Assembly: GCF_015667585.1 (NCBI RefSeq)
Contig: NZ_JADPEG010000003.1
Span: 124,001-188,000 of the forward strand
Direction of reading: 5' to 3'
DNA from: Clostridium sp. D33t1_170424_F3
GTDB lineage: Bacteria; Bacillota; Clostridia; Oscillospirales; Acutalibacteraceae
Length of the DNA: 64,000 nt
In this document: one piece after another, positions 1 to 64,000 of the stretch
Layout of the letters: each line of letters begins with the position of its first letter
Position numbering within the stretch: the stretch's first letter is position 1
The notes under the pieces: model-generated
What the model was told of the DNA's origin: nothing
The model's input: only the letters and a program-made list of their open reading frames with translations
The model's database searches: none
Program-made: the position numbers and the translations under genes

Positions 1-1
1 C

Positions 2-568
2 ACCATTGCGGATGTTGCCGCCGGAGAGGCCGATCCGGTCAAATCGATTTACGCCTGCGAATGGGCGCCGGGCTTGTTTTTGCTGCCGGCTCCCGGCCGC
101 GAAGAGGATATTATCAGCCCCGAAATTATGAAACAGTTGGTTGCCGCCCTGGCAAAGTATTACGACCATGTGCTGATCGACTGCCCGGCGGGCGTCGGCA
201 GCGGCTTTTACAGCGCGGTCGCGCCGGCGCAGCGCGCGCTGGTGGTGTCCACGCCGGACCCGGTCTGCCTGCGGGACTGCAACAAGACCCGGATGGCGCT
301 GGAGGACGCGGGCGTGCGGCAGCAGCGGCTGGTGGTCAACCGTTTCAGCAAAAAGAGCTTCCGCAACCTGGGCGCGTACCGGGACCTGGACGCCGTCATC
401 GACGTTTCCGGCATCCGCCTGATTGCAATCATCCCGGAGGATCCGGCGCTCGCGGCGGCTGCCGCTTCCAGCGGGCCCGCGCCGCTGAAATCTGCGGGGT
501 CCATGGCATTTGGCCGGTTGGCGGCCAGATTAGAGGGAGAACAGGTGCCTTTGGCAATCAAGGGATAA
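2..568 (+). CDS. minD: MinD-like septum-site ATPase, 3' part only
   Basis: The reading frame is open from base 2, so the start codon and P-loop lie outside the window. The visible ~188 residues contain the MinD-type switch segment [14 protein letters not shown], followed by a strand resembling the MinD 'ADEAIVVTTPE' region (here [15 protein letters not shown]), then LVVNRF and IIPEDPAL. The CPAG form of the motif favours MinD over the ParA and Soj proteins, which usually read DxPP. MinD is a membrane-associated ATPase that positions the division septum. The C-terminus does not show an obvious amphipathic membrane-targeting helix, so a divergent MinD or ParA-like ATPase remains possible. mgsA follows 38 bases downstream on the same strand, a neighbourhood I recall from other Clostridia. 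Confidence 0.7.
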
Positions 569-606
569 AGCCTGAGCGCTTTTTATTGAAAGGAATGAAG
601 TCACAG

Positions 607-1011
607 ATGAACATTGCACTCATTGCACACGACGCGAAAAAAGAATTGATGGTACAGTTTTGTATTGCCTATTGCGGCGTACTCAGCCGTCATTTCCTTT
701 GCTCTACAGGTACCACCGGCAAAATGGTTGCGGAGGCGACCGGACTGGAGATTCAGCGCTTTTTGAGCGGCTCCCAGGGCGGCGATCAGCAAATTGCGGC
801 GCGCATCGCCTGCAACGAAGTAGACCTGCTGTTGTTTTTCCGCGATCCGCTGAACCCGAAGCCGCATGAACCGAACGATATGAACCTATTGCGTCTGTGC
901 GATATGCACAACATCCCGGTTGCGACGAATATCGCCACGGCGGAAGTGTTGATCCACGGGTTGGAGCGCGGCGACCTCGATTGGCGCAATATTTTAAATC
1001 CGAAAGCATAA
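607..1011 (+). CDS. mgsA: Methylglyoxal synthase
   Basis: 134 residues, the normal family length. The enzyme converts dihydroxyacetone phosphate to methylglyoxal and phosphate, a cytosolic bypass of lower glycolysis. Family features visible are the N-terminal [12 protein letters not shown] strand, the phosphate-binding STGTTG loop, the GGDQQI motif that carries the catalytic aspartate, FFRDPL, and the C-terminal MHNIPVATN segment. Two in-frame ATGs compete: the one at 595 directly abuts the AGGA of the ribosome binding site, while 607 lies 12 bases after it and begins the protein at the conserved MNIALIAHD, so 607 is chosen. It probably shares a transcript with the minD-like gene. No clear terminator follows before the T-box leader. 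Confidence 0.95.
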
Positions 1012-1062
1012 TTTTCGCACATATGTGGAAATTGGAATTATAAAACAGCCGGAACCGTGTAA

Positions 1063-1337
1063 AATCACTTGCAGAACAGGTGATTCCGGCTGGAATCCCT
1101 TGGCGACGACACGGAAAGAGTATCCGGAAACTCCCGCCACAGAGAGGCGCGCGATTGGTGGAAGCGCGCTGCGTCAGGAGGTCCGGGGAAGACATCCGCG
1201 AGCCGGCGTGGTTCCCGCGCAGTAAACTGGGAAGCTTTGAGAGGAGCGTCCGGACAAGCGTCCCGCTCCTGAAAAAGGGTGGCACCACGAGGAAGACCCC
1301 TCGTCCCTTTCACCAGGGGACGAGGGGCTTTTTGACG
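1063..1337 (+). promoter_or_regulatory. T-box riboswitch leader
   Basis: Classical T-box landmarks appear in order. AGTA at about 1112 lies opposite GAA at about 1192, forming the stem I specifier-loop platform. The distal stem I signature AGAGAG...GATTGGTGGAAG is at about 1141-1165. The T-box sequence GGGTGGCACCACG lies at 1277-1289. A strong terminator follows (CCCCTCGTCCC pairing with GGGGACGAGGGG, then T5). After the GAA the sequence reads GACAUCC, which contains GAC (Asp) and, overlapping it, CAU (His); a one-base shift would give ACA (Thr). An Asp/His specifier would fit the hisS-aspS pair downstream, but the first gene is ~1 kb away. Uncharged tRNA would be expected to favour read-through. 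Confidence 0.88.
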
Positions 1338-1340
1338 TTC

Positions 1341-1834
1341 GCAGACCTGCGGCCGGGACGGCGCGGGCGGAAGCGTACTTAAGCACAAACCCACGGATGG
1401 CCGTGACAGGACGTGCAACGTCTTACGCGCCTACAGCGGCATTCTTAGCAAGTAAAAAGAGTTACAAAGAGCATAAAAATTCCACCCAACAACGCCCTGA
1501 TGTAGAATAATGGAAAACCAACTCAAGGATTATATTCAAGCCCGAAAGAAACTCCCGACCAAAGCTCCGCCGGCAATGAAGAGCACTTTAGTAGCCCTGA
1601 GCAACTCAGGTATACGGGGGATACCGGGGGTGAAGGGGGGCGCGAGTCGTACCCACCCGGAGCCCAGCTCTCACGCCCCCCTTCGCGTGCTTTTGCTTAC
1701 TTTTGTGGCAAGACGAAAAGTAAGTGCCGCCCGGCATGAGGGCAGCCAGCGGTTTTCTCTCGCTTTTGTAAAAGCGTAATAGGTTATATAGTTGTACATG
1801 CAATTAATTGTTTTAGATATTTGATAAGATATAG
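1341..1834. other. Non-coding repeat-like spacer between T-box and hisS
   Basis: No convincing gene. The open frame that can be drawn at 1510-1779 has low-complexity, unrecognisable content and lacks a ribosome binding site. The segment contains a perfect 11-base inverted repeat (GAAGGGGGGCG at 1632-1642 with CGCCCCCCTTC at 1674-1684) and another (CTTACTTTT at 1696-1704 with AAAAGTAAG at 1716-1724). It looks like inserted intergenic repeat DNA. Confidence 0.6.
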
Positions 1835-2336
1835 GTTGCTTGCGCAACGATATAAGGCTATGTAATGCAGTAAAATAAAAGTTTTAAAATAAATGTTGTT
1901 TATGCAATAAAAAGAACCCCATTGCTTTGTGATAATAATTTCCTTTTGCTTTTTGAAAGCAAAGAATGTCATTGCTTCCGCAATGCTAAGATTTGTTTTA
2001 CTTTCTTAAAGTAAAAAGTATTTGCTGTCGCTTTTCAAAGCGACGAAAACCCCCGGCGAAAGCCGTGGAACCAAAGAAAAGCCCCAGAGGCAGCGCCCTG
2101 CCTCGTAAAGGACCCTATCGCTCGTTCCCACTCGCTCTTCTCAGGAAGAGGACCTCCGGTCGGGACGCTCGCTTGAGGCTAAAGCCTCGCTCGAGGTTCT
2201 AAACGACAATAGCCGGAGGCGCGAAAGACGTTGCACGTCCCGCTCCTTGCGAGGAGCGGCAAAGGGCCCTGCCCTTTGATCCCGCCACCTTTTGGAAAGG
2301 TGGATAAATACGTTTTAGCCCTTACCTGCAAGGTAA
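1835..2336. repeat. Array of at least twelve short stem-loops
   Basis: Consecutive small perfect or near-perfect inverted repeats with short loops lie at 1835-1848, 1943-1964, 1970-1985, 1997-2017, 2027-2044, 2054-2065, 2087-2104, 2175-2188, 2227-2239, 2241-2258, 2261-2277, 2285-2303 and 2322-2336. Sequences differ between hairpins, so it is not a tandem sequence repeat, but stem length (4-10 bp) and loop size (mostly 2-5 bases) are similar. No protein is encoded. The array ends about 50 bases before hisS. Confidence 0.7.
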
Positions 2337-2387
2337 AAAATATGTTTTAGAAAATTATCTTTATTTCATTAAAAGAGAGGGATCCAG

Positions 2388-3677
2388 ATGGAACTGATCA
2401 AAGCACAAAAAGGCACACAGGACATCCTGCCCGGACAGAGCGGCAGCTGGCAGACGGTGGAAGACGTCATGCGCGACGAGGCGGCGCTCCACGGCTTCGG
2501 GGAAATCCGGACGCCGGTCTTTGAAGATACGCGTCTGTTTCAGCGTTCTGTCGGCGAAACGACCGACGTGGTGCAGAAAGAGATGTATACCTTCAACGAC
2601 AAGGGCGGCCGGTCCATTACTCTGCGGCCGGAGGGTACCGCGGGCGTGGTGCGCGCGCTGCTGGAGCATGCGCTTTACAACAACGGCCTGCCGGTCAAGA
2701 TGTACTATTTTACCACCTGTTACCGCTATGAAAACACACAGGCGGGCCGCCTGCGCGAGTTCCACCAGTTCGGCGCGGAGCTCTTCGGCAGCAACAGCCC
2801 CAGCACGGACGCGGAGCTGATCGGACTGGCAAAGGGCATTTTTGATCGGTTGCAGATTCAGAATTTGCGTTTGGAGATCAATTCCATCGGCTGTCCGACC
2901 TGCCGCGCGAAATTCTACGACGCGCTGAAAGCGTATTTTGCCCAGTATCAGGACGACCTGTGCGAGACCTGCCGCGGTCGGCTGGAACGCAATCCCATGC
3001 GGATTCTGGACTGCAAAAGCCCGGTCTGTTCCAAGATTGCGGCGGGTGCGCCGAAGATTCTGGATTACCTCTGCGACGATTGCAAAACGCATTTTGAACA
3101 GGTGCAGACGTACCTGGATGCCGTTCAGATCGAATATACCGTCAATCCGACGATTGTGCGCGGCCTGGACTATTACACCAACACGGTGTTTGAGTTTATC
3201 AGCAACGACCTCGGCGCGCAGAGCACCCTCTGCGGCGGCGGCCGGTATAACGGCCTTGTGGAGGAGATGGGCGGCCAGAAGATGCCCGCGCTCGGATTCG
3301 CCATGGGAATTGAGCGCTTGATGATGGTGATGGAAAAGCAGAAAATTGAGATGCCGGAGCCGAAGCGCTGCGACCTGTTTATCGCGTCCCTGGGCGCGGC
3401 AGCGCATCTGGAAGCGTTCAAGCTGGCGGCGGAGCTGCGCAAAAGCTCGATTATGGCGGCGTGCGACGAAAATGACCGCGGCCTGAAGGCGCAGATGAAA
3501 TATGCGGACAAGATCGGCGCAAAATACAGTATGGTGCTGGGCGACGATGAGCTGGCGAACCAGTCCGCCGAACTCAAGAACATGAAGACCGGCGAAAAGA
3601 AAAAGGTCAGTCTGGCGGGGGATTTCGTGGAACAGTTTGTCTGTATCGAAACAGAGCAGGGCGACCTTGCGTTTTAA
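2388..3677 (+). CDS. hisS: Histidyl-tRNA synthetase
   Basis: 429 residues, normal length. It charges tRNA-His with histidine using ATP. Class II synthetase features visible are motif 2 (CYRYENTQAGRLREFHQ), the histidine-specific RGLDYYTNTVFEF loop, and motif 3 (GFAMGIERL). The anticodon-binding domain follows, roughly residues 325-420. A zinc-like cysteine cluster (CETC, CxxC around residues 190-230) lies in the insertion domain. The start at 2388 is preceded by AGAGAGGGA at a suitable distance. aspS follows 42 bases downstream, forming the conserved hisS-aspS operon. Control by the upstream T-box is likely but depends on transcription crossing ~1 kb of repeat DNA. Confidence 0.97.
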   Translation: MELIKAQKGTQDILPGQSGSWQTVEDVMRDEAALHGFGEIRTPVFEDTRLFQRSVGETTDVVQKEMYTFNDKGGRSITLRPEGTAGVVRALLEHALYNNGLPVKMYYFTTCYRYENTQAGRLREFHQFGAELFGSNSPSTDAELIGLAKGIFDRLQIQNLRLEINSIGCPTCRAKFYDALKAYFAQYQDDLCETCRGRLERNPMRILDCKSPVCSKIAAGAPKILDYLCDDCKTHFEQVQTYLDAVQIEYTVNPTIVRGLDYYTNTVFEFISNDLGAQSTLCGGGRYNGLVEEMGGQKMPALGFAMGIERLMMVMEKQKIEMPEPKRCDLFIASLGAAAHLEAFKLAAELRKSSIMAACDENDRGLKAQMKYADKIGAKYSMVLGDDELANQSAELKNMKTGEKKKVSLAGDFVEQFVCIETEQGDLAF

Positions 3678-3719
3678 GAAAAAGGATCTTTTAGAAATAC
3701 ATTTTGGAGGTGCCATTCC

Positions 3720-5510
3720 ATGGCGGAATTGATGACGGGCCTGAAACGGTCCCATTACTGCGGGGAACTCCGCGGTACGGAAATTGGAAAAGAAGTGACG
3801 GTCTGCGGCTGGGTGCAGCGCCAGCGCGACCTGGGCCAGCTGATCTTTATCGACCTGCGCGACCGCACAGGCCTGATCCAGCTTGCGTTTGACGACCACA
3901 CCGACCGCGCCGTTTTTGACAAGGCGTTTGCCGCGCGCGCGGAATTCGTGCTCGCCGCGAAAGGCGTGGTGCGCGAGCGCTCGTCCAAGAACCCGGAGCT
4001 GCCCACCGGCGACATTGAAATGGAAGTGACCGACCTGCGCGTGCTGGCGAAGGCCGAAACGCCGCCGTTTGAGATTGTGGAGGACTCCAATGTCAAGGAG
4101 GACACCCGCCTCAAGTACCGCTATCTGGACCTGCGCCGTCCGGACATGCAGGAAAAGATCATCGGCCGCCACAAGATTGTCAAGGTAGCGCACGACTATT
4201 TTGATCAGAACGGGTTCATCGAGATCGAAACGCCGAACCTGATTAAATCCACGCCGGAGGGCGCGCGCGACTACCTGGTCCCGTCCCGCGTGTTCCCGGG
4301 CGAGTTCTTTGCCCTGCCCCAGTCCCCGCAGCTTTTGAAGCAGCTGCTGATGCTTTCCGGTTTTGACCGCTACATGCAGATCGCGCGCTGCTTCCGCGAC
4401 GAGGACCTGCGTGCGGACCGCCAGCCGGAATTCACCCAGATCGACCTGGAGATGAGCTTTGTCGATCAGGATGACGTCATGGCCATCGGCGAGGGCTTCA
4501 TGAAGAAGGTTTACAAGGAAGTGCTGAATATCGACATCGAAACGCCCTTCCGCCGCATGACCTGGCACGAAGCGATGGACCGCTTCGGCTCGGACAAGCC
4601 GGACCTGCGCTTCGGCATGGAGCTGACGGACCTGAGCGGCTGCCTGCAAAATACGGAATTCAAGGTGTTTGCCGGCGCGCTGGCGGGCGGCGGTTCCGTG
4701 CGCGGCATCAACCTCAAGGGCAAGGCGGAAGCGCTCAGCCGCAAGGAGATCGACAAGCTGACCGAGTGGATCAAGGCCTACGGCGCAAAGGGACTGGCCT
4801 GGACGCGCCTGGCGGAGAAGGAAACCTCTTCCTATGAGAAATTCCTCTCCGCGGACGAGGTCGCCGCGATCCGTTCCGCCATGGGCGCGGAGCCGGGCGA
4901 CGTGCTCCTGCTGGTGGCGAGCGACGAAAACGCGGTGGTTTACAGCTCCCTTGGCGCGCTCCGCTGCAATCTGGCGGCACGCTTTGACCTGATCGACGCC
5001 AGCAAGCCCTGTCTGCTGTGGATCACCGATTTCCCGATGTTTGAGTACAGCAAAGAGGACAACCGCTGGGTGGCGATGCACCATCCCTTCACGATGCCGC
5101 GCCCGGAGGATATTGAAAAGCTGAACACGAACCCCGGCGAGGTTTGCGCAGTGGCCTATGACATGGTGCTCAACGGCAACGAGGTCGGCGGCGGTTCCAT
5201 CCGTATCAACGACCCCGAGCTGCAGGAGAAGATGTTTGAAGCGCTCGGCTTTACGCCGGAGGAGGCGCAGAAGCGCTTTGGCTTCCTGATTAACGCGTTC
5301 CGTTACGGCGCGCCGCCGCACGGCGGCATGGCGTTTGGCCTGGACCGCCTGGTCATGCTGATGCTCGGCTGCGACAGCATCCGCGAGGTCATCGCTTTCC
5401 CGAAGGTGGCGTCCTCCAGCGACCTGATGATGGAGGCCCCGGCGGGCGTGGACGCCAAACAGCTGGAAGAGCTGAACATTGCAATCAGCGCCCCGCAGGA
5501 ACAGGAGTAA
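3720..5510 (+). CDS. aspS: Aspartyl-tRNA synthetase
   Basis: 596 residues, the bacterial-type length. It charges tRNA-Asp. It has an N-terminal OB-fold anticodon-binding domain (about residues 18-105, VTVCGWVQRQRDLGQLIFID), the class II core with motif 2 (CFRDEDLRADRQPEFTQ), the bacterial GAD insertion domain (about 300-420), and motif 3 (GLDRLVML) near the C-terminus. A strong GGAGGTG at 3704-3710 sets the ATG at 3720. A Rho-independent terminator follows the stop. Whether it is discriminating or also makes Asp-tRNA-Asn cannot be settled from the sequence read. Confidence 0.97.
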   Translation: MAELMTGLKRSHYCGELRGTEIGKEVTVCGWVQRQRDLGQLIFIDLRDRTGLIQLAFDDHTDRAVFDKAFAARAEFVLAAKGVVRERSSKNPELPTGDIEMEVTDLRVLAKAETPPFEIVEDSNVKEDTRLKYRYLDLRRPDMQEKIIGRHKIVKVAHDYFDQNGFIEIETPNLIKSTPEGARDYLVPSRVFPGEFFALPQSPQLLKQLLMLSGFDRYMQIARCFRDEDLRADRQPEFTQIDLEMSFVDQDDVMAIGEGFMKKVYKEVLNIDIETPFRRMTWHEAMDRFGSDKPDLRFGMELTDLSGCLQNTEFKVFAGALAGGGSVRGINLKGKAEALSRKEIDKLTEWIKAYGAKGLAWTRLAEKETSSYEKFLSADEVAAIRSAMGAEPGDVLLLVASDENAVVYSSLGALRCNLAARFDLIDASKPCLLWITDFPMFEYSKEDNRWVAMHHPFTMPRPEDIEKLNTNPGEVCAVAYDMVLNGNEVGGGSIRINDPELQEKMFEALGFTPEEAQKRFGFLINAFRYGAPPHGGMAFGLDRLVMLMLGCDSIREVIAFPKVASSSDLMMEAPAGVDAKQLEELNIAISAPQEQE

Positions 5511-5522
5511 AACAGAAAATGA

Positions 5523-5550
5523 AACCGGACGGCCTGCCGTCCGGTTTTTT
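5523..5550 (+). terminator. Rho-independent terminator after aspS
   Basis: AACCGGACGGCCTGCCGTCCGGTT forms a perfect hairpin followed by a T run, 13 bases after the aspS stop codon. Confidence 0.9.
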
Positions 5551-5731
5551 GTTGCCCGCATTCCTATCAATTTTATATATTTTACTGAGCTAATATCGTA
5601 AAATATCTAAAAATATGCAGGATACTGTACTCTTGTTTTCTTTATATCTTCGGTATTCAATAATACGGGCAATTATTATTCGAATAAATTTGGTTAAATG
5701 CAGGCGAATTCACAAAAATTTCATTGGGAAC

Positions 5732-5760
5732 TTGACAGGCAAATTTTTCCGGAGTACAAT
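5732..5760 (+). promoter_or_regulatory. Sigma-A-type promoter of first C1 protease
   Basis: TTGACA (5732-5737), a 17-base spacer and TACAAT (5755-5760). The spacer GGCAAATTTTTCCGGAG is almost the same as the spacer in the promoter of the second protease gene (9458-9486). This suggests that the promoter was duplicated with the gene or that the spacer is an operator. Confidence 0.8.
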
Positions 5761-5841
5761 CGGGGGTATAAACGGACAGAAAAATGGTTGTCCGTTCTGC
5801 TCCTTCGCGGAGTAAATTTAAGGAAAAGCGAGGTCGAGTTT

Positions 5842-8800
5842 ATGAAGACAGGAAACAAGATCGTCTCTTTGCTGATCGCCTGTTCCATGCTGACCGCATC
5901 GTTCAGCGGGACCATGGCGTTTGCAAAGACGGACAGGCCCACGCCGGAACCGGTCGAGGGCGAAGTGGAAATGGGGACCGTGATGGGATATTCCCGTCCG
6001 GGGATGGACACCTCCTACATGCTGCAGGATGTGCCCAAATCGAAAGCGCTCGCCCGAGCCGCCGCGGAGGAGCTGCCTTCCGCCTACAATACGGTTGACG
6101 ACGGACGCGTGACCACAGAGGTGCGCGACCAGGCCGGATGGGGCACCTGCTGGGCGTTTGCCGCCACGGGCGCAATCGCTTCCAGCCTGTACGATGAGCT
6201 CCAGGAGGATACGCCGGTGCTTTCCCCGGTCCATATGGCGTATTTTACCTTCCACGCAATCGCCAACCCGGACGATCCGGCGGATAAGACGGACGGCGAC
6301 AGCTACCTGCCCTATGAGTACAACGCGGGCGATGTAGAGAAGCCTTACGTTGAGTACACCGGCGGCGGCAACACCTTTGCCAGCACCTCGACCTTTGCCA
6401 GAGGCATGGGCCCGGTCCTGGAGGAGGAGGCCCCGTATCCGGAACCCTTCTATGATGTGGACAAGACCCCGTGGCTGGATCTGGATCCCGATTTGCAGTT
6501 CCATCAGGAGTATCGCCTGAACAACAGCAATTATCTGCCCAAGTTTAATACAAAGGGCGAGCTTGACACCACTGCGATCAAGAAAGCCCTGTATGAAAAC
6601 GGCGGCAGCCTGGAAGTAGCTTATAACTCCAGCGGCACAAGAGCGTTTTATTATAATGAAGAATATGAACCGGCCATGCTCGGTGCATTAGGCGACCAGA
6701 AGGTCATCATGACGCACTATACCGGCTCTGCCTTTACAGACTGCGGCCATGCGGTGCAGATTGTCGGCTGGGACGACAATATTCCGAAGGAATACTTCCA
6801 GAACAGCAGGGGAGAAAATCCGGAGCATGACGGCGGCTGGCTGATCCGCAACAGCTGGGGCGATTGGTCCTACATGCACGGCTATTTCTATATGTCCTAC
6901 GACGAGGGAAGCATCACAGAGGTTTCCCAGTATAACGTGGCGGACGCCGATGAGTTCGACCACAACTATCAGTATGACGGCACCGGCTGGTCCATGTCCG
7001 CCGGCGGCGAGGACAAAGGCGCGGCGGTCCCGATGGCCAACATCTTCAAGGCGGTTGGCGACGAGACGTTACAGGCGGTTTCCTTCTACACCACGGATGC
7101 GGACGCGGAATATGCCATCCAGGTGTACACAAACACCAACAACTATAACCCGACCAGCGGCGTCAAGGCGTACAAAGCGCCGCAGACCGGTACGGAAGCG
7201 TATCCGGGCTACCACACCATCTATCTGGACGAGCCGGTCAACCTGAACAAGGGCGAGTATTATTCCGTCGTCGTCACCATGAAGAACCCGCTTGCGCGTG
7301 CGTTCCCGGTTGCGACTGAAATGAACGCGACCCTGGACAACTTCCGCGTACAGGCGGCGATCAAACCGCACCAGAGCTTTATCAGCGTGGACGGCGGCAA
7401 GAATTGGATCGACATGGCGACGGTCGGCAAGAACTACACAGCGCATTCCAAGAGAGTGGACCCGTCTTCCCAGAATCAGGGCGACTGGACCGGCAACATG
7501 AAGCCCGGCACCAGCGGCGTGAACATCGAAGTTGCGGGCGACTTTGACGGCGACGTGTGGGATGAGATCGGCAACGTCTGCCTGAAGGCGTTCACAACAA
7601 ACGGCCAGGAAGGCATCACCCCGGTGGAAGCGCCGAGCGTCAAGGTGAAGTACAGCGTCGGCGCGGACGTCAAAGCGACGGGCGACATCGACGAAACCTA
7701 TGATTTCCCGGGCTATTACGAAGGCAAAATCTACACCGGCGACACCGCGACCCTGTCCTTTGTCCCCTATGCGGAAGGCAGAGAGTTTGCGGGCGTGACC
7801 GTGAACGGCGAAGCGGACGACAGTTTTGAAAAGAACCTGTACACCTACGAGGTAACAGGCGGCGAAGAAGATACCGCGCTGAACTTTGCGTTTACCATCG
7901 TGAACAAGCTGGTGCTGAACACAGCGATCGAATTTGCGAAGGAAGCGCAGGGCGGCGAAGAGTACGCGGCGGCAATGCCGACCGTGCAGAAGCTGATCGA
8001 CAAGGCCCTGACAGCGGCGGAAGCGGTTGCAGAGTCCAAGACGGCGGATCAGGCGGCGATTGACAAGGCCTGGAAAGACCTGATCGACGTGATCCAGTTG
8101 CTGCAGTTCCGCAACGGCGACATGACGGCGCTGGAATTCCAGCTCACAATGGCATCGCAGATGAATGAAGCGGACTTTACCGTTGACAGCTGGAACGCCA
8201 TGATCGCGGTGCGCGACAAGGCGCAGGCGATGTTCGACGCGAAGGATTCCCTGCAGGAAGACATCGACGCGATGACGAAGGAGCTGAAGGAAGCGATTAC
8301 CGCTTTGGTCCATGCGACAAGCAAGGATTCCCTCCAGCGTCTGGTCGACGAGGCAAGCGCGTATGATCTGGAAGAGTACCTGGAAACCGGCAAAGCGGAA
8401 TTCCAGAAGGTCCTTGCGGCTGCGGTCGAGCTGCTCAAAGACGACAGTGCATCTCAGGCAGAGTACAACGTGATGGAAACCCGCTTGGCGATCGCGATGG
8501 CGGCCCTGCGGAAGATTCCGGACAAAAATGCGTTGGATGAACTGAACGCACGCTTTGAGGCGATGGACGAAAACGCCTACACAAAACAGAGCTTTGAGGC
8601 ATACCGTTCCAGCGTGGAAGCGCTCAATGCCCTGGTAAAGAGCGGCGCTTCCGACGAAGAGATCGGCGCGGCCTACTACATGGCGCTTGATAACGAAGAG
8701 AAGCTGGCGCTGAAGACCTCCAAGCCGGGTTCCGGCAATAGCGGCAGCTCCGGTTCCTCCGGCGGCGGTTCCTCTTACGGCGGCGCGGGCACAGCGGTTG

Positions 8801-9093
8801 TCGGCGCGGGCGTTGCACAGGCGGCGAGCGTGGTCTCCGATACTACCGTGAACTTTACCCTGAAGAGAGGCGCGGCGTACTGCTTCAAGATGACGGTTGT
8901 CAACGGCAACGGACAGGTCCCGAGCTTTACGGTCGGCAACGGCGAAGTGCTTAAGACCCAGTTTGTGGCGCAGATCGGCAACGCGTATTATTACAGAGTC
9001 TGGGCGATCGGCGCGCCGGGCCAGAGCGCGGGCGTGTACACCACCCTGCAGGGTTCTGCTGCCGTTAAGCACTGCACGGTAACGATTGGCTGA
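5842..9093 (+). CDS. Secreted papain-like (C1A) protease with FIVAR-like repeats and shared C-terminal module
   Basis: 1,083 residues from the ATG at 5842 (after GAGGTCGAG); the frame is open further upstream, but a signal peptide begins here (MKTGNKIVSLLIACSML... ending AFA). The papain-like domain covers about residues 80-370: Gln97, Cys103 in GWGTCWAF, His303 in CGHAVQIVGWDD and Asn337 in IRNSWG give a complete catalytic set. A lectin-like beta domain typical of bacterial C1 proteases follows (SFYTTDADAEYAIQVYTNTN). Then come a beta-repeat, about four FIVAR-like helical repeats (roughly 690-950), a Gly/Ser linker (about 955-975) and the shared C-terminal module (998-1083). Probably retained at the cell surface. 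It is a close paralogue of the next gene; the substrate is unknown. Confidence 0.9.
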   Translation: MKTGNKIVSLLIACSMLTASFSGTMAFAKTDRPTPEPVEGEVEMGTVMGYSRPGMDTSYMLQDVPKSKALARAAAEELPSAYNTVDDGRVTTEVRDQAGWGTCWAFAATGAIASSLYDELQEDTPVLSPVHMAYFTFHAIANPDDPADKTDGDSYLPYEYNAGDVEKPYVEYTGGGNTFASTSTFARGMGPVLEEEAPYPEPFYDVDKTPWLDLDPDLQFHQEYRLNNSNYLPKFNTKGELDTTAIKKALYENGGSLEVAYNSSGTRAFYYNEEYEPAMLGALGDQKVIMTHYTGSAFTDCGHAVQIVGWDDNIPKEYFQNSRGENPEHDGGWLIRNSWGDWSYMHGYFYMSYDEGSITEVSQYNVADADEFDHNYQYDGTGWSMSAGGEDKGAAVPMANIFKAVGDETLQAVSFYTTDADAEYAIQVYTNTNNYNPTSGVKAYKAPQTGTEAYPGYHTIYLDEPVNLNKGEYYSVVVTMKNPLARAFPVATEMNATLDNFRVQAAIKPHQSFISVDGGKNWIDMATVGKNYTAHSKRVDPSSQNQGDWTGNMKPGTSGVNIEVAGDFDGDVWDEIGNVCLKAFTTNGQEGITPVEAPSVKVKYSVGADVKATGDIDETYDFPGYYEGKIYTGDTATLSFVPYAEGREFAGVTVNGEADDSFEKNLYTYEVTGGEEDTALNFAFTIVNKLVLNTAIEFAKEAQGGEEYAAAMPTVQKLIDKALTAAEAVAESKTADQAAIDKAWKDLIDVIQLLQFRNGDMTALEFQLTMASQMNEADFTVDSWNAMIAVRDKAQAMFDAKDSLQEDIDAMTKELKEAITALVHATSKDSLQRLVDEASAYDLEEYLETGKAEFQKVLAAAVELLKDDSASQAEYNVMETRLAIAMAALRKIPDKNALDELNARFEAMDENAYTKQSFEAYRSSVEALNALVKSGASDEEIGAAYYMALDNEEKLALKTSKPGSGNSGSSGSSGGGSSYGGAGTAVVGAGVAQAASVVSDTTVNFTLKRGAAYCFKMTVVNGNGQVPSFTVGNGEVLKTQFVAQIGNAYYYRVWAIGAPGQSAGVYTTLQGSAAVKHCTVTIG
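8833..9090 (+). other. Shared C-terminal module, copy 1 (C1 protease)
   Basis: 86 residues: VSDTTVNFTLKRGAAYCFKM at the start, FTVGNGEVLKTQFVAQIG in the middle, RVWAIGAPGQSAGVYT, and KHCTVTIG at the very end of the protein. Two cysteines (AYC and KHC) lie near the two ends of the domain. Predicted all-beta from alternating residues. Confidence 0.9.
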
Positions 9094-9210
9094 GAATCCT
9101 ATAGCAGCAGCGAATAAAAAATGAAATGCCGTGGCGGCTGTCTGCGGATAAATCAGGTATGGACAGCTTGCCCCGCTGCAGCGGGCTAAGATAAATAAAG
9201 ATACGTAAAA

Positions 9211-9253
9211 AAGGAACTGCCAAGGATGGTTTGTCCAAGGCGGTTCCTTTCGC
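9211..9253 (+). terminator. Terminator after first C1 protease
   Basis: GGAACTGCCAAGG pairs with CCAAGGCGGTTCC across a short loop, followed by a T-rich stretch. It lies in the 471-base gap between the two protease genes, which otherwise holds only AT-rich DNA and the next promoter. Confidence 0.75.
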
Positions 9254-9457
9254 TGTTTTATCTGGAAAAACCCAAGCCGGTTTATGACAAAATTTTAGGA
9301 TGTTAAATTGGTAGATTAGTCAAGCAATTGCAGCATTCTCACAAATTTAATGCAATATTTTTGTCGGAACATCAGAAATTAAGGCCTTGAATCGTATCAA
9401 TTTGATTTTTTTTACAAGCTGATTTACAGTAAGATGCAGGAAGATTAGTAAACTGGC

Positions 9458-9486
9458 TTGACAGGAAAAATTTACCGGAGTAAAAT
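9458..9486 (+). promoter_or_regulatory. Sigma-A-type promoter of second C1 protease
   Basis: TTGACA (9458-9463), 17-base spacer GGAAAAATTTACCGGAG and TAAAAT (9481-9486). Compare the spacer at 5738-5754: the GGxAAA and CCGGAG ends are kept. Confidence 0.8.
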
Positions 9487-9564
9487 CATTGATATATATG
9501 GACGATAATTGATGTCCATGTGCTCGGTTTTAGGGCAAATTTACTACAAAGTGAGGTTGAGTTT

Positions 9565-12500
9565 ATGAAAGCAGGATCCAAGGTATTATCCGTCATGATC
9601 GCCTGTTCGCTTCTGACCAGTTCCTTTGCGGGAACGGCGGCGTTCGCGGCGGCCAACCGCAATGACCCGGAGGAAGGGGCTGTCATGGGAAAACGCGTCA
9701 GTGCGTATTCTTCCCGGAAGATGGACATCTCCTACATGCTGAACGGTGCGCCGGTCACAAAGAAAGCGTTGGCGCGTGCGGCAGGCGAAGAACTCCCCGC
9801 AGCCTACAATGCCGTGGAGAGCGGCACCGTTACTCCAGAAGTTCGCAACCAGGGCGGCTGGGGCACCTGCTGGTCCTTCAGCGCCAACGGCGCAATGGCT
9901 TCCGACCTCTATGAGGACATGGGCGACGACGCGCCGGTGTTTGCGCCGATGCATCTGGCCTATTTTGCCTATCATGGCCGCTCCAATCCGAACGATCCGG
10001 CGGATAAGACCGACGGCGATACCTATCGTCCGTTCGAGTACAAAGAGTCTGACGCGGATAAGAAATTCCAGGAATACATTATGGGCGGCAATACCTTTAT
10101 TGCAATGGCAACGCTTTCCAGAGGCGAAGGGCCGGTTTTGGAAGAGGATCTTCCCTATGAAGTGGGGAAACCGGAGTATGAGGATCTCGATCCGGAAATT
10201 CAGTTTAATCAGGAGTATCGTCTGGAGAGCGCCAATTACCTTCCCACCCGCGACGCCAATGGAAATTTGGATGGCGCCGCGGTAAAGAAAGCCCTGCTGG
10301 AGGGCGGCAGCCTGGGAATTTCCTATAACTCCAGAGGCTACAACTATAATGTGGATTACAATGGACAGAAGATCAAGACGCAGTTCGGCGGTATGAAGTT
10401 TGGCGACTGCAACCACGCGGTGCAGATTGTCGGCTGGGACGACAACGTGCCGAAGGAGCTGTTTACCAACTATTACGGTACGCCGGAACACGACGGCGCG
10501 TGGATTATCCGCAACAGCTGGGGTGTGGATGCCTACGGCGGCTATTTCTATATGTCCTATGACGAAGGTTCCATCACCGAGGTCATGCAGTACAATATGG
10601 ACAAGTCCGGCCAGGAATACGATCATCTCTACCAGTACGACGGCACCGGCTGGTCCATGTCCGCGGGCGCGGAAGAAAAAGACGCGCCGGTCTCCATGGC
10701 GAACGTCTTTACCGCGACCAGCGATGAGACACTGAAGGCGGTTTCCTTCTATACGACAGACGCCAACGCGGAGTATTCCATTCAGGTTTACACGCAGCTG
10801 CCGACCGGCTTCTATAAGCCTACGCAGGGCGTCAAGGCCTATAAGGAACCCATCGCCGGAACGGAAGCGTATCCGGGCTATCATACGGTTGCGCTGGACG
10901 AAGACCAGTTTGTCAACCTCTCCAAGGGCGAGAAGTATGCCGTCGTCGTGACACTGGAAAACCCGCTGGGCCGGGCGTTCCCGATCGCGACCGAGATGAA
11001 CGGCAACTTTGACAACGTACGTTGTGTGGCCGCGATCAACGCGCGCCAGAGCTACCTGAGCCTCGACGGCGAGGGCTGGCAGGATGTTAAAACCATTGGA
11101 AGCAACTACACGGCGATTCCGAAGAGAAACGCCGGTTCCTCCTCCGCGGAGGACCTGCAGGGTAAGCCTGGCACCAGCGGCGTCAACATTGAAGTTGCGG
11201 GCGACTTCGACGGCGACATGTGGGGCGATCTGGGCAATGTCTGCCTGAAAGCGTTCACCACAGAGGGCCAGGAAGGCTTTGACCCGGTGGAAGCGCCGAG
11301 CGTCAAGGTGAAATACAACGTCGGCGCGGACGTCAAAGTGACGGGCGACATCGACGAAACCTATGATTTCCCGGGCTATTACGAAGGCAAGGTCTACGCG
11401 GGCGATTCCGCGGTCCTGTCCTTTGTCCCCTATGCGGAAGGCAGAGAGTTTGCGGGTGTGACCGTAAACGGCGAAGCGGACGGCGACTATGAAAAGAACC
11501 TGTACACCTACCAGGTGACGGGCGGCGAAGAAGACGCCGCGCTGGACTTCTCGTTCACGATTGTCAATAAGCTGGTGCTGAATACAGCGGTCCAGTTTGC
11601 AAAGGAAGCCCAGAAGGGCGAGGAATACGCGGCGGCGATGCCGACCGTGCAGAAGCTTCTGGATGAGGCGCTTGCGGCGGGCGTTGCCGTGGCGGATTCC
11701 AAGACGGCGGACCAGCCGGCGATCGACAAGGCCTGGAAAGACCTGATTGACGTGATCCAGCTGCTGCAGTTCCGCAACGGCGACATGAAGGAGCTGGCGT
11801 TCCAGCTCGAAATGGCCGGACAGATGGATCCCGCGGAGTTCACTGAGGACAGCTGGAACGCGATGATCGCGGTGCGCGACAAGGCGCAGGAGATGTTCGA
11901 CGCGAAGGATTCCCTGCAGGAAGACATCGACGCGATGGCGAAGGAACTCAAGGAAGCGATTACCAATTTGGTGCGCAAAGCAACCAAAGAATCCCTGCAG
12001 AAGTTGGTCGACGAAGCGAAGACCTATGATCTGGACAAGTATCTGGACATCGGCAAGGAGAAATTCCAGGCGGAGCTTCAGGCAGCCGACGCCCTGCTTG
12101 CGGATAAAACTGCGACCCAGAGCGATTACAATGCTATGGAGTCCCGTCTGGCGATCGCCATGGCCGCTCTGCGGAAGATTCCGGACCGCGCCGAGCTGGA
12201 AGCTCTGCTCGCGCGTTTCGCAAACACAAATGCTTCTGATTACACAGAAGAGACCTTTGCGGCGTACAGCGAAAGCGTCGCGGCCCTTACAGCGCTGATG
12301 GATAGCGGCGCGTCCAAGGAAGCGGTCACCGAGGCCTATTATGAGGCGATCGAAAAAGAAAACAATCTGGCGGCAAATCCGAATGTACCGGATTCCAAGC
12401 CCGGTAAGCCCAGCGGCGGTTCCTCCGGCGGTTCTTCCGGCGGCGGTTCCTCCTACGGCGGCGCGGGCACGGCGGTTGTCGGCGCGGGCGTCGCGCAGGC

Positions 12501-12771
12501 GGCAAGCGTGGTTTCCGATACAACTGTGAACTTCTCGCTGAAGAGAGGAGCGGCATACTGCTTCAAGATGACCGTCGTCAACGGCAACGGGCAGGTTCCG
12601 AGCTTCACGGTCGGCAACGGTGCGGTCCTGAAGACCCAGTTTGTGGCGCAGATTGGCAGCGATTACTACTACAGAGTGTGGGCAGTCGGCGCGCCGGGCC
12701 AGAGCACGGGCGTCTACACCGCTTTGGCGGGCAATGCGGCTGTGAAGCACTGCGCGGTGACCATTGCCTGA
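9565..12771 (+). CDS. Secreted papain-like (C1A) protease, tandem paralogue
   Basis: 1,068 residues from ATG 9565 (preceded by AGTGAGGTTGAG). The signal peptide MKAGSKVLSVMIACS... ends AFA near residue 28. The catalytic set is complete: Gln96, Cys102 (GWGTCWSF), His284 (CNHAVQIVGWDD), Asn317 (IRNSWG). The lectin-like domain, beta-repeat, FIVAR-like repeats, GGSSGGSSGGGSS linker and C-terminal module (residues 983-1068) follow in the same order as in the upstream gene. Similarity is greatest in the middle and C-terminal parts, including long runs of identical codons. The prodomain-like N-terminus and the region around the catalytic His differ more, which suggests divergence in substrate use. 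It has its own promoter; a perfect 19-bp inverted repeat follows. Confidence 0.9.
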   Translation: MKAGSKVLSVMIACSLLTSSFAGTAAFAAANRNDPEEGAVMGKRVSAYSSRKMDISYMLNGAPVTKKALARAAGEELPAAYNAVESGTVTPEVRNQGGWGTCWSFSANGAMASDLYEDMGDDAPVFAPMHLAYFAYHGRSNPNDPADKTDGDTYRPFEYKESDADKKFQEYIMGGNTFIAMATLSRGEGPVLEEDLPYEVGKPEYEDLDPEIQFNQEYRLESANYLPTRDANGNLDGAAVKKALLEGGSLGISYNSRGYNYNVDYNGQKIKTQFGGMKFGDCNHAVQIVGWDDNVPKELFTNYYGTPEHDGAWIIRNSWGVDAYGGYFYMSYDEGSITEVMQYNMDKSGQEYDHLYQYDGTGWSMSAGAEEKDAPVSMANVFTATSDETLKAVSFYTTDANAEYSIQVYTQLPTGFYKPTQGVKAYKEPIAGTEAYPGYHTVALDEDQFVNLSKGEKYAVVVTLENPLGRAFPIATEMNGNFDNVRCVAAINARQSYLSLDGEGWQDVKTIGSNYTAIPKRNAGSSSAEDLQGKPGTSGVNIEVAGDFDGDMWGDLGNVCLKAFTTEGQEGFDPVEAPSVKVKYNVGADVKVTGDIDETYDFPGYYEGKVYAGDSAVLSFVPYAEGREFAGVTVNGEADGDYEKNLYTYQVTGGEEDAALDFSFTIVNKLVLNTAVQFAKEAQKGEEYAAAMPTVQKLLDEALAAGVAVADSKTADQPAIDKAWKDLIDVIQLLQFRNGDMKELAFQLEMAGQMDPAEFTEDSWNAMIAVRDKAQEMFDAKDSLQEDIDAMAKELKEAITNLVRKATKESLQKLVDEAKTYDLDKYLDIGKEKFQAELQAADALLADKTATQSDYNAMESRLAIAMAALRKIPDRAELEALLARFANTNASDYTEETFAAYSESVAALTALMDSGASKEAVTEAYYEAIEKENNLAANPNVPDSKPGKPSGGSSGGSSGGGSSYGGAGTAVVGAGVAQAASVVSDTTVNFSLKRGAAYCFKMTVVNGNGQVPSFTVGNGAVLKTQFVAQIGSDYYYRVWAVGAPGQSTGVYTALAGNAAVKHCAVTIA
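12511..12768 (+). other. Shared C-terminal module, copy 2 (C1 protease paralogue)
   Basis: 86 residues, nearly identical to copy 1: VSDTTVNFSLKRGAAYCFKM to KHCAVTIA. The two cysteines are conserved. Confidence 0.9.
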
Positions 12772-12840
12772 TGTTTTTACGGGAAGCGCCTGTCAGCGAT
12801 GTGACAGGTTCCCTGTGATGAAAGTTAAAATCAAATGAAA

Positions 12841-12881
12841 CCGGGAGGGTTCTGGCCATTGGCCAGAACCCTCCCGGTATG
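12841..12881 (+). terminator. Perfect long hairpin after second C1 protease
   Basis: ACCGGGAGGGTTCTGGCCA and its exact complement are separated by almost no loop. No clean T run follows, so termination is inferred from position between convergent genes. Confidence 0.65.
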
Positions 12882-12887
12882 CTGAGA

Positions 12888-12916
12888 AGAAAAAACAGGC
12901 GGCATCTGCCGCCTGT
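12888..12916 (-). terminator. Terminator of the diguanylate cyclase gene
   Basis: On the minus strand ACAGGCGGC, loop AGAT, GCCGCCTGT is followed by six T, right after the stop codon of the PAS/GGDEF gene. Confidence 0.85.
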
Positions 12917-15175
12917 TTATGTTTCTTCTGTGTTTGTTTTATACTGCGACACGTCGTGGCAGCTGAGCAGGACCGCCCGGCTTCCCTCCCATGAAATATA
13001 GGTCGCGTCGGCAAGCGTCCAAAGATGCAGGATCGGATTGTAGACTTCCTCCGTATAATTGTCCCCCTCTTCCGTCAGCATTCGAATGGGACAGTTCTCG
13101 CACGGCTGGTCCCGGTGGAAATACGCTTCAAAACAGCGCATCCCCAGCTTTGCATCCGGTACCAGTTCCCGCGTCCGCCGGTTGATATACCGCATTTTAT
13201 AGGTTTCGGGATCGATGACGTAAATCCAGGAATTTTGATTATCCAGTATGGTCTGCAGCAGCAGAGCCGAACGCTCGGCGCGTTCCTGCGCACGCCATTT
13301 TAACAGAAAGATGCTGAGAATTTCAGAAATGAAAACCAGCGCGTTGATCTGTTCCTTATCCCAGAAACGGTTGTTGCGGCAGTCGTCGAAGCCCACGTAT
13401 CCGTAAAATACGCCGTCGTTGTAAATGGCGCTTTGCAGCATCGATTTGATGCCCTGTGCGTTCAGGATATCGAACTGCTCCGGAACCAGCGCGGCAATAT
13501 CCCGGCAGTAAAAAATGCCGTCCTCGTTAAAGTTCTCCAGATAATCCGTACCCAGGTCCGCATAGGCGACCCGGTGCAGATGCTCCATTTCCGGAGAGAT
13601 GCCTTCATTGCACCATTCAAAGGTGTTGCAGCAGTAGAGGTTGTCTTCCGTATTCTCAAAGATATAGGCGCGGCTGACGTCAAACCGTTTGCCGACAATT
13701 TCCAATATGGTGTTGACGGCGGCTTCTGTGTCCGTCGCCTGGTAGAGGATATGAAACACGTATTCCGACAGCTCCTGCATCGTCCGGCTTTCATTGTCGG
13801 AATCGATCTTTGCGCTGACAAAGGTGCGGATCTGGGGATACATGCCCGGGAAGCGGTGCGTTTGGTCCTCTGAATCAAAGGCGACATGGCGGTTTTTCCC
13901 CGCGTTTTTCGCTTGGTAAAGAGCCTGATCCGCCTGGTGATACAGCTCCTTGTAAACCTTTCCATCATCCGGGAAACGTGCGGAGCCAATGCTGCAGGAT
14001 ACCTGCTCGATGCCTGCGCCGTCTACCTGAATATGGCGGATGGCGTCGATCACCTGCGCCGCTTTTTTCTCCACAATTTCCTTGTTGTTGATGTGGCACA
14101 TGTAGACGAGGAATTCATCTCCCCCGATACGCCCCACAATATCCGTCCGGCGGAACTGCGACTCGATCGCGCGGGCCGTTTCCACCAGGAAGGCGTCGCC
14201 GAACAGATGCCCCATCGCATCGTTGACGTATTTAAAGTTATCGATATCAATAATTAACAGCGCGCAATTCGCCTTCTGCTGCGCACACATTTCCAACCGT
14301 TCTTCAATCAGCTTCTGGGAAGCGCCCTTGTTGTACAGCCCGGTCAGCGGATCTCGCTGGGCGATCTCCATCAGCTTCTGTGCCTGCCGCTTCTCATCGT
14401 CGATGTCGATGATGACGCCCACCGCCTTAATGGGCCGTCCGGTTTCGTCGTACTGTGTGGTAAAGCGTGCGCGGCACCACAAATAGGAACCCTCCAGTGA
14501 CTGCAGGCGGAATTCCACCTCTATGTACGGCGTACCCTTGCGCAGTGCCCGCAGCGCGTCCAGAAAATACGCGGTGTCCTCTGAAAGGATGTGGGAATCG
14601 CAGGCCAGCCGGGAGCTGACCTCCCGGGAAATCGGTACATACTGGAATTTCTTGCTCCAATTGGGGGAATAGCTGAAGGTATCCTGTACCATGTCCCATT
14701 CCAAAATAATATCGTCTGTCTGGTCAATGATGATCTGATACCGCTCCAAACTCAGCCGCAGTTCTTCTTGGATCCGTTTGCTGGTGGTGATGTCCATCAG
14801 CGTACAGCAGTAATGCACCTGTCCGTCCAGGTCCCGTATCAGCCTTCCCTGCTCCCGAACCCAGATGATCCGCCCGTCCGCCCGCGGGACCCGGTACTCT
14901 ATTTCGCAGTCCGATTCCGGCTCGCGGCAGGATGTAATCTCCTTTTTAACAATGACACGGTCACGCTGATCGATCATGAGGTGGTAGCTGTTCTGGAACT
15001 TCTGTCGAATTTCCTCACAGGTATAGCCGAACATCTGCAGAAAATCGGAATTGACCTCCAGAATCTGCCAGTCCCCATCCGCCCGGCAGCGGTACATCCC
15101 GCCCGGGAATTCACTTTTGACCAGCCTGGGTGTCTCCAGATTCCCAGCAGTGGGATAACGCTGTTCTTGGTTCAT
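12917..15175 (-). CDS. PAS-PAS-GGDEF-GAF-PAS diguanylate cyclase
   Basis: 752 residues, no membrane segment and no signal peptide, so a cytosolic sensor. It has two PAS domains (about 25-135 and 145-265, the first ending in the PAC-like MDITTSKR), then a GGDEF domain (about 270-435) starting DPLTGLYNK. The catalytic RIGGDEF motif is intact and the product-inhibition I-site RRTD lies five residues before GGDEF. A GAF-like domain (about 480-630) and a third PAS-like domain (about 640-740, with cysteines in CENCPIRM) follow. It is predicted to make cyclic di-GMP from two GTP. The GGDEF domain sits in the middle rather than at the C-terminus, which is uncommon. No EAL domain. It is transcribed alone, convergent with the second protease gene. 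Confidence 0.9.
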   Translation of the reverse strand: MNQEQRYPTAGNLETPRLVKSEFPGGMYRCRADGDWQILEVNSDFLQMFGYTCEEIRQKFQNSYHLMIDQRDRVIVKKEITSCREPESDCEIEYRVPRADGRIIWVREQGRLIRDLDGQVHYCCTLMDITTSKRIQEELRLSLERYQIIIDQTDDIILEWDMVQDTFSYSPNWSKKFQYVPISREVSSRLACDSHILSEDTAYFLDALRALRKGTPYIEVEFRLQSLEGSYLWCRARFTTQYDETGRPIKAVGVIIDIDDEKRQAQKLMEIAQRDPLTGLYNKGASQKLIEERLEMCAQQKANCALLIIDIDNFKYVNDAMGHLFGDAFLVETARAIESQFRRTDIVGRIGGDEFLVYMCHINNKEIVEKKAAQVIDAIRHIQVDGAGIEQVSCSIGSARFPDDGKVYKELYHQADQALYQAKNAGKNRHVAFDSEDQTHRFPGMYPQIRTFVSAKIDSDNESRTMQELSEYVFHILYQATDTEAAVNTILEIVGKRFDVSRAYIFENTEDNLYCCNTFEWCNEGISPEMEHLHRVAYADLGTDYLENFNEDGIFYCRDIAALVPEQFDILNAQGIKSMLQSAIYNDGVFYGYVGFDDCRNNRFWDKEQINALVFISEILSIFLLKWRAQERAERSALLLQTILDNQNSWIYVIDPETYKMRYINRRTRELVPDAKLGMRCFEAYFHRDQPCENCPIRMLTEEGDNYTEEVYNPILHLWTLADATYISWEGSRAVLLSCHDVSQYKTNTEET

Positions 15176-15680
15176 TCCGCCGCCCCTTTTCGTTCCTTCC
15201 CCAATAGAAATATCCTGCCTTTACAGGGGGTGCATACATGATCTGCACTTTAGATAGATAAATTATACTGCCGAAATAAAGATAAGTCAAACACAATTAC
15301 ATGCGCTGGGAATAGATTTTACGTCCAATAGCAGAATATTTTCAAATGAAATAAAAGGAGCGGTAAAAAGCAGAGAAAGAATGGGTCGTCATGTAATCAA
15401 TACTGTTTTTTTAGAGAAATAGAGCAGGCGTTTGTGAATAATGACAAAGATGTGCGCTGGAGTGTACGCAAGTTGCGTGGTTGAATTTAATAATACGTTG
15501 AGTTCCTTTTAAGGGAGAACAGCAAACGAATATATGCCCATCTCATAAACACTGAGGGCCCTCCCCGGCTGAATTTGCCGGAGAAGGCCCTTCGTGTTAA
15601 GCTGAAATAGCATCTTCTTATCTCTTCCAGAAGGTTCTGAAAGAGATCGTCCGGCGATAAGGGCGTTGCCGTGAGAATGC
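15176..15680. other. Non-coding stretch upstream of the diguanylate cyclase
   Basis: AT-rich to about 15540, then an inverted repeat (GAGGGCC at about 15559 pairing with GGCCCTT at about 15585). I see no gene, tRNA or clear promoter that I could defend. Confidence 0.5.
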
Positions 15681-15686
15681 GAATGT

Positions 15687-15782
15687 ATTTCAATCCGCAG
15701 ACTCAAACGGGCCTGGCTATTTGGCGTGAAGGGGCTCCTGCAGGCCAGTAAGTTTCAATCCACAGGCCCGAATGGGCCTGAC
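15687..15782 (-). CRISPR. Degenerate two-repeat CRISPR-like remnant
   Basis: Two 31-base repeats at 15687-15717 and 15752-15782 are separated by a 34-base unique spacer. On the minus strand the better copy runs GTCAGGCCCATTCGGG... and ends in TGTGGATTGAAAC, the 3' end typical of type I-C repeats; its centre is a 7-bp palindrome (CAGGCCC/GGGCCTG). The copies match at 24 of 31 positions by my count and all seven differences are transitions. In minus-strand orientation the worse copy is last, as expected for a degenerate terminal repeat. No cas gene is in the window. Confidence 0.45.
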
Positions 15783-16001
15783 TAGCAAAAGTGACCAAAG
15801 CAATTCCCTCTGTTTGCTGTAATACTTACAGAGAATCCGAAGCTTAACGCGGATTCCTTCCTGTTCTATTTGCTTTCCTTATTTATATGCGACGTATCGA
15901 GAAATAGGATTTGCTCTCACAGGTGCGAATCCCCTCCGGGCCTTTTATGTGCGCTCACGATTCGCCCTGCCGCGTCCCGCGCGGTGCAGAATGGATACAA
16001 A

Positions 16002-16028
16002 GAAGGCCGCTTGTTGCAAGCGGCCTTC
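16002..16028 (-). terminator. Hairpin downstream of the GH2 gene
   Basis: GAAGGCCGCTTG-TTG-CAAGCGGCCTTC is a perfect 12-bp stem, followed on the minus strand by TTTG only, so it is a moderate terminator candidate. Confidence 0.6.
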
Positions 16029-16101
16029 TCCCGTAACCATTGGGCTTTGCCAGTGCTGGGAAATCAGAAATTGCGGCTTTCCGGTTCAAAAACGGAATAG
16101 G

Positions 16102-16137
16102 CCTTTAGCCGACGGTTACCACACAATGCTGCTGGGC
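16102..16137 (-). pseudogene. Orphan tail of another C-terminal module
   Basis: On the minus strand these bases read GCC CAG CAG CAT TGT GTG GTA ACC GTC GGC TAA after GCG, which would encode AAQQHCVVTVG and a stop. That is a natural end of the shared module and a close match to the GH2 protein's own end (AQQHCVITIA). Seventeen bases at 16121-16137 are identical to 16202-16218 in the GH2 gene. Only the last dozen codons are present. Confidence 0.55.
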
Positions 16138-16185
16138 CGCTTCATCGGGACCTCCGGTCGGGACGCGCTTACAGCGAAGACCATT

Positions 16186-19100
16186 TTATGCAATTGTGAT
16201 AACACAATGCTGCTGGGCTTTTTCACCTGCCATGGCTGTGTATACGCCGGTGCTCTGGCCCGGTGCGCCGACGGCCCAGACTCTGTAATAGTAGTCGTTG
16301 CCGATCTTCGCCACAAACTGCGTCTTGAGCACATTGCCGTTGCCCACAGTGAAGCTCGGAGCCGCACTGCTGCCGTTGACGACCGTCATCTTGAAGCAGT
16401 AGGCGCTGCCTCTCTTCAGGGTGAAGTTCATCGTCGTGTCGGAACGCACGGACTTCCGGCCCATCACGTTCTGTGCCGCGCTGATGACCGGGTTCGCCGT
16501 TACAACCGCTGTGCCTTCGCCGGAAACATTGCCAGCCGGCTTCTTGCTGCCGCTGTTGGACGGCTTGTTGCTGGGCTTATTATCAGGCTTCACAGGTGTT
16601 TCCGGCTTGTCTGCCGGAACCAGTCCGTCATATGCCTGCTCCGCGGTGGTGTAGACCGCCGCGATTTCCGCCGGGGTCGCCGCGTCGTTGTGGTAGACGT
16701 CCAGCGCGTTGTTCAGCGCCGCGCGCAGGATCGCGTAGCTTGCTTCTGTATAGTCCGCCGGATTGAGCGCTTCATAGGTATCGATCAGGTCTTTCAGCGC
16801 TTCTCTGTCCGGGATCATCCGCATGTTCTGGATCGCCTTGTACAGCGCCTCCGCCAGTTCGTCCACCTGCTTCTGGGTCGCGTCAGCGTTTTCCAAAAGG
16901 GCTTCCGCCTGCGGGAGAATCTCATTGAACTTATCCTTCTCAGCGCCGTCCAGATACTGATCGATCCTTGTGGCAATCTCCTGTGCCTGCTCCACGAAGG
17001 ATTCCAGCGTTTCCGTGTTTGCCTTGAACGTCAGGCGCAGGATGGCGTCGTACAGGTCCTTCGTTGCTTTTTCAACGACTGCCTTCAGCGTCTCGCCCTC
17101 GTCGTTGTAGACTTCCTGCGCATAGGCCAGCGCTTCCGCGTAGCCTTCCTGGCTCTTCGGGGTGAAGTTATCCAGGTCGAGCTGCGCCGCATAGTCAAGC
17201 CAGTATTTCAGCTCGTCCTTCGTGCCTTCCTCAAAGGAGAGGTAATGCATCGCGTCGAGCAGTTCCTTCCAGGCTTCATTCACTTCGTCCTGGGTGGCCT
17301 TATCGCTTTCAAAGACCTTCTGTGCGTTGTCACGTGCCGCAAGGAACTTCGTGCGGACGGATTCAACCAGTTTGTCGAGCTGTTCGTCGGTGACTTCGTT
17401 CGCCTTCTCCAGCAGGGTTTCCAGCACGTCCTTGTTCACGGTGGTGAAGGTGAAGCGCAGGACAGTGTTTTCGTTCGGCATGGTGAAGGTGTAGGTGCAG
17501 CCGTCGGCCTCAAACGGGATGTCCTCGCCGTTGAGCTGCGCGCTTGCAAACGGGCCGTTCGCCGGGGTGAACGTCAGGGTGAGTTCCTCGCCCGCCATGA
17601 CCTTCGCGCCGTAGATGCCGTTGCCGTCGAGAATCACTTCCGCTTCTCCCGTGATCTCCAGCGCCGCGTTTCCGCCGTACTGGACGTTCAGAACGTGCGC
17701 CTTCAGCGGCTCGGTGCCCTTCGGCTCCAGAACGACTGTGACGTTGACCGGCTCCGAGGGCATGGTGAAGGTGTACACCTCGCCCGCCTTGACTGTCTGG
17801 ATGACAATGAGATTTCCACTCAAGGCCATGGATACCGAAAGGGACTTGAACTGCTTGCCCTCCTCGATGTCGGAGACGGCAACCGTGACCGTTTCGCCCG
17901 CCGTGGCCGCGGCTTTGTCGGTTGTGACGGTTGCTTCGCCGCCTTCCACATGCTTACTGATTGCGTAAATGGTACCTGTTTCTTCATTCTTGAAGAGTTT
18001 CAGATCGGCCCAGTCGGCGTGGTCGTTGCCGTTGCTCTCGACCATGTCCGCGTGGAGACGGATTTCATCCACACCGGAGATGTCGACGGAGAACTTCTTC
18101 TGTACGGCGCCAACCTTCATCACACCGCTTTCAAAGGCGGGTGTGTTGCTGCCGTCCAGGAAGATCTGGAAGTTGATCGACGCGTTATTGTTGTGGGACT
18201 GCGAGCGGTCGACGCCCACAAAGCCCTCAAAGAGGTCGAACGCGCCGTCCAGATGGTAGACAATGTCGGAGGTTGCATGGGTGCCGATGCCCTTGTCGTA
18301 CTGGACCTCCTCGCCGTTTTCACCCATCAGGGTCAGCTTGCCTTCGCCGGCGTGGGAGTCCTTGCTGGGCTGGTAGCCGTCCCAGCCGGTCGTGGCGGAG
18401 GTCCAGTCGAGATCGCTCATGTAGGTGAACTGCGCCACGGTGAAGTGGATGGTATAGACCCACGCGTCCGCTTCGTCCGCGTTTGCGGGGATGACCTTGA
18501 TGGTCGCGGTTCCGGGCAGGGAATACGCCTGGGTGATTTCCGCTTTGCTCTCCGTGTCGCTGACCACAACGTCCACCTGCGGGATGCGGGTGGTGTCGGT
18601 GATCATCACATCGTAGTTTTTCTGGTTCTGATCAAACCCTGCGATCGGGGTTCCGTCCACGGAAATGGATTCCACCAGCTTATCGGTGATGCCGCTCTTG
18701 CTGTTCTGCATCATGTCGCCGACGTTCTTTTCCGCGATCGGGCTGAACCGGAAGCTGTAGTTATAATCCTTGTTCGGGCGGATGGTAACATACTCTTCCG
18801 CTTTGGCGCCCCAGCTCTGCTGGCCGCCGAGGCCGGAGGTAAGCTGATTGATCTTGAGATAGATGTCGTCCTCCTGCACGAGCTGGTACGGATGCTTCTT
18901 GCTTGCCAGGTCGTTCTGCTCAAAGTAGGAGGCGTTTGTCTCCAGGACCTCGCCGTCCGCCGCGCTGACCATAAAGCCCTTGCCGGCCTCGTTGGTCAGG
19001 GCAATCCAGCGCACGTCGCTGCGATTGCCGTGTTCCTGCGGCTCCACGTAGTGGACGAACTGGTCCATGACGGTGGATTCATAGACGCCGATGTCGTACG

Positions 19101-22100
19101 CGTCCTGACGGTCGCGGTAGTTCTCCTCGGGGCCTCTGCCGTAGTAGGTGATCTGGTCGTAGTCGCCCTTGATCTTCATCAGGGTGCCGACTTCCGGAAT
19201 CTCGGACAGGCTGGAGGAACCGGGATGCAGCGTCTGGTCAAACACGACTTCGCCGTTGCCGTACACGGTGATCACCGCCTGATAGGTGGACTGCGTGGAG
19301 GTGGGCAGAGTGGCGTTCACGGTGAAGCTGACGCCCTTTGTCTCCGCCACGGGTGCGACCTGCACGCCGGTCACGGTGCGGTTCTTGCCCGCGTTTTTCC
19401 AGGTTGCGGTGCGGCTGACAAAGCCGTTTTCACGGTCGTTGTCGACCGGAGCCTTAAAGTAGTTCGGCGCGGGGCCGTCCACCAGGTACTCATCGCCCTG
19501 GAACTGGTAGGAGGTCAGGGTGCCCTGCGTCTTGTCGAACACGGCGTTGAAATCGCCGCCGGTGATCGTCACGGTGTCGCCGTCCTCGGTATAGGTGAGG
19601 TCCGGCAGGCTGGCCAGCGATTTGTTGGCGTGCCTGGGCGCGTCGATATCCAGCTTGAACTGCTGCTTGGCGACCTCAAAGCCTGCGTCCGCCCAGGTGG
19701 TTTTGTTCTTGAGCGTCGCGCTGAAGTTGAGCCAGTATTCCGCGCCGGGGGCCGGATCGGTCACGGCGGGGAAGTTTTCGATGGTGTAATCCTGCTCGCT
19801 CAGCGGGTTGACGACGACGTTAAAGTCGCCCTTGGCGATCTCTTTTTCGTCCTGCATGAGCGTCCAGTGGAAGTCGTAATCCTCTGTGGTGGTGAACAGG
19901 AATTCGTTGACAATGCGGACCACGCCGTTTTCCACGTCGGTATCCTTGAAGTTGATTTCCTGCTGCACCTGCTTGACCTGCGCCAAAGCCGGATGCGGGA
20001 TGCGGTCGACGGAGACGACGCCGTTCGCAAGGAAGTTGTCGTCGTGGACCGTCTCGCCCCAGTCTCCGCCGTAGGCGTAGTATTTGCCGGGAGCCGCGAC
20101 CGGGCCGGTCGCCTCGATCGGGTCGCCCGCGCGCATCTGCTCAAAGCCGATCCACAGGCGGGTGTTCGCATCGGACGGTTTGCGGCTGGCGCTGTTGAAC
20201 TCGTCCAGCGTCAGGGCCTTGTCGTACACGCGCACGTCGTCGATCAGGCCGGTAAAGGCCCGGCCGCTTTCCTGCGTGCAGGCGCCGATGGAGAACGGAT
20301 GGCTGGAGCCGGGCACGATGGTCTGGCCGTCCAGGACCGTCTCCGCGACCTGCTCGCCGTTCAGGTAGAGCCTGAGGCTCGCGCCGTCGTAGACGCCCGC
20401 CACGTGCTGCCACTTGTTGATCCATCCCTCGTCGGTCAGATCCGCGGCAACGCTGACATACTGGTCGTAATTGCTGTTCTTTTTGGTTTCGTCATAGATG
20501 AAGAATTCCAGCTTCTTGCCGTTGGTCTTCAATGCAAACTGGTTGTCGCCCTTGCCCATGATGGTCTTATGGCCGGAGAGGGCTTCCGGTTTTACCCAGG
20601 CTTCCAGGGTCAGCGGCGTTGTGCCGGTGATGTCCAGGTCGTCCGCGCTTTCCAGTGTCATGGAGCCGCGCAGCGCCTTGTCGCCGGAGGTTGCGCCGGG
20701 TTTGCTCTCCGTGCCGTCCGGGACGGACACGGCGTTTGCCGCATCCTTCGGCGCGATGGTGCTGCCGGAGCGCAGGGTTCCGTTGTAGCCGTAGCCGCCC
20801 TTGTCGACGACCTGCGTGGGGGTGACGCCCTCTTCGTCGTCAAAGTCGGCCCAGAAGAACACGCGGTACTGGTCGCCCGGCTCCATATCGGCCTCGTCGA
20901 TCGCGGCCGGGGTGAGCGCCTCTTTGAAGATGCGTACGGAGTCGATTGCGCCGTTGAAGACACCGCGGTCCGGATACTGGCTGTTAACGCCGATGGAGAA
21001 TTTCTGGCTGCTCTGGTCCATGGCGGTGGAGCCGCTGTAGCTGCCCTGCAGCGCGCCGTCGATGTAGATGTTGATGGAAGTGGGCTTCGCCGCGCTTTCA
21101 TCATAGTTGTAGGAGACCGTCACGCGGTGCTCCCTGCCGAACCAGTCGGCGGGCGCGGGAGCGTTGACCTCTTCCCAGTTCTTGCCGAAGTAGAACTGGA
21201 CAAGCTCCTCGCCGGTTTTGGTCTTGATGTGCTGCAGTGCATACTGCTGGTCGCCCTTGCCGACGATGTAGTTGAATACGCGGTCGGAAGCGTTGTCGTA
21301 GCCCGCGGGCTTTTCCGGGGTAAGCGTCACGTCGATGGTGAAGGTCTTGCCGACCACCACGCCGTCCGCCATATCGGTGTTGCCGGTGTAGAAGTTCAGG
21401 TACGGGGTGCTGTCAAAGATCGCGCCGCCGCGCAGCACGTTGTTGACAATCGGGGTGGTGCTGACGCGCTCCAGCGTGCCGGTGTAGGAGTTGCGCAGGT
21501 TGGAGGCTTCGTCCAGCAGGCCGGTGCTCTCCGTGGAGGTCGGCAGGTCCCAAACCGGGGTCTGATCCGCCCAGTCCCACATAAAGCCGCCCTGTGCCTG
21601 AGGCTCTACGCGGAAGATGTCCCAATACTTTTTGTAGTAGCCGGTGCTGTTGCCCATGGCATGCGCGTATTCGGACATAATATACGGCTTGATGTTGCTG
21701 CCGTTGCAGTAGCTGGTTACGCTGCTGTAGGCCGGGTACTGCACGCTCATGATGTCGGTCCAGCGGTTGTCGCGCTCGTACTTGATCGGGCGGCCGTCGT
21801 CGCGCTCCTTGGTCCACTCGCTCATCAGCTTGAAGGCGTTGCCGTTGGCGGGCGTCCACTCCTCGCTGGCCTCATTGCCCAGGGACCAGATGACGACGGA
21901 GGGGAAGTTCTTGTCGCGCTCCACCATGTTGATCATGCGGTCGAGCGTCGGCGCGCGCCATTCCTCGATGTTGGACGGGAAGTTGCCGCGCACGTCGTGG
22001 GACTCGTCGTTCGCCTCGTCGCAGATATAGATGCCGTACTCGTCGCACAGGTCGTAGAAATTCGGGTCGTTCGGATAGTGCGAGGTGCGGATGGCGTTGA

Positions 22101-23457
22101 CGTTGCTCTGCTTCATCAGCTTGATGTCTTCCTCCAGGAAGTCGCGCGGCAGGTAGCGGCCGTACTCCGGATGCACCTCATGGCGGTTGAAGCCGCGCAG
22201 CATGATGCGCTCGCCGTTGATGGTAATCATCTGCTTGTTGCCGTAATCCTTGCCGTTGTACACGCCGATCTTTTTCAGCTCGATCTGGCGGAAGCCCACG
22301 CGCTGGCCGATGTTCTCGACAACATTGCCGTCCGCGTCCACCAGCTGGAGCAGCAGATTATAAAGGTAGGGATCTTCCGCAGACCACTTGTGCGGATTGT
22401 CGATCACCAGGTTTTTACTGATCTTGACTTCGTCCTCGCCCGCCGGGATCGCGTCCACGGGGAGGGAGACGTCGTCGAATACCACCTTGCCGTCCGCGTC
22501 CAGCAGTTTCGCCCTGACAGAGTAGCCTTCTGCGGAAACGCCGTCGTGTGTGCGCACGTCGACTTCCATGCTGAGGTTCATGTCGGTGTAGGTATCGTCC
22601 GTAAAGGTAGTGCGCACAAAGTAGTCGCGCATCTCCACCTTGTCCTTGGAGTACAGCTCCACGTCGCGGAAGATACCGGACAGGCGGATGTAGTCCGCGT
22701 CCTCCAGCCAGGTGCCGTCGCACCAGCGGTAAACGCGCAGGGCCATGGTGTTTTCCCCGGCCTTCAGGTACGGGGTGATGTTGAAGTCATGCATGGTAAA
22801 GCTGTCTTCGGAATAGCCCACGTACTGCCCGTTAATATACAGGTAGATGCAGGATTCCACGCCCTGGAAGGAGGCGAAGACCTCGCGGCCATCCCAGCTT
22901 TCGGGCAGGGTGAAGGTCTTTTTGTAGTGGCCGACCGGGTTGTACACCGTCGGGGCGAGGGCGGTCTGCCAGTCGCCGCGCGGTTCATAGTTGGTCCAGG
23001 GGTATTTGATGTTGGTGTAGATGGGCACGTCGTACCCTTCCATCTGCCAGCTGCGCGGGACGGTGATGTTGTCCCAGCTTTCGGTGTCGTAGTCGTCGTT
23101 CTGGAAGTCCATGATTGCGTCGGCGGGCTTGTCCACCAGCTTGAACTTCCAGTCGTCCCCGTTCAGGAGCATGTAGTAGTCGGACGCTTCGCGGTCGCGC
23201 GCCAGCGCTTTTTCTTCCGTGTCGTACGGGATGAAATAGCTGCGCTGTGGCTCGCGGTTTTCCTCGTAGACCTTGGTCACGGAAAACCGGCTGTCGCCCT
23301 CCACCGGTTTGGTGGCGTTGTACCAGTATTCCCCGTCAAAGGCGGGGTCCGCCGGGGTGCGCGCGCTGCCGGTATCGGCCAGCGCCTGGGTGAGTCCCGT
23401 GCCCGTCAGCGCCATGACCAGCGCCAGGAGCACTGCTAATGCTTTCTTTCGTTTCAT
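16186..23457 (-). CDS. Giant secreted GH2 beta-galactosidase with LamG, NPCBM, FIVAR-like and shared C-terminal modules
   Basis: 2,423 residues from ATG 23457, chosen because AAGGAGGAAC sits just upstream and a signal peptide begins there (MKRKKALAVLLALVMALTGT). The GH2 sugar-binding and Ig-like domains cover about 60-380. The TIM barrel begins near 385 with acid/base Glu529 (SLGNEASE) and nucleophile Glu596 (MSEYAHAMGN). Two LamG-like jelly rolls (about 660-860 and 960-1110) are inserted between WDWADQ (about 623) and YGGDWGE (about 1131) inside the barrel. The beta-galactosidase small-chain domain covers about 1300-1575 and an NPCBM carbohydrate-binding domain about 1675-1822. Beta-repeats, FIVAR-like repeats, a Ser/Lys/Pro linker and the C-terminal module (2338-2423) follow. 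LacZ-type motifs indicate beta-galactoside cleavage, probably on surface or host glycans. Confidence 0.92.
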   Translation of the reverse strand: MKRKKALAVLLALVMALTGTGLTQALADTGSARTPADPAFDGEYWYNATKPVEGDSRFSVTKVYEENREPQRSYFIPYDTEEKALARDREASDYYMLLNGDDWKFKLVDKPADAIMDFQNDDYDTESWDNITVPRSWQMEGYDVPIYTNIKYPWTNYEPRGDWQTALAPTVYNPVGHYKKTFTLPESWDGREVFASFQGVESCIYLYINGQYVGYSEDSFTMHDFNITPYLKAGENTMALRVYRWCDGTWLEDADYIRLSGIFRDVELYSKDKVEMRDYFVRTTFTDDTYTDMNLSMEVDVRTHDGVSAEGYSVRAKLLDADGKVVFDDVSLPVDAIPAGEDEVKISKNLVIDNPHKWSAEDPYLYNLLLQLVDADGNVVENIGQRVGFRQIELKKIGVYNGKDYGNKQMITINGERIMLRGFNRHEVHPEYGRYLPRDFLEEDIKLMKQSNVNAIRTSHYPNDPNFYDLCDEYGIYICDEANDESHDVRGNFPSNIEEWRAPTLDRMINMVERDKNFPSVVIWSLGNEASEEWTPANGNAFKLMSEWTKERDDGRPIKYERDNRWTDIMSVQYPAYSSVTSYCNGSNIKPYIMSEYAHAMGNSTGYYKKYWDIFRVEPQAQGGFMWDWADQTPVWDLPTSTESTGLLDEASNLRNSYTGTLERVSTTPIVNNVLRGGAIFDSTPYLNFYTGNTDMADGVVVGKTFTIDVTLTPEKPAGYDNASDRVFNYIVGKGDQQYALQHIKTKTGEELVQFYFGKNWEEVNAPAPADWFGREHRVTVSYNYDESAAKPTSINIYIDGALQGSYSGSTAMDQSSQKFSIGVNSQYPDRGVFNGAIDSVRIFKEALTPAAIDEADMEPGDQYRVFFWADFDDEEGVTPTQVVDKGGYGYNGTLRSGSTIAPKDAANAVSVPDGTESKPGATSGDKALRGSMTLESADDLDITGTTPLTLEAWVKPEALSGHKTIMGKGDNQFALKTNGKKLEFFIYDETKKNSNYDQYVSVAADLTDEGWINKWQHVAGVYDGASLRLYLNGEQVAETVLDGQTIVPGSSHPFSIGACTQESGRAFTGLIDDVRVYDKALTLDEFNSASRKPSDANTRLWIGFEQMRAGDPIEATGPVAAPGKYYAYGGDWGETVHDDNFLANGVVSVDRIPHPALAQVKQVQQEINFKDTDVENGVVRIVNEFLFTTTEDYDFHWTLMQDEKEIAKGDFNVVVNPLSEQDYTIENFPAVTDPAPGAEYWLNFSATLKNKTTWADAGFEVAKQQFKLDIDAPRHANKSLASLPDLTYTEDGDTVTITGGDFNAVFDKTQGTLTSYQFQGDEYLVDGPAPNYFKAPVDNDRENGFVSRTATWKNAGKNRTVTGVQVAPVAETKGVSFTVNATLPTSTQSTYQAVITVYGNGEVVFDQTLHPGSSSLSEIPEVGTLMKIKGDYDQITYYGRGPEENYRDRQDAYDIGVYESTVMDQFVHYVEPQEHGNRSDVRWIALTNEAGKGFMVSAADGEVLETNASYFEQNDLASKKHPYQLVQEDDIYLKINQLTSGLGGQQSWGAKAEEYVTIRPNKDYNYSFRFSPIAEKNVGDMMQNSKSGITDKLVESISVDGTPIAGFDQNQKNYDVMITDTTRIPQVDVVVSDTESKAEITQAYSLPGTATIKVIPANADEADAWVYTIHFTVAQFTYMSDLDWTSATTGWDGYQPSKDSHAGEGKLTLMGENGEEVQYDKGIGTHATSDIVYHLDGAFDLFEGFVGVDRSQSHNNNASINFQIFLDGSNTPAFESGVMKVGAVQKKFSVDISGVDEIRLHADMVESNGNDHADWADLKLFKNEETGTIYAISKHVEGGEATVTTDKAAATAGETVTVAVSDIEEGKQFKSLSVSMALSGNLIVIQTVKAGEVYTFTMPSEPVNVTVVLEPKGTEPLKAHVLNVQYGGNAALEITGEAEVILDGNGIYGAKVMAGEELTLTFTPANGPFASAQLNGEDIPFEADGCTYTFTMPNENTVLRFTFTTVNKDVLETLLEKANEVTDEQLDKLVESVRTKFLAARDNAQKVFESDKATQDEVNEAWKELLDAMHYLSFEEGTKDELKYWLDYAAQLDLDNFTPKSQEGYAEALAYAQEVYNDEGETLKAVVEKATKDLYDAILRLTFKANTETLESFVEQAQEIATRIDQYLDGAEKDKFNEILPQAEALLENADATQKQVDELAEALYKAIQNMRMIPDREALKDLIDTYEALNPADYTEASYAILRAALNNALDVYHNDAATPAEIAAVYTTAEQAYDGLVPADKPETPVKPDNKPSNKPSNSGSKKPAGNVSGEGTAVVTANPVISAAQNVMGRKSVRSDTTMNFTLKRGSAYCFKMTVVNGSSAAPSFTVGNGNVLKTQFVAKIGNDYYYRVWAVGAPGQSTGVYTAMAGEKAQQHCVITIA
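16189..16446 (-). other. Shared C-terminal module, copy 3 (GH2)
   Basis: 86 residues beginning RSDTTMNFTLKRGSAYCFKM and ending QQHCVITIA. Both cysteines are conserved. Confidence 0.9.
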
Positions 23458-23542
23458 AGGTTCCTCCTTTTCTTTCCTTCCCCATCGCAATGTATGGGAC
23501 ATTGCCGCAATTAATCCAAAAATTTGCGGCGTTTACAAATTT

Positions 23543-23571
23543 ATCCTATCATAATAGCCAAATGTTTTCAA
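23543..23571 (-). promoter_or_regulatory. Probable promoter of the GH2 gene
   Basis: On the minus strand TTGAAA (23571-23566), 17 bases, TAGGAT (23548-23543). It lies about 86 bases before the start codon in the divergent GH2/GH63 intergenic region. Confidence 0.5.
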
Positions 23572-23703
23572 CCTTTGGACCCCCACTTCCGCAAATTTTA
23601 TTCCGTGCAATTTCAATAGAAATATTATAAATTTAATAAGGTTCTTATGGAATTATTGTACTATATGCGCAAATTTACTGGTGTTTATTGGGAAACCTGC
23701 CGC

Positions 23704-23732
23704 TTGACCGCCGTGCCTGCTGCAGGTATGAT
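23704..23732 (+). promoter_or_regulatory. Probable promoter of the GH63-like gene
   Basis: TTGACC (23704-23709), 17-base spacer containing the palindrome CCTGCTGCAGG, and TATGAT (23727-23732), about 138 bases before the start codon. The palindrome could be an operator. Confidence 0.65.
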
Positions 23733-23869
23733 ATATTTGTATGAAATCGTCTAATGGATAAACGTGCTTGAGTGATTCATTGGAGCGAAGAATGAAGCGG
23801 AACGAGCCGGCTGGGAAAGGGGGAACGGGGCCGGCATACAGAGAGGATTGGAAACACAAGGAGGAGAAA

Positions 23870-26800
23870 ATGAAAAAAGGTAAACGGATTCTGGCCCTGT
23901 GCCTGTCCGCGGCGATGCTGTTCAGCTCCATCCCGGCGGGGATGGCGACGGCGGTCGCGCGGGAAAAGGAAATTGTAGCGGGCGGCTACGAGATCGATAT
24001 GGATGACCTGCCGAAGGTGTATTTTGCGGAGCATCCCGAGTGGGAGGAGCTCTACGAGGCCGCGTGGGAGTCGCATAAGAGCAATATCCGCAAGGCGAAC
24101 ACCATCCTGAACCCGGAGGACGTCTACTATGTGGACGAGGCGTTCAGCGATATGATCTTTGCATGGGACACGCTGTTCATGATGATGTTCGACAAGTACG
24201 GCATGCACCAGTTCCCGGTGCAGCAGGCGCTGGACAATTTCTACTACTTCCAAGTCGATAACCCCGGCCAGCCGGACGACGGCTTCATTGCCAGGGAAAT
24301 CAGCGAAAAGACCGGCGTGCATGCCTCCTATAACGGCGAGTACGACAACCCGCTTTCCGTCAACCCGCCGCTGTGGGCCTGGGCGGAGTGGCAGCAGTAC
24401 CAGATTCACGGCGATAAGGCGCGCTTTTCCAAGGTCATCGACGGCAAGACCGTCCTGGAGCGCATTGTTTCCCACTTTGACTTCATCAAGCGCACGCGCA
24501 CAATGGAAGAAAACGGCCTGTACGGCAAGACCAGCGGATTGGCCAACGGCCTGGACAACACCCCCAACCAGGACCACAGCAGAAAAGAGCAGACCTACAA
24601 CGACCTGAGCATCCAGCAGGCGCAGTCCGCCTATTATATCGCCAAGATCGCGCATGAGATCGGCGATACCGCGACGGAAGAGCGCTTTCATAAGGAATAT
24701 GAGGAGATCAGCGCGCTGATCAACGAGCTGCTCTGGTCCGAAGAGGGACAGTTCTACTTCAACCTCGATAAGGATCAGCAGTTTACCAACGTCCCGACCC
24801 CGACGGGCCTGTGGGCGCTGGCCGGACACGTGGCGACGCCGGAGCGCGCCGACGCGATGGTCAAAAATTACGGCCTCAATTCCGAAAAGATGTACCGTCC
24901 GCAGGGCCTGTCCACCGTCACCTACGACTGGCCCAGCTTTAAAACGACGGGCGGCTACTGGAACGGCGCGATCTGGGCGCCGACCTCCTTCCAGTACATC
25001 AAGGGACTGGAGTACTACGGCTACGACGACCTGGCGTTCTCCGAGGCGCTGCGCCATGTGGAGGCCCTCTCCGACGTATACGAGGCCGGCAAGACCGACT
25101 CCGTCGTCGGTTCGGCGACCCTCTGGGAAAACTACGCCAGCGAATATGCCCGCCAGGGCGATCCGGCCCGCGGCAACTTTGTCGGCTGGACCGGCGCGCT
25201 GGGCATCGGTTCGATTATCGAAGACCTGCTGGGCGTGGAGCTGCGCGCCCCGCTGAACGAGATCGACTGGGACCTTCGCCTGACGGAGGCCTGCGGCGTT
25301 ACAAACCTGTATATGTGCCATGAAGGGCAGCCGGTCCGCGCCTCTCTGGAGATGGCGGCGCGCAGCGGCTCCGATTCCCCGGCGGACATCACGGTCACCG
25401 CAAACGTGCCGTTCACGCTGTATGTGACAAACGGCGGCGTCGAGCAAACCATTGAGGTTCCCGCCGGCAGGAGCACCTACCACATCGACGGCGTGGAAGA
25501 GGCAGACGCGTATCTGGGCGCGGCGGCCCGCCCGCTGCAAAGCGACGACGCATCCCTGACCAGGGAAGCCGTCGACGCGAACGCGGCGGATTACATTACG
25601 TTCACCGACGCGGCGGACGATTCCATCGACGACGGCCTGCTGTATCAGGCCGGCAAACGCGCCGGCGCGATCACCAACGTCAATACCATCGGCTACCGCT
25701 ACAACAGCACCCAAAGCCCGGTCAAGCTCTCCGACAGCGCGGAGCTGGCGGCCCTTGGCTTCGAGGGCGCGAAGAGCCTCACCAAGAAGGCGTTTACCGA
25801 CGGCGAGGAGGGCTTTATGCTCAACGTCCCGGCGGACAACTCCTTTAGCACGGTCAAGCTGATCGTCGGCGTGCAGAATACCACGGCGACCGTGACGGCG
25901 GCATTGTCCGACGCGTCCGCGCCGCGCGCTATCCGTCAGATCACCGGCGGAGCGGCGGAGCAGACCTATGTGATTGAAATCCCGTACCGCGCGGGCGGCG
26001 ACGGCCAGTCCCTGCTGGTCGAGTACACCGCGATGAGAGGGACGGAAGGCTCCGTCTCCCTCAAGGGGATTTTTTATGAAAAGAGCGGCGCCGCACTGCC
26101 GCAGGCGCTGGAGAACCCGTCCCTTGCTTCCGGCGACGGCCAGCTGGTCCTCTCCGCGGACGCGGCGGAGGACGCTTCCTACGATAGTTATCAGGTATAC
26201 ATCGGCGAAAAGGCAGGCGAGCTGACCGAGGTGCGGTCCGTATCCGCGCTGCCGTATACCATCGCTTCCCTGGACAACTACAAGCGCTATTATGTCGCGG
26301 TTTCCGGCGTGAAGGACGGCGTGGAAGGCCCGCTTTCCGAGATCGTCAGCAACGTGCCGGAGAAGACGCCGCGCACCGAGCGCGAGCGCGCCTATGCGGA
26401 TTACGAGTCCGTCAAGGCAATGATCCTGAACGGCAACGCGGACTTTGACAACGTGACGAGGTCGCTGAACTTTAATGTCACCGGCCCGGTCTACGGCACA
26501 GCGTTCGCCTTCTCCAGCACCGCGAACGGATACCCGACCGGTCTGATGAACGACGGCTCCGTCGTGACGCCGACACTGCCGGAACCGGACCGCAGCTGTG
26601 AATTGACCGTTTCCGCGACCTGCGGCAGCGAGACGATTACCCTGGTGGAAAACGTCGTCGTCAAGTCGCAGGCATACGACCGGCAGCCCTATGTCTTCGG
26701 CACCATGGTTTCCGCCATGAATACGACCGCGGACCTGACCGCGGAGGGAACCAGGGACTGGGCGCAGTTCTGCACCCATTACGTGGATGACTACGCGAAG

Positions 26801-29800
26801 AAAGACACGGAGAACACCATCACCGGCCTGCGCCGTCTGGCGGAAGGCGGCGTTGACCACGCCACCGACATGCCGTTCCGGTACAGTGCGACAGACGCCA
26901 AGGATAAGGCGCCCGTGGACCGCACCTGTATCACCTCCCGCGGCCCGGAGGGCGAAGCGGGCTTTACATTCCAGCTTCCGTACAGCGAGAAAATGCAGCA
27001 TGTGAACATCTATGCGTCCTCCTGGAACGCCACCACGCGCGTGGACTTCCTGGTCAACGGCGCCGTGCTGTACAGCACCACCTACGGCGGCAGCAACGGC
27101 TGGGACGTGCAGAAGATCGGCGTGGACTACAAGGTTCCGAATCCGGACGACGTGGTCACGGTGCGCCAGATCCTGGTGAAGTCGAATACCGGCGGTTCCG
27201 GCGGCAGCATCGGCCTGCCCGCGGTGACGCTGGCGGAGACCGACGGCGTGATCCCGGAGCCGGACAACACCGTCTATGCCTCCGGCGTAATTTCCGACGC
27301 GAACAACGCGACGGTCGATCTGACCGCCGAGGGGACCAGGGACTGGGCGCAGTTCCCCACCAAGCTGGTGGGCGACTACGCAAAGAAGAACGTGGAGGCC
27401 AGCTCCATCACCAATTTGCACCGCCTGGTTTCGGACGACACGCCTCTGGCGGTCGACGTCGCCAAGGATATGAAGATCAGCTTCAACGCGTCCGACGCGG
27501 CGGAGGGCACACAGCCGAAGAACCAGTGGGCGATTACCTGTCGCGGCCCGGAAGAGCTGGCGGGCTTTGCCTTCAATCTTCCGACCAGCGATAAGATGCA
27601 GAACGTCAACGTCTATCTGGGCTCCTGGAACGGCACCTGCAAGGTGGAGCTGCGGATCGGCGGCAAGGTCCGTTACGCCGGCGAGTACGGCGGGTCCAAC
27701 TGGTCCGTGCAGAAGTGCAGCATCGACTACTATACGGATCATCCGGACGACGAGGTCGAATTCCGCATGGTGATGAACAAGTCCCACAGCACAAGCCCCG
27801 GCGGCAGCATCGCGCTTGCCGCGGTCACCCTGCGCGAGACGGACGCGGAAGTCCCGGAAAAGGATCCTCCGTTTGACGAGTCCTTCAATATCACCATGAC
27901 GAATACCCTGCCCGATCAGATCGACCTGACCGCCGAGGGCGGCAAGGACTGGATGCTGTTCAACAGCGTGGACGGCAACGCGGCCTACGAGCGCAAGAAT
28001 GTAGAACCGCAGATCCGCGGTTTTGCGATTACGAATCCGGACAAGGCGCCGCACCGTGTAAAAAACAGCGAATACAACACTGTTTATTCCTTTACGGACG
28101 GCACGCCCACGGCGAGCATGGAGAACCAGAAGCCGTACGTCGTCGTCGAGACGGTCGGCAACGGCGTGGACTTCACCCTGCCCGGCGGCCCGAACCGCCA
28201 GCAGGCGAAGATTACCTTCGGCGACTGGAATTCCCAGATGGTCGTCGAGATGACCTCCGGCGGCAAGACCGCTTCCTACACCTACCAGGTGGGGCAGCCG
28301 GTCAAATACGGCATGTACACCCTGACCTATCAGTCCGACGAGGACGTGCATGTGCGCATTTACAACAAGGCGATTACCCATTCAGCCGGCAACTTCAGCA
28401 TCACCGCGATCCTGCTCAACGAGCTTTACAGCGTGGAAGCCGCTCCGGCGGCGGGCGGCAGGGTCCGCGTGGGCCGCGCGTCCGTTGCGGCGGGCGAGAC
28501 GGTCGACGTGTTCGCCCTTCCGGAAGAAGGCATGCGCCTGGCCTCCCTGTCCTATCAGGTGGACGGCGGCGCGCCTGTGGCCATCACCGGCGGCAGCTTT
28601 GTGATGCCGGAGGGCAACGTGACCGTAACCGCTGTGTTTGAAAAAATCGCACTGACCACGAATCTCCTGATTGCCAGCTACGGCGCGGGCGCGGACCTCA
28701 CCGTCGCCGGCGGCGGGGACGACGTGGTCATCGAGCGCGGCGGCCTGTACGCGGCGCGCATCGAAGAGGGCAGCAAGCTGGCCTTCCGCTTTACGCCCGC
28801 GGATGAAAACGACCGCTTCCTCGCGGCCGAGGTCAACGGCGAGCCGGTGGAGAACGTCTCCGCCGACAGCGCGGTCTATGAATACACCATGCCGGGCGAA
28901 GCGGCGCAACTCGCCTTCAAGTTCACCATCGTCAAGACCTCCATCCTGCGCATGGTCATCGACACGGCGAAGGAACTGATTGAAGGCGATGAATACGCAA
29001 GCGCGGTCGAACCGGTCCGGCAGAACATCACCAAAAAGCTGGCGGCGGCGGAGAAGGTCCTCGCGGACGTATCCGCAACGCAGGCGCAGGTCGATAAGGC
29101 CTGGAAAGATCTGATGCTCTCCCTGCACTACCTGTCCTTTGAAGCGGGCAGCAAGACCGAGCTGGGCAAGCTGATCGCGATTGCACAGGACGTCAACACA
29201 GCGGACTTCACCCCGGAGACCGTCGCCGTATTTGAAAAGGCGCTGGCGGAAGCGGAAGAAGTCTACAACGATCCGGACAATATGCTCAAGGCCGAGATCG
29301 ACAAGGCGTGGAAGAACCTCTACGACGCGATGTGCGAGATGGGCTATCTGGCAGACCGGAGCGGGCTGGAAGGCGTGCTCGAGCAGGCCAACCAGACCAT
29401 GGCGGAAATCGGCCTGTATGTGGACGGCAGCGAAGCCGTCCTGACGGCGGCGATTGAAGCGGCGCAGACCGTTTACGACGACGCGTCCGCTACCCAGAAG
29501 CAGATCGACGCGGCCGCGAACAAGCTCGCCAATGTGCTTGCCGGCCTGCGTAAGATTCCGGACAAGGATGCGCTGAGGGAACTGATCGAGAAATACCTCG
29601 ACGTAAAGCCGGAAGGCTATACCCCGTCCAGCTTTGCATCATTGCGCGCGGCGCTGGCTGCCGCCAATGCGGTTTACATGAAAGAAGACGCAAGCCCGGC
29701 GGAGATTTCCGGCGCGTACGATACGCTGGATCAGGCCGGTAACGCACTGGAGAACAACCGCCACAATACCCCGTCCGGCGGTTCCTCCGGCAATAAAAGA

Positions 29801-30154
29801 CCGTCCGGCAATGTTTCCGGAACCGGCACGGCGGTTGCCGTGACCAGCCCGGTCGTTGCGGCGGCGCAGGGCGTGGCGGCACAGCAGTCCGTCCGCTCCG
29901 ATACGACGATGGACTTTACCTTGAAGAGAGGCAACGCCTACTGCTTCAAGATGACGGTCGTGGGCGGCGGCAGCGCGGCTCCGAACTTCACCGTCGGCAA
30001 TGGCAGCGTGCTCAAGACGCAGTTTGTCGCGAAGATCGGCAGCGACTGCTATTACAGAGTGTGGGCCATCGGCGCACCGGGCCAGAGCACCGGCGTGTAT
30101 ACCGCCATGTCGGGCGAAAACCCGCAGAAGCATTGTACGGTGACCATCGGCTAA
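23870..30154 (+). CDS. Giant secreted GH63/MGH1-like (alpha/alpha)6-barrel glycoside hydrolase with shared C-terminal module
   Basis: 2,094 residues from ATG 23870 (AAGGAGGAG just upstream; signal peptide MKKGKRILALCLSAAML...). Residues ~30-470 form a helical-barrel hydrolase of the GH63/MGH1 type: AWDTLFMMM, a GLDNTP motif with candidate acid Asp229, NGAIWAPTSF, and LWENYASE with candidate base Glu420. The family includes alpha-glucosidases acting on oligosaccharides; the substrate here is unknown. An FN3-like domain follows (about 743-840). Three tandem ~190-residue beta domains, each opening with DLTAEGxxDW, start near 941, 1134 and 1338. InlB-like beta-repeats (about 1520-1680), FIVAR-like repeats (about 1690-1965), a Gly/Ser linker and the C-terminal module (2009-2094) complete it. 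Divergent from the GH2 gene. Confidence 0.85.
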   Translation: MKKGKRILALCLSAAMLFSSIPAGMATAVAREKEIVAGGYEIDMDDLPKVYFAEHPEWEELYEAAWESHKSNIRKANTILNPEDVYYVDEAFSDMIFAWDTLFMMMFDKYGMHQFPVQQALDNFYYFQVDNPGQPDDGFIAREISEKTGVHASYNGEYDNPLSVNPPLWAWAEWQQYQIHGDKARFSKVIDGKTVLERIVSHFDFIKRTRTMEENGLYGKTSGLANGLDNTPNQDHSRKEQTYNDLSIQQAQSAYYIAKIAHEIGDTATEERFHKEYEEISALINELLWSEEGQFYFNLDKDQQFTNVPTPTGLWALAGHVATPERADAMVKNYGLNSEKMYRPQGLSTVTYDWPSFKTTGGYWNGAIWAPTSFQYIKGLEYYGYDDLAFSEALRHVEALSDVYEAGKTDSVVGSATLWENYASEYARQGDPARGNFVGWTGALGIGSIIEDLLGVELRAPLNEIDWDLRLTEACGVTNLYMCHEGQPVRASLEMAARSGSDSPADITVTANVPFTLYVTNGGVEQTIEVPAGRSTYHIDGVEEADAYLGAAARPLQSDDASLTREAVDANAADYITFTDAADDSIDDGLLYQAGKRAGAITNVNTIGYRYNSTQSPVKLSDSAELAALGFEGAKSLTKKAFTDGEEGFMLNVPADNSFSTVKLIVGVQNTTATVTAALSDASAPRAIRQITGGAAEQTYVIEIPYRAGGDGQSLLVEYTAMRGTEGSVSLKGIFYEKSGAALPQALENPSLASGDGQLVLSADAAEDASYDSYQVYIGEKAGELTEVRSVSALPYTIASLDNYKRYYVAVSGVKDGVEGPLSEIVSNVPEKTPRTERERAYADYESVKAMILNGNADFDNVTRSLNFNVTGPVYGTAFAFSSTANGYPTGLMNDGSVVTPTLPEPDRSCELTVSATCGSETITLVENVVVKSQAYDRQPYVFGTMVSAMNTTADLTAEGTRDWAQFCTHYVDDYAKKDTENTITGLRRLAEGGVDHATDMPFRYSATDAKDKAPVDRTCITSRGPEGEAGFTFQLPYSEKMQHVNIYASSWNATTRVDFLVNGAVLYSTTYGGSNGWDVQKIGVDYKVPNPDDVVTVRQILVKSNTGGSGGSIGLPAVTLAETDGVIPEPDNTVYASGVISDANNATVDLTAEGTRDWAQFPTKLVGDYAKKNVEASSITNLHRLVSDDTPLAVDVAKDMKISFNASDAAEGTQPKNQWAITCRGPEELAGFAFNLPTSDKMQNVNVYLGSWNGTCKVELRIGGKVRYAGEYGGSNWSVQKCSIDYYTDHPDDEVEFRMVMNKSHSTSPGGSIALAAVTLRETDAEVPEKDPPFDESFNITMTNTLPDQIDLTAEGGKDWMLFNSVDGNAAYERKNVEPQIRGFAITNPDKAPHRVKNSEYNTVYSFTDGTPTASMENQKPYVVVETVGNGVDFTLPGGPNRQQAKITFGDWNSQMVVEMTSGGKTASYTYQVGQPVKYGMYTLTYQSDEDVHVRIYNKAITHSAGNFSITAILLNELYSVEAAPAAGGRVRVGRASVAAGETVDVFALPEEGMRLASLSYQVDGGAPVAITGGSFVMPEGNVTVTAVFEKIALTTNLLIASYGAGADLTVAGGGDDVVIERGGLYAARIEEGSKLAFRFTPADENDRFLAAEVNGEPVENVSADSAVYEYTMPGEAAQLAFKFTIVKTSILRMVIDTAKELIEGDEYASAVEPVRQNITKKLAAAEKVLADVSATQAQVDKAWKDLMLSLHYLSFEAGSKTELGKLIAIAQDVNTADFTPETVAVFEKALAEAEEVYNDPDNMLKAEIDKAWKNLYDAMCEMGYLADRSGLEGVLEQANQTMAEIGLYVDGSEAVLTAAIEAAQTVYDDASATQKQIDAAANKLANVLAGLRKIPDKDALRELIEKYLDVKPEGYTPSSFASLRAALAAANAVYMKEDASPAEISGAYDTLDQAGNALENNRHNTPSGGSSGNKRPSGNVSGTGTAVAVTSPVVAAAQGVAAQQSVRSDTTMDFTLKRGNAYCFKMTVVGGGSAAPNFTVGNGSVLKTQFVAKIGSDCYYRVWAIGAPGQSTGVYTAMSGENPQKHCTVTIG
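29894..30151 (+). other. Shared C-terminal module, copy 4 (GH63-like)
   Basis: 86 residues from RSDTTMDFTLKRGNAYCFKM to KHCTVTIG. Both end cysteines are present, and a third replaces a tyrosine in the YYYRVW stretch (CYYRVW). Confidence 0.9.
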
Positions 30155-30207
30155 AGGGTAAACCGTTTTTCAGGAAAATCGCAGCTTTTCATTCTTATAA
30201 ACAGGGG

Positions 30208-30234
30208 AGGCCGCTTGCAGTAAGCGGCCTTTCC
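30208..30234 (+). terminator. Terminator after the GH63-like gene
   Basis: GGCCGCTT-GCAGT-AAGCGGCC followed by TTTCC, about 55 bases after the stop codon. Confidence 0.7.
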
Positions 30235-30246
30235 TGTTCCAAAAGA

Positions 30247-30282
30247 ACCCCCGGTTGCCATCATAAAATGGCAACCGGGGGA
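30247..30282. terminator. Second hairpin after the GH63-like gene
   Basis: CCCCCGGTTGCCAT-CATAAA-ATGGCAACCGGGGG is a perfect 14-bp stem with weak T tracts; it is symmetrical and could act on either strand. The remaining bases up to 30446 are AT-rich, with no recognised feature. Confidence 0.6.
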
Positions 30283-30459
30283 TTCTTTACGGTTCATCTT
30301 CAGAGCATTCATATCATTCTCCCTTTGTATGACAATGCGCCGTATGTACGATGCATCTTAAAATCAGATAGAAGTGAATGTGGGATTTTCTGATACGGTA
30401 TACTGAAGCAAGCATACAAAAATGTGAATGGATAATCTCCTTTTTAAGAGGTGAAAACG

Positions 30460-30807
30460 TTGGATGACGGCGCGTTGCGAACAATGGGCCAGCGGCTTAG
30501 AAAGTACCGTTTGCAGGCGGAACTGACGCAAAAACAGGTCTCCGAAATTCTGGATATTGACGAACAATATTATGGGCAGGCCGAGCGCGGCGCAAAAAAA
30601 TTGAGCCTGGAAAAGCTGGTCGCTTTCTGTTCCTGTTTCCATATCACTTTGGATGACATTATTAAAGTCAACACAACGGCAGAGGATCGTTCTTTGAAGT
30701 CCGCCCGTATCATGGAAATCACCTGTTTGCTGGAAAATTGCTCCAGCGATCAGTTGGCTTTGATTCAATCGCTGGTGAGAAATATCGATATACTCAAAAT
30801 GGGCTGA
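30460..30807 (+). CDS. XRE-family (Cro/cI-type HTH) transcriptional regulator
   Basis: 115 residues from a TTG at 30460. The AGAGGTG at 30447-30453 is correctly spaced for this codon, whereas the in-frame GTG at 30451 lies inside that ribosome binding site. An HTH_3 domain occupies about residues 8-62 (GQRLRKYRLQAELTQKQVSEILDIDEQYYGQAERG), followed by a short helical tail probably used in dimerisation. It is monocistronic between terminators. The target is unknown; adjacent candidates are its own promoter or the downstream oxidoreductase operon. Confidence 0.85.
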   Translation: MDDGALRTMGQRLRKYRLQAELTQKQVSEILDIDEQYYGQAERGAKKLSLEKLVAFCSCFHITLDDIIKVNTTAEDRSLKSARIMEITCLLENCSSDQLALIQSLVRNIDILKMG

Positions 30808-30864
30808 TTGCGGATGTTGACAGGCTGTACAAGCTGAGAGCCAGAACAGAGAAATCGAGAAGAA

Positions 30865-30896
30865 AAACCGGCCTGTTTATTGGGCCGGTTTTCCTT
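30865..30896 (+). terminator. Terminator after the XRE regulator
   Basis: AAACCGGCC pairs with GGCCGGTTT, followed by TTCCTTTT. Confidence 0.8.
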
Positions 30897-30969
30897 TTCC
30901 GCTAAAAAGTCCCGCTCCCGCCGTTTATTTCCGCCTGTTCTGCGGAATCCTATGGGTGAGGTGAAGTAC

Positions 30970-32409
30970 ATGGAATCGATATGGAGCAAAACAACGGAAT
31001 TGCAGCCGCGAAAGCCGCTGCCCGGCAGCATGCAGACCGAGGCGGCGGTGATCGGCGGCGGATTGGCGGGCCTTTTGACCGCCTGTTTTTTACAGCGGCG
31101 CGGCGTGAAGACCGTCGTGCTGGAAGCGTCCTGCGTCGGGAGCGGACAGACGAAGAATACCACCGCCAAAATCACGTCCCAGCACGGGCTGATCTACCAT
31201 AAACTGCTGCAGACGCTGGGCGAAGAGCCGGCCCGGCAGTATGCGCGGGCAAACCAGCAGGCAATCGATGCGTACCGCAAGTTGATTCAGGAAAAGAAAA
31301 TAGACTGCCAGTTTGAGGAATGCCCCGCGTACCTCTATTCCACCGTGGAATCGGAGCCGCTGGAACGGGAGGCAGAGGCGGCGCGCCTGTTTGATATCGA
31401 CGCACGCTTCACCACCCGGACGGCGCTGCCGTTCTCCGTCGCGGGCGCGGTGCGGTTTGCGGGGCAGGCGCAGTTTCACCCGCTGGCGTTTTTGCGGGAG
31501 ATTGCGGACGAATTGGAAATCTACGAGGATACCCGTGTGACCAAAGTCGAGGACGACCGGATTATTACGGACCGGGGGACGGTCACCGCCCGGAACATCG
31601 TGTTTGCTACGCACTATCCGTTCCTGAATTTCCCGGGCTATTATTTCCTGCGGCAGCATCAGGAGCGCAGCTATGTGCTGGCGCTGGAGAACGCCGCGAA
31701 GCTGGACGGCATGTATCTGGGAATCGACGAAAACGGGCTTTCGTTCCGCAACAGCGGCAAATACCTGCTGCTGGGCGGTGGAAACCACCGCACCGGCGAG
31801 AACCGCGCCGGCGGAAAATATGAAATGCTGCGGAGCTGTGCAAAGCAGTTCTGGCCGGAGAGCCGCGAAGCCGCGCGCTGGTCGGCGCAGGACTGCATGA
31901 CGCTGGACGGCGTGCCGTACATCGGGCAGTTTTCCGTCTCCACGCCGCACTGGTTTGTCGCCACCGGCTTCCAGAAGTGGGGGATGACCACCTCCATGGC
32001 GGCGGCGCAGTTATTAACCGATTTGATCACCGGTGTGGAAAACCCCTGTGAAGAGGTCTTTTCCCCGTTGCGGTTTACCCCGGCGGCCTCCGCAAAGACC
32101 TTTTTGCAGGAGGGGCTGCACGCGGTGCGCGACCTGTCCCGGCAGGCGTTCGCCCCGCCGCGCGCGGAGATCGACGCCCTTCCGGCGGGCCACGGCGGCG
32201 TGGTATCCTGCGAGGGCGAAAAGGTGGGCGTATATAAGGATGAGCAGGGCGAGATCTATATGGTCTCCACGCGCTGCCCGCATTTGGGCTGCCAGCTGGA
32301 ATGGAACCCGGATGAAAAAAGCTGGGACTGCCCCTGCCACGGCTCCCGCTTCGATTACCGGGGAAATCTGATCGATAACCCGGCACAGGAGGGGCTGCCG
32401 CATGCGTAA
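30970..32409 (+). CDS. FAD-dependent oxidoreductase with C-terminal Rieske [2Fe-2S] domain
   Basis: 479 residues from ATG 30970 (preceded by GGTGAGGTGAAG). It has an N-terminal dinucleotide-binding fold of the DadA/glycine-oxidase type (AAVIGGGLAGLLTACFLQRRG, residues ~24-45), an FAD-domain core to about 385, and a Rieske domain (about 395-475) with both ligand pairs, CPHLGC and CPCHGSRF. The fusion is a known family of soluble FAD-Rieske proteins whose substrates are mostly uncharacterised. The FAD domain suggests amine or amino-acid-type oxidation, with the Rieske cluster passing electrons. It overlaps the next gene by 8 bases, so it is translationally coupled in an operon with the tocopherol-cyclase-like and DUF255 genes. 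Confidence 0.9.
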   Translation: MESIWSKTTELQPRKPLPGSMQTEAAVIGGGLAGLLTACFLQRRGVKTVVLEASCVGSGQTKNTTAKITSQHGLIYHKLLQTLGEEPARQYARANQQAIDAYRKLIQEKKIDCQFEECPAYLYSTVESEPLEREAEAARLFDIDARFTTRTALPFSVAGAVRFAGQAQFHPLAFLREIADELEIYEDTRVTKVEDDRIITDRGTVTARNIVFATHYPFLNFPGYYFLRQHQERSYVLALENAAKLDGMYLGIDENGLSFRNSGKYLLLGGGNHRTGENRAGGKYEMLRSCAKQFWPESREAARWSAQDCMTLDGVPYIGQFSVSTPHWFVATGFQKWGMTTSMAAAQLLTDLITGVENPCEEVFSPLRFTPAASAKTFLQEGLHAVRDLSRQAFAPPRAEIDALPAGHGGVVSCEGEKVGVYKDEQGEIYMVSTRCPHLGCQLEWNPDEKSWDCPCHGSRFDYRGNLIDNPAQEGLPHA

Positions 32410-33304
32410 TTTCCACGGCGCAAAGAAAACGCGCAGCTACTTTGAAGGCTGGTACTTCAAACAGCAGAATGAGACGGACGTCGTCGCGCTGATCCCGTCG
32501 TTCCATGTGGACCGGACGGGGCAGCGTTCCGCGTCTTTGCAGGCGATCACAAACGACCAATCCTTTTCCGTGCCGTTCCCGGCGGAAGAATTCCGCGCGT
32601 CGGAAGGGCGGTTCTGCGTGCGGTTGGGCAGGAGCGTGTTCACCCGCGGCGGATGCCAGCTCGACTGCGAGACAGAGGAATGTAAGCTCAAGGGACAGCT
32701 GCAATATGGGCCGTTCACAGCGCCGGAGACCGACGTGATGGGCCCGTTCCGCTTTGTCCCGGGGATGCAGTGCCGCCACAGCGTGTTCAGCCTGTACCAC
32801 CGGGTGGACGGCTGGATTTCCGTCAACGGGAAAAAGACGGTCTTTCAGCGCGGGACCGGCTATATGGAGGGCGATCGCGGGCGTTCGTTTCCCCGCCGGT
32901 ATGTCTGGACGCAGGGGAGCGCGGACGGCGGCTGCGTGATGGTTTCCGTCGCGGAGATTCCCGTCGGCGGGCGGTCCTTCACGGGCTGCATCGCCTGCAT
33001 CCTCTGGGAGGGGAAGGAGTACCGCCTGGCGACCTACGCAGGCGTGGAGCTGCTGCACATCGGCAAGCGGCTGCTGATGGTCAAGCAGGGGGATTTGCTG
33101 CTGACCGTGCAGCTTTTAAAGGATTGCCCGCTTCCCCTGCAGGCGCCGCAGGGCGGCGCGATGGGCCGCACCATCCATGAGAGCGGCGCCTGCCTGGTGC
33201 GCTACCGGCTGCTCCGGGGAAGCCGCGTGGTGTTTGACTTCACCAGCGACAAAGCCGGATTTGAATCAGAATGGGAGGATGCATATGAACCATCTGCAAC
33301 ATGA
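32402..33304 (+). CDS. Tocopherol-cyclase-like family protein
   Basis: 300 residues. The N-terminal [13 protein letters not shown] is the hallmark of the tocopherol-cyclase-like family (lipocalin-like double beta barrel), and a central [19 protein letters not shown] segment also fits. Plant members cyclise tocopherol precursors; the function of bacterial homologues is not established, so no reaction is assigned. No signal peptide. The start overlaps the end of the FAD/Rieske gene and its end overlaps the DUF255 gene by 20 bases. The three genes are therefore almost certainly co-translated and may act on one lipophilic or redox substrate. Confidence 0.8.
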
Positions 33305-35291
33305 AAAATCGCCGTATCTGCTCCAGCACGCGGAGAATCCGGTGGACTGGTATCCCTGGGGCGCGCGGGCGTTTGAAAAGGCGAAGCGGGAGGACAAGCC
33401 GGTTTTCCTGAGCGTCGGGTATTCCACCTGCCACTGGTGCCATGTGATGGCGCACGAATCGTTTGAGGACGGGCGCGTGGCGGAATTTTTGAACGCGCAT
33501 TTTGTCAGTATCAAGGTCGACCGCGAGGAACGCCCCGACGTGGACGCGGTGTACATGGATTTCTGCCAGGCGATGACCGGCTCCGGCGGCTGGCCGCTCA
33601 CCATCCTGATGACGCCGGAACAGCGGCCCTTTTTTGCGGGGACCTACCTGCCAAAGGAGTCCCGCGGCGGCATGATCGGTTTGCTGGACCTGCTGCACAC
33701 CGTCGCGGGGGAATGGGCGCACAACCGCCCCGCCCTGCTGGCGGCGGGGGACCGGGTCGTGCAGGCGCTGGACAGCCGCAGGGAACCCGGGCCGGGGGAG
33801 CCGTCCGCCCGACTGCTGCGGCAGGCGGTGTCGCTCTTTGGGCGGAGCTACGACGCGCACTGGGGCGGCTTTGGCGGCGCGCCGAAATTCCCGGTGCCGC
33901 ACAACCTGCTGTTCCTGCTGCGCTATGCGGAGAGGGAACGCGACGAATCGTGCCGCCGCATGGCGGAACACACGCTGGAGCACATGGCGGCGGGCGGCCT
34001 GTTCGACCATGTGGGCGGCGGCTTTTCCCGCTATTCGACGGATCGGAAATGGCTGGTCCCGCATTTTGAAAAGATGCTCTACGACAACGCCCTGCTGGCA
34101 CAGGCCTATCTGGAAGCGTATGAGCAGACAAAAAGGCCGCTGTTCCGTACGGTCGCGGAGCGCACGCTGGATTATGTGCTGCGGGAGCTGACCGCGCCGG
34201 AGGGGGCCTTCTACTGTGGGCAGGACGCGGACAGCGACGGCGTGGAGGGAAAATACTATGTGTTCACGCCGCAGGAAGTCCGCGAGGTGCTGGGCGAGGC
34301 GGACGGCGCGCGCTTCTGCCGGGCGTTCGACGTCACAGAGCGCGGCAACTTTGAGGGAAAGAGCATCCCGAACCGCATCGCGTCCTCCGCGTGGGAGGCG
34401 GACCCGTCGTTATACGAGCTCTGCGAGCGTCTGTACCTGTACCGCAAGCACCGCACGCGCCTGCATCTGGACGACAAAATCCTGACGTCCTGGAATGCGC
34501 TGATGCTCTCCACGCTTGCCAAAGCGCACCATGTCCTGCACGACGAGCGCTACCTGGAAGCGGCGTGGAAGGCGCAGGTGTTTCTGGAACAGCGTCTTTC
34601 ACAGCCGGATGGGCGGCTCTATGTGCGCTGGCGAGACGGCGAGGCAGCCCACGCCGGGCAGCTCAGCGACTACGCCTTCTATGCGCTGGCGCTGCTCGAC
34701 CTCTATGAGGAAACCTTCTCCGTCTCCTTTCTGTACCGCGCCGCGGCGCTGGCGGACTGGATGCGCCGTCTGTTCTGGCATGAGGACAAGGGCGGCTTTT
34801 TCCTCTATGCGTCCGATGCGGAACAGCTGATCCACCGCCCAAAGGAGGTTTACGACGGCGCGCTGCCCTCCGGAAACAGCGCGGCGGCGCTGCTGCTGGG
34901 CAGGCTGGCCCGCCTGACCGGCGAGGAAAAATGGCGCGGGCTGGCGGAACGGCAGCTCCGCTTTGTGGCAGGTCAGATCGCGGACTATCCGGCGGGATAC
35001 AGCGTATCCCTTTTGGCGATGCTGGAAGCGCTGTACCCGTCGGAGGAGCTGGTCTGCGTGACGGCAGACCCGTCTTTGCCGGACGACGTGCGGGAAAAGC
35101 TGCAAAATCAGCCGTTGTTCCGTCCCGCTGTGCTGGTTAAAACCCCGCGCAACGCGGAAGAACTGGCGTGCGTCGCGCCTTTTACAAAGGCGTACCCCAT
35201 CCCGCCAAGCGGCACGCGGTTCTATCTCTGCCGGGGCGGGGCCTGTGCCGCGCCCGTGGACGACTGGGAAGGCCTGCGCTGGAAAAAATAG
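33285..35291 (+). CDS. DUF255 thioredoxin-like / helical-barrel protein (YyaL/SPATA20 family)
   Basis: 668 residues from ATG 33285; GGGAGG at 33272-33277 is 7 bases upstream, whereas the ATG at 33279 is too close. Residues 1-165 form a thioredoxin-like domain with the family signature [18 protein letters not shown] and a CHWCHVM redox motif. The rest resembles an (alpha/alpha)6 barrel ([34 protein letters not shown]) as in N-acylglucosamine epimerase-like folds. The biochemical role of the family is unsettled. It is the third gene of the FAD/Rieske operon; the next element downstream is a structured RNA repeat with a terminator. Confidence 0.92.
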
Positions 35292-35311
35292 TTTTGCCTG
35301 AAAATAGACGC

Positions 35312-35485
35312 CTGCCTCTGCGAAAAGTCCCAAACGCGGCACAAACCGTAGCGTTCCGTTTCCATCGCGGTAAAGCTTTGGATTATAATAAAAAATAGCG
35401 CTTCCTCTGGCTTGATGGAAATCCAGCTTCACACAGCGTGTAATCGATCGGCGGCTTGCCCGCCTCTCGATTGCCCGCTCTTTTT
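35312..35485 (+). promoter_or_regulatory. Structured RNA element with terminator, copy A
   Basis: It is homologous along its whole length to 36502-36692. Shared blocks are CTCTGCG, AAAA(G)GTCCCAAAC, TTCCGYTTNCATCGCGG, AAGC...GGAT, ATAATAAAAAA, AAATCCAGCTT and GCGTGTA. It ends in the hairpin GGCGG-CTTGC-CCGCC, extended by AATCGA/TCGATT and followed by T5. The stems vary in sequence but keep pairing. It follows the DUF255 gene by 20 bases, and a separate promoter lies beyond it, so its regulated gene is unclear. Confidence 0.6.
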
Positions 35486-35541
35486 ATATTCGCGTTGCGA
35501 TAAATCTTTTGCAGACGTTCCAATATCGTGATAAAAATCCA

Positions 35542-35570
35542 TTGACGCAACCATGTTTGAGAAATATAAT
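35542..35570 (+). promoter_or_regulatory. Promoter of the lipoprotein gene
   Basis: TTGACG, 17-base spacer, TATAAT (35565-35570), about 140 bases before the lipoprotein start and downstream of the terminator of RNA copy A. Confidence 0.8.
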
Positions 35571-35711
35571 CATTGTAGATTGAGAATTTTAGGAGAGAAG
35601 ATTGGAAGGGCCACGTTCTGCTGTAATAAAGGGCGTGTTATAGCTTTTAACCACGTACCAGCGGATGAAAAGTATATTCGTACAGGGGTCAGGATGAAAG
35701 AAGGAAAAAAG

Positions 35712-36305
35712 ATGCCTGTAACTAAAAGTAAGATTTGTTCGATCCTTTTGCCGCTTCTGCTCCTCTTTTTGCCGGGGTGCGGTTTGACGGAACGGCAGAC
35801 CACACACGACGCCGGCAGCGTTGCGGCGATTCCCTATACATTGGAGGGAGAAAGCGAACAATGGCGGGCGACCTACCGGGTGGACGCCGACGTGGAAACC
35901 GAAGCGGCGTTTTATAAAAAAGCGTTGCATGAGGCTGAGAAAAATCTCGGCAAGGACAGCCCCACGTACCAAAGAATGGAGCAGGCCTTGCCCGCCTATG
36001 CGGGAACGCTTTACCTGGAGTATCTGGGGGACAAAGCAAATTTAGACGATATGCAGAGTTATTTTCTGACGTTTGCCTCCGGCACGGAATGGGAACAGAT
36101 GGTAACGATGGAAAGGCAGGATTCATTCACTGGTCTGCAAGACTCTTTGAATGGGAAAATGCCTCTTGGAAGAAAAATATTTGCAGCAGATGCTTCCCAA
36201 ACAGGGAGCATCCCGCCAATTGGAAGGACCTATACGCTGAAGGTTGAAGTTTCCGGTGCGGACGGTCTGTCTGAAACGCTTGACATGGCGGCGCAAACGG
36301 ACTGA
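35712..36305 (+). CDS. Hypothetical lipoprotein
   Basis: 197 residues from ATG 35712, which has AAGGA seven bases upstream; the in-frame ATG at 35694 has a weaker site. The N-terminus KSKICSILLPLLLLFLPGC is a lipoprotein signal with an LPGC lipobox, so the mature protein would be lipid-anchored to the outer face of the membrane at that cysteine. The remaining ~170 residues are acidic and mixed alpha/beta, with no motif I recognise; the C-terminal TYTLKVEVSGADG resembles a beta strand pair. It has its own promoter and terminator. It lies between the two structured RNA elements, next to the MATE exporter. Confidence 0.8.
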   Translation: MPVTKSKICSILLPLLLLFLPGCGLTERQTTHDAGSVAAIPYTLEGESEQWRATYRVDADVETEAAFYKKALHEAEKNLGKDSPTYQRMEQALPAYAGTLYLEYLGDKANLDDMQSYFLTFASGTEWEQMVTMERQDSFTGLQDSLNGKMPLGRKIFAADASQTGSIPPIGRTYTLKVEVSGADGLSETLDMAAQTD

Positions 36306-36377
36306 TTCCATTTCAACTGTGGACCGAAGGGCGTCATCCCGGCAAAGAAAATCAGTATCATTCTATTCGTGAACAGG

Positions 36378-36424
36378 AAAGCCGCCGTTTCTCCAGGTCA
36401 GTTGGAAAAACGGCGGCTTTTTCA
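36378..36424 (+). terminator. Terminator after the lipoprotein gene
   Basis: AAAGCCGCCGTTT pairs with AAACGGCGGCTTT across a 17-base loop, followed by TTTC. Confidence 0.85.
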
Positions 36425-36501
36425 TGGAATCTGTATGGCGAAGGAACGGTACCCGTGGATGGCAGGGAAGACCGAAATGGGTAAATCTAACCAAAATTCA
36501 C

Positions 36502-36692
36502 AGCCTGTCTCTGCGCAAAAGGTCCCAAACTTGGCGCAGGCCGCAAATTTCCGCTTACATCGCGGCGAAGCGCCGGATATAATAAAAAACAGAGAGATTC
36601 GGCGTTTAATCTGAATAGATGTAAATCCAGCTTTGTACAGCGTGTAGTCTATCGGCGGCTTGCCCGCCCCTCGGATGACACGCTGTTTTTTA
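36502..36692 (+). promoter_or_regulatory. Structured RNA leader with terminator upstream of MATE gene, copy B
   Basis: Second copy of the element at 35312. A first hairpin, CTGCGC-loop-GCGCAG, encloses AAAAGGTCCCAAAC. Next come TTTCCGCTTACATCGCGGCG, GGATATAATAAAAAAC, and a terminator in which ACAGCGTGT pairs with ACACGCTGT around GGCGG-CTTGC-CCGCC, then T6. The terminator ends only 4 bases before the ribosome binding site of the MATE gene, the usual layout of a transcription-terminating riboswitch. The yjdF class (azaaromatic-binding, sometimes upstream of MATE exporters) is a candidate from memory, unconfirmed. Confidence 0.6.
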
Positions 36693-36713
36693 TGCAAAGG
36701 AGAGATTTCATTT

Positions 36714-38108
36714 ATGGCAGAGACAAAGCGTATGTCGGACAATTATTTGGCAACGGAGCCAATCGGCAAATTGCTCCTGAAGTTTTCCGTTCCCTGCGTG
36801 CTTTCCATGCTGGTGAGCGCGCTGTATAACATCGTGGACCAGATTTTTATCGGGCAGAGCGTCGGGTATCTGGGCAACGCGGCGACCAACGTCGTCTATC
36901 CGTTTACCGTGCTGGCATTGGCCCTTTCCCTGTTGATCGGCGACGGCAGCGCCGCGCTGCTGAGCCTTTCGCTGGGAAGCGGCGATAAAGAAACCGGCAG
37001 CCGGTGCATCGGCAACGGCATTGTGCTGACGGGGCTCACCGGCATACTCCTGATGGCGCTTGGCTTGGCGTTTTCCGATCCCATTTTGCGAATGTTCGGC
37101 GTGACGGAGGCCAGCTACCAATATGCGTGGGACTACCTGCGCATCATTCTGATCGGGATTCCCTTCTATGTCTTCACCTCGGGAATGAATTCCGCCATCC
37201 GAGCGGACGGCGCGCCGGGCTATGCGATGTTCGCCACCGTGCTGGGCGCGGTGCTCAACCTGATTCTGGACCCGGTCGCAATTTTTATACTCCATTGGGG
37301 CGTACAGGGTGCGGCGATTGCGACAGTCGTCGGACAGGTGGCCTCTTGTGTCATGACAGCCTGGTATTTCCGCAAACCCCGGATGATCGTGTTTCACAGG
37401 GCCAGCTTCCGGCCGCGGGGGAGAACCGTCCGCAGGATCGGCCAGTTGGGCGTTTCCAGCTTCATCACGCAGATTGCGATTGTCGTCGTCATCGGTGTGG
37501 CGAACAACATGATTGTCCTGACTGGCGCGCAGTCGGCGTATGGCGCGGACATTCCGCTGTCCGCCGTGGGCATTGTGATGAAGGTGTTCGGTATTGTAAT
37601 CGCGTTTTCCGTGGGGATTGCGGTTGGCGGACAGCCCATCGCGGGATACAACTGCGGCGCGGGAAACCGGCAGCGCGTGTTTGATGTGTACCGCCATATT
37701 ATCGCGGCAAATCTTGTGGTCGGCGCCGTTTCCATGCTGCTGTTTGAGTGCTGCCCGCAGGCAATTGTAAGATTGTTCGGCAACGAAAGCGCGCTGTACA
37801 ACGAATATGCCAGCCTGTGCTTCCGTATCTATTTGGGAGGGATCCTGCTGTGCTGCGTCCAGAAGGCCAGCAGTATCTTTTTGCAGTCCATCGGCAAGCC
37901 GGTCAAGGCAACGGTGCTTTCGCTCTCCCGCGACGTGGTGTTCCTCGTGCCGGGAATCGTGCTTCTGGCGCTGCAATTTGGCGTCACGGGTATGCTGTGG
38001 GCTGCCCCGATTGCCGACGTGCTGGCTTTGATTCTGACGGTTGTGCTGATCGCGTCGGAGTACCGCGCCGCTTTCCACCAAGAGAAAGAGGAACCCGCTT
38101 ATGCATAA
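36714..38108 (+). CDS. MATE-family multidrug/Na+ exporter
   Basis: 464 residues, the usual MATE length, about twelve hydrophobic segments. The start at 36714 has AAAGGAGAG upstream. Typical MATE features: FSVPCVLSMLVSALYNIVDQ in the first helix, GNAATNVVYP, the mid-protein NSAIRADGAPGYAM and LNLILDPVAIF (helix 5 region), and FSVGIAVGGQPIAGYNCGAGN at the start of the second half. It belongs to the DinF/NorM-like branch that exports cationic or aromatic compounds in exchange for Na+ or H+; the actual substrate is unknown. It is preceded directly by structured RNA copy B, which probably controls its expression by terminator read-through. Confidence 0.93.
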   Translation: MAETKRMSDNYLATEPIGKLLLKFSVPCVLSMLVSALYNIVDQIFIGQSVGYLGNAATNVVYPFTVLALALSLLIGDGSAALLSLSLGSGDKETGSRCIGNGIVLTGLTGILLMALGLAFSDPILRMFGVTEASYQYAWDYLRIILIGIPFYVFTSGMNSAIRADGAPGYAMFATVLGAVLNLILDPVAIFILHWGVQGAAIATVVGQVASCVMTAWYFRKPRMIVFHRASFRPRGRTVRRIGQLGVSSFITQIAIVVVIGVANNMIVLTGAQSAYGADIPLSAVGIVMKVFGIVIAFSVGIAVGGQPIAGYNCGAGNRQRVFDVYRHIIAANLVVGAVSMLLFECCPQAIVRLFGNESALYNEYASLCFRIYLGGILLCCVQKASSIFLQSIGKPVKATVLSLSRDVVFLVPGIVLLALQFGVTGMLWAAPIADVLALILTVVLIASEYRAAFHQEKEEPAYA

Positions 38109-38312
38109 ACCGTTCGCATTTATGGGGAGTTAACGGACAAAAGCCCGGAAAAGCGCCTGAAGGAAAAGGACAAAAAGCGCTGTGTTTATTGCAAGCATTA
38201 CACAGGGTACGATTGGGGAGTCGCAAGGGACTATCATCTGACACTGGGCAACAGTGTGATCGGTGTGGAACGCTGTGCGGAGATTATAGTAGGATTTGTG
38301 AGAGATAACTAA
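38109..38312 (+). pseudogene. Start-less reading-frame remnant after MATE
   Basis: In the same frame as MATE, directly after its TAA, 67 sense codons run to a TAA at 38310. They read like real protein (KDKKRCVYCKHYTGYDWG..., ...IGVERCAEIIVGFVRDN), with a CxxC pair and a later Cys. No ATG, GTG or TTG occurs early enough. It may be the 3' remnant of a truncated gene beside the tail cluster; the family is not recognised. Confidence 0.35.
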
Positions 38313-38331
38313 GTTATAAGGGGCTAAAAAC

Positions 38332-38352
38332 AAAAACTGTGCAGTTTTTAAA
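38332..38352 (-). terminator. Terminator of the tail operon
   Basis: On the minus strand AAAAACTGCACAGTTTTT is followed by GTTTTT, about 35 bases after the last fibre gene. Confidence 0.7.
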
Positions 38353-38385
38353 TTGCTGCTTTTAATAGTTATGATATACTAAATT

Positions 38386-38886
38386 CTAAAGATGGTTGCA
38401 TGTTAGATAATAATCCTTGCTGAGAAAAGTTATTTTTACGTCAGGGCTACCAGAGGTAATATGTAAAGTCCAATTTTGTGAAGTGACATTAATGTGAACT
38501 AATGCTTGATTTAAAAAGCCCAACGTATCAAAAGAAATTTGCGTGTAGACGTCTGAGCCGGATCCAGGAGTGGGGGGTAAAAAGCAATCCGGATGGTTGT
38601 ATTGTAATTCATAATACCAAAATACATTTTCACCATTAATCATTACATTTATACTATCCGAATCATTAACAAAATCAACTCTAAAATATATGTCCTGCAT
38701 ATTATTTGAGGACGGAATTTTTATGTCATCTAATTCACTTGATGAATCTTTAATTAGTTCAATCTTTGCCGCGTAAGACCGAAATGTATCACGCTCTGAA
38801 ACAGCTACGCCCTTCGCTGTAATGGCATTTTTAATCGCCGTCTTTGTCTCCGCCAAATGGCGGAGCTTTTCCGCAATCGTTCCCAT
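38386..38886 (-). CDS. Tail fibre / distal tip protein, AT-rich C-terminus
   Basis: 166 residues. The first ~45 (GTIAEKLRHLAETKTAIKNAI...VAVSERDTFRSYAAKIE) match a helical segment common at the start of small Firmicutes phage fibre proteins. The remainder, from about residue 50, is a beta-rich domain of clearly lower GC and no recognised family, probably a receptor-contacting or chaperone-like tip. The start overlaps the stop of the collagen-like fibre gene (TGATG), so the two are coupled. It is the last gene of the operon and a terminator follows. Confidence 0.65.
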   Translation of the reverse strand: MGTIAEKLRHLAETKTAIKNAITAKGVAVSERDTFRSYAAKIELIKDSSSELDDIKIPSSNNMQDIYFRVDFVNDSDSINVMINGENVFWYYELQYNHPDCFLPPTPGSGSDVYTQISFDTLGFLNQALVHINVTSQNWTLHITSGSPDVKITFLSKDYYLTCNHL

Positions 38887-40997
38887 CAGATCACCTCTCC
38901 ATTCAGCGTGTCCAGCACCGTGTTCAAATCTCCCAGAAGGTCAATCCACACGCCGTCCTTCTGAACGGACAGCGTATTGTCCAGGTATCGGATGCCATGT
39001 GCGCCGCCGCTGTTTGTCACAGTGCTTTCCTGGTGGGAAACAGGCGTCGCGCCGATCGCACCGCACATATTTTCAGAAGTTATCCACGAAGGCGCGCCGC
39101 TTGCGCTCTGTGTCAAATACCCCGTTCCAGAGGTTGGCGGGGTCAGCTGTGTCAGCGTTGTGGTGGCGGACGCGTAAACCAATCGGTTGCTGGTCCAGCT
39201 GGTTTTTCCCGTGCCGCCGTTGCTCACGCCGACAGTTCCGTACATATCCGGCCCGTACGGCTTGTTCGCGCCGACCGCAATCCAATACGTGCCGTCGTAC
39301 TGCAAAATCTGCGGCTTGTTGATGGATAGCCAGCTGCTTGCCTGCCCGGACGTCGTGCTGCTGTTTGTGTAGCTGTACCGGCGTTTAATTGTCTTGGCGC
39401 CCAGCTCATTGAGGTTAAGTGTGGGCGAAGTGAATGTGCTTGACGCATGCGGGATCATGGTAATCATCAATCCGGCATACAGGCTGGTTACGCCGTCCAG
39501 CGTGGCGGTATAGGCGGAACCGCTGCCGGAAGTGGTGACAACCGGGGCGGTCGAGGCTCCGCTGGGTCCCTGTGGGCCGGTATCGCCCTTGTCGCCCTTC
39601 GGACCCTGCGGCCCGGTTGCACCTTGTGGTCCTTGCGGCCCAGTCGTACCGATCAAAGAGTTTAACCAACCATATTCCGTTCCGCTGAAGCCGTTGTTCC
39701 GCGCGACCTCATAAGCGGACAGGCCGTCCGCGCCCTTTGGACCGGGCGTCAGCTCCACCTTGTCGATTTCACTGCTGACATATGCTTTCGTCGCATAGGT
39801 GGACAGGTCGATGTCGCCCGCGTTGCCGGTATCGCCCTTCGGGATGCCAAAGTTCAGAACAGGCTGCGCGTCGGTTCCGGTCCGGGTGACGGTGGCCGAT
39901 GCGCCGGGAGAGAGCGTGGTTACCGTCCCGACTGTGATACGCGGCGTAGTTCCCGCGTCTCCCTTGGGTCCCTGTGTACCGGAAGCGCCGGCCGGCCCGG
40001 TTGCGCCTTTTGCACCCTGTGGTCCAGTTGTGCCCTGTAACCCTTGTGCGCCTGTGTTGCCTTTGGGACCCTGCGGCCCGGTGTCTCCCTTTGGACCCTG
40101 CGCACCGGTGGGACCCGCCGGCCCGGTCGCTCCTTTTGCGCCCTGCGGGCCCGTAGCGCCCTTCGGCCCCTGTGCGCCCGCGTCGCCCTTGTCGCCTTTG
40201 GGGCCCTGCGGCCCCGGCGTCAATTCAATTTGTCCGATCTCATTGTCGACATAGCGCTTTGTCGCGTAAAGCGACAGGTCCAGTTCTCCGGCGTTGCCGG
40301 TGTCGCCCTTTTCGCCCTGCGGGATGGCAAAGTTGAAAACAGGGGCCTCTGTGGTGCCTCCCTGCGTCACCGCCGCGCGTTCTCCCGCGGGAAGCGTCGT
40401 CACCGTTCCCACGGAAATCCGCGGCGTAAGGCCGTCCGGACCCGCGGGGCCCGGTTCGCCCCGCGCCAGAATGCCGCTGTCCACCAGGCGGTCGGAGGCG
40501 CTGCTCCAAACCGTCCAGTTGCCGTTATTGCCGATCTGCGGCGCCATGTTGCAGGCGTTCTGCGCGGCGGTTTCCGCTTCGGCCTTCGCCTCCAGAATCC
40601 GCGCCTCAACTTCATCGAAATAGCCGGGCGTCACGTCTGCGAAGACGTCCGTCGCGTTGATGGACTGGTGGACCGCAAAACTGAATTGGTTGCTCTTTTT
40701 GACCTTTTCGTTTTCTCCCAGAACCGCGCGGATCTGCGCCAGCATGAAGCCGTCCGCCGGCATATAGGCGCGCAAAACGTCGCAGTACAGGAGGTTGGTA
40801 TCGCCGCTGGTATTGCGGTTGAGCTGAATGACGCGCTTTTCTCCGTTGATTTCCACGTCCAGACAAAAGCCCCAGCCCGTGTAGTCCGCCATGTCGTCCA
40901 GCAGGAATTCAATGCGATGCACCTTGTCCTCGCCGACATAGCCGATCAGGTAGTCCTCATCTGGCACAACCACAGACCAATCCTTTACAGGAATCAA
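38886..40997 (-). CDS. Collagen-like tail fibre protein
   Basis: 703 residues. An N-terminal baseplate-upper-protein-like domain (about 1-165, ending in a helical VEARILEAKAEAETAAQNA segment) is followed by long Gly-X-Y runs (around 195-210, 260-365 and 455-485) typical of phage collagen-like fibres that trimerise. A ~70-residue unit is duplicated: TPRISVGTVTTLPAGE...ELTPGPQGPKG is repeated as TPRITVGTVTTLSPGA...ELTPGPKGADG. The C-terminal ~200 residues carry SNGGTGKTSWTSNRLVY, shared with the fibre gene at 43886, and probably form the distal receptor region. Located after the lysis genes. Confidence 0.85.
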   Translation of the reverse strand: MIPVKDWSVVVPDEDYLIGYVGEDKVHRIEFLLDDMADYTGWGFCLDVEINGEKRVIQLNRNTSGDTNLLYCDVLRAYMPADGFMLAQIRAVLGENEKVKKSNQFSFAVHQSINATDVFADVTPGYFDEVEARILEAKAEAETAAQNACNMAPQIGNNGNWTVWSSASDRLVDSGILARGEPGPAGPDGLTPRISVGTVTTLPAGERAAVTQGGTTEAPVFNFAIPQGEKGDTGNAGELDLSLYATKRYVDNEIGQIELTPGPQGPKGDKGDAGAQGPKGATGPQGAKGATGPAGPTGAQGPKGDTGPQGPKGNTGAQGLQGTTGPQGAKGATGPAGASGTQGPKGDAGTTPRITVGTVTTLSPGASATVTRTGTDAQPVLNFGIPKGDTGNAGDIDLSTYATKAYVSSEIDKVELTPGPKGADGLSAYEVARNNGFSGTEYGWLNSLIGTTGPQGPQGATGPQGPKGDKGDTGPQGPSGASTAPVVTTSGSGSAYTATLDGVTSLYAGLMITMIPHASSTFTSPTLNLNELGAKTIKRRYSYTNSSTTSGQASSWLSINKPQILQYDGTYWIAVGANKPYGPDMYGTVGVSNGGTGKTSWTSNRLVYASATTTLTQLTPPTSGTGYLTQSASGAPSWITSENMCGAIGATPVSHQESTVTNSGGAHGIRYLDNTLSVQKDGVWIDLLGDLNTVLDTLNGEVI

Positions 40998-41001
40998 GAG
41001 A

Positions 41002-41499
41002 TCACTTCCTTTCTTCTTTCTCGTCGTCCGTCAGGCGATTGCCCGCCGCGTCGACGGAATTTTTACAAACCAGAATCAGCTTCTGCAAAAACGCGGGGAT
41101 GGGCGCGCCCATCGCGCCGGCGTTTTCCACAATGGATCCCAGTTCGGTTAAAATGTACCATACGATCACAACCGGGCAGAACAGCACGGTGTATTGGAAC
41201 GGCAGGGAAACCGCGGGGAGGTGGTTTACCACCAGCCCGATCAGAATATCCGTCAGCAGGGACGCCGCAACCGCGACGATCGATCCCGCCTTGTGCCAGA
41301 TGCCCTCCCGCGCCGCCGCACTGCTCCACACGCCGGACTTGCCCGCCGCCGCGCTGCCCGTGATGTAATCCACCACCATGCAGGCCAGATAGATCACCGC
41401 CAGCCAGCCGAACCAGCCCAGCCATGCGGAAAGCGCCGCCGCCGCTGCCGAGATGGCCGCCTTGATCTCCAGAACCTGTGTTTCATTAAATCGTTCCAT
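41002..41499 (-). CDS. Phage holin, TcdE/holin-4 family
   Basis: 165 residues, three or more hydrophobic helices (LSAWLGWFGWLAVIYLACMVV, SIVAVAASLLTDILIGLVV, YTVLFCPVVIVWYILTE) and the family motif DYITGSAAAGKSGVWSS. Holins of this family make membrane holes that release endolysin; relatives assist toxin export in clostridia (TcdE, UtxA). Its 5' end overlaps the amidase gene by 14 bases. In a tail-only element this pair would release the particles by lysis. Confidence 0.88.
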   Translation of the reverse strand: MERFNETQVLEIKAAISAAAAALSAWLGWFGWLAVIYLACMVVDYITGSAAAGKSGVWSSAAAREGIWHKAGSIVAVAASLLTDILIGLVVNHLPAVSLPFQYTVLFCPVVIVWYILTELGSIVENAGAMGAPIPAFLQKLILVCKNSVDAAGNRLTDDEKEERK

Positions 41500-42220
41500 G
41501 CGTTTCTTCTCCTATCTGTACGGCGAAGAGCCGTTCGCCGTTTGCGTACACGCCGCAGCCCGCACCGGGCGGGCCGATCGCCTTGATCTGAAAATACCAG
41601 TCCCATCCCTGCTGTTTTCCGAACTTTGTCTGCAGCACGGCGCCGTTGCCGACGGTGAAAGCCGGCTTTTGCCAGCTGGTCAGCTTTACCGTGTAAATCT
41701 GCCCCCTGGGGAGGCGCATGTCCATCGTCGTGTCGGACTTGACCGCGCACAGCGCCTGTTTTACCATGTCCAGAAACCGCGGCCAGCCGAGCGCCAGCGT
41801 GCGGTGCGGACAAGTCTTTCCGGAATAGTCCTGATGCTTTGTCACCTGCTCCAGCCCCCAGCCGTACCGCGCCAGGATCGATGCGGTCAGCTCCGCGGCG
41901 TTCTGCTCCGCCAGCAGGAAGCGCGGTCCTCCGCTCTTGGAATAGCAGATCTCAATGGCGATGCCCTGCCGGTTGCCCTTCCCGTTTCCATCGCCCGCGT
42001 GCCAGGCGTTCCGGGTCTCCGGAATCGCCTGGATGGCCTCAATATCGTCCACGGCATAATGAAAAGATACTTTTTGTGTATTGGAACGCATGTAGCGGAC
42101 CTCGTTTTCCGCGCTCGCGTCATTGGCCGTGTTATGAATCACCACGCGGGTGGGGATCATCGTGTAGGGGGCTTTGATCAGGGTCTGATCCTTTGAGAGC
42201 AGGGCCTGGCGGACAATCAC
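41486..42220 (-). CDS. Endolysin: N-acetylmuramoyl-L-alanine amidase (amidase_2) with shared C-terminal module
   Basis: 244 residues from a GTG at 42220 that overlaps the upstream stop (GTGA). Residues 1-155 form a zinc amidase_2/PGRP domain: RVVIHNTAND (first Zn His), SFHYAVDD, NAWHAGDGNGKGN, and HQDYSGKTCPHR supplying the last Zn His and Cys. It cleaves the bond between MurNAc and L-Ala of peptidoglycan. The C-terminal ~83 residues (KSDTTMDMRLPRGQIYTVKL, FTVGNGAVLQTKF, AIGPPGAGCGVY, FAVQIG) are a divergent copy of the module found at the ends of five large host enzymes in this window, at the position where endolysins carry their wall-binding domain. Confidence 0.92.
   Translation of the reverse strand: MIVRQALLSKDQTLIKAPYTMIPTRVVIHNTANDASAENEVRYMRSNTQKVSFHYAVDDIEAIQAIPETRNAWHAGDGNGKGNRQGIAIEICYSKSGGPRFLLAEQNAAELTASILARYGWGLEQVTKHQDYSGKTCPHRTLALGWPRFLDMVKQALCAVKSDTTMDMRLPRGQIYTVKLTSWQKPAFTVGNGAVLQTKFGKQQGWDWYFQIKAIGPPGAGCGVYANGERLFAVQIGEETHGTI
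41492..41740 (-). other. Shared C-terminal module, copy 6 (endolysin)
   Basis: Divergent version. SDTT, LxRGxxYxxK, PxFTVGNGxVLxTxF, YFxxxAxGxPG and GVY are kept. The two end cysteines of the host copies are absent (YTVKL and LFAVQI), although a Cys occurs before GVY. The turn between strands 2 and 3 is shorter. Confidence 0.85.
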
Positions 42221-42477
42221 GCTTCCACCTGTTCGCCGGCGGTTTCCTCCTGATGCTCTTTCAGGAGCATATTAATGTGGTTCTGGGCGCTCTCCTCGAT
42301 GGTCGCGCCAGGATAGGGGGCATTGAGTTTTGTCTGAACGATCCAGTCGGCGCCGTTCTCATTGACAATGATGTAAACCTCATCATTTTTAGAGATCTTG
42401 AGAGACGTCATCGCCTTCTTTGCCGGACAGGAATTGATCGGGGACTGCTTGTCCCAAATTCTGTAAGTCAGTTTCAT
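42217..42477 (-). CDS. Small hypothetical tail-operon protein
   Basis: 86 residues, family not recognised. It has a beta-rich N-terminus (KLTYRIWDKQSP, EVYIIVNENGADWIVQTKLN) and an acidic helical C-terminus (ESAQNHINMLLKEHQEE). It sits where PBSX-type clusters have small XkdW/XkdX-like genes between fibres and lysis genes. The RBS AGGAGGTTAATA is upstream. The stop overlaps the amidase start. Confidence 0.6.
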   Translation of the reverse strand: MKLTYRIWDKQSPINSCPAKKAMTSLKISKNDEVYIIVNENGADWIVQTKLNAPYPGATIEESAQNHINMLLKEHQEETAGEQVEA

Positions 42478-42536
42478 AAATTATTAACCTCCTTATCATT
42501 TTTACTGAACCATTGATTACAGATTTTTTAGGTTCA

Positions 42537-43886
42537 CTAGTTTCTAATTTTTACCCATTGGGTCCCATCTCCAATATAAGTTGGGTATGTTTGGTACTTA
42601 CCATCTTTATAAAACCATACATGATCAAACCAACTCCGCAAGTTTAGCGATTTATCGAGAGATGAATAAAGAATAGCATCATAGTTAATTTTATCTTCTA
42701 TGGCAACTGTGTTTTCGGGTAATGGAGAATTTTTTAACTCAAATGCTGTAACGTTAAGATCGTTCTCATCTGCGGCAATAGAAGTGTTTTTTCGATTATA
42801 GAGTGGGGGAAAAATTAGTAATTGTTCCTTATCAATGCAAGCCATAGAATATCGAAAATATGAATGCGAGTCTTCATGTACAACCGGAGTGAATATTTCT
42901 GTATTGACATTAAAAAGAAAAGTGCTTTTTGTTTGGTTACTGATATCAGTCATAAATATGTTATCTTCCACATTGCAAATGACAGAAAAACTTGCGGGTG
43001 CTGTAATAGAAGTAGAGGTGTTTGTAAGAGTATTATATTTTATAAGAGTTTTGTTGGACGCAAAGTATATATTGTCATCGACAATAGAAATGAAATTCTG
43101 GGATGCATATACAGACGGCAAAGTAGCAACTTTTGTAAATGTTGTTTTAAATCCATCAAGAGATACTTTATATAGTTCAGTTGCGCTGACTACATAAGAT
43201 GATGAAGTCCAGGTAACTGCTTCTAATGCATAAAGAGTGTTTTTGACGCAGCCAATTATAAATTTGTCTTTTGGTATTTTTGTGGTTGTAGAGGTACTAG
43301 AGTCTAGTTCATTACCACTTTTATCTAACTTTTTTGCGAGACAAATTGTATCGCTGTCTTTAATTTCACCATCTTTTTTCTTGTAATATTCAAAATGTGC
43401 AAAAATATAAAAAGAATCGTTATACTCAAAAGCATTTGCACCAGCATAACAGTGCCAGATATAGTTGGAACTTGCAGAATAATGCTCATTGAAAAGCGTT
43501 TGTTTTTCAAATTTTTTAGTTTGCATATTAAATTTATACAAGTACACAATATGATAATATCTTTGAGAGTCCTGAGATACATCATCGAATTCTTGTTCGT
43601 TTGTAACAAAAAATATAGAATTATCTCCAACAAACGGTCTCCATAGAAAGGTAGGATAGTGCAAATATGTATCGCCATAAGTCTCTGAACCCATTAGACA
43701 AGACTTGTATCCAGTAGGGCCTAAAAACTGTCCTAAAAATGAAAAATGTTTACGCATATTACATTTAAATGATGCAGGCCGTTCAGGCATTTGAAGCCAA
43801 ATACCGTCTTTCACATGAGGCTCTTCCGGTTGACAGAAAACATTTACGCTAGCACTGTTTCCTCCGGTTCTTATAATATTTGCCAT
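42537..43886 (-). CDS. Kelch/beta-propeller-like tail tip protein, AT-rich
   Basis: 449 residues. An N-terminal attachment-like segment (SASVNVFCQPEEPHVKDGIW) precedes a series of beta blades of the form 'D..IYFASNKTLIKYNTLTNT', 'DNIFMTD...', 'YHIVYLYKFNMQTKKFEKQ', as in Kelch-type propellers of clostridial phage tails. It is probably a receptor-binding protein. GC content is clearly below that of the flanking tail genes (long A/T runs, AT-ending codons). The start overlaps the upstream stop by one base (TAATG), so the AT-rich body was probably acquired in place without disturbing coupling. Confidence 0.65.
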   Translation of the reverse strand: MANIIRTGGNSASVNVFCQPEEPHVKDGIWLQMPERPASFKCNMRKHFSFLGQFLGPTGYKSCLMGSETYGDTYLHYPTFLWRPFVGDNSIFFVTNEQEFDDVSQDSQRYYHIVYLYKFNMQTKKFEKQTLFNEHYSASSNYIWHCYAGANAFEYNDSFYIFAHFEYYKKKDGEIKDSDTICLAKKLDKSGNELDSSTSTTTKIPKDKFIIGCVKNTLYALEAVTWTSSSYVVSATELYKVSLDGFKTTFTKVATLPSVYASQNFISIVDDNIYFASNKTLIKYNTLTNTSTSITAPASFSVICNVEDNIFMTDISNQTKSTFLFNVNTEIFTPVVHEDSHSYFRYSMACIDKEQLLIFPPLYNRKNTSIAADENDLNVTAFELKNSPLPENTVAIEDKINYDAILYSSLDKSLNLRSWFDHVWFYKDGKYQTYPTYIGDGTQWVKIRN

Positions 43887-44437
43887 TATAAATCCCCCCG
43901 AATAATGATGCGAATGGGAATATCTGTTTCTGGTTTACTTCCCCACGCCTTCAAAACGATAGAGTTAGCCGCCTGCCCTCCGTCCTGAATATTAGCCGCC
44001 TGCAAAGCGTTCAGTTCCTCTTCCGTAATATCCAAGTCAGGCAAAATATCCTGATTGCTGGTCGTTGTCACACCGGCAACCGAAAGCGTGTACGTAAACG
44101 GCGGTGCGCTGCCAACCCACCCGGATGAAAGGAGCGTCTTTTCCAGCGTCGTAGACGGCGCGCTCCAATACGGTGCGCCTGTGGTGTTCTGGCGAAGAAA
44201 AGACCTGGTTTTCGTCGGAGCCGGAACCTGCGTCAGCGTCGTGGAAGAAGACGGATAGATTAAGCGCGACGCCGTCCAGGTTGTCTTTCCTGTACCGCCG
44301 CGCGATACCGCCACGGTGTTGGCGTTCAGTTTCATCTGCGTATCAATTTTGCCCAGGTTTCTATTGTAAACCGTAATGTCGTAAAATTCCGTTTCCAAGG
44401 GCATTTCCAATTTGTAATTACTGGTTTCTATTGCCAT
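43886..44437 (-). CDS. Proximal tail fibre protein
   Basis: 183 residues. The N-terminal SNYKLEMPLETEFYDITVYN...LGKIDTQMK is a typical phage fibre attachment segment in PBSX-like clusters. Residues ~45-95 carry SRGGTGKTTWTASRLIY and TTLTQVPAPT, also present in the collagen-like fibre. The C-terminal 60 residues (TEEELNALQAANIQDGGQAAN) are mixed. It directly follows the DUF2313 gene, the normal place for the first fibre. Confidence 0.75.
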   Translation of the reverse strand: MAIETSNYKLEMPLETEFYDITVYNRNLGKIDTQMKLNANTVAVSRGGTGKTTWTASRLIYPSSSTTLTQVPAPTKTRSFLRQNTTGAPYWSAPSTTLEKTLLSSGWVGSAPPFTYTLSVAGVTTTSNQDILPDLDITEEELNALQAANIQDGGQAANSIVLKAWGSKPETDIPIRIIIRGDL

Positions 44438-45014
44438 TGATCTCTCCTCCTCTGATCTGAATATGTGTGCATTTCTTGCTGTTTAATGCCAGATGCGTCC
44501 ATTTTGCCTGAGCGATTTCCCTGTGCGTCAGATACCGAATATCGTAGGTATACTGCAAATGTGCGGGTTTGATCTCGTCAATCGCGGCGGAAAGATCGTC
44601 CAGCAGCGGCGGAACGCCAATATCTCCAAATTGAATGGTAAAACGATTGGATTCCGGGTACTCCTGAATCATAATGTTGCCGTTGACAAAACTTTCCGCC
44701 AGATTTTGAATCATATCCCGCGTTGTCGTACCCTTCCCGCGCATCTTACTCAAAATTCTGGCACGCCGGTCTTTCTCGCTTTTGGACGGGTCTGTGTCCA
44801 GACCGTAGAGCTTTTCCCAAAGCTTTAATCCCCATGTTGTGGTGTTCACCAGAAGCTGCTGCACAAAGCTGTCGCCCGGCTGTTCTTCCAGCTCTTTCCC
44901 AACGCCCCAGGCCTCCTGCGCCGCGGCAATGGCCGGGTCGATCGTATCCTGCATTTTTTCGGTTTCCGTCTCGCCGTTTCTCTGGTAATAGTCCGGCAAA
45001 AGCTGTTTCATCAT
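44418..45014 (-). CDS. DUF2313 tail protein (XkdU-like, baseplate wedge)
   Basis: 198 residues. The family signature is seen in LLPDYYQRNGETE at the N-terminus, LWEKLYGLDTDPSKSEKDRRARILSKMRGKGTTT in the middle, and the terminal PAHLQYTYDIRYLTHREI, which resembles the T4 gp7/Mu gp48 class of baseplate proteins linking baseplate J to fibres. Its ATGA start overlaps the baseplate J stop. Confidence 0.9.
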   Translation of the reverse strand: MMKQLLPDYYQRNGETETEKMQDTIDPAIAAAQEAWGVGKELEEQPGDSFVQQLLVNTTTWGLKLWEKLYGLDTDPSKSEKDRRARILSKMRGKGTTTRDMIQNLAESFVNGNIMIQEYPESNRFTIQFGDIGVPPLLDDLSAAIDEIKPAHLQYTYDIRYLTHREIAQAKWTHLALNSKKCTHIQIRGGEINGNRNQ

Positions 45015-46276
45015 AGTGATTCACCTTCCGGGTCCACATAAGGCTCCACATCGACGTTGCCGAGCACCGGGACTTCGTTTTCTGCAAAAAGAATATTTTT
45101 CTTCTCCGCGTCTCCGGCGGCATATGTGCTGGGCGCGCTGGACACGCCGCTGATTTGCAGGTTTCCGATGTCCTTGACGCCGTTTACATTCAGCAGGAGA
45201 TTCACCACATGGTTATAGCGCAGGGACTTCTCCTTAAACGCAATCTTTTTAATGTACTCTTCCAGCGCGGTGCGGAAATCGTCGCGCACCTGTTCGATGG
45301 TCGCCAACCCCAAAAGCTCTGCTTTCACGCTGATGTCGATTCTCTTGGTCGCCGCGCTGAGCACATTTACGTTTACCCCGATCGGGCGGCAGGTTTCAAT
45401 GTGATCCCAGCAGTTTTTCAGAATCACATCGTCGGTGACCGGCTTTTTGTCCGGCCCAATGACATAGACGGAAATCTGCGGCAATGGGATGTCCCTTTCC
45501 ACATAGACCGTATTTCCGCTGCCGTCTGTCGTTTGAACATAGATCGGATTGACCTCTGCAAACTGATCCGCGCCGGTATTGCCCGTGTCGCGGTACAGGT
45601 GCATGTGTTCCTCCACGATTTTTGCATCGCCGATACCCGGGACCTCCGTCGCCCACTGCTGATAGTGGGATGCGTTGCCGCTTGTCCCCGGGTCGCGCAG
45701 CCGCTTGTAGAGGCGCTCTACCAGATCCTTGTCCGATTCCGAATCGTCCGTGCCGCCCTCCACCGCTTTTTCATTGGTGATGCTCTGCACCGTAATTCCA
45801 GCCAGCGCGGTTTGCAGCTGTGTGATGGCGCCGGGCTCCACGTTATAGGGCGTCCCGGTCTGTTCCGCCTCGACGTTTACCAGGGCTGTCCCGTTTTTAA
45901 CGGTGACCGCTTCCGTGGAATAGTACCGTCTGCGGTTGTCCGCATTTTCTTCGTTGGTTGTAAAGCAGGTGTTTACAGGCACCTGCTGGTTGTTCACGGA
46001 TGCTGCGCAGGTCATTTTGACATAGCCGGACGCTTTCTGCGGCTCCTTGCGCGTGATGCCGTACTCCGCACAGCGCCGGTCGATGTATGTACCGGAGGTT
46101 TCGTCCACAAAGGCGATGGGAATCAGCTCGTTCATCGTATCGTAAAGCTTCCAGATTTCATAGGCAACCGGGCTGACCAGATCGCTGGTGTAGCTGCCCT
46201 CGCGTTTATCCAGCTCGTTCGACATGCCCGCCAGGATTTGTTCCCGGATATTTTCCGGTGTTTTTTCTTCAAACAT
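45011..46276 (-). CDS. Baseplate J-like protein (XkdT-like)
   Basis: 421 residues from ATG 46276, set by GGAGGTGATATCC; the frame is open further upstream without a second site. Baseplate_J features: SYTSDLVSPVAYEIWKLY and DETSGTYIDRRCAEYGITR at the N-terminus, GTPYNVEPGAITQL in the central domain, and GGTDDSESDKDLVERLYKR. In contractile tails J-type proteins form the baseplate wedges that connect hub to sheath. Confidence 0.93.
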   Translation of the reverse strand: MFEEKTPENIREQILAGMSNELDKREGSYTSDLVSPVAYEIWKLYDTMNELIPIAFVDETSGTYIDRRCAEYGITRKEPQKASGYVKMTCAASVNNQQVPVNTCFTTNEENADNRRRYYSTEAVTVKNGTALVNVEAEQTGTPYNVEPGAITQLQTALAGITVQSITNEKAVEGGTDDSESDKDLVERLYKRLRDPGTSGNASHYQQWATEVPGIGDAKIVEEHMHLYRDTGNTGADQFAEVNPIYVQTTDGSGNTVYVERDIPLPQISVYVIGPDKKPVTDDVILKNCWDHIETCRPIGVNVNVLSAATKRIDISVKAELLGLATIEQVRDDFRTALEEYIKKIAFKEKSLRYNHVVNLLLNVNGVKDIGNLQISGVSSAPSTYAAGDAEKKNILFAENEVPVLGNVDVEPYVDPEGESL

Positions 46277-46742
46277 GGATATCACCTCCCAATTGTATAT
46301 CGCCGTAGACGGTTTTGATCCGGCATGTGATGTGCAGGATGTCCGCCGCATAGCGGCCATTTGCCGTTTTGTCTGTGTCGTCTTCCTTTTTGCCAAAGGA
46401 AACGTCCAGTTCCTCCACGCCGGTGATGTAGGGATTCACCAGCAGGCTTTCCCGGATATACCGCATCGCCTCGGCGCGCTTCAGGGCTTCCGTGTAGGGC
46501 TGCCCGATCAGGGCCGCCAGCTCGCAGCCGTAGTTCCAGGTGTAAATTTTATATCGGAACCGCTCCGTGTGCAGGGTTTTCCACGCCCAGGTCAGAACGG
46601 CTTCCTCGCGCTCCACAATGACCGGATTCTTATCCTGAAACACCGGCTTGTTCGCGGTAAAATCCCATTTGACCTCCCGGTAGGTCGGAAGCTCGTTCTG
46701 CACCTCCACGGTTGGCGGCTGGATAATTGGAAACAGGGTCAT
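46269..46742 (-). CDS. DUF2634 baseplate protein (XkdS-like, gp25-type)
   Basis: 157 residues. TYREVKWDFTANKP...EREEAVLTWAWKTLHTERFRY...NYGCELAALIG is the DUF2634/XkdS signature, a homologue of the gp25-type sheath initiator at the baseplate. It overlaps the DUF2577 gene (ATGA) and the baseplate J gene by a few bases. Confidence 0.9.
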   Translation of the reverse strand: MTLFPIIQPPTVEVQNELPTYREVKWDFTANKPVFQDKNPVIVEREEAVLTWAWKTLHTERFRYKIYTWNYGCELAALIGQPYTEALKRAEAMRYIRESLLVNPYITGVEELDVSFGKKEDDTDKTANGRYAADILHITCRIKTVYGDIQLGGDIHV

Positions 46743-47005
46743 GCGCCCACCACCTTACATAGTACATAGAATAGCTGCTGATCCCCGCGCGGCGACATCA
46801 GGACGATGTCTCCCGGACGGAGAGCGTCTTCGCCGCGCAGCAGCGCGTTGATTTTCACGTCGTTTTGGTCCAATTCAATATTCCCCATTTTGATTTTCAG
46901 CGGAGCCGCGCTGGTGACGGTTCCCGTCGCGTTGGCGGGAATGCGCTGTTCCGCGATTTCCTGCCGGATCGCCTGCCAGAATGAAGAATACGGGTTATCT
47001 TCCAT
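46739..47005 (-). CDS. DUF2577 tail protein (XkdR-like)
   Basis: 88 residues, with an OB-like beta core (TGTVTSAAPLKIKMGNIELDQNDVKINALL, LRPGDIVLMSPRGDQQLFYVL). It is normally found between hub and baseplate genes in PBSX-type clusters and thought to belong to the central spike or hub. GGAGGG precedes the start. Confidence 0.88.
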   Translation of the reverse strand: MEDNPYSSFWQAIRQEIAEQRIPANATGTVTSAAPLKIKMGNIELDQNDVKINALLRGEDALRPGDIVLMSPRGDQQLFYVLCKVVGA

Positions 47006-47022
47006 AGGTTTCCCTCCGCTCC

Positions 47023-48015
47023 TTATTTTTTGTTTTCCGGCTTGCTGCCGGCTTCGACCTCGTCCATCATGCTCTGGAAGTTGACCACAAGCTGGTTTTT
47101 GTAAACGCCGTCCTTCCAGGTGTGGATGTCGGATTCAATGTAGAACAGGCCGGAAAGCCCGGTGTACGGTTCCTTTACGATGACCGCGTCGCCTGTCAGG
47201 CTGGTTACGTCCCCCAGACAGTCCAGCGTCACCTTTTGAGAAACGCCGTTTTCCGCCAAAAGTTTTTCTGCCTTTTCTTTCGCGTTTTCGTCCTTGTTTT
47301 GGGACAGGTAATTCTGCATCAGGCCGTACAATCTGATGTACGAATCGTTGGAGACCTGTCCCGTTTCCTTGTCGTTCTCATCGCGGATCGAAATTTTGTT
47401 AATCATGTTCTCAATGCTCTCGGAGCAGGAGGCCTGTAACAGGTTCGCGCCGCCCTCGATTACCAGTTTATTGCCGTCGGCGCTTTTTTCCAGAACGTTC
47501 AGCTTTCCGCCGGAGAACCGGATAAAATACTGCTTTTTGGTCTTGGCGGCCGCCAGTGTATAGGCGGTCTGGATCATCTCATACAGCGAGCATCCGGAGA
47601 AAATGCGGGACACCGTTACCCCCGGCTGGACGAGCTGTCCCATCGGCACCTCAAATTCGGCGCAGATTTTTTTCGCGATCGCGTCCGGCGTTTCATTTGT
47701 GAATTTAAAGGATGCTTTGTTGCGGTTGAGATAGTAGCCCCGGTCGTAGCAGCGGATGGAAATCGCGCTGTCGCCCGTTCCCTTTTGGCGGGAGAAGATG
47801 TAGCCCTGGAACAGCTCTTTGCCGTCGAGGGAGAAGGTCACCGCGTCGCCCAGTTCGCAGGTGACTTTCGGCAGATTGGCGTCGTCCGGCGTGGAAACCA
47901 GGTCGACCTCCAGAATACGCGTGCATTGCCGGTATTCCCCGGACCACTCCACGGAGGCGATCATCTGGCTGAGGTCGTACAAGTTATTTTCATGCGTTAC
48001 AAGAAGCTTTAACAT
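47023..48015 (-). CDS. Tail hub protein (XkdQ-like, gp27/gpD-type)
   Basis: 330 residues. The N-terminal MLKLLVTHENNLYDLSQMIASVEWSGEYRQCTRILEV and the GELGDAVTFSLDGKELFQGYIFSRQ-like block match the XkdQ family, the trimeric hub below the tail tube. The C-terminal TGLSGLFYIESDIHTWKDGVYKNQLVVNF region is also typical. It sits between the LysM protein and DUF2577, the normal order. Confidence 0.92.
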   Translation of the reverse strand: MLKLLVTHENNLYDLSQMIASVEWSGEYRQCTRILEVDLVSTPDDANLPKVTCELGDAVTFSLDGKELFQGYIFSRQKGTGDSAISIRCYDRGYYLNRNKASFKFTNETPDAIAKKICAEFEVPMGQLVQPGVTVSRIFSGCSLYEMIQTAYTLAAAKTKKQYFIRFSGGKLNVLEKSADGNKLVIEGGANLLQASCSESIENMINKISIRDENDKETGQVSNDSYIRLYGLMQNYLSQNKDENAKEKAEKLLAENGVSQKVTLDCLGDVTSLTGDAVIVKEPYTGLSGLFYIESDIHTWKDGVYKNQLVVNFQSMMDEVEAGSKPENKK

Positions 48016-48028
48016 GCGTCCCGCCCCC

Positions 48029-48670
48029 TTACAGTTTGGATTTGTCCGGCAGCTGCAGCGTCTTTCCCGCGTAGATTAGGTTGGGATTTTTGATCCCGTT
48101 GTAACTGGCGACCTTCGTGTAGAGCGCTTTGGAGCCGTCTCCGTAGAACTCCCTGCAGATCGCGCTCAGCGTATCGCCCGTTTTAACGGTGTAGGTTTTT
48201 GCCGCCGCGGGCGGTGTTTCCACCCGGCGTTCCTCTGTTTTGGTCGCCTGCTCCGTCTTCACGATCTTCGGCAGACGGTATTCCCGCAGGGAAAGCGTCG
48301 CGTAGACGTCGTTGGTTCCGTCCCGCTCGCCGTATTCGATGCTCTCTACCAGAACCTCCATGTTGACCGGCGTATCGGAGACGATGAACCGCAGGGGCGT
48401 ATGGTTGTCCGCACACTGCTCAAAAAACTGCACATAGGCGTATGGCGTCTGCGCGGAACCGCTGGTGAAGGGATAGCTTTTCCCGGGAAACAGGCATTGG
48501 ATGGACAGCGTCGCCAGCGCGCCGCCGCCTGCAAGATTTAAGTCCCCCAGCGTGTACATATCCACCGTTTCAACCTTTACGCCGTGGCGGATGGTGAAGT
48601 CCTCCGGAGTGACAGGCAGGGCTAGTTCCTGCTGGGTTTTGGAGTCTTTAAATATAAATTTACGAAGCAT
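48029..48670 (-). CDS. LysM tail protein (XkdP-like)
   Basis: 213 residues. The N-terminal tail-specific domain (LALPVTPEDFTIRHGVKVETVDMYTLGDLNL) is followed by a Lys/Glu/Pro linker and one LysM domain (about 158-208, TYTVKTGDTLSAICREFYGDG...NLIYAGKTLQLP). It binds peptidoglycan or caps the hub. GGGAG precedes the start at 48670. Confidence 0.93.
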   Translation of the reverse strand: MLRKFIFKDSKTQQELALPVTPEDFTIRHGVKVETVDMYTLGDLNLAGGGALATLSIQCLFPGKSYPFTSGSAQTPYAYVQFFEQCADNHTPLRFIVSDTPVNMEVLVESIEYGERDGTNDVYATLSLREYRLPKIVKTEQATKTEERRVETPPAAAKTYTVKTGDTLSAICREFYGDGSKALYTKVASYNGIKNPNLIYAGKTLQLPDKSKL

Positions 48671-48701
48671 TCTATTGTATCTCCCTGTACATTTGTATAT
48701 A

Positions 48702-49835
48702 TCACCTAGGCTCTATGGATGGAGCAAATGTGCCCTTATTACGTACCATGTTCTCAGCATGCTGTTGTGCGAATTGGCTCACAGTTACAGTTTCAGGAAC
48801 TTTTAATTGATATGTTATATGGTATGTTTTAGGCGTACCTTTTTCTATATAAGTTTTAACAGTTTGCTGTATGTCAGTTGCGGCTTTAGAAATACTATCG
48901 GCACTATACTTAACATCCTTAATGGTAGTATCGGGTAAAATCCCTGGAGACGGACCTATCGGAACCTCATCGGAAACAGGCGACGCTAGGTTTGTGACAT
49001 ATTTGTCATGCATATCGGTGTATGTAACGGAAAAGGCTTCATCCAATGCATCAGAAGGTTTATTCCATGCGCCTTCATAATTATATGCAAAATAATTGAG
49101 CAGTTCGACCAGCTTTACATCGCGATCTCGCTGTTCCTGCAGCAAGGAAGAATTTGCTTCATAATCCATCTCGACCCGGGCTTTTTGCGCTTCAACCATT
49201 GCCAGCATGGTGTCGTAGTCATTATTTTTCTTGGCTTCCAAATAGTTTGCATCTTTAGTCATCATGGCGGTCAAGGCTTTTTCTGTTGCGGCTTGCTTTT
49301 CTGCTTCTATGTTTGCTTCTTTTTTTCCTTGTTCGCTGTAAAGCATTTGTATTTCAGAACCAATTTCACTATTCTGGAAAGCTTCTTCTTTTTTTAGAGT
49401 TTTATCATTTGTTTCTTTGTATCCCTGGCCTTTAGCAAGTGCAAATTGATCGACGAAATCCATATTAGCTCTTTGTTCTTCTGACATATTGGCTAATTGC
49501 AATCCCGTCTTCGTCATTTCGCTTCTTTCGGATAAAATGTCATTATATGTTTTCCTGACAAAATCCTGAAAAGGCTGATCTTTTTCTCCCGGTTTTCCAA
49601 ACTGGTCAATAGAAGAATCGATAATACTTGAGAAAACGCCTAAGATTCCTCCTAGAATTCCTCCTGTCGCAAAACCCTCTAGACCGCTTTTGATTGCATC
49701 GTCCACATAACCACCCATGGACTCGCCAAACATTTCCTGAGTAAACATTCCAAGGATAGCATCTCGTTTATCTACAACGAATCCGTTTACATCGTCTGGA
49801 TTAAATTTTGCGAAAGAATCATCTAGGTATCCCAT
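48702..49835 (-). CDS. Short AT-rich protein in the tape-measure position
   Basis: 377 residues, where PBSX-type clusters carry a tape-measure protein usually of about 600-1,500 residues. It has a hydrophobic glycine-rich segment near 55-75 (FATGGILGGILGVFSSII), a long helical middle (about 90-245), and a C-terminus (KVPETVTVSQFAQQHAENMV) resembling the last helix of tape measures. GC is visibly lower than in flanking genes. AAGGAGGAG precedes the ATG, which lies next to the stop of the frameshifted chaperone. It may be an internally deleted tape measure or an unrelated replacement; no domain is recognised beyond this. Confidence 0.7.
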   Translation of the reverse strand: MGYLDDSFAKFNPDDVNGFVVDKRDAILGMFTQEMFGESMGGYVDDAIKSGLEGFATGGILGGILGVFSSIIDSSIDQFGKPGEKDQPFQDFVRKTYNDILSERSEMTKTGLQLANMSEEQRANMDFVDQFALAKGQGYKETNDKTLKKEEAFQNSEIGSEIQMLYSEQGKKEANIEAEKQAATEKALTAMMTKDANYLEAKKNNDYDTMLAMVEAQKARVEMDYEANSSLLQEQRDRDVKLVELLNYFAYNYEGAWNKPSDALDEAFSVTYTDMHDKYVTNLASPVSDEVPIGPSPGILPDTTIKDVKYSADSISKAATDIQQTVKTYIEKGTPKTYHITYQLKVPETVTVSQFAQQHAENMVRNKGTFAPSIEPR

Positions 49836-49836
49836 T

Positions 49837-50348
49837 TCATCTCCTCCTTTCCATATCTTTTTCGAAAAAGGCCCTTATTACAGCCTTTTCCCCCGCGGGC
49901 AGGCTGTAATAAGAACCGGGCATCATGTTTTTTTCCAGGAACAGATAGTACATCAGCTGTACTTCCGCGTCTTCATCTATTTTTTTTTAACCTCTTCCAC
50001 GGTGTTCTGGCGGAAGCCGCTCAGCTTTTCGATCTCGCGGCCCAGGTCTTCCACCTCGCCGGGCAGAAGCATCGCTTTCACCAGCTCCACCGGCGTGGCA
50101 GCGCGGTATTTTTCCTGCAGTTCTTTCGATTTCAAATCGGGGGAGGTCACGCCCGCCAATACGATATGGACGCTCATGTTTTCTCCCTTGCAGGTCTCGC
50201 GGATGTCCGCCACGCGGCTGTAGGAGAGCGCCTTCAGGGAGAAAATCACGTCTTCGCCGCAGAGCTCGCTCAGGCGCTTCATCTTAAACTCTTTTTCCGG
50301 CACGCCGGGCAATTCCGCTTTCAGCAGCAGATCCAATGCATTGCTCAT
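49837..50348 (-). CDS. Tail assembly chaperone, -1 frameshift long form
   Basis: Translating the short form (49977-50348) and slipping -1 on the A9 run just before its TAG opens a further ~47 codons ending in TGA at 49837. The extension reads IDEDAEVQLMYYLFLEKN, MMPGSYYSLPAGEKAVIRAF, then a short basic tail. It resembles the downstream overlapping products of other tail chaperones (G/GT type). It fills the otherwise empty gap exactly up to the next gene. Confidence 0.75.
49977..50348 (-). CDS. Tail assembly chaperone (XkdN-like), short form
   Basis: 123 residues. The XkdN-type features are an N-terminal DLLLKAELPGVPEKEFKMKRLSELCG, a core of helices, and a C-terminal VELVKAMLLPGEVEDLGREIEKLSGF. 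It is a homologue of the protein that coats the tape measure during tail assembly. It ends VKKK-stop at an A9 slippery run that allows -1 frameshifting into the long form. Confidence 0.88.
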   Translation of the reverse strand: MSNALDLLLKAELPGVPEKEFKMKRLSELCGEDVIFSLKALSYSRVADIRETCKGENMSVHIVLAGVTSPDLKSKELQEKYRAATPVELVKAMLLPGEVEDLGREIEKLSGFRQNTVEEVKKK

Positions 50349-50349
50349 C

Positions 50350-50784
50350 TTATTCCGCCTCCGGGATCATATCGAGATAGTCGTAGTCGGTGAAGGTAAA
50401 CGGCGCGTCCACCTTGCCGGTCGCGCCCGCTTCCCAGTCTGCCAGAGTCAGGTCGTCAAAGGAAACGCCGTTCGCCACTACGCGCTCCGCGCCGTAGGCG
50501 TCCGGGTCGTCCAGTTTGGAAATGATGGTAAAGCGGACGTCCTCGCCGTTCTTCATGCTGCTGCCGATTTTGCGCGCCATGCGGCTGGAGGTCTTGTACA
50601 GCTTTACAGTGCCGGAGCAGTCCATACCGGTGATCTTTTTGTCCGTGGCCATCATGCCGCAGCGCTTGATGTCTTCCTTTTTAAAAGAAACCTTGAGCTG
50701 CATGCCGTAGCATTCCGCCACATATTCGTTGTCGAGCCAAACCTCGCCCCAGGTGCCGGAAATCACTCTTTTTGCACTTTCCAT
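50350..50784 (-). CDS. Tail tube protein (XkdM-like)
   Basis: 144 residues. The sequence ISGTWGEVWLDNEYVAECYGMQLKV...ITGMDCSGTVKLYKTSSRM is the XkdM/gp19-like tube signature. The tube is the inner rigid cylinder of a contractile tail. AAGGAGGATTTAAACC gives the start, and the sheath gene ends 14 bases upstream. Confidence 0.92.
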   Translation of the reverse strand: MESAKRVISGTWGEVWLDNEYVAECYGMQLKVSFKKEDIKRCGMMATDKKITGMDCSGTVKLYKTSSRMARKIGSSMKNGEDVRFTIISKLDDPDAYGAERVVANGVSFDDLTLADWEAGATGKVDAPFTFTDYDYLDMIPEAE

Positions 50785-50798
50785 GGTTTAAATCCTCC

Positions 50799-51926
50799 TT
50801 AAATTGCAATCTGCAGATCGATATCCTCGATCGCATCCAGAATTTTAATACTTGCCGCTAGGAATACCTTGTCCTTCGTGTTGGCGTTGCGGAGCTCCTG
50901 CTCGCTCAGCTCGGAGACGTCCACGCCGGTGCTCTGGAGGTATGCGGACTGCGCGTCCCTGTCGATGTCCACGACGCTCTTGCCCGGGTCCAGAATGCCC
51001 TCCTGCTCCAGCTGGGTGAAATAGCCCTTAATTGCGGTAATCAGCAGGCACTTGTTGTCGTAGCTGTTGGCGTACTTGCCAATGTAGTTGTCCTGTGCGG
51101 TCATGCGAATGTCGCTCTGAATCATGTCCACCGCTTCCACAATCTTGATCTTCTTGAATTCCTCGCCGTGGCCCTCACTGGTGGTGGTCATGGAGTTGAC
51201 GCCCCTGCCGACCTTGACCTTGCGGCCGTCGTGCATCAGGATGAACTTGCCTGCATCGATGGCCGTGTCCATCTCCGTCTGGGACAAACGTGTGATGTCC
51301 TCTACCTCGGAGAGCGGCGCGTAGGTGCAGGAGATGTTCATCGGGGTGCCCGCCAGAAGGCCCGCGATGCGGCTGCAATACTGGCCCGCGCTGAAGGTTT
51401 CCCGATGGTCCTTATCCTCTGCGGTCGGCATGTGGACCACGATGCCCGACGTTGTGAAATTGATCACGCCGTCGCTGTCCGCGGCTGTGTTCGGCAGTAC
51501 GGCTTTTACCGTGCGGTTGTTGCGTCTCTGCGTTTCAATCCAGCTGGACAGGACGGAGGCCTGCAGCGACTCGCCGCTCATGCCAAGCGTCTGCGGACCG
51601 GCCAGATAGTCAAAGGTCTGCGTGCTCAAAACTTTCAGAGCCTCGTCAAAGGTGTTATCGCCGGCCGCCATCTCATAAACCAGAACTTTTCCCGGCTTGT
51701 TTACATAGCCAAGGAACGCGTTCTCAATGTATTTCTGATTGGTCATGACTTCGTTTTCTCTTTTGTTCAGCAAAGAGGCGGGCAGATTGGAAGCGCTGGT
51801 CAGCGTATGCAGCTTTCTTTCGGAACCGGTGCCTCTTACAATCAGCGCCACAATGCCTTTCTGCGAACGCTGTACAGCGGATACCCCCTGTGTTTTAAAT
51901 GCGATATGAATATTGGGAAGTCCCAT
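50799..51926 (-). CDS. Contractile tail sheath protein (XkdK-like)
   Basis: 375 residues from ATG 51926 (AGGAGGAATTTACAA upstream). Begins MGLPNIHIAFKTQGVSAVQRSQKG, the XkdK start, and ends with the sheath C-terminal domain (KVFLAASIKILDAIEDIDLQI). Contraction of the sheath drives the tube into a target envelope. Its presence defines the cluster as myovirus-like or R-type tailocin-like rather than siphovirus-like. Confidence 0.95.
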   Translation of the reverse strand: MGLPNIHIAFKTQGVSAVQRSQKGIVALIVRGTGSERKLHTLTSASNLPASLLNKRENEVMTNQKYIENAFLGYVNKPGKVLVYEMAAGDNTFDEALKVLSTQTFDYLAGPQTLGMSGESLQASVLSSWIETQRRNNRTVKAVLPNTAADSDGVINFTTSGIVVHMPTAEDKDHRETFSAGQYCSRIAGLLAGTPMNISCTYAPLSEVEDITRLSQTEMDTAIDAGKFILMHDGRKVKVGRGVNSMTTTSEGHGEEFKKIKIVEAVDMIQSDIRMTAQDNYIGKYANSYDNKCLLITAIKGYFTQLEQEGILDPGKSVVDIDRDAQSAYLQSTGVDVSELSEQELRNANTKDKVFLAASIKILDAIEDIDLQIAI

Positions 51927-52005
51927 TTGTAAATTCCTCCTGTTATACATTTTTGTTTACAGACACGGCATCCAGCCGTGCCTTTTATGATCTGGTTGCC
52001 GCGTC

Positions 52006-52461
52006 TCAATAGGATAGGTTTGTATGGATTTCCTGCATTTTTTCCGCCGGACCGCCGCCGTCCTTTGGAAGCGGCCGGTCGTCAAAGTAGTCGAAGGTCA
52101 AATCGAGCTTGACCCAGTCTTCGCCCCGCTCGCCTTTACCCAGCTGTACCGGCAGCGCGCGGTCCTGCAGGCGCAGATAGCCGGAGGCAAAGAGCGACTG
52201 CATTTGGTCCTGTACGGCCAGCAGCTCTTCTGTGTCGCTGGCTGCATAGTCGTCCAGAGTCCCGTAGTAGGTTACGGCGAATTGAGAAGTCTTTTTCACG
52301 CTGACGCGCGTCGCCGGCTGCTGTTCTTCGGAGATGAATTCGATCAGGAAGCAGGGCCGCTGGAACTGGGCCGGACAGCGCCCGATGTAGAAAAAGCATT
52401 CCCCGTGCGCGTCCGCCAGCAGGCGGTTGAGCTGCTCCAGAATCTGTGCGCTCGTTGTCAT
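52006..52461 (-). CDS. DUF6838-type tail terminator/completion protein
   Basis: 151 residues. The sequence LEQLNRLLADAHGECFFYIGRCPAQFQRPCFLIEF...DLTFDYFDDRP resembles the small protein that precedes the sheath in clostridial PBSX-like clusters (DUF6838), thought to terminate the tail tube. GGGGGTGAAACC precedes the start. Confidence 0.75.
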   Translation of the reverse strand: MTTSAQILEQLNRLLADAHGECFFYIGRCPAQFQRPCFLIEFISEEQQPATRVSVKKTSQFAVTYYGTLDDYAASDTEELLAVQDQMQSLFASGYLRLQDRALPVQLGKGERGEDWVKLDLTFDYFDDRPLPKDGGGPAEKMQEIHTNLSY

Positions 52462-52489
52462 GGTTTCACCCCCTTTCCGGTGTCCCCTG

Positions 52490-53074
52490 TCACTGTTCCC
52501 GCTGGATGGTCAGATCGTAGACGTCGCGGTCGGGGCGCATGGTGTATGCTGCCGCCACCGTGTAATGCGTGTGGCCGATCCGCACCAGATCTCCGGGCAG
52601 AAGCGACTCTCGTTTTGGGGTGGTCAGCTGGCAGGCCTGCCGGCTTGCCGTCTGCGGCATGGAGCGCGTATACGTCGGTTCTTTTTCTTCCAGGTAGCCG
52701 GGGAACACCGCGATTTCCCGCAGAGTTGTCACAGGCCGGTTCAGCTCGCCCTTTTCCACCTGCGGCCGCATGGCCGCGCACAGCTTGGGTTCCGCCATCC
52801 GCACCAGCGCCCGGCTGTACTGTTTGCCCACCGGCGCCACGTCCAGCACCATGCCCCGCTTGCCGTTCCATTCGACCGGTGTGCAGGGGGCCAGCGCCCG
52901 GCGGCGCATGGTCATCGCTACTTCCTCCAGCTCCGGATTATCCCCGCACGGGCAGCGCGGGGGAAGCGTTTCCGCTTTTACCCAGAGCTGCGCCGCGGTT
53001 TCCCACCGCAGGTCTTCGCCGCTGCCCGCGGCGGAAAGCAATGTAACCTTGTCTCTCAGCTCTCCCGCGTTCAA
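52490..53074 (-). CDS. Head-tail adaptor-like protein
   Basis: 194 residues from a TTG at 53074 that overlaps the upstream stop (TTGA), with GAGGTGGG in front. NAGELRDKVTLLSAAG...WETAAQLWVKAETL resembles the phage head-tail adaptor family (gp16/SPP1-like); the C-terminal LLPGDLVRIGHTHYTVAAAY is a typical strand pair. In a phage this joins the portal to the tail; here no portal or capsid gene exists, so it is a relic or has a tail-capping role. Confidence 0.7.
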   Translation of the reverse strand: MNAGELRDKVTLLSAAGSGEDLRWETAAQLWVKAETLPPRCPCGDNPELEEVAMTMRRRALAPCTPVEWNGKRGMVLDVAPVGKQYSRALVRMAEPKLCAAMRPQVEKGELNRPVTTLREIAVFPGYLEEKEPTYTRSMPQTASRQACQLTTPKRESLLPGDLVRIGHTHYTVAAAYTMRPDRDVYDLTIQREQ

Positions 53075-53364
53075 GTGGCCCCCACCTCCGGTTTTACCGT
53101 GTGCAGGTCCAGAATCTTCTGTACCACCGGATTCATCGTGCTGCCTGCCGCCGTCATCTGCCGGTTGTCGTACAGATCGGAGCAAACCGTCAGGATCGCC
53201 GCGGTCAGATCTTCAGAATCGTCCAGCTGATCCTCCCGCAGGCCGGTGTAACGGATGACAAACGCTTTAGCCGCGGACAAAAAGATTTCCAGGGTCTGGA
53301 CATTTTCTTCCTCGGCGCGCAGATACTGCTTTACGGTATCCAGCGTAATGTTGCTTGCGCGCAT
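53071..53364 (-). CDS. gp6-like head-tail connector
   Basis: 97 residues: ITLDTVKQYLRAEEENVQTLEIFLSAAKAFV...ILTVCSDLYDNRQM is the gp6-like connector signature (short helical protein forming a ring under the portal). It is the first gene of the operon, with GGAGGCAGGAAA before the ATG. The capsid and portal genes that would normally precede it are absent. Confidence 0.85.
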   Translation of the reverse strand: MRASNITLDTVKQYLRAEEENVQTLEIFLSAAKAFVIRYTGLREDQLDDSEDLTAAILTVCSDLYDNRQMTAAGSTMNPVVQKILDLHTVKPEVGAT

Positions 53365-53626
53365 TTTCCTGCCTCCTTTTTATTATTGAATCTTTATAAG
53401 ATACACAAAGGGTAAAAAAATAAGTCTCCAAAATGAGTGCGGACAAGGGTAGCAGTCGTTACCTTCTGTATGCGGAATCGATGATTTGGCAGAGATACGA
53501 ATCCCAGCCTTTTAAGCGGCAACAATGCGAAGTTCCCCGAAGTCGCGTATCGGTAAAAGACCAGCTCTCTTCCGGAATCGTAAAATACCTGTGGAGACGT
53601 TATTTTATAGTGTCTCTTATTAAGAT
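53365..53626 (-). other. Leader of the tail operon
   Basis: About 260 bases between the promoter and the first gene. It includes the hairpin GAGAC...GTCTC (around 53598-53617). An open frame at 53394-53630 would start only three bases after the -10 box, so it could only be leaderless; it matches nothing I recognise. Confidence 0.5.
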
Positions 53627-53632
53627 ACAACT

Positions 53633-53660
53633 AGTATAGCACATATGTTCTGAATGTCAA
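53633..53660 (-). promoter_or_regulatory. Promoter with overlapping LexA (SOS) box
   Basis: On the minus strand TTGACA (53660-53655), 16 bases, TATACT (53638-53633). The spacer contains AGAACATATGTGCT (53651-53638), one base from the Gram-positive LexA/DinR palindrome GAACNNNNGTTC (GTGC in place of GTTC). Binding there would block the promoter until DNA damage. Confidence 0.75.
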
Positions 53661-53713
53661 CAGGAATCTTTTCTTCTGTTTCCCATAAAAAAGGTTAATA
53701 TTCCATTCCGAAA

Positions 53714-53756
53714 AGAAGACCTTTACAAAACGTTTCCTGTTTTGTAAAGGTCTTCT
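53714..53756 (-). terminator. Strong terminator of the AraC-type gene
   Basis: AGAAGACCTTTACAAAAC, loop GTTTCCT and its full complement give an 18-bp stem with T-rich flanks on both strands. It insulates the tail operon promoter from the regulator gene. Confidence 0.9.
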
Positions 53757-53775
53757 TTCTATACCAGTCTTCTTT

Positions 53776-56037
53776 TTACTTCTTCTGCCGGTACCACCCC
53801 GGTGTCACACCCTCATACCGCTTAAACGCGCGGTTCATTGTGATGGAATTTGCGTACCCCACCATGGCGGAAATATCCCCAATTGTGTGGTCGGTGTGCA
53901 AAATCAGGTCTTTGGCCCGTTCGATGCGGTACTTGTGCAGATAATCGAGGAAACCGATGTTCAGCTCCTGCTTAAACAAAGTTGACAATACCGGCAGGCT
54001 CATGTGGAAGCGCTCCGCGACCGCGCCGGCGGACAGGTTGATGTCCTGGTAGTTTTCTTCAATATACTGTGTGATCTGCTCGATCCGCCGTTCCTGCGGC
54101 TGGCTGCGGACCCTGCGTTCCTCCAGGCTGGTGAAAATGTGGGATGCCCGGCGGCCCAGCGAATCCATGCCATGCGCCTTGCGCAGATAGTTGTCGCAGT
54201 CCAGCTCCCTGAGCACTTGCGGGTCCGCGACGCTGTCGTACAGGGAGAGCAGGATCGCGTCCGTGAGATAGGAATACTGCATCTGTCCCAGCGTCAGGGA
54301 CGCAGGGCGATGCGCCGTGAATTCCTGGGCAATTTCCCGGACAAGCGCGGTGGCCTGCACAAAGTTTCCGGATTGGATGATGTTGACCAGCTTGTTGGTT
54401 TTCCCCAGGAAATCCTTGCTGCCATATCCCTCCGACAATACGTTTGCGATGGAATCATAGGCGCTGACAAGATTGTATTCCCCGGCCAGCAGGCTGTATT
54501 CCACCACCTGCATTGCCTCATTGTATGCCTCGTGCAGTTCGCTGATTTGTTTATGCATCCCGCTGATCGCAACGGAAATGGAAGTTTGCAGCTCAGAATC
54601 CATAAAATGCCGAATATCCTCCGCACAGACGGCGGCGTCTTCTATGGAACAGTCGGTCATGTCCGCTACCCCCGCATACAGGCCCTGGCAGCGCACCACA
54701 TAGGCCGCACAGCCCCGGTTCAGGAAGAAGGAACGGCAGGTCTGTTTAAGCAGGCTGACCGTTTCCGCCTCTGGGAGCAGCGTATTGGTTTCTCTTTCCT
54801 CTGCCTCATCAATGTGGATGAGGAAAACAATGTATTGACTGCACTCAACCGGGAATCCGCCGCGGCGCAGGGCTTCCAGAATATCCGGGGAAATTTGGAT
54901 TTCCCCGATGACAAGACGGGTCAGCAGGCTGTTTGTCAATAGCTCGCTTTGTGTGCTCAGCTGCGCTTCATAGCTTTTGGCCCGGTTGTATAGTTCCTGC
55001 ACCGTGCTGTTGAGGATGCGGAACTCATTTGGACCTTTTTTCTCGTTTGTTTCCGAAGGAAGCGCATCCATCAGCTCCTCCAGGGGCTTGTACAGCTTGT
55101 GTGCAAACAGGTAAGAAAATCCGCCGCCCACCAGCAGGGAGACCAGCAGAGTCGCCAGTAAAGTGGTCAGCACCATCTCAAACCCGTCGCGCGCGTTGTT
55201 GTCCGGTATCACGATCACCTGCTGCAGCGTCTCGTTCGCAAAACCCTGATGGTAGACAAAGTAGGGGATGCCATTCCATTCCAGCCGTTCCCGTTCCTCC
55301 CAGGAACGTACCTCTTCATAGGTGATGGGAAGCCCTGCCGTCTCGCCGTCCGGGTCGGAGGAGATCATGCGGTTGTTCTGTGTGATGAAAATAGTCTGGG
55401 AACCTTCCGGAAGATAATAATAGCTCAGGGTTTCAGAAATCTGGCTGTCTTCATTCCCGATCAGCCATACGACGCCCGGATACACCTCGCGGACAAAAAA
55501 GAAGCGGGCAAAATCCATATTGGGGTCCCGGATGATTTCCGCCACGGCGGAATCCCCGGTTTCCATCAGGCGATTCCAGGTGCTCATGTCCATATCCATG
55601 ACGTCTGTAATGATATGGTCGGCCACCGGGTCCCCATAGGCGTCCCCGTTTCCAAAGCTGCGCCCGCTGTTCCGAAAATACAGAAACATGGGCTGTTCAA
55701 AGGAGGGGAGATTCAGACGGCAGGTCCAAACATAATTGTTAAAGAACGCTTCCACCTCCTCCGAATCACGCGGAATCACATCCGCCTTTGCCAGTTGATC
55801 GATTCCCTTGGTTTCAGAAAGCAGCTCGCTGGTTTTCTGGTAGTAGGACAGCGTCGCTTCCGTATTGGCCATACTCTTTTCCACCATGGAATCGTATGAC
55901 TTTTCGAGCTGTTTCCTCTCCTGATCGGCGGTGTGCAGGTATTGTCCCAGGATGGCTCCGCTGCAAATGAGCGTGACAATAAAGAAAGCGCCGATCAAGT
56001 TATAAAAGCTTTTTCCTCTGTAAGGTCGTTTTTTCAT
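53776..56037 (-). CDS. Membrane-bound AraC-family regulator with extracellular sensor
   Basis: 753 residues. TM1 at about 12-33, an extracytoplasmic sensor of ~250 residues (dCache-like; FNNYVWTCRLNLPSFEQPMFLYF), TM2 at about 288-312 (VLTTLLATLLVSLLVGGGFSYLF) followed by a HAMP-like stretch. A cytosolic region with degenerate cyclase-like fold follows (about 370-600). The C-terminal HTH_18 domain covers about 655-753 (ITQYIEENYQDINLSAGAVAERFHMS, ending MNRAFKRYEGVTPGWYRQKK). This architecture is common in Firmicutes next to glycan-use genes. It is divergent from the GH3 gene 542 bases away, which is its most likely target, with an external sugar as the plausible signal. Confidence 0.88.
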   Translation of the reverse strand: MKKRPYRGKSFYNLIGAFFIVTLICSGAILGQYLHTADQERKQLEKSYDSMVEKSMANTEATLSYYQKTSELLSETKGIDQLAKADVIPRDSEEVEAFFNNYVWTCRLNLPSFEQPMFLYFRNSGRSFGNGDAYGDPVADHIITDVMDMDMSTWNRLMETGDSAVAEIIRDPNMDFARFFFVREVYPGVVWLIGNEDSQISETLSYYYLPEGSQTIFITQNNRMISSDPDGETAGLPITYEEVRSWEERERLEWNGIPYFVYHQGFANETLQQVIVIPDNNARDGFEMVLTTLLATLLVSLLVGGGFSYLFAHKLYKPLEELMDALPSETNEKKGPNEFRILNSTVQELYNRAKSYEAQLSTQSELLTNSLLTRLVIGEIQISPDILEALRRGGFPVECSQYIVFLIHIDEAEERETNTLLPEAETVSLLKQTCRSFFLNRGCAAYVVRCQGLYAGVADMTDCSIEDAAVCAEDIRHFMDSELQTSISVAISGMHKQISELHEAYNEAMQVVEYSLLAGEYNLVSAYDSIANVLSEGYGSKDFLGKTNKLVNIIQSGNFVQATALVREIAQEFTAHRPASLTLGQMQYSYLTDAILLSLYDSVADPQVLRELDCDNYLRKAHGMDSLGRRASHIFTSLEERRVRSQPQERRIEQITQYIEENYQDINLSAGAVAERFHMSLPVLSTLFKQELNIGFLDYLHKYRIERAKDLILHTDHTIGDISAMVGYANSITMNRAFKRYEGVTPGWYRQKK

Positions 56038-56579
56038 ATGTAAAACCCTTTCACGGTTGAAATATCTCTAACATATCCAACAAAACAGGCATATAAATTA
56101 CTTTGTAAATATATTTTATAGGAAATTCGCTCTATTGTAATAAAGAAATAAGATTTAAAACCAATGATTTCCAATAAAAGTAAACAGAATTCAACCTCCC
56201 ATTTATAACAATATTTCCAAGGCAACAGTTCATATTTTTGCAGTTCACCCCTTGCTATATACCATTTTTTAACAGTAACAATTTTTATACATATATATTT
56301 TCTACAATTTTAGCAAGGATTGTTAGTACAAAAATAGCGATTATTGATTTTTGGGTCTGTTCAACATTATACTATATTCACTCCAATATTCAAGCCAATT
56401 ATCGCATGAATTGGTTGAGAACGTTTCTCCGTTTACTTTTTGGCCTTTCCCGTCGGGAACTGTCGAAGGGAAAACGGACCCGCAAAATCGATAAAGAAAG
56501 GAGGAAAGAAATCACCGCTTCTTATATTCAGTAAGCAGGTATTTCGCAGCAGAAAAACCAGAAAAGAAGGAGAATAGAA
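56038..56579. other. AT-rich divergent regulatory region
   Basis: 542 bases between the AraC-type regulator and the GH3 gene. Long A/T tracts are present; no convincing gene. The strong ribosome binding site AGAAGGAGAA (56564-56573) belongs to the GH3 gene. I could not fix a promoter with confidence. Confidence 0.5.
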
Positions 56580-59500
56580 ATGAAAAGGCTAAGCAAATCG
56601 ATTGTGTCATTGGCACTCGCAAGCTCCATGCTGGCCAGCATGTGCGTCACCACCGCCTTTGCAGCCAGCCCGGACGACACCGTCTCCGAGCGTGAGATCC
56701 AAAACGCAGCGCTTGCCCGTAAGGTCGGCGCGCAAGGTATGGTCCTGTTGGAAAACAAGAATGCGGCGCTTCCCATTAAAGAGAGCGGCAAAATCGCCCT
56801 GTTCGGCGGCGGTGCATATGGCACTGTCAAGGGCGGCACCGGTTCCGGCGACGTCAACCAGCGTTATGTTGTCAATGTATGGGACGGCCTGAAGAATGCA
56901 GGCTATGAGATCACCTCCAACAGCTGGCTGGATGCGTTTAAAGAGTATTATGATGAGAATCATACCTCCGGCGGCATGTGGGGTTCCAAACCGGTTCCGG
57001 ATACGGAAGTAACGGATGAGGACATCACCTCCGCGTCTTCCGCGGATACCGCAATCTATGTGATTGCCCGTAATTCCGGCGAAGGCTCCGACCGTAAAGC
57101 GGAAAAGGGCGACTATTATCTGACCGATATTGAGTATTCCAACCTGGAAAAGCTGGGCAAAAACTTTGAAAAGGTTATTGTTGTTTTGAATGTCGGCGGA
57201 ATTGTCGACACCAAGTTCTTTAATGAGATCGAAGGCCTCGATTCCATGCTGTTGATGAGCCAAGCCGGTATGGAAGGCGGCAACGCCGTCACCGATGTGC
57301 TCACCGGAAAGGTCACCCCGTCCGGCAAACTGACGGATACCTGGGCGGTCGATTATATGGACTACCCGTCTTCTGAAACCTTCAGCAGCAACGATAATAA
57401 TGTCAAATACGAAGAGTATGAGGATGGCATCTATGTCGGTTACCGTTATTTTGATACGTTCAATGTAACGCCGGCGTATGAGTTTGGCTATGGTTCCTCC
57501 TATACCACCTTTGATACCAAGATCAACTTTGTGGAAGCGGACGCCACGACCGTGACCGTCAATGCGACCATTAAGAATACCGGCGATACATATTCCGGCA
57601 AGGAAGTCTTTGAAGTGTACTTCTCCGCGCCGGACGGCAAGCTGGAAAAGCCGTATCAGGAACTGGCGGGCTTTGCGAAGACTGACGAGCTGGCCCCGGG
57701 CGCGTCTCAGGACCTGACCGTTTCCTTCCCGCTGACCGAAATGTCCTCCTATGACGAAGAGAGCGCTTCTTATATCATGGAAGCCGGCGATTATGTCATC
57801 CGCGGCGGTAATTCCTCCCGCAACACACATGTGGGTGGCGTTATCCGCATCGGCGAGACAAAGACCACCGAACAGCTCAGCAGCCAGTTGGGCCTGCCGG
57901 AAGGCAGAGAGCTGAACGAGATCAGCAAAGCGGACGCAACACCGTACAGCTATGAAGGCGAAGCAGCGGAAATCGCAGCCGCTAAGGTATTTAACATTGC
58001 GGCGGCGGACATCGCCTTTGAGAACAATACTTCCCCGTACGACGACGAAAAGGTTGTTACCTACCGCGTCGAAGGTGAAGAGAAGGAAGACTCTAACTTT
58101 AATGGCAGCCATCCGGTCGAAGAAGTAACCGTAGACGCGCTCCCGGATGCCAACCTGAAAGACGTCTATGACGGAAAGATCAGCATGGAAGAGTTCGTTG
58201 CTCAGATGAGCGTCGAGCAGTTGGCAGACCTTGCAGAAGGCATCGGCTGGGGAACCGGCGGCCAACCAATCATCGGCTCTCAGTCCGACTCCGTGCCTGG
58301 CGCGGCTGGCGAGACCACAAAAACCCTGCTGGACAGCATGGGGATTCCGAACATTGTCCTGGCAGACGGCCCGGCCGGTGTCCGCATCTCCCAGAGCTTT
58401 GACGGACAGGACGCCGTAACAGGCGAAACTCAGAAATATTACCAGTTCTGCACCGCATGGCCGATCGGCACCCTGCTGGCACAGACCTGGGACAAAGACC
58501 TGATCGAAGCGATCGGCGACGGTTTCGGTACCGAAATGCAGGAAATGGGCGTCACTCTGCTGCTCGCCCCCGGCATGAACATCCACCGCAACCCGCTGTG
58601 CGGCCGTAACTTCGAGTATTATTCCGAGGATCCGCTGGTCGCCGGTATGTCCGCGGCAGCGCTCACCCTTGGCGTGCAGTCCAACCAGGGCGTTGGCGTA
58701 ACCCTCAAGCACTATGCGGCCAACAACCAGGAAAACAACCGCAACGCGGTTGACACCTTTGTCAGCGAGCGCGCACTGCGCGAAATTTACCTCAAGGGCT
58801 TTGAAATGGCAGTCAAAAACGCACAGCCCATGTCCATCATGACCTCCTACAACCTCATCAACAGCGTGCCGGCGGCGGACAGCTATGACCTGTGCACCGA
58901 CTTTGCGCGCGGCGAGTGGGGCTTCCAGGGCGTCATCATGACAGACTGGGGCGGCGGACAGTCCGATCCTGGAAAGTCCATGCACGCGGGCAACGACCTG
59001 ATTATGCCTGGCGGCTCCGCAGCTACCATTGTTGCGGCGGCGACCAAGGTTCCCGCTCAGTATAATGAAGATGGCTCAATCTATGTTCAGAAGTCCGAGT
59101 GGTGGGGACAGACCATTGAAACAGAGATGTGGAACGATTTTGTTCCGGTTCCTTATGCGGACGGCGAATCCTGCAGCTTCGTGGCCAACTGCCCGGAGAC
59201 CAAGTATAAGCACACCCACGTCTATGTAGAGCCGGACGAGAACGGCCTTGCCAGATATCCCGGCACCTTCAAGATTGAGTATGAAGGCTCCTACAAAGAA
59301 GATTACATCACCAAGGGCGATATCCAGAAGAGCGCCATGAACGTTCTGAACATCGTCATGCAGTCCAACAACATGGGCAGCGTACACGGTGTGGAAATCG
59401 GCAATTACAGCGAGCAGTTTGACGACCTCAAGGATTACATCACCGTTGAGAAGTCCAAAATCTCCGGCGTCGGCAGCTACACCATCACCAAGATGGATGA

Positions 59501-62500
59501 AGCAAACGGCGGCTACTACCTCGTGGAAAACGACGGCGGCGCAACCCTGGGCATGATGAATATCGATATGCTCATCACCGATAAGGGCTATGCCTTTAAG
59601 GACCTGAACGGCAACGGCAAGCTGGACGTTTACGAAGACTGGCGTCTGGATACCGAAACCCGTGCGCAGAGCCTGGCGGAAATGATGGTCAACGACGGCG
59701 AAGAGGGCATCGCGGCAATCGCCGGCCTGATGCTGTACAGCAGCCATCAGGCAGTCAACAGCGAGAATCTTACGGCGGCACAGGAAACTTTCCTGAAGGA
59801 AGACAATGTGCGCCATGTATTGGTAACAACCCTTAAAACACCGGAAATTGCTGCAAAGTGGAACAACAACGCGCAGGCGTTTGTAGAAGGCCTCGGCTAC
59901 GGCATCCCGGTCAACAACAGTTCCGACCCGCGCCACGGCGCGAGTGGCAAATCCGATGTGGAATACACGGCGGGCCAGGGCGGCATCATCTCCCTGTGGC
60001 CGGATTCCATCGGCCTCGCGGCAACCTTTGATCCGAGCATCGTTGAGACCTTCGGCGACATCGCTTCTCAGGAATATCGTGCGCTGGGCATCGCGACCGC
60101 GCTGTCCCCGCAGATCGACCTGGCAACCGAGCCCCGCTGGAGCCGTGTAAGCGGTACCTTCGGTGAGAACAGCGACCTGGATACCGACATGGCGCGCGCT
60201 TATGTCGACGGCTTCCAGACCACCTACGATTCCGAAAATCCGTGGGGCGCGCACAGCGTCAACGCGATGGTCAAACACTGGCCGTCCGGCGGACCGGAAG
60301 AGGGCGGACGCGACGGACACTACGGCTATGGCAAATACGCCGTGTATCCGGGCAACAACCTCAAGGAACAGATTAAACCCTTCGTGGAAGGTGCGTTCAA
60401 CCTGAACAACGGCACGGAATACGCGACAGCGGTTATGCCGTACTACACCATTTCCTACAACCAGGCGCCCGACGGCACCAATGTTGGTAACTCTTACAAC
60501 AAATACATCATCACTGACCTGCTCCGTGAGAAGTACGGCTATGACGGCGTTGTCTGCACAGACTGGATGATCACCGCGGACAGCACCAGCGACGCTGTGT
60601 TCCAGGGCAAGTGCTGGGGCGTGGAAGACCTGACGGTCGATGAGCGTCACTATATGGCACTGCAGGCTGGCGTTGACCAGTTCGGCGGCAACAACGACAA
60701 GATGCCTGTTCTCGCAGCCTATGACATGTGGGTTGAGAACTTTGGCAAAGAAGCGGCAGACCAGCGCTTTGAAGATTCCGCAAGAAGACTCCTGCGCAAC
60801 GTCTTCAACCCGGGCCTGTTTGAGAATCCGTACCTCGATCCGTCCGAATCCACTGAAATCGTCGGCAACGAAGACTTCATGGAAGAAGGCTACAACGCAC
60901 AGGTAAAATCCGTAGTCATGCTGAAGAATGCGGACAATACGATCGTATCGGCAGCGGACGACAAGAAAGAAACCGTTTACCTGCCCTATGAGCTCAACAA
61001 CAAGGGCGAAAAAGTTTATTGCATGAGCAAGGACATCGTTTCCAAGTACTACAACGTCACCGATAATCCGGACGAAGCGGACTTTGCAATCGTCGGCATG
61101 AGCGCGCCGAAGGGCGGCTCCGGCTACAGCACGGCTGATCTGAAAGCCGGCGGAAACGGCTATCTGCCGATTTCCCTGCAGTACGGCGAGTACACCGCGG
61201 ACACCGCGAGAGCACAGAGCATCGCATCGGATCCGGGCGCAGAGTTTATCAACTCTACCACCGGCGAAGTTGTCTATGTGGATAACGTCGAGAATCGTTC
61301 CTACAAGGGCAAGACCGTCACAGCCTCCAACGGCTCTGAGCTCGTAAGACTCCAGAACGCCAAGGAAGCCATGGGCGACAAACCCGTTATCGTTTACATG
61401 AAGCTTTCCAACCCGATGGTATGGTCCGAAGTGGAGCCGCTCGCAGACGCGATCGTTCTGGGCTACGGCATCCAGGATCAGGCCGCCATGGAAATTATTT
61501 CCGGTACAACCGAGCCCTCCGGCCTCCTGCCGATGCAGCAGCCGAAGAACATGGAAACCGTTGAAGCGCAGTACGAAGACGTTCCGCAGGATATGGAATG
61601 CTATGTAGACGCCAACGGCAACACCTATGACTTTGCATACGGCCTCAACTGGAACGGCCAGATTTATGACGACCGCACCGAGAAGTACGCGGATGTCAGC
61701 AGCGCGGAACCGTCCGAGCATATGCTCACCGTCCGTTACGTCGGCAAGGTCGACCTCTCCATCGACGGAGAAGAGCAGGTTATCGCAAACCTGATCGGCG
61801 CTTATAAAGACGTCGTGATGGCGGGCGAAGAGCTCGAACTCACCTTTGCGCCTCGCGTAGAGGGCAGAGAGATCGTCCTGGTCAACGGCAAACCCGTTGA
61901 ACTGAACGAGGATGGAACCTATACCTACACCTTTACCATGCCGAATGCAGTGGCAAACGTAAGCCTGAACTTTACGGTCGTCGACCGTCAGATCCTGCGC
62001 AGCGTGGTAGCGACGGCTCAGGAACTGCAGAAGGGCAGCGAGTACGAAGCGGCGGTACAGGTTGTCAAGGATCAGTTCGACAAGGCGCTTACGGCTGCGG
62101 AGAAGGTTCTCGCAGACCCGAAGGCAACGCAGAAGGACATTGACAAAGCCTGGGCGGATATGATCAACGCCATCCACTACCTGAGCTTCGCGGAAGGCGA
62201 CAAGACCATTCTGGATGAACTGTTTGCTTCCTATGAGCTCCTGAATCCGGACGACTACACCGCGGACAGCTGGGCCGCCGCAGAGGCAGCCTATGAAGCG
62301 GCGATGGAAGTCTATGGCGACGACAACGTACTGGCAGCCGACGTCGAGAAGGCGTACGACGACCTGTACAAGGCGATGACAGACCTTCTGGAAAACCGCA
62401 AGGCGGACTTTGAGAGCCTGATCAATGTAATCAACACGGCCAAGGAGATCAAAGACAACCTCGATAAGTACTATGACACCGGCAAAGAAGCGTTCCTGAC

Positions 62501-63194
62501 CGCTCTGGAAGAAGCGGAAGCGCTCGTCGATACCGACGCAACCCAGTCCGCGGTCGATGCGGCAGCGGAAAAACTGGAGAAAGCCATGCACGTCCTCCGC
62601 CTCATCCCGAATACCTCCGCTCTGGAAGACGTGATCGAAGCGATGAAGAACGCGGATACCTCCAACAGCAGCGCGGCGGCAATCGCAAAACTGCAGTCCA
62701 CGCTGAAAGAAGCGGAAGCAGCCCTGGCAAGCGGAACGCTGGATCAGGCGGGCGTCGATAAGCTGGCCGCGGCGGGCAGAACCGCGCTGAACGGCCTGGG
62801 CGATCTGAACAAACCCTCCACCTCCGGCGGCAGCAAGTCCTCCGGCAGCACAGCCTCCAGCGGAAACGCATACGGCAGCGCGGGCACCGCAATCGTCGGC
62901 GCGGCGACAACCGCACAGGCGGCTGCAAGCGTGGTTTCCGATACGACCGTCAACTTCACCCTGAAGAGAGGCAGCGCATACTGCTTCAAGATGACCGTCA
63001 TGGGTGGCAGTAACCTCACGCCGAGCTTCACCGTCGGCAACGGCGATGTGCTCAAGACCCAGTTTGCAGCAAAGATCGGCAACGATTATTACTACAGAGT
63101 CTGGGCGACCGGCGCACCGGGAACCAGCACAGGCGTGTACACCACCCTGGCAGGCCAGAACGCCGTCAAGCACTGCACTGTGACAATTGGCTGA
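56580..63194 (+). CDS. Giant secreted tandem GH3 protein with FIVAR-like repeats and shared C-terminal module
   Basis: 2,204 residues; signal peptide MKRLSKSIVSLALASSML...AFA. Two GH3 units lie in one chain. The first appears permuted: a C-domain-like part (about 40-280, VGAQGMVLLENKNAALPI, GKVTPSGKLTDTW) and an FN3-like domain (about 310-440) precede the barrel (about 520-830) with KHYAANNQENNRN and nucleophile Asp789 in IMTDWGG. The second barrel (about 1015-1400) carries NNSSDPRHG, VKHWPSGGPEEGGRD and nucleophile Asp1328 in VCTDWM, followed by its own C-domain (about 1430-1690). A beta-repeat, FIVAR-like repeats (about 1800-2080), a linker and the C-terminal module (2119-2204) complete it. 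GH3 enzymes are mostly exo-beta-glycosidases; the specificity of each site is unknown. Confidence 0.9.
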   Translation: MKRLSKSIVSLALASSMLASMCVTTAFAASPDDTVSEREIQNAALARKVGAQGMVLLENKNAALPIKESGKIALFGGGAYGTVKGGTGSGDVNQRYVVNVWDGLKNAGYEITSNSWLDAFKEYYDENHTSGGMWGSKPVPDTEVTDEDITSASSADTAIYVIARNSGEGSDRKAEKGDYYLTDIEYSNLEKLGKNFEKVIVVLNVGGIVDTKFFNEIEGLDSMLLMSQAGMEGGNAVTDVLTGKVTPSGKLTDTWAVDYMDYPSSETFSSNDNNVKYEEYEDGIYVGYRYFDTFNVTPAYEFGYGSSYTTFDTKINFVEADATTVTVNATIKNTGDTYSGKEVFEVYFSAPDGKLEKPYQELAGFAKTDELAPGASQDLTVSFPLTEMSSYDEESASYIMEAGDYVIRGGNSSRNTHVGGVIRIGETKTTEQLSSQLGLPEGRELNEISKADATPYSYEGEAAEIAAAKVFNIAAADIAFENNTSPYDDEKVVTYRVEGEEKEDSNFNGSHPVEEVTVDALPDANLKDVYDGKISMEEFVAQMSVEQLADLAEGIGWGTGGQPIIGSQSDSVPGAAGETTKTLLDSMGIPNIVLADGPAGVRISQSFDGQDAVTGETQKYYQFCTAWPIGTLLAQTWDKDLIEAIGDGFGTEMQEMGVTLLLAPGMNIHRNPLCGRNFEYYSEDPLVAGMSAAALTLGVQSNQGVGVTLKHYAANNQENNRNAVDTFVSERALREIYLKGFEMAVKNAQPMSIMTSYNLINSVPAADSYDLCTDFARGEWGFQGVIMTDWGGGQSDPGKSMHAGNDLIMPGGSAATIVAAATKVPAQYNEDGSIYVQKSEWWGQTIETEMWNDFVPVPYADGESCSFVANCPETKYKHTHVYVEPDENGLARYPGTFKIEYEGSYKEDYITKGDIQKSAMNVLNIVMQSNNMGSVHGVEIGNYSEQFDDLKDYITVEKSKISGVGSYTITKMDEANGGYYLVENDGGATLGMMNIDMLITDKGYAFKDLNGNGKLDVYEDWRLDTETRAQSLAEMMVNDGEEGIAAIAGLMLYSSHQAVNSENLTAAQETFLKEDNVRHVLVTTLKTPEIAAKWNNNAQAFVEGLGYGIPVNNSSDPRHGASGKSDVEYTAGQGGIISLWPDSIGLAATFDPSIVETFGDIASQEYRALGIATALSPQIDLATEPRWSRVSGTFGENSDLDTDMARAYVDGFQTTYDSENPWGAHSVNAMVKHWPSGGPEEGGRDGHYGYGKYAVYPGNNLKEQIKPFVEGAFNLNNGTEYATAVMPYYTISYNQAPDGTNVGNSYNKYIITDLLREKYGYDGVVCTDWMITADSTSDAVFQGKCWGVEDLTVDERHYMALQAGVDQFGGNNDKMPVLAAYDMWVENFGKEAADQRFEDSARRLLRNVFNPGLFENPYLDPSESTEIVGNEDFMEEGYNAQVKSVVMLKNADNTIVSAADDKKETVYLPYELNNKGEKVYCMSKDIVSKYYNVTDNPDEADFAIVGMSAPKGGSGYSTADLKAGGNGYLPISLQYGEYTADTARAQSIASDPGAEFINSTTGEVVYVDNVENRSYKGKTVTASNGSELVRLQNAKEAMGDKPVIVYMKLSNPMVWSEVEPLADAIVLGYGIQDQAAMEIISGTTEPSGLLPMQQPKNMETVEAQYEDVPQDMECYVDANGNTYDFAYGLNWNGQIYDDRTEKYADVSSAEPSEHMLTVRYVGKVDLSIDGEEQVIANLIGAYKDVVMAGEELELTFAPRVEGREIVLVNGKPVELNEDGTYTYTFTMPNAVANVSLNFTVVDRQILRSVVATAQELQKGSEYEAAVQVVKDQFDKALTAAEKVLADPKATQKDIDKAWADMINAIHYLSFAEGDKTILDELFASYELLNPDDYTADSWAAAEAAYEAAMEVYGDDNVLAADVEKAYDDLYKAMTDLLENRKADFESLINVINTAKEIKDNLDKYYDTGKEAFLTALEEAEALVDTDATQSAVDAAAEKLEKAMHVLRLIPNTSALEDVIEAMKNADTSNSSAAAIAKLQSTLKEAEAALASGTLDQAGVDKLAAAGRTALNGLGDLNKPSTSGGSKSSGSTASSGNAYGSAGTAIVGAATTAQAAASVVSDTTVNFTLKRGSAYCFKMTVMGGSNLTPSFTVGNGDVLKTQFAAKIGNDYYYRVWATGAPGTSTGVYTTLAGQNAVKHCTVTIG
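62934..63191 (+). other. Shared C-terminal module, copy 5 (GH3)
   Basis: 86 residues from VSDTTVNFTLKRGSAYCFKM to KHCTVTIG, following a Ser/Gly/Lys linker. Both end cysteines are present. Confidence 0.9.
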
Positions 63195-63452
63195 GAGAAC
63201 GATACGCTGGCCGATTGAGAGGATCGCCTCTTTGATGAATAGGGCTTGAAAATGCCCTGTTTTAAGAAAAGCTTCTACTGAAAATCGCCGCAGGCGCGGA
63301 AGACGCTGTGCGTCCAGCCGCGGGCCTGCGCCCCGGAAACAGCGGCCAACCCCACGGCAGGGCGGTTTCCGGGGGAACGTACACACTCCATTTCTCCATT
63401 TAACAGCGGGACCGGGCGGGAACACCGCCTGCGATCCCCCGAAAAGCTGAGC

Positions 63453-63489
63453 AAGCCCGCGGCTCGCCAAATGCGTGCCGTGGGCTTTT
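63453..63489 (+). terminator. Terminator after the GH3 gene
   Basis: AAGCCCGCGGC pairs with GCCGTGGGCTT followed by TTGCTTT. It lies in the 421-base gap before the ROK gene, which otherwise shows no recognised feature. Confidence 0.7.
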
Positions 63490-63615
63490 GCTTTACAACC
63501 GGGCGGTTTTGCAGATGTCCGGCAAAAGCTTTTGCTTACGCCGGGCGCACCGCGCCGGAATGATTCTACAGGACGGGCCGCGTACGCGCTCACCCTGCGG
63601 GAGGTGAATATAAAA

Positions 63616-64000
63616 ATGAACGAAGCACTTCATGTATCCAGTATTAATCAGGAAAAGACGCAGGTTCACAACCGCGCTCTGGTGCTCAGCCTGCTGCGGC
63701 AGGAGGGCGTGTGCTCCCGTGCGACGCTGGCCCGTCTCTCCGGCCTGAAACAGGCCACGATCACCAATATCGCGGGCGAACTGCTGGAGTGCGGCGCCAT
63801 TCTGGAAACCGGTTTGATTTCCGGGGAAAAGGGCCGCCGGTCCATTGGCGTCACACTCAACGACGAAAAGTATAAGGTGATTGGCGTCCGCATGACCCGC
63901 AAAGCGTTCTTTGTCAGCCTGGTCGGCCTGTCCGGCAAGCTGTATGGCGTGCGGGAATACGGCATCGGAATGCGCGAGGGCGTGCGGCCCGTGATCTCCC
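63616..64000 (+). CDS. ROK-family (NagC/XylR-type) transcriptional repressor, 5' part
   Basis: The frame runs off the window edge; 128 residues are visible. The start ATG 63616 follows GGGAGGTGA. An N-terminal winged HTH of the ROK-repressor type (QEKTQVHNRALVLSLLRQEG, CSRATLARLSGLKQATITNI) is followed by GEKGRRSIGVTLN, the linker that leads into the ROK sugar-kinase-like fold, and the first strand (YKVIGVRMTRKAFFVSLVGL). Such proteins repress sugar-use genes until a sugar or sugar phosphate binds. Located after the GH3 gene, it probably controls genes for the released sugars beyond the window. Confidence 0.88.
   Translation, partial: MNEALHVSSINQEKTQVHNRALVLSLLRQEGVCSRATLARLSGLKQATITNIAGELLECGAILETGLISGEKGRRSIGVTLNDEKYKVIGVRMTRKAFFVSLVGLSGKLYGVREYGIGMREGVRPVIS

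Follow-up and report, generated by a model that had tools for sequence, protein, structure and literature searches.

That surface proteins of a host and lysins of its phages share one wall-binding module is already known from other systems; it is the domain family that is new in the present case. In Clostridioides difficile, CWB2 (PF04122) is such a module, and both CWB2 and the host-derived CBD of endolysin CD16/50L bind non-covalently, as the module described here presumably does, with host and phage copies that have likewise diverged (PMC9045149). However, CWB2 is of the alpha/beta Rossmann type, forms triple repeats and binds PS-II, whereas the module is a single domain with a predicted all-beta, immunoglobulin (Ig)-like fold. 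Three further systems can be compared. Pneumococcal surface proteins, like phage lysins, carry C-terminal choline-binding repeats and share one wall ligand (PMC4929436), and CW_7 of Cpl-7 likewise provides wall-binding repeats at the C-terminus (PMC3466307); both are short and tandem, in contrast to one folded domain of ~86 aa from another sequence family. SLH, a surface anchor common to secreted proteins and the endolysin LysBT1 (PMC12285257), is a helical triplet on a secondary wall polymer, whereas the module is a predicted beta domain. In the close relative Limousia, a comparable set of glycan- and protein-degrading enzymes is displayed by a mucinolysome, the dockerins of which bind cohesins on a sortase-anchored scaffold (PMC12997984); in Anaeromassilibacillus, dockerins are few and the module appears to take their place. 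As regards the fold, BIG2-like and SbsC Ig-like domains have the same general beta-sandwich (TM ~0.7), but Big_2 and the similar Ig-like Pfam families give no sequence match to the module above cut-off.

Module copies in the window and in the genome

The window, the whole stretch of 64,000 nucleotides that was analysed, contains six copies of the module (Table 1). Five had been described in an earlier note on this DNA and translate as given there, copy 3 from the minus strand; the plus-strand translation of that segment is unrelated to the module. The sixth, divergent copy had been overlooked, as had the total of about 80 matches in the genome. Copies 2–5 are 73–87% identical to copy 1, with 53 of 86 columns invariant in the alignment of the five, and chance cannot account for such similarity (E-values as low as 7e-57 within the same genome). 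As the note had observed, all five proteins end one residue after HCxxTI (HCxxTI[GA]). Their catalytic domains are also as named, but the two C1 proteases, both with C1 and Lectin_like domains (Pfam), are paralogues, so that the unrelated catalytic types are four and not five. All five proteins have FIVAR repeats ahead of the module, with scores below the Pfam cut-off in the two C1 proteases.

Table 1. Positions of the module copies and of the prophage features in the 64-kb window.
Feature	Position	Strand	Description
Copy 1	8833..9090	+	C-terminus of C1 protease, ORF 5842/5698-9093
Copy 2	12511..12768	+	C-terminus of paralogous C1 protease, ORF 9565/9520-12771
Copy 3	16189..16446	-	C-terminus of GH2 beta-galactosidase, ORF 16186-23502 (-)
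Copy 4	29894..30151	+	C-terminus of MGH1/GH63-like glycosidase, ORF 23870/23768-30154
Copy 5	62934..63191	+	C-terminus of tandem GH3 protein, ORF 56580-63194
Sixth, divergent copy	41513..41749	-	C-terminal domain of prophage endolysin
Prophage endolysin	41486..42220	-	N-terminal Amidase_2 (E 1.7e-21) and module; no signal peptide
Phage holin (Phage_holin_4_1 / phrog_199)	41000..41499	-	Directly downstream of endolysin; genes overlap
Prophage tail and lysis region	38889..51950	-	Tail sheath, baseplate wedge, tail fibre, holin, endolysin

The source genome is Anaeromassilibacillus-like and related to A. senegalensis mt9, An250 and UC5.1-1E11. A search with one module copy finds 80 matches in its own 3.2-Mb genome, and the four genomes of the genus that were searched contain 57, 69, 85 and 101. 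At least 59 giant signal-peptide proteins of 700–3,200 aa have a strong match in the source genome; essentially all 59 have a signal-peptide-like start, called by a hydrophobicity rule rather than SignalP, and the module is C-terminal throughout, with 0 trailing residues in 56 and one in 3. Immediately before it lie a Ser/Gly/Lys-rich linker and a GTAVV-like stretch. Across the loci from named genomes, 98 distinct proteins have a tail of 0 or 1 residue after the module. Many contigs of the source assembly (G000: C2, C4, C5, C8, C15, C16, C17, C19, C21, C24-C27 and C38) end at or near module copies, and the true copy number is therefore probably higher than counted.

The first 820 residues of the 59 giants match 83 Pfam families, the commonest being GH2 (10), GH3 (9), GH97 (4), GH127 (4) and GH31 (3), with GH27 (3) and C1 proteases (3) also frequent. 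Most giants are glycosidases, and they carry other sugar-binding domains (F5/8, Laminin_G_3, CBM35), as would suit a carbohydrate-binding module directed at dietary or host glycans. Such substrate targeting is nevertheless very unlikely, as one conserved domain serves many unrelated activities, proteases included, and is also found on endolysins, secreted lysozymes and a D,D-carboxypeptidase, the substrate of which is peptidoglycan.

Against these giants, the source genome has 4 sortases, 2 LPXTG proteins, 1 SLH hit and 3 dockerin hits, so that among the candidate display devices of this genome the module is much the most widely used. Two of the sortases and the only two LPXTG proteins are clustered in a pilus-cluster-like arrangement (G000:C1:23391-28482). 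The absence of LPXTG, SLH and dockerin signatures remarked on earlier agrees with tests on the five proteins and the module. The module proteins have no sortase LPXTG anchor (PF00746), their ends being HCxxTI[GA]; the module copies give no Pfam match to SLH (PF00395) and contain no helical SLH triplet, and the module has neither a Dockerin match (PF00404) nor a duplicated Ca-binding loop. Likewise, CWB2 gives no Pfam match, and the module is predicted to be all-beta and occurs only once in each giant protein.

The repetition of a near-identical module across many unrelated enzymes is also a hallmark of cellulosome-type systems, in which a dockerin-cohesin-like docking domain binds a surface scaffold or receptor protein and builds a multi-enzyme complex. 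The homogeneous clade formed by the giant-protein copies and the display of mucin enzymes through dockerins in the related genus Limousia (PMC12997984) would fit such docking. It is unlikely here, given the lack of an EF-hand or dockerin signature in the module, the mere 3 dockerin hits in the genome and the presence of the module on endolysins of two catalytic families, which need a wall target from the inside.

Predicted fold, cysteines and known families

The structure prediction that the earlier note had proposed was run with AlphaFold2, and the model of the module (mean pLDDT 94.7, pTM 0.83) is all-beta, an Ig-like beta-sandwich. Its Foldseek neighbours are the Ig-like domains of the S-layer protein SbsC (TM ~0.72), followed by titin-type Ig domains, and comparison with a viral structure library gives a BIG2-like result. 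The model of the endolysin copy (pLDDT 86.2) has the same strand order and Ig-like neighbours. On these predicted models, the module belongs to the bacterial Ig-like beta-sandwiches.

Two cysteines, described in the note as invariant, are both present in 57 of the 59 giant copies, and neither occurs in any of the 24 endolysin-type copies; other secreted module proteins often have the second cysteine only. The pair therefore characterises the secreted-enzyme subfamily and not the module in general, and an invariant disulfide is excluded as a defining trait because the endolysin-type copies lack the pair. Judged from the sequences, the exported form seems to have acquired the pair late, as a stabilisation compatible with a putative disulfide.

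The module lies outside all Pfam and NCBIfam models, including when 36 diverse copies were each scanned, and the copies tested have no match in PHROG or among PDB sequences. Signals of the PEP-CTERM, choice-of-anchor or T9SS type (NCBIfam) give nothing above cut-off and isolated weak hits only. Identity with AlphaC_N (PF08829) was considered and rejected: the best score is ~16.5 bits against a gathering cut-off of 25 bits, at E 0.004–0.02 and in few members. An existing named anchoring family, which would have spoken against the note's reading, was accordingly found in none of these four resources, and the literature searched, with subscription papers outside its coverage, contains no published description, as the note had supposed. 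That the module is an undescribed family is supported.

Endolysin carriers and a probable role at the cell wall

The sixth copy belongs to the endolysin of a contractile-tailed prophage that sits among the giant-enzyme genes of the window. This protein, assigned by PHROG as amidase/endolysin, carries a copy 45% identical to copy 5. Here the module lies C-terminal to a peptidoglycan hydrolase, in a soluble lysin and beside a holin, which is the position of an endolysin wall-binding domain. Further source-genome proteins ending in the module are a GH25 lysozyme (L090), a VanY D,D-carboxypeptidase (L088) and a secreted GH25 protein with tandem copies (L087). In addition, a soluble GH25 protein with the module and without a signal peptide (L225:6262-7203, minus strand, G000:C11) has no prophage around it; its neighbours, read by eye, are Asn-tRNA ligase-like and SmpB-like genes, and orthologues occur in all four genus genomes (L247-L250). 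It is possibly a domesticated lysin, and as L225 and L249 lie outside a recognisable prophage, the lysin-like carriers are not all phage genes.

In a reverse test, the four genomes of the genus were searched with Pfam GH25 and Amidase_2, ignoring the module, and the proteins found were then inspected. All 8 GH25 proteins carry the module (4 secreted with tandem copies, 4 soluble). The 20 Amidase_2 genes comprise 4 membrane-anchored and 16 soluble phage-type ones; the module is present in 15 of the latter and absent from the four TM-anchored amidases of these genomes. The one exception (L265) has a C-terminal SH3_3-like domain instead, at 24.2 bits against a cut-off of 27. Furthermore, a profile built from 34 giant-protein copies alone, with no endolysin training data, recovers all 24 endolysin-type copies tested, 23 at E 2e-20 to 1e-5 (2.7e-19 for the window endolysin) and L259 at 2.5e-3, and matches none of five controls; the homology is hence independent of endolysin training data.

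Ig-like folds are often mere spacers, and a structural cap without a ligand would agree with the likeness to BIG2 and S-layer Ig domains and with the Big_2 domains that neighbour the module in L085, L087 and L089. A passive cap is barely probable, however, as the sole extra domain of 15 of 16 amidase and 4 of 4 soluble GH25 lysins, and in the single exception it would hardly be expected to give way to an SH3-like domain. Endolysins without a signal peptide reach the wall via holins, so that the property shared by the carriers is wall contact or affinity and not export. Of the "delivery or anchoring device" proposed in the note, anchoring is strongly supported, mainly by the wall-binding position in the phage endolysins and GH25 lysozymes, whereas pure delivery or export is disfavoured. 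The note had named hits in cytosolic proteins as contrary evidence, and the endolysins literally are such hits; yet they act on the wall, and they therefore favour anchoring over a delivery signal.

The module is thus very probably a small Ig-like candidate cell-wall-binding domain used for enzyme display and by phage lysins, and would most likely serve as the handle that holds enzymes of both kinds on the cell wall. Copy homology, domain order, position, the presence/absence pattern and the predicted fold come from sequence; wall binding, the ligand and the surface retention of the giants we infer. The giant enzymes would leave the cell by the Sec route, and FIVAR-type helical repeats together with the flexible Ser/Gly/Lys linker would keep their catalytic domains off the surface. 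The extreme C-terminal module would bind a wall component non-covalently; the likeliest candidate is a wall glycan or a secondary wall polymer peculiar to the bacterial family. About 60–100 glycosidases and proteases could thereby be retained on the cell. Phages of the same hosts would hold their Amidase_2 or GH25 endolysins on the wall by divergent relatives of the module.

Distribution and evolution

In the family sample, the module occurs in 13 of 250 genomes and 6 of 135 genera. The order (394), class (391) and phylum (399) samples contain no credible copy outside the GTDB family of the window, under a first-look filter and strict cut-offs that distant copies may escape; a class-level hit (G1253, E 6e-4) was dismissed for internal stops. 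In other genera of the family, GH25 or Amidase_2 proteins with the module lie beside a holin or tail gene (L211, L217, L218, L219), and giant enzymes with the module also occur (L221-L224, L226, L230). The lysin-module pairing is found on IMG/VR phage contigs at 8 loci (L091-L093, L272-L276), some of which are prophages of the same strains, so that the lysin counts are not fully independent. A tblastn search of two module copies against 50,697 phage records gave no match, as expected if the phages of these hosts have not been isolated.

The note had suggested checking whether the module is always C-terminal in signal-peptide proteins. This is so for the at least 59 giants and fails for the tandem, post-signal-peptide and endolysin copies. 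Two proteins of ~320 aa from other genera (L103:1402-2358, L216:2946-3905) have the module directly behind the signal peptide and, next to it, a domain that looks similar but has no Pfam match; one protein consists of nothing but two modules (L214). A module at the extreme C-terminus without trailing residues might be explained as an export or sorting signal at that end, of the kind seen in T9SS or PEP-CTERM tails, on which a dedicated enzyme acts. Such a signal is extremely improbable: a TM helix and basic tail are lacking, the predicted compact fold extends to the last residue, soluble phage endolysins without a signal peptide carry the module, and N-terminal or tandem copies exist. In its purely C-terminal form it is ruled out by the copies in endolysins, in tandem and at the N-terminus.

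When 139 copies are placed in one tree, the giant-protein copies group together, with an extra host copy (L085) inside and low support, while the endolysin copies fall into separate, deeper groups. The anchor of the giant enzymes accordingly looks like one variant spread over many genes in the genus. As the giants form one recent clade apart from the endolysin copies, the function could have shifted between the two.

Returning to the wall-anchor reading, the module is probably the main surface-display system of Anaeromassilibacillus. A joint reading is likely, in which the module represents an undescribed family of single-domain Ig-like wall anchors, restricted for the most part to a single family of gut Clostridia, that displays ~60–100 enzymes per genome as the main system of the genus, while phage lysins of those hosts use relatives as their usual means of wall targeting and the secreted subfamily gained a cysteine pair absent from lysins made in the cytosol. 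If true, it would give a name and function to the domain ending dozens of giant proteins per Anaeromassilibacillus genome and explain how glycan- and protein-degrading enzymes remain cell-bound although cohesins and sortases are little used. It would also be a clear case of one anchor family common to phage and host, a source of wall-binding domains for lysins against bacteria of the same family, and a set of ready-made surface-display tags for a little-studied gut group. L087 (298-2604, minus strand) contains tandem Ig-like repeats grading from BIG2-like to the module, and this gradation suggests how the module may have arisen.

Follow-up and report, generated by a model that had tools for sequence, protein, structure and literature searches.

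Sequence evidence for a probable programmed -1 frameshift of the G/GT type in an XkdN-family tail assembly chaperone gene

Introduction

The window, as the whole 64-kb stretch of DNA analysed is called here, carries an XkdN-like tail assembly chaperone gene whose reading frame closes on a run of nine adenines, followed by an open -1 frame that ends where the next gene begins. The locus raises the question of whether the chaperone is produced both as a short protein, G, and as a -1 extended protein, G-T, and by which route the two frames would be joined. The first-pass annotation read it as the G/GT arrangement of phage tail chaperones; this reading is supported by the position of the gene, the PF08890 match, the conserved heptamer and T domain, and purifying selection in the -1 frame. 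Taken together, a G/GT-type programmed -1 frameshift in the XkdN-family chaperone very probably accounts for the locus.

The comparison comprises 82 loci, obtained from (i) protein searches in the genus, family and order, (ii) a PF08890 search covering 398 genomes across the phylum, and (iii) phage records, their frames being read by homology-defined G and T. Because several are near-copies, the 82 loci do not represent 82 independent observations.

Results

Organization of the locus

Chaperone G, the A9 run and the T extension lie on the minus strand of the window (Table 1); the first-pass annotation had located them correctly, leaving the strand unstated. As described there, the XkdN-like frame ends in GTT AAA AAA AAA TAG, and the -1 frame, estimated at some 47 open codons, reads 47 residues from 49980, IDEDAEVQLMYYLFLEKNMMPGSYYSLPAGEKAVIRAFFEKDMERRR. 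On the other hand, its stop had been placed two bases before the ATG of the next gene, whereas the actual gap is one base (TGA 49839-49837, ATG 49835). The -1 frame is closed directly upstream of the run by the TAA within GTTAAA, so the shift must fall on the last seven A's, with a predicted fusion junction KKK-IDEDAEVQLMYYLF in which the 0-frame lysines continue into T.

Table 1. Features of the chaperone locus and its neighbours in the window
Feature	Position	Strand	Basis
Tail sheath protein, contractile tail	50799..51950	-	PF04984, PF17482, phrog_1480
Tail tube protein, XkdM-like, presumed T partner	50350..50784	-	PF09393 E=6e-51
G, XkdN-like tail assembly chaperone, 123 aa, TAG stop 49979-49977	49977..50348	-	PF08890, phrog_389
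GAGG, Shine-Dalgarno-like, 4 nt upstream of heptamer, possible upstream stimulator	49991..49994	-	sequence
A9 run, last three Lys codons AAA AAA AAA	49980..49988	-	sequence
Slippery heptamer A_AAA_AAA, last two codons of G	49986-49980	-	sequence
Predicted 11-bp hairpin, one bulge, ~11 nt after heptamer, -11.8 kcal/mol, possible weak stimulator	49941..49968	-	folding
T, -1 frame extension, 47 aa, TGA stop 49839-49837	49837..49980	-	phrog_2722, dN/dS, conservation in 80 loci
AGGAGG, ribosome-binding site of next gene, within end of T	49843..49848	-	sequence
Tape-measure-slot gene, 377 aa, GC 0.40, presumed client of G and GT	48702..49835	-	position, weak G514 match

Nowhere else in the 64 kb do nine A's or nine T's follow one another. 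Taken alone, 40 or more open codons in the -1 frame are uninformative, being found in 332 of 700 mechanically listed ORFs; 11 of the 700 pair an open -1 frame with an in-frame A_AAA_AAN within the last four codons, one in each of the 11 regions searched and each time in the XkdN gene. Among these 700 ORFs, the combination is thus specific to XkdN genes.

G matches PF08890 (Phage_TAC_5, Phage XkdN-like tail assembly chaperone; E=3.7e-23, 82.4 bits, curated cut-off 27) and phrog_389 (tail protein XkdN-like, E=2e-26), the best solved relative being YqbN from B. subtilis (3klu_A), a weak match (E 0.006). Searched on its own, T matches phrog_2722 (E=1.5e-10), starting at residue 10 of T, and also phrog_28231, both of unknown function, and a profile search returned no Pfam family for it. 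The gene order comprises sheath, tube, G, tape-measure slot, a LysM protein, a YqbQ-like protein and baseplate proteins, with probable fibre genes and then the amidase and holin beyond, so that G sits between the PF09393 tube gene and the tape-measure slot, as in the G/GT arrangement.

Conservation of the slippery site and the T frame

An in-frame A_AAA_AA[C/A/G] heptamer marks the 0-frame end of the chaperone in 81 of the 82 loci, at most one codon from the stop in 80 of them and 18 codons before it in one (A_AAA_AAG). The sites comprise A6C (60 loci), A7C (9), A9 (8), A8C (2), A7 (1) and A6G (1), and all 81 are accompanied by a -1 T domain, which measures 45-82 aa apart from one that is cut by a contig end. 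According to the first-pass annotation, close homologues in which the -1 frame is no longer open would count against a frameshift; such cases were looked for, and the frame is kept in all eight A9 loci, and heptamer plus T domain are kept in 81 of the 82 family members.

The 82nd locus, from Streptococcus phage EJ-1, encodes a continuous 198-aa in-frame G-T protein (L098 1788-2384). Javan336 and MismyG, which retain the shift, have the same A_AAA_AAC with one A fewer just ahead of it. Judged from these alignments, EJ-1 would display either a natural in-frame fusion or an error in the record.

A second XkdN gene in the genome of the window (L095, G000:C2, ~90.5 kb) has the site A_AAA_AAC, a T of 82 aa and a tape measure of normal length (1067 aa).

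Coding and selection of the T domain

Comparison of the window with the second A. senegalensis locus (L004) gives, for T in the -1 frame, a dS of 0.57 and a dN of 0.09, with 4, 3 and 14 substitutions at the first, second and third codon positions, respectively, and the other two frames of the region display the reverse dN/dS pattern; the closest relative (L003) differs from the window at just four sites, uninformative for dN/dS. T is under purifying selection in the -1 frame only. The T alignment shows a proline conserved throughout and, in many of the sequences, a PxGEK-like motif.

This coding capacity could also belong to a small gene in its own right, started within the -1 frame, as might be suggested by the ATG at codon 10 of the window T, the phrog_2722 match that starts no earlier than this codon, and the small hypothetical protein annotated at the T position in the Lietuvens and Lachnospiraceae phage records. 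Nevertheless, an ATG ahead of the conserved proline is missing from 48 of the 80 T frames, and in 26 of the 80 the conserved core is preceded by none of ATG, GTG and TTG, while the residues preceding the first Met of T are conserved; since start codons are missing in these 26 and the pre-Met residues are kept, T is not generally startable internally. In addition, the junction heptamer is maintained in 81 loci and T is fused to G in EJ-1, making an independent gene very improbable.

A true 170-residue ORF broken by an indel, be it a pseudogene or a homopolymer sequencing error, is more improbable still, to the point of being negligible. Homopolymer runs are error prone and a one-base insertion fuses the frames in EJ-1; however, both the run and its frame relation are seen again in separate assemblies, A. 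senegalensis and the other A9 loci among them, 60 sites have just six A's, and the dN of T lies well below its dS. The preferred reading remains that of a frameshift that joins T to G.

Ribosomal versus transcriptional slippage

Nine A's are a classical run length for transcriptional slippage, and six or seven are too short for efficient slippage of the polymerase. RNA polymerase slipping on the nine A's could thus be the chief source of the extended protein, with A10 transcripts placing G and T in one frame, and two observations point in this direction: (i) all eight loci of the A9 type have exactly nine A's, and (ii) their terminal Lys codons are AAA in 24 of 24 cases, although 38 of the 89 other Lys codons of the same genes are AAG. 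Against this, the same shift occurs at the same place in 60 of 81 sites with six A's followed by C and in nine with seven, and A_AAA_AAA is itself a ribosomal slippery heptamer. Furthermore, all runs longer than six A's fall in one 27-row clade of the tree, where the A9 type, accounting for three changes and compatible with one origin or several, is nested alongside A7C and A8C sites. Because 60 sites have six A's, a general dependence of the family on polymerase slippage is unlikely; as the main source of the extended protein at A9, such slippage appears unlikely as well, while it may add to ribosomal slippage in the A9 clade.

Candidate stimulatory elements

The hairpin predicted downstream of the heptamer recurs unchanged in the A. 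senegalensis locus; that of the window scores no better than synonymous-codon randomisation (z -0.76). In the family at large, the 55 nt following the heptamer fold more stably than sequences randomised in this way, with a mean z of -1.58 (s.e.m. 0.19), compared with -0.28 for G. RNAalifold predicts no conserved downstream helix for the family and just a weak structure ~60 nt downstream for the A9 loci; in view of this result and of the lack of support from covariation, no conserved helix is claimed. A 16-bp helix ~8 nt after the A_AAA_AAC of one locus (L057) was rejected, its pair counts in 31 relatives not being meaningfully above those of shuffles.

Upstream, Shine-Dalgarno-like cores lie 4-18 nt from the heptamer in 26 of 81 loci, compared with 6-9 of 81 at control distances, an enrichment that may merely reflect conserved Glu codons. 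A downstream stem-loop and an upstream Shine-Dalgarno element characterise stimulated bacterial -1 frameshifts of the dnaX/IS type; in the window, stimulation of the shift by the hairpin or by the Shine-Dalgarno-like core is possible.

The tape-measure slot and the tail cluster

The protein encoded in the tape-measure slot (377 aa, GC 0.40) is 27% identical to its A. senegalensis counterpart (456 aa, GC 0.36; L082 6597-7967), whereas the flanking DNA on either side matches at 88% identity right to the borders of the gene. The gene has no Pfam or PHROG match, and its product matches weakly (E 4.7e-4) a 747-aa protein encoded directly after XkdN/T in G514; ordinary tape measures comprise ~680-750 aa in most related loci. 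The slot looks like a cassette exchange or the very fast divergence of a non-canonical tape measure. The A9 run was considered as a marker of short tape measures and discarded, as the other A9 loci have slot proteins of 679-733 aa.

The contractile tail cluster extends over 41005-53364 (-), from a connector gene to the holin and amidase, with an AraC-family regulator (53776-56037) at its border, and the same neighbourhood is found in A. senegalensis. Upstream of the connector gene at 53364, neither a terminase nor a portal or capsid gene was detected, and the window shows no head genes; for this reason the cluster is a candidate headless, tailocin-like contractile tail or prophage remnant. Adjoining the holin of the cluster, a 703-aa ORF (38889-40997, -) with collagen triple-helix repeats (PF01391, E 3e-18) is possibly a fibre or adhesin.

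Discussion

Proposed mechanism

We infer the slip itself, the G:GT ratio and the partners of T as follows. The majority of ribosomes would terminate at the TAG and release the 123-residue G, while a minority, with tRNA-Lys on the last two AAA codons (A_AAA_AAA), would slip back one base and read 47 -1 codons, yielding a G-T fusion of 170 residues that closes at the start of the next gene. By extension of the lambda model, GT would link the tape measure to the tube protein; this model and its conservation are reviewed in PMC5009743, which cites Levin et al. 1993 and Xu, Hendrix and Duda 2004 for lambda G/GT. Poly-A frameshift cassettes from other genes in E. coli reached 10%, 40% and 63% for 7, 9 and 11 A's, respectively (PMC3711429); as efficiency grows with the length of the run, the A9 site of the window may, by analogy, be comparatively efficient. 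A broader scenario, in which the A9 run of an Oscillospirales clade was rebuilt to join ribosomal and transcriptional slippage, raising GT:G, and in the window serves the short, fast-diverging tape measure of a headless contractile-tail (tailocin-like) particle, is speculative and, in our view, quite unlikely.

Implications for annotation

The frameshift is marked in none of the eight annotated phage records examined. The T frame is unannotated in the CD1801, AQ113, phiC2 and MismyG records, corresponds in position to a small hypothetical ORF annotated on its own in Lietuvens, Javan336 and the Lachnospiraceae phage, and is fused in EJ-1. G/GT systems make the fusion at a defined low ratio, and neither form is present in the finished tail. 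In C. difficile phage phiCD508, the XkdN-like gp57 and the small gp58 were not found in virions (PMC11948020); gp58, whose number places it between gp57 and the tape measure gp59, is of unknown function and could be a separately annotated T domain. No paper stating an XkdN frameshift was found in the open-access literature, and no priority is claimed.

To judge from the sequences, the XkdN family appears to use the G/GT frameshift essentially universally (81 of the 82 loci sampled), and records rarely show it. The T domains match seven PHROGs of unknown function (2722, 10943, 20560, 28231, 33439, 5646 and 4503; at least five members each), which thereby gain a likely identity. The annotation of PBSX-like prophages and tailocins is correctable by a simple rule, namely an xkdN end with A_AAA_AAN followed by a -1 ORF.

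Comparison with known systems

Three known systems are relevant to the window locus. First, the window G is a member of the XkdN/YqbN family (PF08890, phrog_389, B. subtilis YqbN 3KLU), whose usual site is A_AAA_AAC, whereas the window displays the A_AAA_AAA type within A9. Second, poly-A slippage of the dnaX type is ribosomal in E. coli and transcriptional in Thermus; dnaX and the window share A-rich slippery runs, and both mechanisms are possible on A9, but the dnaX shift yields the short product whereas that of the window is predicted to yield the long one. Third, lambda G/GT resembles the window in the position of the gene between tail tube and tape measure, in the production of a short G and a -1 extended GT, predicted for the window, and in the placement of the slippery site at the 3' end of G. 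On the other hand, the sequences are unrelated, and the lambda slippery heptamer differs from A_AAA_AAA, which in the window lies in A9 directly before the stop; the window also differs in its T of just 47 aa and its contractile tail. With these distinctions, the window locus is a well-supported addition to the known lambda G/GT kind.
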